Below, in pieces: positions 1 through 64,000 of a DNA stretch of 64,000 nucleotides. The stretch is from Saccharopolyspora gloriosae. Lineage in GTDB: Bacteria; Actinomycetota; Actinomycetes; Mycobacteriales; Pseudonocardiaceae. The position numbers and the translations under genes are program-made. The notes under the pieces are model-generated. The model did no database searches, had not been told where the DNA came from, and worked only from the letters and a program-made list of their open reading frames with translations. Each line of letters begins with the position of its first letter. Position 1 is the stretch's first letter. The stretch is taken from NCBI RefSeq assembly GCF_014203325.1, contig NZ_JACHIV010000001.1:4589501-4653500 (forward strand), given 5' to 3'.

Positions 1-1
1 G

Positions 2-1174
2 GACGACGAGACCTACGCGGACGTCACCCAGCGCTCCCGGTTCAAGGCGCACCGCGCGGTCATCCGGCACACCTTCTCCCCCGAGGCGCGCATCGACAAG
101 TACCGCGCGCTGGAAGCCGCGGTCGAGGAGATCCGGCCCGCGCTGATGGTCGTGGAGAGCATGTGCTCCTACGGCTACGAACTCGCCATCACCAAGAACA
201 TCCCGTTCGTGCTCGGCGTGCCGTTCATGCCGAGCAACGTGCTCACCTCGCACGTGCCGTTCGGCAAGTCCTACACCGGGCCGAACTTCCCCGTCCCGCA
301 CTCGGGGCTGCCCTACGAGATGAACTTCCTGCAGCGGCTGACCAACAGACTGTTCAAGTGGCGCACCCTGGGCATGTTCATGACCGCGGAGCTGCGCGAG
401 CGCGCCGCGCGGGACCAGCGGATCCGCGACGACCTCGGCGTGTCGAAGGAAGCGGGCGGGTTCATGTCCCGCATCGACCACGCGGCGATGGTGCTGTGCT
501 ACTCGGTGCGCGAGCTCGACTACCCGTTCACCCCGCCGGACACCATGCGCCTGGTGGGCACGATGGTGCCGCCGCTGCCGCAGGCACCGGACGACGACGG
601 GCTGACCGAGTGGCTGTGCACGCGCGATTCCGTGGTGTACATGGGATTCGGCACCATCACCCGGCTCACCGCCGAGCAGGTCGAGGCGTTGCTGGAAGTC
701 ACCCGCAGGCTCGGTGAGCGCGGCACCCACGTGCTGTGGAAGCTGCCCGGCGAGCAGCAGCACCTGCTGCCGGACGAACTGCCCGCGAACCTGCGGGTGG
801 AGAAGTGGGTGCCCTCGCAGCTCGACGTGCTCGCCCACCCCAACGTGAAGTTGTTCTTCACCCACGCCGGCGGCAACGCGTTCCACGAGGGCCTGCACTT
901 CGGCAAGCCGCTCGTCGTCCGTCCACTGTGGGTGGACTGCGACGACCAGGCGGTGCGCGGCGCGGACTTCGGCGTCAGCCTCACCCTGGACCGGCCGGAG
1001 ACGATCGACGTCGAGGACGCGCTGGACAAGCTCGTCCGGGTGCTCGACGACCGGTCGTTCCGCGACAACGCCCAGAAGTTCGGCCAGCTGCTCAACGACG
1101 CGGGCGGCCGGGAAGCCGCCGCCGACCTGCTGCAGGCGCTGCCCGCGCTCTCGGCGGAGAAGGCGAGCCTCTGA
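2..1174 (+). CDS. Mycosaminyltransferase, PimK/NysDI/AmphDI type (5' partial)
   Basis: The reading frame is open from base 2 and ends at the TGA at 1172-1174, leaving 390 visible residues; the N-terminal part lies before the window. It is a GT-B fold, UGT/macrolide-type glycosyltransferase: the C-terminal donor-binding half carries the signature THAGGNAFHEGLHFGKP around visible residue 287, followed by PLWVDCDDQA. By family and context it would transfer mycosamine from GDP-mycosamine to the polyene macrolactone (C15 in pimaricin numbering). The stop overlaps the start of the aminotransferase by one base (TGATG), so the two are translationally coupled. Sugar identity is inferred from the linked aminotransferase and the GDP-mannose dehydratase at 48859-49890. 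A different sugar acceptor cannot be excluded. Confidence 0.9.
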   Translation, partial: DDETYADVTQRSRFKAHRAVIRHTFSPEARIDKYRALEAAVEEIRPALMVVESMCSYGYELAITKNIPFVLGVPFMPSNVLTSHVPFGKSYTGPNFPVPHSGLPYEMNFLQRLTNRLFKWRTLGMFMTAELRERAARDQRIRDDLGVSKEAGGFMSRIDHAAMVLCYSVRELDYPFTPPDTMRLVGTMVPPLPQAPDDDGLTEWLCTRDSVVYMGFGTITRLTAEQVEALLEVTRRLGERGTHVLWKLPGEQQHLLPDELPANLRVEKWVPSQLDVLAHPNVKLFFTHAGGNAFHEGLHFGKPLVVRPLWVDCDDQAVRGADFGVSLTLDRPETIDVEDALDKLVRVLDDRSFRDNAQKFGQLLNDAGGREAAADLLQALPALSAEKASL

Positions 1175-2226
1175 TGCGCTACCCCGTTTCGAAGCCGTGG
1201 CTGCACGGGCGCGAGCTGGAGTACACCAGCGAAGCGATCAGCGAGAACTGGATCTCCTCGCAGGGGCCGTTCGTGCGGCGGTTCGAGGAGGAGTTCGCCC
1301 GCTACAACGGATCCGCGCACGGAGTGGCCTGCTCGTCCGGGACGACGGCGCTGACGCTGGCGCTGCGGGCGCTCGGCGTCGGCGAGGGCGACGAGGTGAT
1401 CGTCCCCGAGTTCACCATGATCGCCTCGGCGTGGGCGGTGACCTACACCGGCGCCACTCCGGTGTTCGTGGACTGCGGCGACGACCTCAACATCGACGTC
1501 GCGCGGATCGAGGAGAAGATCACCCCGCGCACCAAGGTGATCATGCCGGTGCACATCTACGGCAGGCGCTGCGACATGGATCCGATCATGGAGCTCGCCT
1601 ACGAGTACAACCTGCGCGTGGTGGAGGACTCCGCGGAGGCGCACGGCGTCGCGCCGGTCGCCGACATCGCGTGCTTCTCGCTGTTCGCCAACAAGATCAT
1701 CACCGCGGGCGAGGGCGGGATCTGCGTCACCGACGACCCGCGGCTGGCCGAGCAGATGGCGCACCTGCGCGGCATGGCGTTCTCCCGCGACCACAGCTTC
1801 CTGCACAAGAAGCTCGCCTACAACTTCCGGATGACCGCGATGCAGGCCGCGGTCGCGCTCGCCCAGACCGAGCAGCTCGACCACATCCTCGCGGTGCGCC
1901 GGGACATCGAGAAGCGCTACGACGACGGGCTGCGCGACGTCGACGGCATCACCCTGATGCCGCCGCGCGACGTGTTGTGGATGTACGACCTGCGCGCCCG
2001 CGACCGCGAGGGCCTGCGCGCCTTCCTCGCCGAGCACGGCGTGGAGACCCGGCTGTTCTTCAAACCGATGAGCCGCCAGCCCGGCTACCTCGACCCGGAC
2101 TGGCCGTCGCTCAACGCCACCCGGTTCAGCGAGGACGGGCTCTACCTGCCCACCCACACCGGTCTGACCGCCGACGACCAGGACTACGTCGTCGGCAAGG
2201 TGCGCGAGTTCTACGCCGCGAACTGA
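1174..2226 (+). CDS. DegT/DnrJ/EryC1-family sugar aminotransferase (GDP-mycosamine synthase, PimC/NysDII type)
   Basis: A 350-residue PLP-dependent sugar aminotransferase of normal family length. Lys174 in SLFANKIITAGEGG is the expected Schiff-base lysine, and VVEDSAEAHG around residues 149-158 carries the cofactor-binding Asp152; SSGTTALTLALRA near 54-66 is the phosphate-binding loop. In mycosamine pathways this enzyme aminates the 3-keto position of a GDP-3-keto-6-deoxymannose. It starts at the ATG inside TGATG, sharing one base with the glycosyltransferase stop. The close homologue GDP-perosamine synthase acts at C4, and sequence alone does not separate the two; the polyene cluster context favours mycosamine. 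No gene for the 3,4-ketoisomerisation is visible in the window. Confidence 0.92.
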   Translation: MRYPVSKPWLHGRELEYTSEAISENWISSQGPFVRRFEEEFARYNGSAHGVACSSGTTALTLALRALGVGEGDEVIVPEFTMIASAWAVTYTGATPVFVDCGDDLNIDVARIEEKITPRTKVIMPVHIYGRRCDMDPIMELAYEYNLRVVEDSAEAHGVAPVADIACFSLFANKIITAGEGGICVTDDPRLAEQMAHLRGMAFSRDHSFLHKKLAYNFRMTAMQAAVALAQTEQLDHILAVRRDIEKRYDDGLRDVDGITLMPPRDVLWMYDLRARDREGLRAFLAEHGVETRLFFKPMSRQPGYLDPDWPSLNATRFSEDGLYLPTHTGLTADDQDYVVGKVREFYAAN

Positions 2227-2258
2227 CCGCAGCAGCACCCGACGATGGAGAGCGGATC

Positions 2259-3425
2259 ATGGCCGACGTGGTCGACTTCCCGTTGCGCCGCCCCGGCGCG
2301 TCGTTCCCGCCCGCCGAGTACGCGGGCTTCCGGGAACAACCCGGCCTGGTGCGTTCCAGGCTGCCCACCGGCGCCGTCGTGTGGCTGGTGACGCGGCACG
2401 AGGACGTGCGCGCCGTGCTCACCGACCGGCGAGTCAGCTCGAACCCGACACACGTTGGATTCCCCAGCCTGCTCGGCAAGACCGGCGGCGTGCCCTCCCC
2501 CGACACCATGCCCGGCTGGTTCGTCGCGCTCGACCCGCCGGACCACGACCGGTTCCGCAAGACGCTGATCTCCGAGTTCTCGGTGCGCCGGATCAGGGAG
2601 ATGCGCCCCGCCATCGAGCAGGTCGTGCACGACCGCATCGACGCGATGCTCGCCGCGGGCGACACCGCGGACCTGGTGGCGGACTTCGCGCTGCCGGTGC
2701 CGTCGCTGGTGATCTCCAGCCTGCTCGGCGTGCCGAAGGCGGACCGGGACTTCTTCGAGGCCAAGACCCGGACCCTGGTCAGCACCACCGCCACCGACCA
2801 GGAGCGCGAAACGGCCACCAAGGAGCTGCTGCGCTACCTCAACCGGCTCATCTCGCTCAAGCAGAAGCGCCCCGCCGACGACCTCATCAGCCGGCTGCTG
2901 GCGGCGGGCACCATGTCCGCCGCGGAGCTGTCCGGGGTGTCCATGCTGCTGCTGATCGCGGGGCACGAGACGACGGCGAACAACATCGCGCTCGGCGTGC
3001 TCACGCTGCTGATGCACCCGGAGTGGATCGGCACCGAGGGCATCGTGGAGGAGCTGCTGCGGCTGCACTCCGTCGCCGACATCGTGGCGCTGCGGGTGGC
3101 CGTGGAGGACCTGGAGATCAGCGGGCAGACGATCAAGGCAGGCGAGGGGATCGTGCCGCTGGTCGCCGCGGCCAACCACGACGAGGAGGCCTTCGGCTGC
3201 CCGCACCGGTTCGATCCGTCCCGCTCGGCGCGGCACCACGTGGCGTTCGGCTACGGCGTGCACCAGTGCCTCGGGCAGAACCTGGTGCGCGGCGAGATGG
3301 ACCTCGCCTACCAGGTGCTGTTCGACCGCATCCCTAAGCTGGAGTTGGCGAAACCGGTGGACGAGCTGCCGTTCAAGTACGACGGCGTGCTGTTCGGGCT
3401 GCACTCGCTGCCGGTTCGCTGGTGA
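2259..3425 (+). CDS. Cytochrome P450, PimG/NysN/AmphN type (methyl to carboxyl oxidase)
   Basis: A 388-residue soluble bacterial P450. The I-helix motif AGHETT is at 234-239, the ExxR motif EELLR at 264-268, and the haem loop FGYGVHQC ends in the thiolate Cys337. The start is the ATG at 2259, with GGAG eight bases upstream and 32 bases after the aminotransferase stop. A ferredoxin gene follows at once. In polyene clusters the P450 next to this ferredoxin oxidises the exocyclic methyl branch to a carboxylic acid. That fits the single methylmalonyl-specific module here (PKS module 3), whose methyl would sit at C12. Position, length and neighbours support this role; regiospecificity is inferred. 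Confidence 0.9.
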   Translation: MADVVDFPLRRPGASFPPAEYAGFREQPGLVRSRLPTGAVVWLVTRHEDVRAVLTDRRVSSNPTHVGFPSLLGKTGGVPSPDTMPGWFVALDPPDHDRFRKTLISEFSVRRIREMRPAIEQVVHDRIDAMLAAGDTADLVADFALPVPSLVISSLLGVPKADRDFFEAKTRTLVSTTATDQERETATKELLRYLNRLISLKQKRPADDLISRLLAAGTMSAAELSGVSMLLLIAGHETTANNIALGVLTLLMHPEWIGTEGIVEELLRLHSVADIVALRVAVEDLEISGQTIKAGEGIVPLVAAANHDEEAFGCPHRFDPSRSARHHVAFGYGVHQCLGQNLVRGEMDLAYQVLFDRIPKLELAKPVDELPFKYDGVLFGLHSLPVRW

Positions 3426-3456
3426 CCACGCACCGTTCCCGAAGGAGACCCATCAC

Positions 3457-3654
3457 ATGCTCAAGATCATCGCGGACACCGAGCGCTGCGTCGGCGCCGG
3501 ACAGTGCGTGCTGTCCGCGCCCGACGTGTTCGACCAGGACGACGACGGCGTGGTGACGCTGCTCGACGAGACCCCCGGCGCGGAGCACGCCGACGACGTG
3601 CGCCAAGCGGCCCTGATCTGCCCCTCCCAGGCGATCACCGTCCAGGAGGCCTGA
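3457..3654 (+). CDS. [3Fe-4S] ferredoxin, PimF/NysM type
   Basis: A 65-residue single-cluster ferredoxin. Cys11, Cys17 and Cys55 (followed by Pro) are the three cluster ligands; the missing fourth cysteine in the first motif (CVGAGQC) indicates a [3Fe-4S] centre, usual for P450 partners in actinomycetes. It begins 31 bases after the P450 stop with a GAAGGAG ribosome binding site. It should pass electrons to the P450 at 2259-3425 and perhaps to the P450 at 6429-7616. No ferredoxin reductase gene is visible. A strong hairpin follows at 3676-3708. Confidence 0.93.
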   Translation: MLKIIADTERCVGAGQCVLSAPDVFDQDDDGVVTLLDETPGAEHADDVRQAALICPSQAITVQEA

Positions 3655-3675
3655 CCGGCTCGCGCATACCCGACC

Positions 3676-3708
3676 AGTGCGGGGCGTCCTGACGGGGCGC
3701 CCCGCACT
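3676..3708 (+). terminator. Hairpin terminator of the mycosamine/P450 operon
   Basis: An 11-bp perfect stem (AGTGCGGGGCG at 3676-3686 with its complement at 3698-3708) and an 11-base loop, 22 bases after the ferredoxin stop. A short T-rich stretch (TGTTT) follows. It separates this operon from the TetR promoter about 45 bases downstream. Confidence 0.65.
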
Positions 3709-3751
3709 CGTGTTTCCGGCGGTGGCACGCCCGCCTGCGGTGCAGGTCACT

Positions 3752-3787
3752 TTGTTGTGGAGCGGGTGCTCCATTACGGTGACGGCA
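3752..3787 (+). promoter_or_regulatory. Putative leaderless promoter with TetR operator
   Basis: TTGTTG (3752-3757) and TACGGT (3775-3780) are spaced by 17 bp. The ATG of the TetR gene is at 3787, where transcription would begin, so the mRNA may lack a leader; no ribosome binding site is visible before this ATG. Between the two hexamers lies a perfect palindrome, TGGAGC-GGGT-GCTCCA (3758-3773). This is the expected size and position for autorepression by the encoded TetR protein. All of this is inferred from sequence. Confidence 0.5.
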
Positions 3788-4455
3788 TGCCCAGGCCCCG
3801 CGTGCACGATCTCGACCAGGTCCTCGACGTCGCTGAGCGGCTCGCCGTGGAGGTCGGGCCGGAGCGGTTGACGGCGCGGCTGCTGTCGGCGGAGACCGGG
3901 GTGCCCAACGGGGCGATCTACCACGCCTTCGGCTCGTTGGCGGCGCTGCGCGGGCGGATGTGGCTGCGGGCCGCGACGGACTTCCTCGACCTGCAGACGA
4001 CGCTCATCGATCAGGCACTCGGCGACGCTCCCGGATTCGAGGCGGCGGCGAACGCGGTGGTCGCCGCCGCCGACGCGCCCGCGCGGTTCGCGGAGCAGCG
4101 CCCGGCCGCCGCCCGGATGCTCCTGACGGTGCGCCGGGAGCAGCTGCTCGGCCCCGACCTGCCCGGCGAGCTCGCGGACGCGCTGCTCGGGCTGGACCGG
4201 AGGCTGGTCGCCGAAGTGCTGTGCCGGTTGGCGTCGGCGCTGTGGTCGCGGCGCGACGGGCGCAGCGTCGAGGTGGTCACGACGTGCGTCGTGGACCTGC
4301 CGACGGCGCTGCTGCGCCGGGACCTCATCCAGGTCGGCGCGGACGGCGCGCCGCGGATCTCCGACGACGTGCGGGCCCGCCTCGACGCCGCGGTGCGCGC
4401 GATCCTCGCGCTGGACCCGCCCGCCCCGGCGAACCGGGGCTCCCACCCCGCGTAG
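3787..4455 (+). CDS. TetR/AcrR-family transcriptional regulator
   Basis: A 222-residue regulator. The N-terminal domain has the TetR helix-turn-helix around residues 27-50 (LTARLLSAETGVPNGAIYHAF), and the rest is a divergent helical ligand-binding domain. I chose the ATG at 3787 rather than the upstream in-frame ATG at 3757, because the latter lies inside the promoter/operator palindrome and the family usually begins a few residues before the first helix. It is followed 68 bases later by the crotonase and then the GNAT gene, all on the same strand, so it probably controls these three. TetR proteins of this kind are not part of the standard polyene gene set. The ligand is unknown. Confidence 0.85.
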   Translation: MPRPRVHDLDQVLDVAERLAVEVGPERLTARLLSAETGVPNGAIYHAFGSLAALRGRMWLRAATDFLDLQTTLIDQALGDAPGFEAAANAVVAAADAPARFAEQRPAAARMLLTVRREQLLGPDLPGELADALLGLDRRLVAEVLCRLASALWSRRDGRSVEVVTTCVVDLPTALLRRDLIQVGADGAPRISDDVRARLDAAVRAILALDPPAPANRGSHPA

Positions 4456-4523
4456 CGGCGAAGCCGCCGAACACCGCCCAAGCTGGTCGCACGACCCGGA
4501 AACCCCTGCGAGAGAGGATCACC

Positions 4524-5192
4524 ATGCCCGCGCTGCACGAGGACGACGGCGTTTTCACCCTGGACCTCGGAGACGACGAGAACAGGTTCTCCCCGGACTG
4601 GCTGCAGGCCGTGAACACGTCGCTGGACACCGTCGTCGAAGCCTCCGGCGCGCTGGTCACCACCGGCCACGGCAAGTGCTACTCCAACGGCCTCGACCTG
4701 GAGTGGATCGTGCGGCACCCCGAGGAGCTGCCGTCCTACCGCACCGAGGTGCAGGAACTGCTGGCCCGCGTGCTCACCCTGCCGGTCCCGACGGTCGCGG
4801 CGGTCAACGGCCACGCGTTCGGCGCGGGCGCGATGCTGGCCGTGGCCCACGACTTCCGGGTGATGCGCGCCGACCGCGGCTTCTTCTGCTTCCCCGAAGT
4901 GGACATCGACGTTCCGTTCACGCCGGGCATGGCCGCGCTGATCCAGCACAAGCTCACCCCGGCCGCCGCGATCGCGTCGATGACGACGGGACGGCGCTTC
5001 GGCGGGACGCAGGCCCGCGAGCTCGGGCTAGTGGACGAGACGGCCGCCGAGGGCGCGGTGGCGAGCAACGCCGCGGAGCTCGTGCGCCCGCTGGCGGGCA
5101 AGAACCGCGACACCCTCGGGACGATCAAGACCACCGTGTTCGGCGCGACGGCCGCCCTGCTCCGCGCCGCCGAACCGGCCGCGCAGCCCTGA
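4524..5192 (+). CDS. Crotonase-fold protein, enoyl-CoA delta-isomerase (ECI)-like
   Basis: A 222-residue crotonase-superfamily protein, shorter than typical enoyl-CoA hydratases (about 260). The oxyanion-hole loop is NGHAFGAG (95-102), and Glu125 in FCFPEVDIDVPFTPG lies where monofunctional delta3,delta2-enoyl-CoA isomerases keep their single acid/base glutamate. The start at 4524 has a GAGAGGA ribosome binding site. It lies between the TetR regulator and the GNAT gene. A CoA- or ACP-bound enoyl substrate is expected, but whether it acts on the polyketide, on starter-unit supply or in unrelated fatty acid metabolism cannot be told from sequence. Hydratase activity is less likely, as only one candidate glutamate is seen. 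Confidence 0.8.
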   Translation: MPALHEDDGVFTLDLGDDENRFSPDWLQAVNTSLDTVVEASGALVTTGHGKCYSNGLDLEWIVRHPEELPSYRTEVQELLARVLTLPVPTVAAVNGHAFGAGAMLAVAHDFRVMRADRGFFCFPEVDIDVPFTPGMAALIQHKLTPAAAIASMTTGRRFGGTQARELGLVDETAAEGAVASNAAELVRPLAGKNRDTLGTIKTTVFGATAALLRAAEPAAQP

Positions 5193-5245
5193 TCCCCACG
5201 ACGGAAACCGGACTCGGAACGCCCGAGCCGACTTGGAAGGTAGCG

Positions 5246-6085
5246 ATGCCCACCCCCGATTCGACCGCACCGCACTGCCCGCCGGAACTGCTCCAGGGGG
5301 CGAAGAAGGTCTCCGTGCGGCCGGGTTTCACCGGTCTGCTGTGGACCGATGTGCGCGCCCGGCTCTCCGAGCCTGCCCGGCAGTACCTGCGCCGCACGTT
5401 CCCGGCGGTCGCGGTCCGGACGTTCACCGGTACCGACGAGGCGTACTGGCAGGAGTGGCTGACCGACGAGAAGCTCGATCAGCTCTCCGGACTCGTCATC
5501 GCCCTCGACGGCGACGGGGTTCCCGCCGGGTGGGTGGCCGGCAACGACCGGGAGTTCGGCGGGCGCACCTGCTTCTACGCCAATTCCGCTGGAGTGCACC
5601 CGGACCACCAGGGCACCGGGATCTCCAGCACCCTCTGGCGCGCGCTGCTGCGCGCGGCGATCGCCAAGGCCGCGCCGCGCAGCCTGCACGCGGTGATGCG
5701 CACCGCGAACCCGCTGGTCTACAGCGGGTGGTCGGCCGCCACGGGTCGCGACGACACGACCTGGCCCGCGCCGGGCAGGGAGATCCCGGAGCACGTCCGG
5801 CGCATCGCGGCGGACGCCGCGGCCGACCTCGGCCAGGCCGACCGGCTGGACCCGGCCACTTCGGTCATCACCGACGCCTACGAATCCGAGCTGTGGACGG
5901 AACGTCCGACCTCGCACCGCGCGGAGCTCGACGAGTGGTTCGCGGAACTGCTCGGCCCGCGCGACGCGGTGCTGCTCGTCGTCGCGTTCCACCCGGTCAG
6001 CCTGATGACCCACTTGGTGCTGCACCAGGTCCGCCGCAGCCTCGGCCTGCGCAAGAGCACCTCATCCCGCAGCGCCCGCACCTGA
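5246..6085 (+). CDS. GNAT-family N-acetyltransferase
   Basis: A 279-residue protein with a GNAT core. The acetyl-CoA-binding motif A is visible as AGVHPDHQGTGISSTLW (about 115-131, with the Q-x-x-G/A-like HQGTGI at 121-126), preceded by the strand GVPAGWVAG. The C-terminal third (after about residue 180) shows no motif I recognise. The start at 5246 has GGAAGG ten bases upstream and follows the crotonase by 53 bases, so it is probably cotranscribed. The substrate is unknown. Because mycosamine has a free amino group, an N-acetyltransferase in this cluster could act in self-protection or tailoring, but that is speculation. Confidence 0.75.
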   Translation: MPTPDSTAPHCPPELLQGAKKVSVRPGFTGLLWTDVRARLSEPARQYLRRTFPAVAVRTFTGTDEAYWQEWLTDEKLDQLSGLVIALDGDGVPAGWVAGNDREFGGRTCFYANSAGVHPDHQGTGISSTLWRALLRAAIAKAAPRSLHAVMRTANPLVYSGWSAATGRDDTTWPAPGREIPEHVRRIAADAAADLGQADRLDPATSVITDAYESELWTERPTSHRAELDEWFAELLGPRDAVLLVVAFHPVSLMTHLVLHQVRRSLGLRKSTSSRSART

Positions 6086-6225
6086 CCGGCCAGGACTCGA
6101 TCCCCAACGGCATATCTCCGCAGAGTGCGATGTCGCCGTGCGAGACACGGACGACAGCGCGAAACCGCCCCGAGGTGAACCGAGCTCCCGATCAGCACCA
6201 CAGGAACGGCGAAGCCGAATCCCTA

Positions 6226-6392
6226 GCGGCCGAAGGCCGTGCCTGTATTCGCGAAGCGAATAGCCCACGTCCAAAAGCCGACCACCGGCGGGTTCTCAGT
6301 CGGTCTCTCGCGAGGACAGCTTTTTCCCTCGTGGCGGAGCCACTAGGGAAAAAGATCCCGCAGCGAGAGACCGACTGAGGTTCCGCTACCCG
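6226..6392 (+). repeat. Palindromic intergenic element, copy A
   Basis: One of five related elements. The long stem pairs CTCAGTCGGTCTCTCGC (6295-6311) perfectly with 6363-6379. Inside it a second hairpin pairs 6320-6329 with 6345-6354, capped by GTGGC-GGA-GCCAC (6331-6343). Upstream are two small hairpins with GAA triloops (6227-6239 and 6247-6261). It sits between the convergent GNAT and P450 genes, where it may also end transcription in both directions. The rest of the gap 6086-6428 holds no gene that I can see. Confidence 0.85.
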
Positions 6393-6428
6393 ACCCCCAA
6401 AGCAGAACGAGCCCCCCTCAAAACCACC

Positions 6429-7616
6429 TCACCAAGTGACAGGGAGTTCTAGGAGGCCTCCGGAGAGCTGGCCGCTTTCCAGCTTCAGGTCCTCCGGAGC
6501 GACCGCCACCTGCAGGTCGGGGATCTTCCGGAACAGCGTGCTGAACGCGGTCTGCAGTTCGACCCGCGCGAGCGGGGCGCCGATGCAGTGCCACATGCCG
6601 TGCCCGAAGGTCAGGTGCGGGTTGGGCGCGCGGGTCACGTCGAACGTGTCCGGGGCGTCGAAGGCGCGGGTGTCGAAGTTCGACAGGGTGAAGTCGAGCA
6701 GCACCAGCTCGCCCGCCTTGATCGTGACGTCGCCGATCTCGACGTCCCCGGCGGCCCAGCGCGGCAGCATGGAGCTGCCCGCCTTGGCCGCGCGCAGCAC
6801 CTCCTCCACCGCGATGGCCATGGTGCCCGCGTCGCGCATCGCGAGGTCCCGCTTGTCGGGGTTGTTCGCGAGCACCAGCACGCCCACGTCGATGTGGCTG
6901 ATCACGCTGTCCAGGCCGGCGAACAGCACGCCCGCCGCGAGGGTGCCGATGCGCTCGTCCTCGACGCCCGCCTCGCACAGCCGCGAGATCACGTCGTCGC
7001 CGGGCTGCCCGCGCTTGCGGCCCACCAGCGCGGAGATGTACGCGAACAGCTCCTCGGCGCCCTTCTCCGCGGAGACCGGGTCGTGCAGCACCGCCATCCG
7101 GCCCATCAGCTGCAGGATCATCATGCGGTCCTCGACGGGGATGCCGATCAGCTCGTAGAGGACCTGCAGGGCGAAGGGCTGCGAGAAGTCGTTGTGCAGG
7201 TCCGCGGGCGGTCCCTTGTCCACCAGCGCCTGCACCATGTCCTCGGCCAGCGCCTCGACCTTGTGGCGCAGCCGGGCGAGCCTGCGCGCGGAGAAGCTCG
7301 GCGTCAGCAGCGCGCGCATCGACTTGTGCAGCCGGGTCGCCTCGTCGGGGTCCGAGTCGGTGATCAGCAGGTTGAAGAACGGGGTGTCGACGTAGCGCGG
7401 CGCGGACGGCGGATCCGGGTGCGACCGGTTGATCCGCTCGTCCTTGAGCAGCTCCTTGACCTCTTCGTGCCGGGTGACCAGCCAGGCTTCGTCGCCCGCC
7501 GGGGTGATCACCTTGCAGATGGGCGCCTGCTCCTGGAGATTCCGCAGCATCTCCGGAGGCCGGAGCATGGCGGACGGGCCGGTGCCCAGCTTCGGCAGGT
7601 CGAGCGATTGACTCAT
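6429..7616 (-). CDS. Cytochrome P450, macrolactone-tailoring (PimD/NysL-like)
   Basis: A 395-residue P450. The I-helix reads AGLDS, with Ser237 in place of the usual threonine. From memory, the polyene epoxidase PimD also has serine at this place. ExxR is EEVLR (271-275), and the haem loop FGHGMWHC ends at Cys344. ATG at 7616 has GGAGGAA seven bases upstream, and the gene follows the thioesterase PKS gene by 85 bases in the same direction. PimD-type enzymes epoxidise the C4-C5 alkene of pimaricin, and NysL/AmphL hydroxylate a polyol carbon. Here the PKS domains predict no C4-C5 alkene, so hydroxylation of the polyol side is the better guess. Confidence 0.88.
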   Translation of the reverse strand: MSQSLDLPKLGTGPSAMLRPPEMLRNLQEQAPICKVITPAGDEAWLVTRHEEVKELLKDERINRSHPDPPSAPRYVDTPFFNLLITDSDPDEATRLHKSMRALLTPSFSARRLARLRHKVEALAEDMVQALVDKGPPADLHNDFSQPFALQVLYELIGIPVEDRMMILQLMGRMAVLHDPVSAEKGAEELFAYISALVGRKRGQPGDDVISRLCEAGVEDERIGTLAAGVLFAGLDSVISHIDVGVLVLANNPDKRDLAMRDAGTMAIAVEEVLRAAKAGSSMLPRWAAGDVEIGDVTIKAGELVLLDFTLSNFDTRAFDAPDTFDVTRAPNPHLTFGHGMWHCIGAPLARVELQTAFSTLFRKIPDLQVAVAPEDLKLESGQLSGGLLELPVTW

Positions 7617-7701
7617 GGGCGATTCCTCCGCGGTGTGGGTGGATTCCGGTCGGACGAACGGGACCGGGCCGCCGCGCCGGACGCGGCGACCCGGCGAGCG
7701 G

Positions 7702-10700
7702 TCAGGTGCTCGCGGGCACGAGGCTCGCCAGCCAGTCGTGCATGACCTGCGCGGTGAGCTCGGAGTGCTCCTTGGCCAGCGACAGGTGGTCGGCCTCGAT
7801 GGTGCGCACCGCGTCGGTGTCGATGGCGGGCGGCGCTTTCGTGCCGCGGCTGCCGGGAACGGGGACCGAGCAGCGCACCAGCAGGGTCGGCGCGGTGGTC
7901 ACCGGGGCGTCGGTGATCGCGGCGACCTTGTTGTACCAGTGCACCATCGCCGACAGCCGGGAGCTGTTGAGGTTCACCGACGGGGAGTCGATGTCGGCGA
8001 GGTAGTAGCTCGCGACCTCGTCGTAGTCGATGTCGTCGTTGCCGTCGTAGCGCAGGCTCAGCGTGTCCAGCAGGATCACCGCGTCCGGCCGCACGCCCCA
8101 GGTGTCCTCCAGCACGCCCGCCGCGTGGTAGGCGATGGTGCCGCCGGTGGAGTGCCCGACCAGCACGAACGGGTCGCCGTCGCTGCCGTGCAGCGCGCTC
8201 TCGGCGACCGAGCGGATGGCGGCCGTGCCGTGCTCGGGCAGGTCCTCCCCCGATTCGAAGCCGACGAGCGGCAGCGCGGACACGTGCCGGGTGCCGCGCA
8301 GGTGCGCGGCGATGCGGGCGTACTGGTGCACGCCGCCGGTGGCGCCGGGCGAGCTCACGCAGATCAGCCGGGGGTCGGTGGGGCCGTCGGCCAGCGTCAC
8401 CGGTTCGGGCAGTTCGGCGAGCTCGGCGGGGGTCTCGAAGGTCGGGCGGGTCGCGGCGACCGCGCCGAGCATCCGCATGGACTCCTTCTGCTTGCCGGAG
8501 TGCACGCCGGTGAGGAACAGGTTCACCAGGGTGTCGTGCGGGTTGCCCTGCGACCGGCCGCCGGCGACACCGATGCGGTCGCCCAGTTCGCCGTCGATCC
8601 GGTCGGCGAGCGCGGCCGGGGTCTTCGTGTCGAACACGACCGATGCCGCAAGCCGCAGGTCGAGCTCTTCGCCGAGCCGGTTGCGCAGTTCCACCGCGAT
8701 CAGCGAGTCGAAGCCCAGTTCCAGGAAGTCCCGTTCCGCGTCGACGGCGGACGCGTCGCGGTGGCCGAGCACGGCGGCGGCGTGCTCGATGACGAGTCCG
8801 GTGAGCAGCTTGCGGCGGTCGGCCGCGTCGGCGTCGGCGAGCCGGTCGCGCAGCGTTCCGCCGGATCGCGCCGCGGCGGCGGTGCGGCGGGCGGCGGGGA
8901 TCAACCCGCGCAGCACGGAGGGCACGTGGCCCTGGGCCCGCATCCCGGAGGCCTTCGCGCGGATCGGCACCACCAGCGCCTCGTCGCGGGCGAGGGCGGC
9001 GTCGAACAGCGCCAGTCCCTGTTCCAGCGACAGCGGCGGCAACCCGGAGTTCGCCATCCGCTCCAGTTCGGCTTCGGTGAGCTCGCCGGTCATGCCGGTC
9101 GTCGGCGCCCACGGACCCCACGCCAGCGACTGCGCGGGCAGACCCGCGCCGCGGCGGTGCTGGGCCAGGGCGTCGAGGAAGGCGTTGGCCGCGGCGTAGT
9201 TGCCCTGGCCGGGTCCGCCCATCACACCGGAAACCGAGGAGTACAGCAGGAACGCGGTGAGCCCGAGGTCGCGGGTGGCTTCGTGCAGGCGCCAGGCGGC
9301 GTCCACCTTGGGCCGCAGCACGCCGTCCAGGCGTTGCGGGGTGAGCGAGCCGATCGCCCCGTCGTCGAGCGCCCCGGCGGTGTGCACGACGGCCGTGAGC
9401 GGGTGCTGCACCGGGATCTCGGCGAGCAGGCCGTCCAGCGCGGCGCCGTCGGCGGCGTCGCAGGCCGCGATCCGCACGTCGGCGCCGTGCGCGGTGAGTT
9501 CCGCGCGCAGCTCCACCGCTCCCGGCGCCTGCGGTCCGCGGCGGCTCGCCAGCACCAGGTGCCGGGTGCCGTGCTCGGCGACCAGGTGCCGGGCCAGTTC
9601 GGCGCCGAGCCCACCGGTGCCGCCGGTGATGAGCACGGTCCCTTCGGGGTCCCAGCTCGCGGTGTCCACGGCTCCCTCGCCGTCGAGCGGCAGCAGCCGC
9701 GCCACGCGGATCTCCCGCTGCCGCACGGCGATCTGCTGCTCGTCGGCGTCGAGCAGTCCGGGCAGCACCGCCGCGGAGGTGAAGGCGTCGTCGAGGTCGA
9801 CGAGCAGCAACCGGCCGGGGTCCTCGGCCTGCGCGGAGCGCACCAGGCCCCACACGGCCGCCGCGGCCACGTCGGCGGGCGTCTCGCCGTCCACCGCGAC
9901 CGCGCCTCGGGTCACGAAGACCAGGTGGGATCGGGCGAAGCGCTGGTCGGACTGCCATTCCTGGAGCACGGCCAGCGCCCGGTGGGTGAGGTCGTGCACG
10001 GCCTGCGGGCCGGCGGCGGCGTCACCGGTGACGGGGATGAGGAACACGTCGGGCACCGCGCTGCCGCTCGCCGTGCTCGCCAGGGTCTCGCCGTAGCCGA
10101 CGACGGCTTCGTCGGCGCGGTGCAGCGCGTAGGCGAGGTCGAACTCGTCGCCGCCGATGATCGCCCAGCGCTTGCCGCCGACGGGCTCCGGCGCGGGCCC
10201 GGGGACCCAGCGCAGCCCGAACAGGGAGTCCTGGCCGGATTCGCGGGCCACCGGCGCCTGTCCGCTGGTGTCGAGGGTCAGGGATTCCACCACCAGCACG
10301 GGGTTTCCGCGGCCGTCGACGGCGACGACCTCGATGCCCGGACCGTCCGCGTGGCGGCTCGCGCGCAGGCTCAGCGCGGTGGCTCCGGTGGCGTGCAGGG
10401 ACATCCCGTCCCAGCGGACCGCCCGCGCGGAGTCCGAAGTGGACTCGACGTGCGCGGCGGCGCGCACGACCGCGTCCAGCAGCGCCGGGTGCAGGTCGTG
10501 GCCGGGGCCGGTGTCGTCCGCGGGCAACGCCACCTCGGCGAAGACCTCCCCGGCGTGGCGCCACACCGCGAACGACGCGTCGTCGGCCAGCTGCTCGGCA
10601 CCGCCGGGCACTTCGCCGGAGAAGTCGATCTCGACCGGGTCGGCGGTGAGCACGCCGGTGGCGTGCTCGGTCCAGCCATGCTCGGAGTCCGCCGGGCGGG

Positions 10701-13700
10701 CGTGCACGGTCAGCGCGCGCCGCCCCTCTTCGTCGGCCTCCCCGATCTTGACCTGCACGGCGACCGGTTCACCCGCGGGCAGCACGAGACCGGTGCCGAC
10801 GGTCAGCGTCTCGACCCGCGCGCACCCGGCCTCGTCCGCGGCCCGCAGCGCGAGCTCGGCGAACACCGACTCCGGCACGGCCCGCCCGGTGGGCAGCCAC
10901 GGTTGCGCGCTCGCCGACAGGCTCCCGGTCAGCACGACCGCGCCCGTGTCGGCCAGTCCCATCGCCGCGCCGAGCACCGGGTGGTGCACCGAGCGCAGCC
11001 CGAGCCCGGTGGCGTCCACGGCACCGGCGGCGGCCTTCGGCCAGAACCGCTCGTGCTGGAACGCGTAGGTGGGCAGGTCGACGCGCCGCGCGCCGGTCCC
11101 GGCGAGCAGCTCGGACCAGTCCACCCGCAGGCCGCGGACGTGCAACCGGCCGAGCGCGGTCACCAACGCCGCCTCCTCCGGGCGGTCCTTGCGCAGCGCC
11201 GGAGCCGCCACGGCGTTGTCGGGCAGCGATTCCTGGGCCATCGCGCAGAGCGTGCCGTCCGGGCCCAGCTCCAGGAAGGTCTTCGCGCCCTCGGCGGCGA
11301 GCGCGCGGACGCCGTCGGCGAACCGCACCGCCTCCCGCACGTGGCGCACCCAGTACTCCGGCGAGCCGAGCTCCTCGGAGCGCGCGCGCTCCCCGGTCAG
11401 GTTCGACACGATCGGGATCGCGGCGGGGCCGAAGGACAGCTCCCGCACCACGGCGCGGAACTCGTCGAGCATCGGGTCCATCAGCGGCGAGTGGAACGCG
11501 TGGCTGACGCCGAGCGGTTTGGTCTTGCGGCCGTCGGCCGCCAGCCGCTCCGCGACGGCCCGCACGCCCGCCTCGTCACCGGAGACGACGACCGAGCGCG
11601 GCCCGTTGATCGCGGCGATGGACGTGGTGCCGTTGAGCAGCGGCACGACCTCGGCCTCGGTGGCCTGGACCGCGGTCATCGCGCCGCCCGCGGGCAACGC
11701 GCTCATCAGGCGGGCGCGGGCGGCGACGAGCTTCGCGGCGTCCGCGAGCGACAGCACTCCGGAGACGTGCGCCGCCGCGATCTCGCCGATGGAGTGGCCG
11801 CCGAGCAGGTCCGCCGTGACGCCGAGGGATTCGACGAGCCGGTACAGCGCGACCTCGACGGCGAACAGCGCGGGCTGGGTGTTGCCGGTGTCCTCCAGCG
11901 CGGCCTCGTCCGCGCCCCAGATCACGTCGCGCAGCGAGCCGTCCCGGTGCCGGTCGAGTTCGGCGAGCGCCGCGTCGAACGCCGCCGCGAACACCGGGAA
12001 CCGGGCGTGCAGCTCGCGGCCCATGCCGAGCCGCTGCGAACCCTGGCCGGAGAACAGCACCGCGAGCCTGCCCGGTTCGGCGCCGACCGCGCCGCGCGCG
12101 ACCTCGTCGACACCGGACTCGGTGGCCAACAGCACCGCGCGGTGCTCGAACGTGGACCGGCCGGTCACCAGCGAGTGCGCCACGTCGGCGGCGGCGGTCT
12201 CGGGGTGCCCGGCGTGGAAGGCGGTGATCCGGTCCAGCTGCGCGGCCAGCGCCTGCGGGGTCCGGCCGGAAACGGGCCACGGCACCGCGGCCGGGCGAAT
12301 CCGCTGCTCGGGCTCGGCGGTCTCGGGCTGGGCGGATTCGGGCTGGGCGGGTTCCGGAGCCTGCTCCAAGATCACGTGCGCGTTGGTGCCGCTGATGCCG
12401 AAGGAGGAGACACCGGCCCGGCGGGGATGGTTCGCCTCGGGCCACGCCGTGCTCGCGGTCGCCAGCTCGACGGACCCCGTGTCCCAGTCCACGTGCTCGG
12501 ACGGGCTGCTCACGTGCAGCGTCGGCGGCAGCGCGCCGTGGCGCATCGCCTGCACCACCTTGATCACGCCGGCGGCGCCGGCGGCGGCCTGGGTGTGGCC
12601 GAGGTTCGACTTCACCGACCCCAGCAGCAGCGGCCGGTCCCGGTCGCGGCCGTAGGTCGCCAGCAGCGCCTGCGCCTCGATCGGGTCGCCCAGCTTCGTG
12701 CCCGTCCCGTGCGCCTCCACCACGTCGACGTCCGAAGTGGACAGTCCGGCACCGGCGAGCGCCTGCCGGATGACGCGCTGCTGCGCCGGGCCGTTCGGCG
12801 CGGTCAGGCCGTTCGACGCGCCGTCCTGGTTCACCGCGCTGCCCCGCAGCACCGCCAGCACCTCGTGGCCGTGGCGCTGCGCGTCGGAGAGCTTCTCCAC
12901 CACGAGCAGCCCGACGCCCTCGGACCACGCGGTGCCGTCGGCGTCGGACGAGAACGCCTTGCAGCGCCCGTCGGGGGCGAGCCCGCCCTGCCTGCTGAAC
13001 GAGGAGAAGTTCGCCGACGTCGTCATCACCGTGACGCCCCCGGCCAGGGCCATCGAGCACTCGCCGGACCGCAGCGCCTGCGCGGCCAGGTGCAGCGCCA
13101 CCAACGACGACGAGCACGCGGTGTCCACGGTCAGCGACGGGCCTTCCAGCCCGAGTGCGAACGACAACCTGCCGGAGAGCACGCTCGCCGCCATCCCCGT
13201 GGAGGCGTGGCCTTCGAGGTCCTCGCTGGAAGCGAGCATCAGGTGGATGTAGTCCTGGCCGGTGGTGCCGACGAACACGCCGGTCCGGCTGCCGCGCAAC
13301 GCTTTCGGGTCGATCCCGGCGCGTTCCAGCGCCTCCCAGGACACCTCCAGCGCCTGGCGCTGCTGCGGGTCCATCGCGACGGCCTCGCGCGGGGAGATGT
13401 CGAAGAAGCCGGGGTCGAAATCGGCCGCGCCGGGCAGGAATCCGCCTTCGGCGGTGGCGCTGCGCCCGTCGCCGAGCGCGTCGAGGTCCCAGCCGCGGTC
13501 GGCCGGGAAGCCGGTGATCGCGTCCTCGCCCGCCGAGAGCAGGTCCCAGAGCCGCTCCGGCGAATCGGCGCCGGGGAACCGGCAGGCCATGCCGACGATC
13601 GCCACCGGCTCGTGCTTGCCGGACTCCGCGTCCTGGAGCCGTTGCCGCGTCTCGTGCAGATCCGCGGTGACCCACTTCAGGTAGTCGACGAGTGTGCTTT

Positions 13701-13710
13701 CGTCAGGCAT
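7702..13710 (-). CDS. Type I PKS, terminal module with thioesterase (KS-AT-DH0-KR-ACP-TE; PimS4/NysK-like)
   Basis: 2002 residues. An N-terminal coiled-coil docking helix (1-32) precedes KS (35-455, Cys199), AT (545-850, Ser640; HAFH at 737-740 indicates malonyl-CoA), a DH-like region (905-1150), KR (1355-1580; Tyr1505, Asn1509; LDD at 1448-1450, so B-type), ACP (1640-1710, Ser1669) and TE (1775-2000; Ser1854 in GHSTGG, probable Asp1882 and His1975). The DH lacks the HxxxGxxxxP motif ([11 protein letters not shown] is found instead), so it should be dead and leave the C3 hydroxyl. The TE would close the macrolactone. ATG at 13710 has an AAGGA site. Copy B of the palindromic element lies between this gene and the previous PKS gene. 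Confidence 0.95.
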
Positions 13711-13806
13711 CGCCGGTCCTTCTTTCGATCGAGTTCCTGTTGTGGGTGGCAGGGCGGGCAGGTGCTCCCCGGAAGGCGGTGCGAGAGGTTTCCGAGCAGT
13801 TCCTCG

Positions 13807-13960
13807 TCAGCGGCGAAGCCGCTGAGCAGCGACCACCCGAGCACAACGACCACCGGCGGGTTCTCAGCGGCTTCCTCCCGAGGACAGCGATTTCGTGGTG
13901 TAGGGAGCTACATGAGAAATCGATCCCGCAGCGAGGAAGCCGCTGAGGTTCCGCCACCCG
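13807..13960 (+). repeat. Palindromic intergenic element, copy B
   Basis: The small hairpin with GAA triloop is at 13807-13825. The long stem pairs 13863-13877 (CTCAGCGGCTTCCTC) with its complement within 13931-13947. The inner hairpin is CGATTTC/GAAATCG capped by TGTAG-GGAG-CTACA, a different subtype from copies A, C and E. It lies between two codirectional PKS genes, in a 281-base gap with nothing else recognisable. Confidence 0.85.
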
Positions 13961-13991
13961 GACACCTGCGCAAACCATTCCGTGAGAGCTC

Positions 13992-16900
13992 CTAAGCCTG
14001 GGTTCGTCTGCCGAGTTCGTTGTCGATGAAGGTGAGCAGGTCATCGGCGGTGGCGTCCTGGATGCGTTCCTCCACGGCGTGCTCGTCGGCGTGGGCGGCT
14101 CCGTCGCCGTAGCGCTCCAGCAGGCCGCGCAGCCGGACGGTGAGCTCGTCGCGGACTTCGGCGGCGGTCTCCTCGTCGGCGAGGACGTGCTCGATCCGGT
14201 CCAGTTCGGCGAGCGGGGACGCCCCGGGGCCGTCCGTGCCGCCGAAGTCCTCGGCCAGCAGGCGGGCCACCGCCAGCGGCGTCGGGTGGTCGAAGATCAG
14301 CGTCGAGGGAAGCCGCACGCCGGTCGCCCCGGTCAGCCGGTTGCGCAGTTCGACCGCGGTCAGCGAGTCGAAGCCGATCTGGCGGAATTCGCGCTCCGCG
14401 CCGATCGCCTCGGCCGAGCCGTGGCCGAGCACCGTCGCGGAGGCGTCCCGGACCAGCTGCACCAGGGTCTGCTCGCGTTCCGCGCCGCCCATCGCGGCGA
14501 GCTTGTCGGCGAGCCCGGCCTGGTCCGCTCCGGTGCCGCCACCGGCGGCGGTGCGCCGCGCCGAGCGGACCAGGCCGCGCAGCATCGCGGGCACCTCGGC
14601 CTGCGCGCGAGCGGCCCCGGAGCCCATGCCCAGCGGCACGACGAGGGGTTCGTCGGCGCCGATCGCGGTGTCGAACAGGGCGAGGCCGCGCTCGATCGGC
14701 AGCGGCGGCATCCCGTTGTCGCCGATGCGGCGCAGGTCCCGGTCGTCGAGCCCGGCGGTCATGCCGACGCCCTGCTCCCACGCTCCCCACGCCAGCGACA
14801 CCGCGGGCAGCCCGCGGGACCGGCGGTGCCGGGCGAGCGCGTCGAGGAACACGTTGCCCGCCGCGTAGTTGGCCTGCCCCGCGCTGCCCAGCACCCCGGA
14901 GACCGAGGAGTAGACGGCGAACGCGGCCAGGTCCAGGTTGGCGGTGAGCTCGTGCAGGTTCCAGGCGCCGTCCACCTTGGGCCGCAGCACGGCGTCCAGC
15001 CGTTCCGGGGTGAGCGAGCCGACGACGCCGTCGTCGAGGGTGCCCGCGGTGTGCACCACGGCCGTGAGCGGGCGCGGCGCCGAGTCCAGCAGCGCGCGGG
15101 CGGCGGCGCGGTCGGCGACGTCGCAGGCCGCGATGGTGACCTCGGCGCCGCGCGCGGTGAGTTCGGCGCGCAGCTCGGCCGCGCCGGGCGCGTCGGCGCC
15201 GCGCCTGCTGGCGAGCAGCAGGTGCCGGGCGCGGCCGTCGGCGACCAGGTGGCGGGCCAGTTCGGCGCCGAGCCCGCCGGTGCCGCCGGTGATGAGCACC
15301 GTGCCGTCCGGGTCCCACCGCCGGGGCATCGTGAGGACGATCTTGCCGATGTGCCGGGCGAGGCTCATGTGCCGGAACGCCTCGGGCGCCCGCCGCACGT
15401 CCCAGGACCGCACCGGCAGCGGGTGCAGCGCACCGGCCGCGAACAGCGCGGTCAGCTCTCCCAGCATCTCCTGGATGCGGTCCGGGTCGACGAGTCCGAG
15501 GTCGAAGGAGCGGTAGTCGACGCCCGCCACGTCGTCGCGCACGTCGGTCTTGCCCATCTCGATGAACCGCCCGCCCCGGGGCAGCAGCCGCAGCGAGGCG
15601 TCGACGAACTCGCCGGACAGCGCGTTGAGCACCACGTCGATGCCGCCGTCGCCCGCGACCGCCGCGAACTCGCGCTCGAAGTCGGTGGTGCGGGAGGAGG
15701 CGATGTGGTCGTCGGCCACGCCGAGCGAGCGCAGGGTGTCCTGCTTGCCCTCGCCGGCGGTGGCGAACACCTCGGCGCCGAGGTGCCGGGCGAGCTGGAT
15801 CGCGGCCATGCCGACACCACCGGCACCGGCGTGCACCAGCACCTTCTCGCCGGGCCGCACGGCCGCCAGGTCGAGGAGACCGTGGTAGGCGGTGAGGAAC
15901 ACCAGCGGCACCGAGGCCGCCGCGTCCCAGGACCAGCCCTCCGGAACGCGGGTGAGGAACCGCTCGTCGACCGTCCCCTGTGGACCGAATCCGCCGAACA
16001 GCATGCCCATCACCCGGTCGCCGGGCCGCAGATCGACCGCCTCGGGTCCGGCCTCGACGACCACCCCGGCGGCTTCCGAGCCGAACGGGCCCGCCTCGCC
16101 GGGGTACATGCCGAGCGCGTTGAGCACGTCGCGGAAGTTCACCCCGGCCGCCTCGATCCGCACCCGCACGTCCCGGCCGGTCAGCGGCTCGGCGGCCTGC
16201 GGGAACGGGGTCAGCGCGAGGTCGTCCAGGCTGCCCTTGCGCACGCTGTCGAGGTGCCACGGCACGCCCGCGGGCGGCACCAGGGACTCGGCGGTGGCCA
16301 GCTGCGCCAGCCGCGCCACGCGCGGCGCGCCGTCGCGCACGAGCGCCTGCGGCTCGTCCTGCTCGAACAGCCCGGGGGCCAGCGCGAGCGCTTCGGCCGG
16401 GTCCGAGTCGACGTCGAGCAGCAGGAACCGGCCGGGGTTCTCGGATTGCGCGGACCGCACCAGGCCCCACGCGGAGTGCGCCGCCAGGTCGGTGCCGTCG
16501 ACCGCGCCGCGCGTGACGAACACCAGCCGCGAGGCCGCGAAGCGGTCCTCGGCGAGCCACCGCTGCACCAGCTCCAGCACCCGCCGGTTCAGCGCGCGCA
16601 CCGCGCCGGGCACGTCGTCCCCGCCGCCGCTCAGCGGCACGGCCACGAACTCCGGCACCGGCTCGGGCAGCTCGTCGGCGGAGTCCGCGACCGCGCCGAC
16701 GCCCAGGCCGAACGGGTCCGGGCCCAGCACCGCCCACTGCCGCGCGGCGGGCTCGACCTGGTGGGCGACCCATTCGACGTGGAACAGCGAGTTCAGCTCG
16801 TCCGCGCCGGCGGGTGCGGCCGGGGCCGGTCCCGCTTCGGCCAGCACCAACGAGTCGACCGACAGCACCGGGATGCCCTGCGGATCGGCGGCGACGAGCT

Positions 16901-19900
16901 CGACGGAATCCTTGCCGTTCTTGGTGATCCGCACCCGCAGCGCCGATCCGCCGGAGGCGTGCAGCGAGGCACCGCTCCAGGAGAACGGCAGCAGGCCGCG
17001 CCCGTCCCCTTCGGAGACGGCGAACACGGTGGCGTGCAGCACCGAGTCCAGCAGCGCGGGGTGCAGTCCGTAGGACTCGGCGTCGCGCACCTGCTGCGGC
17101 AGCCGGACCTCCGCGAAGTACTCGTCGTCGCGGCGCCACACCGCGCGCAGCCCGCGGAACACCGGGCCGTAGGTGAGTCCCGTGGCGGCGTAGTCGTCGT
17201 AGAGGCTCTCGATGTCCACTTCGGACGATCCGGCGGGCGGCCAGACGGCGGCGTCGAAGTCCAGGACGCGCTCGGGTTCGGCCAGCGTGCCCGCGGCGTG
17301 CTGGGTCCACGGCGCGGCCGGGTCGTCGGCGGGGCCGGGCTGGTCGGGGCGCCCGGGCTGGTCGAGGCGCCCGGGCTGGTCGAGGCGGGAGTACAGGCGC
17401 AGCGCGCGGCGCCCGGAGTCGTCGGCGGCGTCGACCCGCAGCTGCACCTGAACTGCACCGTCGGCGGGCAGCACCAGCGGCGCGGCCAGCGTCAGCTCCT
17501 CCACCTGGTCGCAGCCGACCTGGTCGGCGGCGCGCACGGCGAGTTCGAGGAACCCGGTGCCGGGGAAGAACACCTGGCCGCTGACCACGTGGTCGGCCAG
17601 CCAGGCGTGCGTGGCCACGGACAACCTGCTGGTGAACAGCACCCCGGCGCCGTCGGCGAGTTCCACGGAGGCGCCCAGCAGCGGGTGCTCGGCCCCGGTG
17701 AGCCCGAGGCCCGTCGCGTCCCCGGCCTGCTGCGCCGTCTCCGGCCAGAAGCGCTCGTGCTGGAAGGCGTAGGTCGGCAGGTCGATCCGGCGGGCGTCGG
17801 TGGCGGCGAAGAACGCGGCCCAGTCGACCTTGATCCCGGCGGTGTGCAGCCGGGTGAGCGCGGTGGTGGCGGCGGTGCGGTCGTCCCGGTCGCGGCGCAG
17901 CATCGGGATCACCGGCGTGCCCGGCTCCAGCGAGTCCTGCGCCATCGAGCACAGCGCGCTGTCGGGCCCCAGTTCCAGGAACACCGAGGCGCCGTCGGCG
18001 GCGAGCGCGCGCACCCCGTCGGCGAACCGCACCGGTTCCCGCACGTGGCGCACCCAGTACTCCGGCGCGGCCAGCTCCTCGGCGGCGGCCAGGCGCCCGG
18101 TCAGGTTCGACACCAGCGGAAGCTGCGGCCTGCCGAACGCGGATTTCCGCACCACCGCGCGGAAATCGTCGAGCATCGGGTCCATCAGCGGCGAGTGGAA
18201 GGCGTGGCTCACGGCGAGCCGGGTGGTCTTGCGGCCCTGCTCGGCCAGCCACCGGGAGATCTCGTCGACCTCGTCCTCCGCACCGGAGATCACCAGCGAG
18301 CCGGGCGCGTTCACGGCGGCCACCGCGACCCGCTCGGTCAGCAGCGGCGCGACCTCGGCTTCGGTGGCGCGCACCGCGGCCATCGCCCCGCCCGCGGGCA
18401 GCGCCTGCATCAGGCGTCCCCTGGCGGCGACGAGCGCGGCGGCGTCCGGCAGCGAGAGCACTCCCGCGACGTGCGCGGCGGTGATCTCGCCGACGGAGTG
18501 GCCCGCGACGAATCCGGGGGTGACGCCCCAGGATTCGAGCAGCCGGTACAGCGCGACCTCGACGGCGAACAGCGCGGGCTGGGTGGTGCCGGTCTGGTCC
18601 AGCAGGGCCGCGTCGGCGCTGCCGGGTTCGGCGAACAGCAGCTCGCGCAGCGGGCGGTCCAGGTGCGGGTCCAGTTCGGCGAGCACCGCGTCCAGCGCTT
18701 CGGCGAACGCCGGGAACGCGGCGGCCAGCTCACGTCCGGCACCGGCGCGCTGCGCGCCCTGGCCGGAGAACAGCACGCCGAGCTTCGCGGGGCGCTCCAC
18801 CGTGTGGCGCACCAGTCCCGGCGCGTCGCCGTCGGCGACCCACCCGGCCAGCGCGTCGCGCAGCCCGCCCCGGTCCGCGCCGACGGCGGCCAGCCGGTGC
18901 TCGAAGGCGGCGCGGGAGGTGGCCAGCGAGAACGCCACGTCGTCCGGGCGGGCGGCGGGGTCGGCGTCGACGTGGGCGAGCAGCCCGACGACCTGGTCCC
19001 GCAGGGCCTGCTCGGTGCGGCCGGTGAGGATCCACGGCACCGCACCGGATTCCGGCCCGCGCTCGGCGGTCTCCTCGGCGGGGGCCTGTTCGAGGATGGT
19101 GTGCGCGTTGGTGCCGCTCACGCCGAACGAGGACACCGCGGCGCGGCGCGGGCGGCCGGTCTCGGGCCAGGCCTCAGTCTCGGCCAGCAGTGAGACCGCT
19201 CCGGAGGACCAGTCCACGTGCGAGGACGGCGGGTCGCAGTACAAGCTGCGGGGCAGCACGCCGTGGCGCATCGCCTGCACCATCTTGATCACGCCCGCGA
19301 CCCCGGCGGCGGCCTGCGTGTGGCCGAGGTTGGACTTGACGGAGCCGAGCCGCAGCGGCTCCTCCCGGTCCTTGCCGTAGGTCGCCAGCAGGCTGCTCGC
19401 CTCGATCGGGTCGCCCAGCGAGGTCCCGGTGCCGTGCGCCTCCACCACGTCGATGTCCGAAGTGGACAGATCAGCGCTGGACAGCGCCTGGCGGATCACC
19501 CGCTGCTGCGCGCGCCCGCTGGGCGCGGTGAACCCGTTGGAGGCGCCGTCGGAGTTCACCGCGGAGCCGCGCACCACCGCGAGCACCGGGTGCCCGTTGC
19601 GCCGCGCGTCGGAGAGCCGCTCCAGCACGAGCACGCCGACGCCCTCGGACCAGCCGGTGCCGTCGGCGGCGTCGGAGAACGGCTTGCACCGGCCGTCGGT
19701 GGCGAGCCCGCCCTGCCTGCTGAACTCCAGCAGCGAACCGGGCGTGCACATCACGTTGACGCCCCCGGCCAGCGCGAGCGAGCACTCCCCCGCGCGAAGC
19801 GCGTGCGCCGCCTGGTGCAGCGCCACCAGCGAGGACGAGCACGCCGTGTCCACGGTGACCGCGGGCCCTTCCAGGCCCAGCTCGTAGGACAGCCGCCCGG

Positions 19901-20480
19901 AGGTGGCGCTGGCGGCGATGCCGGTGCCCACGTTGCCGTCGGCGTCCGACAGCGACCGCACCAGCAGGTAGGCGTAGTCCTGCCCGTTGGTGCCGACGAA
20001 CACGCCGGTGCGGCTGCCGCGCAGCCCGGTGGCGTCGATCCCGGCGCGTTCGATCGCCTCCCAGGACACCTCCAGCAGCAACCGCTGCTGCGGGTCCATG
20101 GACATGGCCTCGCGCGGCGAGATCCCGAAGAACCCGGGGTCGAACTCCGCCAGCCCGTCGAGGAACCCGCCGCGCCGGGACACGGCGTTGCCGCGTTCGT
20201 CGACGCCCGCGTCCCGCAGCGCGCCCAGGTCCCAGCCGCGGTCGGTGGGGAACTCGCCGATCGCGTCGCCGCCCGCGGCGACCAGGTCCCACAGGTCCTC
20301 CGGCGAGGAGACCCCACCGGGGAACCGGCAGCCCATCGACACGATCGCCACCGGCTCGGAGCGCTGCTCGGTGAGCCGCTGGTTCTGCTTGCGCAGCCGC
20401 TCCGTCTCCTTCATCGACGCGCGGAGTGCCTTCTCGACCTGCGCCTGCCGGTCCGCCGGGTCACGCTCCCCAGAGGTCAT
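13992..20480 (-). CDS. Type I PKS, single fully reducing module (KS-AT-DH-ER-KR-ACP; PimS3 position)
   Basis: 2162 residues from the ATG at 20480, which has GGAG six bases upstream; ATG 20483 and TTG 20486 are also in frame. Residue numbers here count from TTG 20486. Domains: docking coiled coil (1-42), KS (45-465, Cys216), AT (565-860, Ser664; HAFH at 761-764, malonyl), DH (930-1190; [10 protein letters not shown] from His966, and HPALLDS with Asp1147), ER (1415-1720; NADPH loop HAGAGGVGM at 1552-1560), KR (1728-1945; Tyr1874, Asn1878; LDD, B-type), ACP (2005-2075, Ser2041) and a C-terminal docking region. All reductive domains look active, predicting a saturated C4-C5. Pimaricin's equivalent module (PimS3) makes an alkene, so the ER is a notable difference. 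The gene starts 11 bases after the large PKS stop. Confidence 0.95.
17337..17390 (-). repeat. Three tandem 18-bp units in the DH-domain linker
   Basis: Units at 17337-17354, 17355-17372 and 17373-17390 differ from GGGCTGGTCGAGGCGCCC by at most a few bases. They encode a repeated (L/P)DQPGR segment in a surface-type linker of the fully reducing module, so the repeat keeps frame. It looks like a recent slippage expansion. Confidence 0.8.
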
Positions 20481-20491
20481 CATCAACTCCG

Positions 20492-48238
<27,747 letters not shown>

Positions 48239-48530
48239 GTCCACCCAACCCATCTCAGGCGGCCCCCTCAGGGGCTCCCACGGCCGAATCCGGCCGGCCC
48301 ATTGCCCGGCACATCTGCGGAGTTCCAGGAACCGTGCGCTCGCCCGGTGCCGCGCCACGGCACCGGGCGTCCCGCTCAACCCGGCCGCGCACCACCGGAC
48401 GCGCCCGCGGTCCGCCGCACGGCGACCGGACGCGCGCACACTTCCGCCCACCAAGACATGCGCCCAGTCTCACCACTGCCAGGCAGGAAAATCCTTAGGA
48501 GTGCTCTCCTCGTGACCTGCGTAGGGGGCG
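48239..48530. other. Leader region of the large PKS gene
   Basis: No gene is visible here. It contains the start region of the large PKS gene (minus strand) and a short GC palindrome near 48260. I find no convincing -35/-10 pair or PimM-type box. Any promoter for the 42-kb PKS-P450 transcript must lie here or further up beyond copy C. Confidence 0.4.
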
Positions 48531-48683
48531 GGTGGCGGAACCTCAGCGTTCTTCTCGCTGCGGGATCTTTTTCCCAAGTGGCTCCGCCACGAGGGAAAAA
48601 GCCGTCCTCGCGAAAAGAACGCTGAGAACCCGCGGGTCGTCCGGTTGCTCAAGCTGGTCACTGCTCAGCGGCTTCGCCGCTGA
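48531..48683 (-). repeat. Palindromic intergenic element, copy C (reverse orientation)
   Basis: The only copy on the minus strand. The long stem pairs 48542-48558 (CTCAGCGTTCTTCTCGC) with 48610-48626, with one G-T type mismatch. The inner hairpin is CTTTTTCCC/GGGAAAAAG capped by GTGGC-TCC-GCCAC, the same subtype as copies A and E. The small hairpin is at 48665-48683. It lies between the GDP-mannose dehydratase and the large PKS gene, both on the minus strand. Confidence 0.85.
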
Positions 48684-48768
48684 CAGGACAAAGACCACAA
48701 GATCCGCGCGGGCTCCTGAGTCTCGGGCCCGGGCAACGCTTTCATCGCCTCGCAGGGCAGGAACGCAG

Positions 48769-48810
48769 ACCGGCCCCCGGTCGCGTCGGGACGCGAGTTC
48801 GGGGGCCGGT
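48769..48810 (-). terminator. Hairpin after the GDP-mannose dehydratase gene
   Basis: An 11-bp perfect stem (ACCGGCCCCCG at 48769-48779 with its complement at 48800-48810) encloses a second stem (TCGCG...CGCGA). It begins 49 bases beyond the dehydratase stop on the minus strand. There is no T-tract, as is common in actinomycetes. Confidence 0.6.
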
Positions 48811-48858
48811 TGTCGGCGGTGGTGCGGGGGAAGTTCTTCCGGTGGTGGGGCCGGGCGG

Positions 48859-49890
48859 TCACCAGCTCGCGGCGGAAAGGACTTCGGCGTAGTCGCGTTC
48901 GCGGGAGGCCTGGCGGATGTCGGACTCGACCATCATCGTCATCAGCTCGGTGAAGTCCACCTTCGGTTCCCAGCCGAGTTCGCGGCGGGCGTGGGAGGAA
49001 TCTGCGCACAGCGTCTCCACCTCCGCCGGGCGCACCAGCGTCGGATCGATCGCGACGTAGTCCTCCCAGTTCAGGTCGGCCGCCTCGAACGCGATCCGCA
49101 CCGCGTCGCGCACCGAGTGCATCCGCCCGGTGCCCACCACGTAGTCCGCGGGCTGCTCCTGCTGCAGCATCAGGTGCATCGCGCGCACGTAGTCGCCGGC
49201 GAAACCCCAGTCCCGGACCGCGTCCAGGTTGCCCAGGTACAGCTTGTCCTGCAGCCCCAGCTTGATCTGCGCCACGGCCAGCGAGATCTTGCGGGTGACG
49301 AATTCCGCGCCACGGCGCGGGGATTCGTGGTTGAACAGGATGCCGGACACGCCCCACACGCCGTAGGACTCCCGGTAGTTCTGGGTGATGTAGTGCCCGT
49401 AGGTCTTCGCCACGCCGTACGGGCTGCGCGGGTGGAACGTGGTGGTCTCGCTCTGCGGCGTCTCGGCGACCTTGCCGAACATCTCCGAGGACGACGCCTG
49501 GTAGAAGCGGATGCCGTCCGACCCGGCGGCGCTGGAACCGTGCAGGCCGCTGACGATGCGGATCGCCTCCAGCATGCGCAGCACGCCCATGCCGTTGACC
49601 TCGGTGACCAGCTCGGCCTGCTGCCAGGACATCGGCACGAACGAGATGGCGCCCAGGTTGTAGACCTCGTGCGGCTGGACCAGGTCCACCGCCGAGACCA
49701 GGCTGCCCTGGTCCATCAGGTCACCGTCCACGAAGGACAGATCGGACGCCAGCCTGCTGACGCGGGACTTGCGGGGGTTCGCCTGACCTCGGTTCAGGCC
49801 CCACACCTGGTATCCCTGGGCGAGCAGGTGCTCGGCCAGATAGGAGCCGTCCTGCCCGGTGATCCCGGTGATCAGCGCTCGCCTGGACAT
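48859..49890 (-). CDS. gmd: GDP-mannose 4,6-dehydratase (PimJ/NysDIII type)
   Basis: A 343-residue extended short-chain dehydrogenase. The NADP-binding loop is TGITGQDG (8-15), Glu136 lies in SSSEMFG, and the catalytic Tyr158/Lys162 in SPYGVAKTYG. It converts GDP-mannose to GDP-4-keto-6-deoxymannose, the first step to mycosamine. I take the ATG at 49890 (GGAAG just upstream); in-frame sequence further upstream is basic, low-complexity translation and not part of the family. It is separate from the other sugar genes at 1-2226 and lies upstream of the large PKS gene. Confidence 0.94.
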   Translation of the reverse strand: MSRRALITGITGQDGSYLAEHLLAQGYQVWGLNRGQANPRKSRVSRLASDLSFVDGDLMDQGSLVSAVDLVQPHEVYNLGAISFVPMSWQQAELVTEVNGMGVLRMLEAIRIVSGLHGSSAAGSDGIRFYQASSSEMFGKVAETPQSETTTFHPRSPYGVAKTYGHYITQNYRESYGVWGVSGILFNHESPRRGAEFVTRKISLAVAQIKLGLQDKLYLGNLDAVRDWGFAGDYVRAMHLMLQQEQPADYVVGTGRMHSVRDAVRIAFEAADLNWEDYVAIDPTLVRPAEVETLCADSSHARRELGWEPKVDFTELMTMMVESDIRQASRERDYAEVLSAASW

Positions 49891-50030
49891 GTGCTTCCCC
49901 TTCCACCACCTGACAACGAACCACCCGTGCCGACCGCGTGGACGGCCGCGGGAAGGCGCGCGGCGGCGCGCCGGGTACCAGCACAGGTCGAAAGGCAACC
50001 GCCGGGAACGCCCGGCTCGGCCCGGTCCTG

Positions 50031-50060
50031 ACGCTGGCAGCCGATCACGCGAAGTGTCAA
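50031..50060 (-). promoter_or_regulatory. Putative promoter of the GDP-mannose dehydratase gene
   Basis: On the minus strand TTGACA (50055-50060) and CAGCGT (50031-50036) are spaced by 18 bp. The -35 matches consensus; the -10 is weak. The leader would be about 130 bases. A PimM-box-like sequence lies 17 bp further upstream. Confidence 0.4.
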
Positions 50061-50076
50061 AGAAATCAAGCACACC

Positions 50077-50092
50077 CTAGGGATTCGCTCAG
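50077..50092. promoter_or_regulatory. Candidate PimM-type binding box
   Basis: CTAGGGATTCGCTCAG matches 13 of 16 positions of the PimM consensus CTVGGGAWWTCCCBAG as I remember it; all mismatches fall in the right half. It lies upstream of the dehydratase -35, a sensible place for activation by the PAS-LuxR protein at 60029-60715. The degenerate right half keeps confidence low. Confidence 0.35.
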
Positions 50093-50130
50093 TACTTCGT
50101 TTCCGGTTCTCTAGGGTGGCCTGCGCAGCG

Positions 50131-50371
50131 GGTCGGGTAGCGGAACCTCAGCACTTCGTTTCTCGACGTCGGCGAGGGAGGTCTTTGATCACCGTCTTGT
50201 CAGCGGCGAAGCCGCTGAGCAGTGACCGGCTTGAGCACGACGACCACCGGCGGGTTCTCAGCGGTCTTCTCGCGAGGACAGCGATTTCGCTGTGTACGGC
50301 ATACCTGAGAAATCGCGGCCACACCAGGAAAGCGGGCAGCGAGAAGGCCGCTGAGGTTCCGCTACCCGACC
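50131..50371 (+). repeat. Palindromic intergenic element, copy D, with 22-bp terminal inverted repeats
   Basis: Bases 50131-50152 are the exact reverse complement of 50350-50371, framing a 241-bp unit. Inside are the small GAA-loop hairpin (50200-50218), the long stem (50257-50273 with 50339-50355, one G-T pair) and an inner GCGATTTC/GAAATCGC hairpin of the copy-B subtype. It lies in the divergent gap between the dehydratase and carboxyltransferase genes. The rest of 49891-50463 holds the promoter candidates but no gene. Confidence 0.85.
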
Positions 50372-50463
50372 CGCTGATCAAGCCGCCAGAAGGTGGCCGT
50401 TGCGCGGACTAGGAATTCTCTTGGTCGTGGATTGGTGTACTGGGGTGTGGCAGGAGGTGTGCG

Positions 50464-51894
50464 ATGACTTCGTCCGTCACGGAACCAGCCGGGCTCGACC
50501 AGGCTCCGGCCGATCCGCGCGACCCGGTCCACCGGATGTCGCGGCTGCTCGACGAGGGCAGCCTGGAGGTGACCTGGCGCGAGGGCGGCGTGGCGGTCGT
50601 CGTCGGGCAGGGCCGGATCGGCGGCGCCGAGGTCGTCGTCTACTGCACCGACGCCACCCGCAAGGGCGGTGCGATCGGCGTCGACGAGTGCCCGCCGATC
50701 GTCGAGGCCATCGACAGCGCGGTGCGGCGTCGCCTCCCGGTGATCGGGATTTGGCACTCCGGCGGCGCGAAGCTCGCCGAGGGCGTCGCCGCGATGGACG
50801 GCATCGGGCTGATGTTCGCCGCGATGGTGCGGGCCTCCGGCGTGGTTCCGCAGCTGTCGGTGGTGCTCGGACCGGCCGCGGGCGGTGCCGCCTACGGGCC
50901 TGCGCTGACCGACCTCGTGATCATGTCCGAGGGCGGCCGGGTGTTCGTGACCGGACCCGACGTGGTGCGGTCGGTGACCGGCGAGCAGATCGACATGGCC
51001 GGGCTCGGCGGCCCGGAGGCGCACGGGGCGAAGTCCGGCGTCGCGCACCTCACCACCGCCTCCGACGAGGAGGCGTTCCGGCAGGCCCGCCGGGTCACCG
51101 CCTTGCTGAGCTCCCCCGGCTCGTTCGACCTGGACGCGCTCGGCGAGCGGCAGGACCTGCGGGCGCTGCTGCCGGAATCGCCCAAGCGCGCCTACGACGT
51201 GCGCCCGCTGGTGCGCGCGATCCTCGACGACGGCCCGGAGGGATTCGCGGAGCTGCAACCGAAGTGGGCGCCGAACATGGTCACCGGCCTCGGCAGGCTC
51301 GGCGGCCGGACCATCGGCGTGCTCGCGAACAACCCGCTGCGCAAGGGCGGCTGCCTGGACTCGCTGTCGGCGGAGAAGGCGTCGAGGTTCGTGCGGTTCT
51401 GCGACTCGTTCGGCGTCCCGCTGGTCGTGCTGGTCGACGTGCCCGGCTACCTGCCGGGCGTCGGGCAGGAATGGGGCGGCGTGGTGCGCCGGGGCGCGAA
51501 GCTGCTGCACGCCTTCGCCGAGGCGGTGGTGCCGCGGGTGACGCTGGTGACCCGCAAGTCCTACGGCGGCGCGTACATCGCGATGAACTCCCGTTCGCTG
51601 GGCGCTTCCGCCGTGTTCGCCTGGCCGGACGCGGAGGTCGCGGTGATGAGCGCGAAGGCCGCCGTCGGCGTGCTGCACCGCAAGCGGCTCGCCGCCGCCA
51701 CCGACGACGACCGCCCGGCGCTGGAGCAGGCGCTGATCGCCGAGCACGAACGCGTCGCGGGCGGCGTCGGGCGCGCGATGAGCATCGGCGTCGTCGACGA
51801 GCTCATCGACCCCGCCGACACCCGCCACCGCCTCGCCGACGCCCTCGCCACCACCCCGCCCGGACGCGGCGCGCACGGCAACATCCCGCTGTGA
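50464..51894 (+). CDS. Acyl-CoA carboxylase carboxyltransferase (beta) subunit
   Basis: A 476-residue carboxyltransferase, slightly shorter than typical PccB/AccD5 (about 530). Two crotonase-like halves are visible: the N half with PAAGGAAYGPAL and the C half with GYLPGVGQE and YGGAYIAMNSRSLGAS. It would transfer carboxyl from biotin to propionyl-CoA or another acyl-CoA, so it may supply the methylmalonyl unit of module 3. Ser382 in LGASAVFAWP stands where propionyl-CoA carboxylases have the specificity-determining Asp (LGAD...), so the substrate may differ. No biotin-carrier alpha subunit is in the window; it must be borrowed from elsewhere. The site AGGAGGTG precedes the ATG. The type II thioesterase follows by 49 bases. 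Confidence 0.9.
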   Translation: MTSSVTEPAGLDQAPADPRDPVHRMSRLLDEGSLEVTWREGGVAVVVGQGRIGGAEVVVYCTDATRKGGAIGVDECPPIVEAIDSAVRRRLPVIGIWHSGGAKLAEGVAAMDGIGLMFAAMVRASGVVPQLSVVLGPAAGGAAYGPALTDLVIMSEGGRVFVTGPDVVRSVTGEQIDMAGLGGPEAHGAKSGVAHLTTASDEEAFRQARRVTALLSSPGSFDLDALGERQDLRALLPESPKRAYDVRPLVRAILDDGPEGFAELQPKWAPNMVTGLGRLGGRTIGVLANNPLRKGGCLDSLSAEKASRFVRFCDSFGVPLVVLVDVPGYLPGVGQEWGGVVRRGAKLLHAFAEAVVPRVTLVTRKSYGGAYIAMNSRSLGASAVFAWPDAEVAVMSAKAAVGVLHRKRLAAATDDDRPALEQALIAEHERVAGGVGRAMSIGVVDELIDPADTRHRLADALATTPPGRGAHGNIPL

Positions 51895-51943
51895 CCAGGC
51901 CGATCCGAGCCGCCGCAGCAGACCCCTTCGCAGAGGAGACCCC

Positions 51944-52711
51944 GTGACCGATCTGGATCCCGGCAAGTGGTTGCGCCGCTACCACCCGGCACCCGGCGCC
52001 GAGGTGCGCCTGGTGTGCTTCCCGCACGCGGGCGGCTCGGCGAGCTTCTACCGACCGGTCGCGACCGCGCACTCCCCCGCCGCCGACGTCGTGGTGCTGC
52101 AGTACCCGGGCAGGCAGGACCGGCACCGGGAGCCGCTTATCACGAACATCGACGAGTACGCCGAGGCGATCACGGCGGTGCTGGCCGCCGAACCGGAGCT
52201 GCCGACGGTGTTCTTCGGCCACAGCATGGGCGCGCTGCTCGGCTTCGAGGTGGCGCACCGGCTGGAGCACGGCGCCGGCGCACCGCCGCGCGCGCTGGTC
52301 GCGTCCGGCCGCCGCGCGCCGGGCACCGCCCGCGACGAGCGGGTGCACCTGCTCGACGACGACGGGCTGCTAGCCGACGTGCGCACCCTCAACGGCGCCG
52401 CGGCGGCGCTGGAGGACGAGGAGATCGTGCGCATGTCGCTGCCCGCGATCCGCAACGACTACCGCGCGGTGGAGACCTACCCGCCGCGCCGGGACCGGGT
52501 GGTGGACTGCCCGATCGCCGTGCTCATCGGCGACGAGGACCCGAAGTCCACAGTGGACGAATCGCTGCGCTGGAAGGAGCACACCACCGGCGCGTTCCGC
52601 CTGCGCACCTTCCGCGGCGGCCACTTCTACCTGGTCCAGCAGGCCGCAGCCGTCAACGCCGAACTCACCGAGGAGCTCAGCACCCTGCACCGAACACCCT
52701 CGGCACACTGA
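51944..52711 (+). CDS. Type II thioesterase (PimI/NysE type)
   Basis: A 255-residue alpha/beta hydrolase. Nucleophile Ser94 lies in GHSMGA; the likely acid is Asp197 or Asp199 in IGDEDP, and the histidine is His227 in RGGHFYL. These enzymes remove aberrant acyl groups from PKS carrier proteins and are usual in polyene clusters. The start is GTG at 51944 with AGAGGAG nearby. It is probably cotranscribed with the carboxyltransferase. The gene is followed by copy E of the palindromic element, between it and a convergent regulator. Confidence 0.93.
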   Translation: MTDLDPGKWLRRYHPAPGAEVRLVCFPHAGGSASFYRPVATAHSPAADVVVLQYPGRQDRHREPLITNIDEYAEAITAVLAAEPELPTVFFGHSMGALLGFEVAHRLEHGAGAPPRALVASGRRAPGTARDERVHLLDDDGLLADVRTLNGAAAALEDEEIVRMSLPAIRNDYRAVETYPPRRDRVVDCPIAVLIGDEDPKSTVDESLRWKEHTTGAFRLRTFRGGHFYLVQQAAAVNAELTEELSTLHRTPSAH

Positions 52712-52811
52712 CCCGCGACCCGGCAGCCGGCCGCACGACCGTGATCAAACCGATGGGTCGCCCGGCCGAAACGATCCTTAGAACCGCCACTAGAAGGATC
52801 TTTTGATCTTG

Positions 52812-52960
52812 TCAGTGGCGGAGCCGCTGAGCAGTGACCAGCTTGAGCAAGTCGACCACCGGCGGGTTCTCAGCGGTTTCCTCGCGAGGACGGCTTTTTT
52901 CCTCGTGGCGGAGCCACTTGGAAAAAAGATCCCGCAGCGAGGAAACCGCTGAGGTTCCGC
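52812..52960 (+). repeat. Palindromic intergenic element, copy E
   Basis: The small hairpin is at 52812-52830 (TCAGTGGC-GGA-GCCGCTGA, one G-T pair). The long stem pairs CTCAGCGGTTTCCTCGC (52869-52885) perfectly with 52937-52953. The inner hairpin is CTTTTTTCC/GGAAAAAAG capped by GTGGC-GGA-GCCAC, the subtype of copies A and C. It lies between the convergent thioesterase and LAL genes and could terminate both. Confidence 0.85.
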
Positions 52961-52998
52961 TGAACGACCACTTACGCAGGTCACTCCGAAAGGACCGT

Positions 52999-55656
52999 TC
53001 ACCCCGCGTCAAGAGAGTCCGCGAGGTCGGCGAGGCCGGCTCGGCCTGCTACGCCGAGCTTGCGGTAGACCTTGGTGAGGTGCTTCTCGACCGCGCGGGA
53101 GCTGACGCCGAGTTCGGTGGCGATCTGCTGGTTGCCCAGGCCACCGGCCACCAGCTTCGCGATGCGCAGTTCCGCGCGGGTCAGCTCGGCCTGCGTGCCG
53201 GGGCCGTCGCCCGCGATCTCGTCCACCGAGCGCAACCTCGGCACCCCGCAGGACGCGGCCAGCTCGTCGCCCTCGTTGAGGTGCGCGGCGGCATCGAGGC
53301 GGTCCGAGCCGAGCAGCCTGCGCCCCAGCATCAGGTGCGCCTTGGCCAGTTCCAACGTGCACGCCGGTCCGCCGCCGCCCAGCACCTCGACGGCCCGCCG
53401 GAACAGCTCCGATCCCGCGTCGCCCTCGGTGACCGCGCCCCACACGCGCAACGCGCGCCCGACGCCGCTGGGGGCGCCCCAGGCCACCGCCCGCCGGTAC
53501 TCCTCGGAGATCAGTTCGACGGCCGGTTCGGTGCGCTGCAAGCGGTGGTAGAGCAGCGCGGCCCAGCTCCGCCACGGCAGCAGGCACGGGTTGGTCCAGC
53601 CGAGCCGTTCCCGTTCGCGCCCGCACTCCAGCAGGTGCTCCAGCGCCGAACCGAAGTCCTGCAGGCTCACCGCCAGCGCGGCGTCGCGCAGTTCCCGCAC
53701 CCACACCTGCACGGCCTGGTCCCAGTCCCGGTGCCGGGCCAGGACCCGAGCCGCCGCGCCGGTGTCCACCGCGTCGAGGACGACAGTCGCCAGCGTCTCG
53801 AAGCACCGCGACACCACCGAGACCAGCGCCGGGTCGCAGCGGCGCAGCGTGCTCTCCGCCAGCGCCACCGCCTCCGCGTACCGGCACGCCCGCACCAGCG
53901 CGGCGGCCCGCTCGGCGTCGATGATGAGGCGTTCGGCGGCGCGCTCGCCGCGGTCGCCCAGCGCGGCGGTCACCTCCGCCATCCACGCGTCGGCCTCGCC
54001 GACCTCGTCGGCCAGCGACAGTGCCCGCGCCGCGAGCGTCACCGTGCCGAACGCCTGGCGCGGTTCGGTTCCGCTCGCCAGCGCCCGGCGCGCCCACGGC
54101 AGCACCGCCTTCACGTCGGAACCGGTGAGGGTGGCCGCGTAGAGCAGCACCGCGGCGCGCTCCGGATCCACCTGGTCGTCGGGGTTCAAGGCGTCGAACC
54201 GTTCGCGGGTGTCGGCGCACCAGCTGGGGTCGCCGAACCGGGCCGCGCGCATCCGGGTGTCGATGGCCAGCGCCACCGCGGGTTCCAGCTCCTCGTGCGC
54301 GCGATACTCCTCGAAGGCCGCGTGCATCGACAGCGGCGCCACCGCCAGCAGCATCGGCGGCACCTCCGCCAGCGCCGCCGCGCGCTGCCCGGTGGAGGCG
54401 AACCGGGGCAGCGCCTGGGACAGGTGGCGCATCGCGGCGACCGGCGCGCTGGAGCGCTCCGCCTCCGCCAAGTCCGCCAGCAGCACCGAGCGCTCCGCGC
54501 CCGCCGTGGGGCAGGCCAGCAGCGCGCGCCGCAGGCAGCGGATCGCCGCGGGCACGTCGCCCCGGTCCAGCGCGCGCCGCCCGGCGGCGTGCAGCACGCC
54601 GGTGGCCCACTCGCCCTGCGAGGCGTCCGAGGCCAACAGGTGCTCGGCCACGACCTCCACCGGCCGCTGGTCGGTCTGCAGCAGCCGGGCCGCCCTGCGG
54701 TGCCACTCGCTGAGTTCCGCGGGCGTCAACCCGCCCTCCGCCACGTCGCTGATCACCGGGTGCGCGAAGCGGGGGCGCTGCGGGTCCGTGAGCACGCCCA
54801 GCGCGACGAGCGCGTCGATGGCGGCAGCGCACGCCTCCGGGGCGAGCTCGGCCAGTTCCGCGAGGCGTTCCGGTTCCGCGGCGTCGAGCAGCGCCACCGC
54901 GCGCGCGGTGGCCAGCACCGGTTCGGGCTGCGCGCGCAGCGCCGCCCTGGCCCGCTCCGCCACCACCGACGGCCGCAACGACCACACCGCGTCCACATCG
55001 GACTCGTCGGAGCGCTTGCCGCTGTCGCGCAGACCGCACGCGATGGCCTGCAGCAGCAGCGGCCTGCCGTGCGACATCCGGTGACAGGCGGCGACGAACC
55101 GGGCGTCGCCGGGCACGCCGAACACGTCCCGCACGACGGCGCCGGCCCCTTCGGCGCTCAGCGGGGCCAGCGCGCGGCGGTGCGCGGCGCGGTCGAGCAC
55201 GCGGGCGAACACCGCCGGGTCGGTGGCGGCCTGCCCGTCGCGGTGCGCCACGACCACCAGCACGCGCGAGTCCGCCACCGCACGGCACAACCGGTCGATC
55301 CAGCGCAGCGATTCCACGTCCGCGCACTGCAGGTCGTCCACGAGCAGCAGCACGGGTTCGCTCGAGGTGAGCAACCCGTTGCGCATCGTGGTGAAGTCCG
55401 GTCCCACCTCGGATTCGGTGGTGCAGCAGGAGAACTGCGTCAGCACGCCGAACGGGATGTCGCGCTCCGGGGTGGTGGCCACGGCCCGCAGCACCCGCAC
55501 GCCCTGCTCCCGCGCGGTCGACGCGGCCTCGGCCAGCAGCGCCGAGCGACCGATGCCGAACGGGCCGGAGAACGCCAGCAGACCACCGTCGCCGTGGCGC
55601 GCCCGCTCCAAGGACGCGCGCAGCAACGTGGTCTCGTTCTCCCGTTCCCGCAGCAC
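52999..55656 (-). CDS. LAL-type LuxR family regulator (cluster regulator 1)
   Basis: An 885-residue large ATP-binding LuxR regulator. The N-terminal ATPase has a P-loop GPFGIGRS (31-38, Arg37 where lysine is usual) and Walker B LLLVDD (103-108). A long helical repeat-like region follows, and the C-terminal LuxR helix-turn-helix is at about 825-880 (NQQIATELGVSSRAVEKHL). It starts at GTG 55656 with GGGAG seven bases upstream. LAL proteins of this size (NysRI/RIII, AmphRI type) activate polyene clusters. It lies directly downstream of the sugar operon but behind a hairpin, so probably has its own transcript. Confidence 0.9.
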   Translation of the reverse strand: MLRERENETTLLRASLERARHGDGGLLAFSGPFGIGRSALLAEAASTAREQGVRVLRAVATTPERDIPFGVLTQFSCCTTESEVGPDFTTMRNGLLTSSEPVLLLVDDLQCADVESLRWIDRLCRAVADSRVLVVVAHRDGQAATDPAVFARVLDRAAHRRALAPLSAEGAGAVVRDVFGVPGDARFVAACHRMSHGRPLLLQAIACGLRDSGKRSDESDVDAVWSLRPSVVAERARAALRAQPEPVLATARAVALLDAAEPERLAELAELAPEACAAAIDALVALGVLTDPQRPRFAHPVISDVAEGGLTPAELSEWHRRAARLLQTDQRPVEVVAEHLLASDASQGEWATGVLHAAGRRALDRGDVPAAIRCLRRALLACPTAGAERSVLLADLAEAERSSAPVAAMRHLSQALPRFASTGQRAAALAEVPPMLLAVAPLSMHAAFEEYRAHEELEPAVALAIDTRMRAARFGDPSWCADTRERFDALNPDDQVDPERAAVLLYAATLTGSDVKAVLPWARRALASGTEPRQAFGTVTLAARALSLADEVGEADAWMAEVTAALGDRGERAAERLIIDAERAAALVRACRYAEAVALAESTLRRCDPALVSVVSRCFETLATVVLDAVDTGAAARVLARHRDWDQAVQVWVRELRDAALAVSLQDFGSALEHLLECGRERERLGWTNPCLLPWRSWAALLYHRLQRTEPAVELISEEYRRAVAWGAPSGVGRALRVWGAVTEGDAGSELFRRAVEVLGGGGPACTLELAKAHLMLGRRLLGSDRLDAAAHLNEGDELAASCGVPRLRSVDEIAGDGPGTQAELTRAELRIAKLVAGGLGNQQIATELGVSSRAVEKHLTKVYRKLGVAGRAGLADLADSLDAG

Positions 55657-55687
55657 TTCGCCGCTCCCTTCCCGTCAACGCCGAAGA

Positions 55688-55716
55688 CCCGCGGTCCGGA
55701 TCACCGGAACCGCGGG
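55688..55716 (-). terminator. Hairpin between the zinc dehydrogenase and LAL genes
   Basis: The stem CCCGCGGT/ACCGCGGG (55688-55695 with 55709-55716), extended by CCGG/CCGG with one bulge, begins 15 bases after the dehydrogenase stop. It probably ends the sugar-operon transcript before the regulator gene. Confidence 0.55.
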
Positions 55717-55730
55717 CCCTGGGCACGCGA

Positions 55731-56771
55731 TCACTGCTCGATGGTCACCTTGATCGCCGCGCCGGTGCTGACGGTGTGGATCGCGTCCAGCACGCCGTCC
55801 AGCGGCAGCCGGTGGGTGATGAGGTCGTGCACCGGGACCTCGCCGGAAGCGATCAACCGCAACGCCCGCCGGTTGTGCTCCGGGGTGGACCCGTTGGCTC
55901 CGACGATCGTGAGCTCACGGTAGTGCACGGCGTTGGAATCGCAGTCGATGATCGGTGAATCCTTGGGCAAACCACCGAAAAAACTGATGCGGCCGCGTCG
56001 CGCCGCCATCTGCAGCGCCTGTTCCTGGGCCTCGCCGGAGGCCGCCGCGGTGATGACCACGTCGGCGCCGATGCCGTCGGTCAACCGCAGCACCTCGGCG
56101 ACCGGGTCGGTCTCCGCGGCGTGGATCGTCGCGTCCGGGCGGACCAGTCCGGCCGCCTGCTCCAGGCGTTGCGCGTTGAGCTCCACGAGGTAGACCGCCG
56201 CGGCGCCGCGGGCCCGCGCCAGCCGGGTGTGCAGGCAGCCGATCGGGCCGGAGCCGACGACGACCACCACGTCGCCCGGCCCCACCCCGGCGAGCTCCTG
56301 CCCGTTGAGGACGCAGGCGAGGGGTTCGGCCACCGAGGCGTCGGCGAAGTCGAGCCCGTCGGGCAGCACGTTCACCCCGTCCACTCGCAGCACCTGCTCC
56401 GGAACCGTGAGGTATTCGGCGAAACCGCCGTCGTAGTGGTAGCCCATCGAGCGCTGGTTCGGGCACACCGTCTGCCTGCCGCGCTTGCAGTACCCGCACT
56501 CGCCGCACGGGATCGCCGCGATCACCTGCACCCGGTCGCCCGGCGCGAAGCCCTGCGCGCCCTCGCCCACCGCGACCACCTCACCGGCGATCTCGTGGCC
56601 GATCACCCGCGGCGGATCGATGTGGTGGTGCCCGTGGCGCATGATCTTCAGGTCGGTGCCGCAAGTGGAGCAGTTGCGCACCCGCAGCTTCAGCTCACCC
56701 GGCCCGGCCTCCGGTTCCGGCGCCTGCTCGATCCGGATGTCGCCGGGGGCGTAGAAACGTGCGACCTTCAC
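55731..56771 (-). CDS. Zinc-dependent (sorbitol/threonine-type) alcohol dehydrogenase
   Basis: A 346-residue medium-chain dehydrogenase. The catalytic zinc ligands Cys37 and His59-Glu60 (GHE) and the structural zinc set Cys89, Cys92, Cys95 and Cys103 are present; the nucleotide-binding loop is VVVGSGPIG. It is the last gene of the sugar operon. Its GTG start at 56771 overlaps the IIA stop by four bases (GTGA) and has a GGAGGA site. By family and neighbours it should oxidise a polyol or polyol phosphate to a keto-sugar. The exact substrate (mannitol-1-P, sorbitol-P, arabitol-P) cannot be read from the sequence. Confidence 0.88.
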   Translation of the reverse strand: MKVARFYAPGDIRIEQAPEPEAGPGELKLRVRNCSTCGTDLKIMRHGHHHIDPPRVIGHEIAGEVVAVGEGAQGFAPGDRVQVIAAIPCGECGYCKRGRQTVCPNQRSMGYHYDGGFAEYLTVPEQVLRVDGVNVLPDGLDFADASVAEPLACVLNGQELAGVGPGDVVVVVGSGPIGCLHTRLARARGAAAVYLVELNAQRLEQAAGLVRPDATIHAAETDPVAEVLRLTDGIGADVVITAAASGEAQEQALQMAARRGRISFFGGLPKDSPIIDCDSNAVHYRELTIVGANGSTPEHNRRALRLIASGEVPVHDLITHRLPLDGVLDAIHTVSTGAAIKVTIEQ

Positions 56772-57253
56772 CTGTCCTCCTCAGTGGACCGCAACAGCCG
56801 ATCGACCGTCGCCTCGTCCGGCGCCTCGCGCAGTTCGCGCGCCCGCACCGGATCCATCAGGACCGTCGCGAGCGCCGCCAGCACGCCCAGGTGCTGCGCG
56901 CCCGCCGGATCAGGGGACCCGTCGGCCGGCGACGCACCCGCCGCGATGGCCACGCACAGCCGGACCGTCGCCCCGTCGCTCCAGCGCACGCCGCCGGGGA
57001 ACTGGACCACGACCAGCGCGGTGCGCCGCACGAAGCGGCGGGACTCGGTGGTGCCGTGCGGGATCGCCACGCCTTCGCCGAGGTGGGTGGTCATGGAGCG
57101 TTCCCGCTCGTGCATCGCCGCGACGTACGGCCCGTCCACCGCGCCCGTCTCGACCAGCAGCCTGCCGCACTGGTCGATGGCGTCGGCGCAGCCCGCGGCG
57201 GTCCGGCCCAGCCGTACCGCGAGCGGGCGGGGCGGACGGGCCTCAACGACCAC
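56768..57253 (-). CDS. PTS sugar transporter subunit IIA (mannitol/fructose type)
   Basis: 161 residues. His66 in GEGVAIPHGT is the phosphorylated histidine of mannitol/fructose-class IIA domains. The start is GTG 57253 with GGGAGG eight bases upstream; it overlaps the IIB gene by 11 bases and the dehydrogenase by four. It takes phosphate from HPr and passes it to IIB. Split IIA, IIB and IIC genes with such tight overlaps indicate one polycistronic unit. Confidence 0.9.
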   Translation of the reverse strand: MVVEARPPRPLAVRLGRTAAGCADAIDQCGRLLVETGAVDGPYVAAMHERERSMTTHLGEGVAIPHGTTESRRFVRRTALVVVQFPGGVRWSDGATVRLCVAIAAGASPADGSPDPAGAQHLGVLAALATVLMDPVRARELREAPDEATVDRLLRSTEEDR

Positions 57254-57719
57254 GGTTGCCGCCCTCCCCGAGGGGTCCGCCTTCGCGCACGGCCTGCTCG
57301 ACCTCGTCGAAGACCGGGTCGCCGAGGAAGCTGCGGAAACCGAGGATGACCGCGGAACCGGTGTCCTCCCGCCGCGCCCGCTCCAGCAGCGTCTCCTGGC
57401 AGAGGATCAGGTCGGCGTCGGCCGGGATGTCACCGACGGAGGCGTGCGAGACCTTCACGTCGTAGGGCTTGAGCCTGCCCGCGAGCTGCGCGGCGACCAT
57501 GGCGCTGCTGCCCATCCCCGCGTCGCAGGCGATGACCACCTTGTGCACCGCAGAACCTTCGATCGTGCCCATCGAGCGCTCCTCTCCTTCCCGCCGGGCG
57601 TCTTCGACCTCGCTCGGCGGCACGGGCTCCTCCCGCAGCTCGTCGTGCGATCCGCGAACCCGGCGCTGGGCGAAGCCGATCGCGCGCAACCAGCGCGACG
57701 CCGCCGACCCGGCGCTCAT
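57243..57719 (-). CDS. PTS mannitol-type subunit IIB
   Basis: 158 residues. The IIB phosphocysteine is Cys65 in VVIACDAGMGSSAM, the mannitol-class signature. The ATG at 57719 overlaps the IIC stop as ATGA. About 50 residues precede the domain; this stretch is charged and may be a remnant of the linker that joins IIC and IIB in fused MtlA proteins. An internal Met50 just before the domain is an alternative start. Confidence 0.88.
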   Translation of the reverse strand: MSAGSAASRWLRAIGFAQRRVRGSHDELREEPVPPSEVEDARREGEERSMGTIEGSAVHKVVIACDAGMGSSAMVAAQLAGRLKPYDVKVSHASVGDIPADADLILCQETLLERARREDTGSAVILGFRSFLGDPVFDEVEQAVREGGPLGEGGNRGR

Positions 57720-58807
57720 CGGACCGCTCCACCGGTCGAGACGCCGTCCTCGCGCCTGCCGAGCTTCAGCACGACCGAGGCCACCAGGAACGACACCACC
57801 GCCGAGACCGCGATCCCGGCGATCACGCCCAGATAGCCGCCCTTCGGCGTCACCGCCAGCAGCGCCACCACGCTGCCCGGTGAGGGCGTGGCGACCAGAC
57901 CGGCTCCGGTCACGCTGAACACGAACAGCCCGGCCGCGCTGCCGGAAATGGTCGCCAGCAGCAACTTCGGCGCGGCCAGCACGTAGGGGAAGTAGATCTC
58001 GTGGATGCCGCCCAGGAACTGGATGACCAGCGCCCCCGGCGCGGTCGCGCGCATCGCGGCCGGCCCGAACACGGTGATCGCCAGCAGCACGCCGAAGCCC
58101 GGCCCCGGGTTGGGCTCGACGAGGAACTCGATGGCCTTGCCGTGCGCCAGCGACTCCGAGACGCCCAGCGGGCCGAGCACGCCGTGGTTGACGGCGTTGT
58201 TGAGGAACAGCACCTTCGCCGGTTCCACGATGATCGCCACCAGCGGCAGCAGGTGCATGTGCAGCAACGCCTGCACGCCGTGGCCGAGCGCCACGGTGAC
58301 GCTCTCGATCAGCGGCCCGATGGCCAGCAACCCCAGCACCGCGAAGATGCCGCCGATGATCCCGGAGGCGAAGTTGTCCACCAGCATCTTGAACGCCGGT
58401 GCCACCCGCTTGCCGACGGTGCCGTCGAACCGGCGCAGCACCCAGCCCGCCAGCGGCCCGACGATCATCGCGCCCAGGAACATCGGGATCTCGGCGCCGA
58501 TCGCGATGCCGATAGTGGCGACCGCGCCGACCACCGCGCCGCGCTGCCCGTGCACCTGGCGGCCACCGGTGTAACCGATCAGCACCGGCAGCAGCAGCGT
58601 GATCATCGGCTCTTTGAGCTGCGCCAGGTGGGCGTTCGGCCACCAGCCGGACGGGATGAACAGCGCGCTGATCAGCCCCCAGGCGATGAACGCGCCGATG
58701 TTGGGCATGACCATGCCGGCCAGCTGCCCGCCGAAACGCTGCACTACGACGCGAGCCCGCTGCGCCTGCGCCTTCGATCTCGAATCTTCGGTGACCGTCC
58801 CTGACAT
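57716..58807 (-). CDS. mtlA: PTS mannitol-type permease subunit IIC
   Basis: A 363-residue polytopic membrane protein with the IIC signatures of the mannitol family: NNAVNHGVLGPLG in the substrate region and GGIHEIYFPYVL near the end, with several hydrophobic segments. The start at 58807 has GGGAAG upstream; open frame before it runs into the phosphofructokinase gene and is not family sequence. It imports and phosphorylates a hexitol or related polyol together with IIA and IIB. Confidence 0.9.
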   Translation of the reverse strand: MSGTVTEDSRSKAQAQRARVVVQRFGGQLAGMVMPNIGAFIAWGLISALFIPSGWWPNAHLAQLKEPMITLLLPVLIGYTGGRQVHGQRGAVVGAVATIGIAIGAEIPMFLGAMIVGPLAGWVLRRFDGTVGKRVAPAFKMLVDNFASGIIGGIFAVLGLLAIGPLIESVTVALGHGVQALLHMHLLPLVAIIVEPAKVLFLNNAVNHGVLGPLGVSESLAHGKAIEFLVEPNPGPGFGVLLAITVFGPAAMRATAPGALVIQFLGGIHEIYFPYVLAAPKLLLATISGSAAGLFVFSVTGAGLVATPSPGSVVALLAVTPKGGYLGVIAGIAVSAVVSFLVASVVLKLGRREDGVSTGGAVR

Positions 58808-58871
58808 GGTTGTCACTTCCCGTACCTCGCCGACGCCGTTGTCCTCTGCCTCGCCGACCGCCTCCCCGCGC

Positions 58872-59819
58872 TCAGGGGTCCCGGTGCAGCCGACGGTCCC
58901 AGGGCACCCGGGACGCGACGCGCACCAGGTCCGGGCGCAGGTCGTGCGGTTGCGGCATGGCGCTACCCGGCAGCGAGGCCGCTGCCGCGCCCCAGGCCAC
59001 CGCGGTGACCAGCGCGGGCAGACCACCGCAGCCTTCGGAAAGATATCCGGCGAGTAAAGCGTCCCCGGCGCCGACGGTGTTCTGCGCGGTCACGGGCGCT
59101 TCGGCGTAGCAGTTCCCGTCGTGGCCGCGCAGCAGGGCTCCATCGGCTCCCAGGCTGGCCAGGACGGTGCCCGCACCGAGCTCCAACAGCTCATCGGCGG
59201 CGTCGGCCACGTCACCGATCGTTGTAATGGGGTGACCTACGGTCTCCTCCAGCTCCCGCAGGTTGGGCTTCACCAGGGCCGGTCCCGCCTGCACCGCTTC
59301 GCGCAGCGCGGGCCCGCTGGTGTCGACGACCACCGGCACCCCGAGCGAGCCGACCATCCGGATCAGCCCGGCGTAGTAGGCGCTGTCCACTCCGGGCGGC
59401 AGGCTGCCCGCGATGACGACCCAGTGCGCGCCTTCGGCCCCGCTCAGCACCGCTTCGGCCAAGGCGCGGGCGTCACCGTCGTCCAGCAGCGCACCGGGCT
59501 CGTTGAACTTGGTGACGGTGGCGTCCGGTTCGACGACGCTCATGTTGATGCGGACGGGTCCGACGGCGGGCACCCGCACGACGTCGATGCTGATGCCCGC
59601 GAGCAGCGCGACGAGCTGTTCGCCCTCGATGCCGCCGGCCGCGACGACCGCCCGCACGTCGACGCCGTGCAGGGCCAGCGCGCGAGCGACGTTGATGCCC
59701 TTGCCACCGGGGTCGACCCGGATGGACGAGGCCCGGTTCAGGCCGCCTCGGACGAGTTTGCGCACCTGCACGGTGCGGTCGAGGCTGGGGTTCGCCGTGA
59801 CGGTGACGATCACGCGCAC
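58872..59819 (-). CDS. fruK: 1-phosphofructokinase family sugar-phosphate kinase (PfkB family)
   Basis: A 315-residue PfkB-family kinase. DPGGKGINVARAL near the N terminus binds substrate, and NTVGAGDALLAGYL holds the catalytic Asp. GTG at 59819 (GGGGAGG three bases upstream) or GTG at 59813 may start it. It is the first gene of the sugar operon, 64 bases before IIC. FruK phosphorylates fructose-1-phosphate; the related tagatose-6-phosphate kinases look alike, and the mannitol-type PTS here makes the true substrate uncertain. Confidence 0.85.
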   Translation of the reverse strand: MRVIVTVTANPSLDRTVQVRKLVRGGLNRASSIRVDPGGKGINVARALALHGVDVRAVVAAGGIEGEQLVALLAGISIDVVRVPAVGPVRINMSVVEPDATVTKFNEPGALLDDGDARALAEAVLSGAEGAHWVVIAGSLPPGVDSAYYAGLIRMVGSLGVPVVVDTSGPALREAVQAGPALVKPNLRELEETVGHPITTIGDVADAADELLELGAGTVLASLGADGALLRGHDGNCYAEAPVTAQNTVGAGDALLAGYLSEGCGGLPALVTAVAWGAAAASLPGSAMPQPHDLRPDLVRVASRVPWDRRLHRDP

Positions 59820-59939
59820 AGCCCTCCCCTGGTTCGACTAGCACCCGGTGCGGCTGCTCAGCGCGGAGCGCGAGCGGCCGGCACCGGAAAGTTGACCTTG
59901 CAGCTCGATCACCCCGCGGGCAACCGATGCACAGCGGAT

Positions 59940-59955
59940 CTCAGGTTTTCCCGAA
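59940..59955. promoter_or_regulatory. Weak PimM-box-like sequence upstream of the sugar operon
   Basis: CTCAGGTTTTCCCGAA matches 13 of 16 positions of CTVGGGAWWTCCCBAG and lies about 120 bases before the kinase start. If real, it would tie sugar uptake to the antibiotic activator; chance occurrence is quite possible. The 209-base gap 59820-60028 shows nothing else clear. Confidence 0.22.
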
Positions 59956-60028
59956 AGATCTCCGGCCGGACCGGGTCCGTCCGATCGCGCCGTATCCGGC
60001 GCGGGCGAGCCCCCGACGGGGCCGCCGA

Positions 60029-60715
60029 TCACTTCACGTACTCCGGGAGCACGCGCGGCGGCCACTGGCCGACCCCGAGGATGCCCATCGAGTAGCCCTT
60101 CGAGACCAGGGCGGGACGGTTGGTGACCTTGAGCTTCCGCAGCAGCGTCGTCACGTGGTACTCGACGCCGCCCCGGCTCAGGTAGAGCTTCGCGGCCAGC
60201 TGCACCGTGGACTCGCCCGCCGCGACCCCTTCCAGGATCCGGGCGTCGACCTCGCTGAGCAGCTTCTCCTTGCCACCGACCATGGCGGAGCGCTGGGCCT
60301 CGTCGGGCTGCAGCAGGACCATCACGCCCTCGACGCGACCGGACTTGCCGGGCACCGCGATGCCGGTGAGCTCGCCGCCGAACAGCGCGTCCTTCGCCCC
60401 GATGGCGACCGCGTGCTCGACGAACCGCGGGTTGCGCCCCTCGGTGAGCCGGCCGAACTGGTACTGGAACTTGCCGCGCACGCTGGGGTGCAGGAAGTCG
60501 TAGAAGCTGCGCCCGCGCACGTCGGCGGCGCCGCGGCCGAACTGCTTGAAGAAGTACCGGTTCGCCTCCAGCACCCGCATGCCCGAGTCGAGGTTGGCCA
60601 TGCACATCCCGGATTGCTCGAACAACGACCGGAAGATGTCCCGGTAATCGTCACCGGAATCGTCTGTCGCTCCGGCAGGCGTGGCTCGCGCTCGCATGGT
60701 GCCGCTGGATGTCAT
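60029..60715 (-). CDS. pimM: PAS-LuxR transcriptional activator, PimM/NysRIV/AmphRIV type
   Basis: 228 residues: a PAS sensor domain (about 25-130; FEQSGMCMANLDSGMRVLEANRYF, then RGRSFYDFLHP) and a C-terminal LuxR helix-turn-helix (about 150-210; LAAKLYLSRGGVEYHVTTLLRKL), ending in PPRVLPEYVK. This domain order, length and tail are typical of the polyene PAS-LuxR activators, which bind a 16-bp palindrome in front of tailoring and PKS genes. The start at 60715 has AGAGGAA about 15 bases upstream, rather far; Met7 is an alternative. A good promoter lies at 60802-60831. It is the best single marker that the cluster makes a polyene. Confidence 0.95.
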   Translation of the reverse strand: MTSSGTMRARATPAGATDDSGDDYRDIFRSLFEQSGMCMANLDSGMRVLEANRYFFKQFGRGAADVRGRSFYDFLHPSVRGKFQYQFGRLTEGRNPRFVEHAVAIGAKDALFGGELTGIAVPGKSGRVEGVMVLLQPDEAQRSAMVGGKEKLLSEVDARILEGVAAGESTVQLAAKLYLSRGGVEYHVTTLLRKLKVTNRPALVSKGYSMGILGVGQWPPRVLPEYVK

Positions 60716-60801
60716 AGGAAATCGACCATTCCTCTCTGGCTGGCGAGAAACGCAGATCCATCATTTATTCGAATTCATTACCAGAATTCAACGACATCAT
60801 C

Positions 60802-60831
60802 AGACTATGGATCTAAAACCAAGCAAGTCAA
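60802..60831 (-). promoter_or_regulatory. Putative promoter of the PAS-LuxR gene
   Basis: On the minus strand TTGACT (60826-60831) and TAGTCT (60802-60807) are spaced by 18 bp, inside an AT-rich pocket (about 60740-60830) that stands out in this GC-rich window. The leader would be about 80 bases and contains two GAATTC palindromes separated by seven bases. Confidence 0.55.
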
Positions 60832-60876
60832 CAGCGCGCCTCCGCCGTCCTTAAGCCTGCGGTCAAGTCCGGTCCT

Positions 60877-60985
60877 GGTTCGGTTCGGTGCGGCCCCCTT
60901 CGGTTCGGTGGCCGATGAGCAGGCATTTCGCAACTCCGGTACCGAACCGTACCGCACCTCGGAGGGGGGTTCGGGTACGGTGCGG
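60877..60985. repeat. GGTTCGG-type repeat cluster upstream of the PAS-LuxR promoter
   Basis: Related units occur at 60877-60893 (GGTTCGGTTCGGTGCGG), 60899-60913 and 60968-60985 (GGTTCGGGTACGGTGCGG), with an inverted one at 60938-60958. Spacing and orientation suggest a regulator-binding array 50-150 bases above the promoter. The rest of the 60716-61141 gap holds no gene. Confidence 0.5.
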
Positions 60986-61141
60986 AGCCATGTGGGCCGC
61001 CACAGGGGCGGACACGAACCAACATCACGTGACCGCTCCGCTACATTTCCCGGCCGACGCTCCCACTTCTCGCGACCACCTGTGATCACCATGATCACCC
61101 AGCGCGCACGGCGTTGCCGCCGCCGCGGACGCGAACCGGGC

Positions 61142-63997
61142 TCAACCGTCCCGGTGATCCGCGCTCAACGCATTCGCCAAATCCGCGCGGCCATCGATGC
61201 CCAATTTTCGGTACGCGGCGGTGAGGTGCTTTTCCACCGCGCGCCTGCTCACCCGGAGTTCGTCCGCGATCTCCTGGTTCGTGCGGCCCAGCGCGGCCGA
61301 TTTCGCCACCGCCTCCTCACCTCGGGTCAGCACGCCGGAGAGCTCCACGGGGCCGGTCGCGCGATCGGAATGCGCGGCGGGCGGAATCCCCGGCTGCCAC
61401 GGCGCCCCGCAACGCGCCGCGAGCTGACCGCCCTCGGCCAGCAGCAGCTCGGACTCCACCGGGTCCCGTTCCTGCAGCGCCTCGCCGAGGGCGACCAGCG
61501 CGCTCGCCAGCTCCAGCCGGTCCGCGGCGGGCCGCAGCACCTGCACGGCCTCCCGCAGCATCTCCACGCCGCGCCCGCCGCCGGTCACCACCGCCCGCAC
61601 CCGCAACGCCCGGCCCAGCGGGGCCGCCGCGCCCCAGTCCCGAGCGCGCGCGTGCTCCTCCTCCGCGAGCTCCACCGCGGCACGGATGTCACCGAGCCGG
61701 TGGCGCAGCAGCGCCGCCGTCGGCCGCCACGAGTACGGCGCCGGGCCGTACCACCCGGCCTGCTCCAAGCGCCTGCCGCAGTCCAGCAGGTGCGTCAACG
61801 CCGAATGCGGATCTCCGTCCTCCAGGGCCATGCCGCTCTGCACCAGCCGCCGGGTCGCCATCGCCCGCAGATCGTCCGGTGAGTGCGGCAACCGCAGCAC
61901 CCGCTCGGAGAGCTCGCGGTCCCGCAGCCTGCGCGCCACGCCGCCCATCACGAACACCGGCGCCGCCATCGACTCGGGCAGGTCCGGTTCGGCGAGGTCC
62001 AGCGCCGTCATCGCGCTGCGCCGCGCCTGCGCGACCTGCCCCGCGTCCAGCAGCACCAGGCTGCGCTGCGCCGCCACCAGCGCCTCCATGCCGGTGGCCC
62101 GCTGGCGGCGGGCGTGGTCGGCGGCCAGCGCCAGCCACGACTCCAGCCCCTCCGGCGCCCCCGCCGACAGCAGGATGGCCGGCAGGTAGCGCAGCACCGA
62201 ATGCGTCTCCGCGCTGGAGTTCGCCGGTTCCTGCGCCAGCAGTTCCCGCGCCATCGCCGCCACTTCGGCCGCCCGCGGCGAGCCGGTCAGCGCCATCGAC
62301 GACAGCAGCACCACCCGCAGTTCCCGCTCCGCCGCTCCGGGGGCGCGCTGCCGGGCGTCCAGTTCGGCCATCCGAGCGGCCACCCCGGCGTGCGACGCGG
62401 GATCGTCGAGCACCGTGTAGCGGGCCCGCGCCTCCAGCCGCAGCGCCAGTTCCCGGTCCGGGCCCTCCAGCTGCTCCGCCGGGCCGTGCTCGGCCGCGAC
62501 GGTGCGGATCATCTCCGCCACCTGCGGCACCGCGCCCGCCACCGTCAGCGGGAGCCGCCCCAGCACCCCGGCCCGATCGCGGGTGTCCCGCAGCTGCGGC
62601 ACCGACTGCGTGATGTGCCGGATCGCGGCGGGCAGGTCGAAGCCCAGCTCGACGGAGCCGAGCTCCGCCAGCAGCCGCGCCCGGCCCATCCCGCCGGAGT
62701 CGAGGTCCAGCAGTGCCCGCCGCAGGTAGCGGGCGGCGGCCTCCGGTGAGCGGGGCAGCACGGTGTAGGCGGCCTCCCGCAACCGCTGCACCCCCCAGCT
62801 CGACAACGTGGAGTTCACCAGCAGCAGCTGGTCCCCCACCGGTTCCGGCGGGTAGCCGTGCCCATGCAGCAGCGCCGCCGCGCGCAGGTGCAGCCGGGTG
62901 TTGTCGTTCTCGGCCATCGACTCGTCGACGGCGGCGATCACGTCGTCGACCAGCATCTCCGCCGCGAGCCCGCCGCGGTCGTCGGGCACCGCGACCTCGA
63001 TCCGGTCCGGGCGCACCCGGAACCACGGTTCCAGCGCGCGCAGGGCCTGCTCGTAGCCGCCCGGCGTGAGCCCGGACAGGCGCTGCACCAACGTGGGGTC
63101 GGCGTGCTCGCCGAGCACCACGACGGCGCGGGCCACGTCGGCGGCGAGCTCCGTCGTGGACAGCGCCCGCACCAACCGGCGCCTGCGGTCGCCTTCGGCG
63201 AGCGCGCGCAGCAGCGGCAACGATCCCGGTCCGGCCCGCAGGCCTCGCGCGGCGGCCTGGTCGAGCAGGCTCACCAGGTCGCGCGGGTGGCCGCCGGTGA
63301 GTTCGTGGCACACGGCGGCGAACCCGTCGGCGTCCGCGGCGGGTTCGGCGGCCAGCCGGTCCCGCACGAGGGTGCCGGTCGCCGCCACCGACAGCGGTCC
63401 CGGCCGCACCCGGTGATCGGCCGCCGCGATGATCTCGCGGGTCAGCGCGGCCCGATCGCGCCCGGTGTCGGGGTCGAGCACCACCGCGATCAGCACCCGC
63501 ATGCCGCGCAGCCGTGCGATGAGGTACGCCAGGCAGCGCAGCGACGCGTCGTCGGCCCAGTGCAGGTCGTCGACCGCCAGCACCACCGCGTGCCGCGAGC
63601 TGGTGCTGACCAGCAACGCGTGCAGGGCGTGCAGCACCGAGACGGGAACGGTGGCCGGGTCGGCGCCGGGATCTTCGTCCGCGGGCGGCAGCGCCGCGTC
63701 CGGCGCCGGAGCGGAGTGCGCCGGGTGCTCGTCGGTTCCGGGCTCCCTGGCGAATTCGGACAGGCCGTGCAGCAACCGCCGCGCGAGCCCGAACCGGAAC
63801 GAGCGCTCGCTGGCGGCACCGCTGGCGCCGAGCACGTGCGCGCCTTCGGCGGCGGCAAGTTCCCGCAGCCGGTGCAGCAGGACCGATCGGCCGCTGCCCG
63901 CGTCGCCGCTGATGAGCACGAGCGAGCCGGCACCGCGCCGGACGGTCCGCACGGCGGAGTCCAGGACCGCGAGTTCCGCCTCGCGTTCGACGAGCAT
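61142..63997 (-). CDS. LAL-type LuxR family regulator (cluster regulator 2, start at window edge)
   Basis: 951 visible residues of a large ATP-binding LuxR regulator. The P-loop is GDAGSGRS (31-38, again Arg37 for lysine), Walker B is VVLAVDD (138-144), and the C-terminal helix-turn-helix is at about 890-945 (NQEIADELRVSRRAVEKHL). MLVEREAEL is a usual LAL beginning, so the ATG at 63995-63997 is probably the true start, but only three bases remain upstream and it cannot be verified. Length agrees with NysRI/AmphRI-type activators (about 950). It is codirectional with the PAS-LuxR gene 426 bases downstream. Confidence 0.88.
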   Translation of the reverse strand: MLVEREAELAVLDSAVRTVRRGAGSLVLISGDAGSGRSVLLHRLRELAAAEGAHVLGASGAASERSFRFGLARRLLHGLSEFAREPGTDEHPAHSAPAPDAALPPADEDPGADPATVPVSVLHALHALLVSTSSRHAVVLAVDDLHWADDASLRCLAYLIARLRGMRVLIAVVLDPDTGRDRAALTREIIAAADHRVRPGPLSVAATGTLVRDRLAAEPAADADGFAAVCHELTGGHPRDLVSLLDQAAARGLRAGPGSLPLLRALAEGDRRRRLVRALSTTELAADVARAVVVLGEHADPTLVQRLSGLTPGGYEQALRALEPWFRVRPDRIEVAVPDDRGGLAAEMLVDDVIAAVDESMAENDNTRLHLRAAALLHGHGYPPEPVGDQLLLVNSTLSSWGVQRLREAAYTVLPRSPEAAARYLRRALLDLDSGGMGRARLLAELGSVELGFDLPAAIRHITQSVPQLRDTRDRAGVLGRLPLTVAGAVPQVAEMIRTVAAEHGPAEQLEGPDRELALRLEARARYTVLDDPASHAGVAARMAELDARQRAPGAAERELRVVLLSSMALTGSPRAAEVAAMARELLAQEPANSSAETHSVLRYLPAILLSAGAPEGLESWLALAADHARRQRATGMEALVAAQRSLVLLDAGQVAQARRSAMTALDLAEPDLPESMAAPVFVMGGVARRLRDRELSERVLRLPHSPDDLRAMATRRLVQSGMALEDGDPHSALTHLLDCGRRLEQAGWYGPAPYSWRPTAALLRHRLGDIRAAVELAEEEHARARDWGAAAPLGRALRVRAVVTGGGRGVEMLREAVQVLRPAADRLELASALVALGEALQERDPVESELLLAEGGQLAARCGAPWQPGIPPAAHSDRATGPVELSGVLTRGEEAVAKSAALGRTNQEIADELRVSRRAVEKHLTAAYRKLGIDGRADLANALSADHRDG

Positions 63998-64000
63998 CCG

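Follow-up and report, generated by a model that had tools for sequence, protein, structure and literature searches.

Introduction

Integron attC sites are imperfect palindromes with conserved ends, unpaired bases and a variable stem, and they are recognised as a folded strand. In REPINs, conserved ends are combined with a spacer in which pairing is the only constraint and compensatory changes are common, according to the available part of the source (PMC3116915, Bertels and Rainey 2011). For GTAG-tagged palindromic repeats, the available part of another source describes termini that often provide neighbouring genes with a stop codon (PMC3733652). In this study, we analyze a family of palindromes from Saccharopolyspora gloriosae, which we consider to be probably a REPIN/MITE-like, non-autonomous mobile palindrome of ~160-240 bp, whose mobiliser was not found.

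Elements of the window and spread of the family

The window, i.e. the whole stretch of 64,000 nucleotides under analysis, contains the five elements reported in a first-pass annotation, all of them at the positions given there. A composite motif (GCGGGTTCTCAG, 0 to 20 nucleotides, then CGAGGACRGC) is found exactly 5 times in it, the mean of 100 shuffles being 0.00. Element 1 (6226-6400, + strand) lies in a convergent gap and is made of a 5' part of type B with hairpins at 6226-6239 and 6246-6262, a core (6288-6386, +) formed by the invariant scaffold and the variable arm TCGGTCTC / GAGACCGA, and a 3' tail. The other four have a 5' part of type A, with a triloop hairpin. Element 2 (13800-13991, +, outer limits approximate) has its hairpin at 13808-13824 and its core, with arm CGGCTTCC, at 13856-13954 (+); its 3' tail reaches a called gene (13992-20486, -). 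Element 3 (48531-48690, -, outer limits approximate) has its core at 48535-48633 (-), with arm CGTTCTTT and one T.G, and its hairpin at 48666-48682. Element 4 (50194-50387, +), located in a divergent gap, has an enlarged apical part (hairpin 50201-50217, core 50250-50362). The annotated stretch 50131-50371 does contain this element, but it is composite: a fragment of a further copy, reduced to the 3' arm (50140-50152, -), precedes the element at ~50194-50387, on the strand opposite to it and in a long inverted repeat with it. Element 5 (52800-52998, +, outer limits approximate) has its hairpin at 52813-52829 and its core at 52862-52960 (+), where the arm CGGTTTCC / GGAAACCG pairs perfectly; here too the 3' tail reaches a called gene (52999-55656, -). 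Over the 8-bp variable part, the arms TCGGTCTC, CGGCTTCC, CGTTCTTT, CGGTCTTC and CGGTTTCC show either full pairing or a single T.G, and the core at 13856 has an additional C.C mismatch deeper inside.

The family is not limited to these five copies, but comprises hundreds. About 320-370 copies are present in the 6.83 Mb genome of S. gloriosae: sampling of 56 evenly spaced 20-kb stretches gave 52 genuine copies among 61 raw matches, hence an estimate of ~317, and the motif, with at most 1 mismatch, was counted 372 times, versus 4 for the reversed pattern (strand counts were not drawn from this motif listing, which misses many minus-strand matches). The further copies in related genomes that had been suggested as a check were found as well. 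Within the same taxonomic family, Pseudonocardiaceae, a model of the core detected the elements in 38 of the 150 genomes sampled, belonging to 13 of 46 genera, whereas it detected them in 0 of 24 genomes from other families. Core-model matches per genome are lower bounds (68, 150 and 27 candidates were scored), and both strands of one palindrome may be listed. Searched for in plasmids and phages, the element 1 core gave no match. No Rfam family was found on the elements at the gathering score, and a permissive search with elements 1 and 5 returned only matches below gathering scores.

Fold and covariation

The core consists of an invariant scaffold around an 8-bp hypervariable stem with covarying arms. 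Starting from 104 raw matches, 94 copies were typed, 46 were chosen for diversity, and 45 were aligned (L049:1493-1580 was excluded). In these 45 aligned copies, double-changed cells numbered 151, against 44.7 upon shuffling (0/500), so that arm changes are paired beyond chance, the second check suggested by the first-pass annotation. As RNA, the + strand of two of the five elements folds with z = -8.4 and -7.2, and the minus strand of element 1 with z = -6.7.

Covariation alone does not prove selection of the fold, because arms can be swapped jointly within a repeat family, and quasi-palindrome correction can perfect stems. It might even be a mere mutational by-product of quasi-palindrome template switching and copy-to-copy gene conversion, without any selection of the fold. 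We find this decidedly unlikely, even though alleles are common to many copies and, from one relative to another, are different at a shared site, and mismatches within the clade of the window itself (G000-G003 and NFXS83) show no preference for G.T over A.C (11:9). In species outside this clade, however, G.T mismatches on the + strand exceed A.C by 56:7 (p=1e-10). Both ratios are for stems having at most 2 mismatches; if every stem is counted, they become 21:16 in the own clade and 66:12 in the others, and with position 16 excluded the ratio is 27:12 over all distinct stems. This predominance of G.T over A.C on one strand, outside the own clade, favours the fold of a single strand. The initial proposal that the folded form itself is selected is therefore backed by the G.T excess of the other species, but not by the own clade. 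Moreover, correction should erase opposed non-pairing bases, whereas those at positions 6-94 and, in the internal loop, at 25-75, 26-74, 27-73, 29-71 and 32-68 are kept in 76/76 copies of 99 nt, though in a wider set T6.T94 is found in 251/256 copies.

Outside the core, copy-specific pairing of the outer arms was not above chance overall, with an own mean of 26.3 versus 24.8 for cross-paired controls (p=0.18). An outer closing stem formed by these arms was accordingly rejected.

Empty sites, putative target duplications and search for a mobiliser

The elements are mobile, and their turnover is fast. The regions compared contain 31 own-genome elements, of which those with both flanks aligned in a close relative were counted, i.e. 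15 in G001, 22 in G002 and 5 in G003. The core was absent from the aligned site in 10, 13 and 4 of these, respectively, and the gap was also shorter in 9, 11 and 3. At 1 or 2 "absent" sites per genome, a different sequence at least as long was present. Where sites were shared (13 sites, 17 pairwise comparisons), the 8-nt arm differed in every pair, and orientation was opposite in 4/17 pairs. The initial reading of these elements was right about copies and pairing, but it left out the mobility that the empty sites show.

Two classes of outer inverted repeats were found, class I (CCGCCTGTCTTTGATCTTGGC) and class II (GGNCCTTTCAGAATGATC). A 4-nt duplication, CTGA, flanks a class I insert in G001, and an 8-nt duplication, TCTCACAG, flanks a class II insert in G000; both empty alleles are single-copy in G002. 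Another 8-nt repeat, at 5977669, has no empty allele. Class I ends were also found nested within other copies, at CTGA. The elements could be ordinary MITEs of a DDE transposase, defined by these outer repeats and carrying the folded core as cargo. For each class, a putative target duplication beside an empty allele that is single-copy fits this idea, as do the 105 class I ends of the own genome (at most 3 mismatches), internal-deletion derivatives without core, and the agreement of classes at the two ends of a copy (class I, odds ratio 8, p=3e-6). It is nevertheless quite unlikely: by the end search used, 177/252 copies have neither class. The other 75/252 carry a class I or class II end at one side or at both, and 17 of them have a single, matching class at their two sides (15 class I, 2 class II). 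At 2 mismatches or fewer, class I ends number 60 in the own genome, 4 in G002 and none in the core-rich G003, whereas the core itself is found in 13/46 genera. In addition, the outer arms of a copy do not pair with each other above chance overall. For the mobile palindrome favoured here, adverse points are that the duplications are of unequal lengths (4 and 8 nt), that the majority of empty sites are not clean, and that some "absent" sites hold a different sequence.

Several candidate mobilisers were rejected. RAYT/Y1 mobilisation was dismissed because Y1_Tnp (PF01797) had 0 matches in G000-G003 and G018, the element-richest genomes; PF01797 is present in 11/60 relatives, including the carriers G004, G005, G010, G017 and G030. 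Retrotransposition was discarded because a reverse transcriptase (PF00078) is absent from 8/10 element-bearing genomes (G000, G002, G003, G018 and four others), those having it being G001 and G017. Among 100 of the 105 class I sites of G000, no copy that could be autonomous was seen. The sole inward-facing pair 0.5-3 kb apart among these 100 sites spans 818 bp, and corresponds to two separate elements flanking a reading frame in which a Nudix box was noticed by eye. In G002, G005 and G017, the listed class I sites included no inward-facing pair at this spacing. Finally, a split element with a gene in its loop was rejected: 120 half-matches read as degenerate copies, as misses of the threshold or as ends of contigs, and no gene-carrying pair was seen.

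Position relative to genes and to replication

The elements are polar. Their 3' side is directed towards a stop codon for 65/84 copies in the own genome, 66/88 in other species and 36/42 in G018, a genome of an independent genus, and the median distance from core to stop is 38 nt in the own genome and 41 nt in the other species. Divergent gaps are avoided (5/84 copies, versus 202/1140 gene junctions), convergent gaps are enriched (38/84, versus 208/1140), and 1/85 own-genome copies lies within a called gene; the gene calls behind these counts were made within this analysis. For inspection of the sequence between stop and core, any open frame of at least 90 codons ahead of a stop was accepted, so that the 231/289 places obtained include non-gene frames. 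The first-pass annotation had argued that the elements occur in convergent, divergent and codirectional gaps and so are not simply terminators. All three contexts exist, but the argument is misleading, given 5/84 divergent and 38/84 convergent copies, and given that most copies of the family are polar and at a narrow distance from a stop codon.

This narrow distance and the avoidance of divergent gaps, together with a covarying fold and strong RNA folds on both strands, would suit a structured RNA maintained by the host, i.e. a 3'-UTR hairpin acting as terminator or protector of mRNA 3' ends, placed at a fixed distance past stops and propagated by recombination on account of its usefulness. 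We nonetheless hold it unlikely. Wobble favours the strand antisense to the stop-facing gene, which is therefore the wrong strand for its terminator, and a terminator does not need an invariant internal loop. Close relatives often have an empty site, and a strong hairpin was present in only 1/25 empty-allele windows, which were imprecisely centred; on this count, with the same imprecise centring, we rejected the idea, hinted at by site 4775222, that the element takes the place of a native terminator. No T-run after the stem was noticed by eye, in either direction, in the sequences read.

A replication bias is demonstrated for type A and, beyond the own genome, for one genus. In G018, where 127 matches were reduced by hand to 110 places, 92/110 copies obey the replichore rule (p=4e-13), while leading-strand genes amount to 71/124; in convergent gaps, 13/17 copies have the replication orientation. 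In the own genome, this orientation is found for 32/41 type A copies, and for 14/16 of those in convergent gaps (hand count). The bias is weak among the best-scoring 150 copies of the own genome (87/150, p=0.06) and in S. rosea (17/26, p=0.17), and type B has none. On the G018 figures, oriented sites kept for replichore orientation, as chromosome-organising or replication signals KOPS-like in logic, could be envisaged. This is very improbable, with no bias in type B, a marginal one in the best 150 copies, and site occupancy that varies between close relatives.

Discussion

We return to the REPIN/MITE-like mobile palindrome, for which fold, covariation, copy number, empty sites and polarity are demonstrated here. 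In the mechanism that we propose, a protein would recognise a near-invariant scaffold, namely the stem feet, the GAGGACRGC/GATCCCGCA internal loop and the flanking CACC and GCA boxes, plus the folded shape of one strand. Pairing would be the only demand on the 8-bp stem between these invariant parts, whose sequence would therefore drift with compensatory changes. Copies settle with polarity, the 3' end usually shortly past a stop codon and one replication orientation preferred, which suggests that insertion is tied to replication or to DNA in single-stranded form. Against this reading stand the search for a mobilising enzyme, which found none, the own clade without a G.T excess, and a replication bias that is weak in some sets and absent in type B. 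A further adverse point is that, under a lagging-strand-template model, it is the minus strand that would lie there, not the wobble-favoured strand. Insertions in genes and promoters would presumably be purged by selection. We infer this recognition by a protein and transposition as a single strand, as well as any benign role at 3' ends. The complete scenario, of a fold-recognised mobile element with a free 8-bp stem in an invariant scaffold, moved by a non-RAYT enzyme with fixed polarity past leading-strand stop codons, and probably into replication-exposed single-stranded DNA, is put forward tentatively, as one possibility.

Saccharopolyspora and its relatives produce erythromycin, spinosyns and other drugs. 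In several species, the repeats number from tens to hundreds and, lying at the ends of genes, could alter mRNA 3' ends and promote rearrangement. The family also provides a natural experiment, in which hundreds of arm pairs can serve to separate selection on a DNA fold from selection on an RNA fold, and it raises the question of which enzyme moves a REPIN-like element in RAYT-free genomes.

Compared with known systems, the elements resemble intrinsic terminators in having a strong hairpin shortly past a stop codon, but they have no T-run by eye, are large and near-invariant, show an antisense wobble preference and are often missing in close relatives. With integron attC sites, they share the palindrome layout; in contrast, the R''/R' core-site motif was not seen by eye, there is no cassette array, and copies are single and dispersed. 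Internal deletions and no evident coding capacity are as in MITEs, and so may be the putative inverted terminal repeats and target duplications, except that class I/II ends are on a minority of copies, as searched, and that a folded core is common to copies with different ends. GTAG/CGTC-tagged palindromic repeats are likewise close to coding regions, but are units of 20-40 bp in the part of PMC3733652 available, unlike the ~160-240 bp elements; that text makes no mention of Actinobacteria, Streptomyces, Saccharopolyspora or Amycolatopsis.

As regards REPINs, the elements have high copy number, intergenic location, conserved ends and a pairing-only middle with compensatory changes, but neither a Y1 (RAYT) transposase, the gene being missing from the richest genomes, nor an invariant foot tetranucleotide (GTAG or CGTC): their tag varies and is at one foot only (GTAG 84/256, GTGG 118/256), and CGTC was near the foot in 0/256. 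From what the available part of PMC3116915 describes, RAYT-mobilised REP sequences and REPINs are similar in their hundreds of intergenic copies, with two conserved parts and a spacer keeping length and pairing, in their mobility, and in hairpins predicted in ssDNA or mRNA. Relative to that same description, the elements stand apart by a much larger core with an invariant internal loop, by a 5' hairpin of their own, and by their polarity with respect to stop codons and replication.

Copy number and anatomy of the repeat family

The five palindromic elements that the first-pass annotation had reported in the window do exist: each sequence was read, and the composite motif matches five times in the window and never in shuffles. 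The observation holds and has good support; the family is larger than first reported, further copies being numerous. When no more than one mismatch is allowed, the motif GGCGGGTTCTCAG matches 372 times in the Saccharopolyspora gloriosae genome, a single contig (C1) of 6,825,909 bp with the window at 4589501-4653500, versus 4 times for the reversed control, and the family is also found in relatives with R1, a covariance model of the core (the folded part of about 99 nt). From the 52 genuine copies among 61 raw matches in 56 evenly spaced 20-kb stretches of this genome, we estimate about 317 copies per genome. The repeat family is new, its general kind is known, and it shows a striking double polarity; no mobiliser was found.

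On the + strand, an element comprises, in order, a 5' module, a spacer carrying GCA and CACC boxes, the core, and a tail in which similar boxes, CACC and GCA, recur. The 5' module is either the triloop hairpin GTCAGCGGCGAAGCCGCTGAGCAG (type A) or a hairpin array whose end is GTATGTGCGAAGCACATAGCCCACG or closely resembles it (type B); among 94 typed S. gloriosae copies, 53 were of type A, 36 of type B and 5 of other kinds. The core reads GCGGGTTCTCAG, 8 variable nucleotides, TCGCGAGGACRGC, an apical hairpin, GATCCCGCAGCGA, 8 variable nucleotides and CTGAGGTTCCGC. The scaffold is close to invariant among the 76 copies whose length is exactly 99 nt, and the internal loop is almost unchanged; at the foot, G5.T95 and T6.T94 are kept in all 76 and T7.G93 in 75. 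Positions 13-20 of these copies show several pair types, yet remain Watson-Crick paired in 66-75 of the 76.

The arrays of mini-hairpins of about 20 nt (GCGGCCGAAGGCCGTGCCT, GCGGCGAAGCCGTGCCT, GGACGAGCGAAGCGAAGTCTGCCT) that precede type B cores (loci L001-L030 and others; positions 6226-6262 in the window) resemble a separate repeat family. Elsewhere, positions 50115-50152 and 50350-50387 are the two arms of an inverted repeat of 38 nt (89%), to which element 4 and a fragment of another copy contribute. The window also has six Rfam ASpks matches (12610-12678, 24173-24241, 28379-28447, 32900-32968, 41996-42064 and 47147-47221), all within long genes resembling modular PKS genes; these matches probably reflect conservation in the coding sequence of repeated domains and not genes for antisense RNA.

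Covariation of the stem and the strand that folds

The two arms of the stem change together, as had been proposed. In 45 diverse copies, compared with shuffles that keep relatedness (copies of one genome being related), 96.4% of cells were paired versus 87.8%, and 151 cells were changed on both sides versus 44.7; none of 500 shuffles reached either value. Of the 500 shuffles, 6 reached the observed number of pairs with double changes and 3 that of further pair types; slid controls gave pairing in 42-51% of cells. Among 256 distinct copies from about 28 genomes, we counted 90 distinct 8-nt arms, and all 8 variable positions were paired in 138 copies. In other genera, even the pair at position 10, which is fixed elsewhere, turns from C-G into G-C (7/256).

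The earlier claim that the folded form itself is selected holds in part. When distinct stems with no more than two mismatches are counted, the + strand in other species has 56 mismatches of the G.T type and 7 of the A.C type (p=1e-10), so that outside the own clade (S. gloriosae, its close relatives G001-G003 and NFXS83) the form that counts seems to be the folded + strand, as RNA or single-stranded DNA. Within the own clade this signal is absent (11 versus 9), which may reflect relaxed constraint or recent replacement of copies by one another. All distinct stems, position 16 left aside, give 27 G.T to 12 A.C.

Mobility and ends

Same-site comparisons were made for S. gloriosae elements in syntenic regions with both flanks aligned. 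The core was present at the same site in 5 of 15 cases in G001, 9 of 22 in G002 and 1 of 5 in G003; in the reverse direction, S. gloriosae had a core for 5 of 6 G001 elements and 9 of 13 G002 elements. At core-less sites the gap was also clearly shorter (9/10, 11/13 and 3/4 for G001, G002 and G003), and one G002 site had a remnant without core. The 13 shared sites yield 17 pairs; no pair has the same stem allele, and 4 are in opposite orientation, indicating that copies were exchanged or sites re-occupied.

Two sites are clean. At the first, where G002 reads GAATG-CTGA-GGAG, the G001 allele carries an insert of about 242 bp that is bordered at either end by CTGA and has class I ends, one of two kinds of outer inverted-repeat ends; at the second, a single TCTCACAG in G002 corresponds in S. 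gloriosae to an insert that has class II ends and is flanked by TCTCACAG at either end. At a third site, TGAGGTTT likewise stands at either end, with no empty allele seen. Nested class I ends also occur inside other copies, at CTGA. With at most two mismatches, class I ends number 60 in S. gloriosae, 4 in G002 and 0 in G003, so that the ends are lineage-specific and the core persists; at most three mismatches give 105 in S. gloriosae.

The S. gloriosae loci L315-L318, L320 and L321 are short derivatives, with about 65-140 bp between class I ends and the core mostly or wholly deleted, some joined via sequence common to hairpin A and the CGGCTTCC stem. In S. rosea, copies L128, L165 and L205 are tandem or nested, the core CTGAG running directly into the TGCCTGTCTTTGA of the next element. 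Locus L317 (contig C1, 1753500-1754600) has two class I elements, of which one is short, and between them a 143-codon frame with a Nudix box recognised by eye; the locus spans about 0.8 kb end to end and is a possible composite.

Placement relative to genes and replication

By home-made gene calls, of 84 S. gloriosae copies with both neighbours, 38 lie in convergent, 41 in codirectional and 5 in divergent gaps, versus 208, 730 and 202 among junctions overall, and 1 further copy, of 85, is inside a called gene. The 3' end points toward a stop codon in 65/84 copies in S. gloriosae, 66/88 in other species and 36/42 in G018, a carrier of an independent genus, and in codirectional gaps in 27/41, 37/53 and 19/23, a few G018 copies possibly being counted in both of the latter sets. 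Core and stop are separated by a median of 38 nt in S. gloriosae and 41 nt in other species, and 29 of 36 stop-facing G018 copies are within 58 nt. By eye, the usual layout in gene direction is the stop, about 10 nt, then the element tail.

Orientation also matches replication, with replichores set from GC skew, in 32 of 41 type A copies of S. gloriosae, type B copies showing no such bias there. In G018, where the skew is noisy, 92 of 110 copies match, genes being on the leading strand in 71 of 124; shifting the replichore border between 2.1 and 2.5 Mb alters the orientation count by no more than 1. The bias is marginal for the best 150 S. gloriosae copies by score (87/150, p=0.06) and in S. 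rosea (17/26, p=0.17). A stretch near the presumed terminus of S. gloriosae (L056, contig C1, 3100001-3120000) has a GC skew of -0.163, far outside neighbouring stretches.

Distribution and literature

R1 found the family in 13 of 60 relatives, in all 6 genomes examined of the genus and in none of 24 genomes from other families. Of the genomes sampled within the same taxonomic family, 38 of 150 were positive, as were 13 of 46 genera, under filters strict enough for weak matches to be lost. Among the matches listed, motif carriers include many Saccharopolyspora, four Amycolatopsis species, Halopolyspora, Actinopolyspora and Sciscionella. No plasmid or phage record matched the core of element 1, and no Rfam family matches the element.

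Open-access titles, abstracts and passages on the motif letters, Saccharopolyspora palindromic intergenic repeats and MITEs, actinobacterial REP and related terms contained no description of the family, which does not prove its absence in print. The available passages on S. erythraea report 190 putative intergenic ncRNAs and make no mention of the present repeat (PMC3610266); those of PMC4666352 deal with other repeats.

Comparison with known repeats

The simplest account is a non-autonomous mobile palindrome, whose putative mobiliser would read scaffold plus fold. This resembles REPINs as described in the passages available, with conserved ends, a middle set by length and pairing, and common compensatory changes (PMC3116915). 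Two defining REPIN features are missing, a Y1 transposase (none in S. gloriosae, G001-G003 or G018) and an invariant tag (none in the element); we therefore describe the element as REPIN-like in its working and do not class it as a REPIN. The tie to stop codons has a parallel in GTAG repeats, which, according to the passages available, supply stop codons to genes (PMC3733652).
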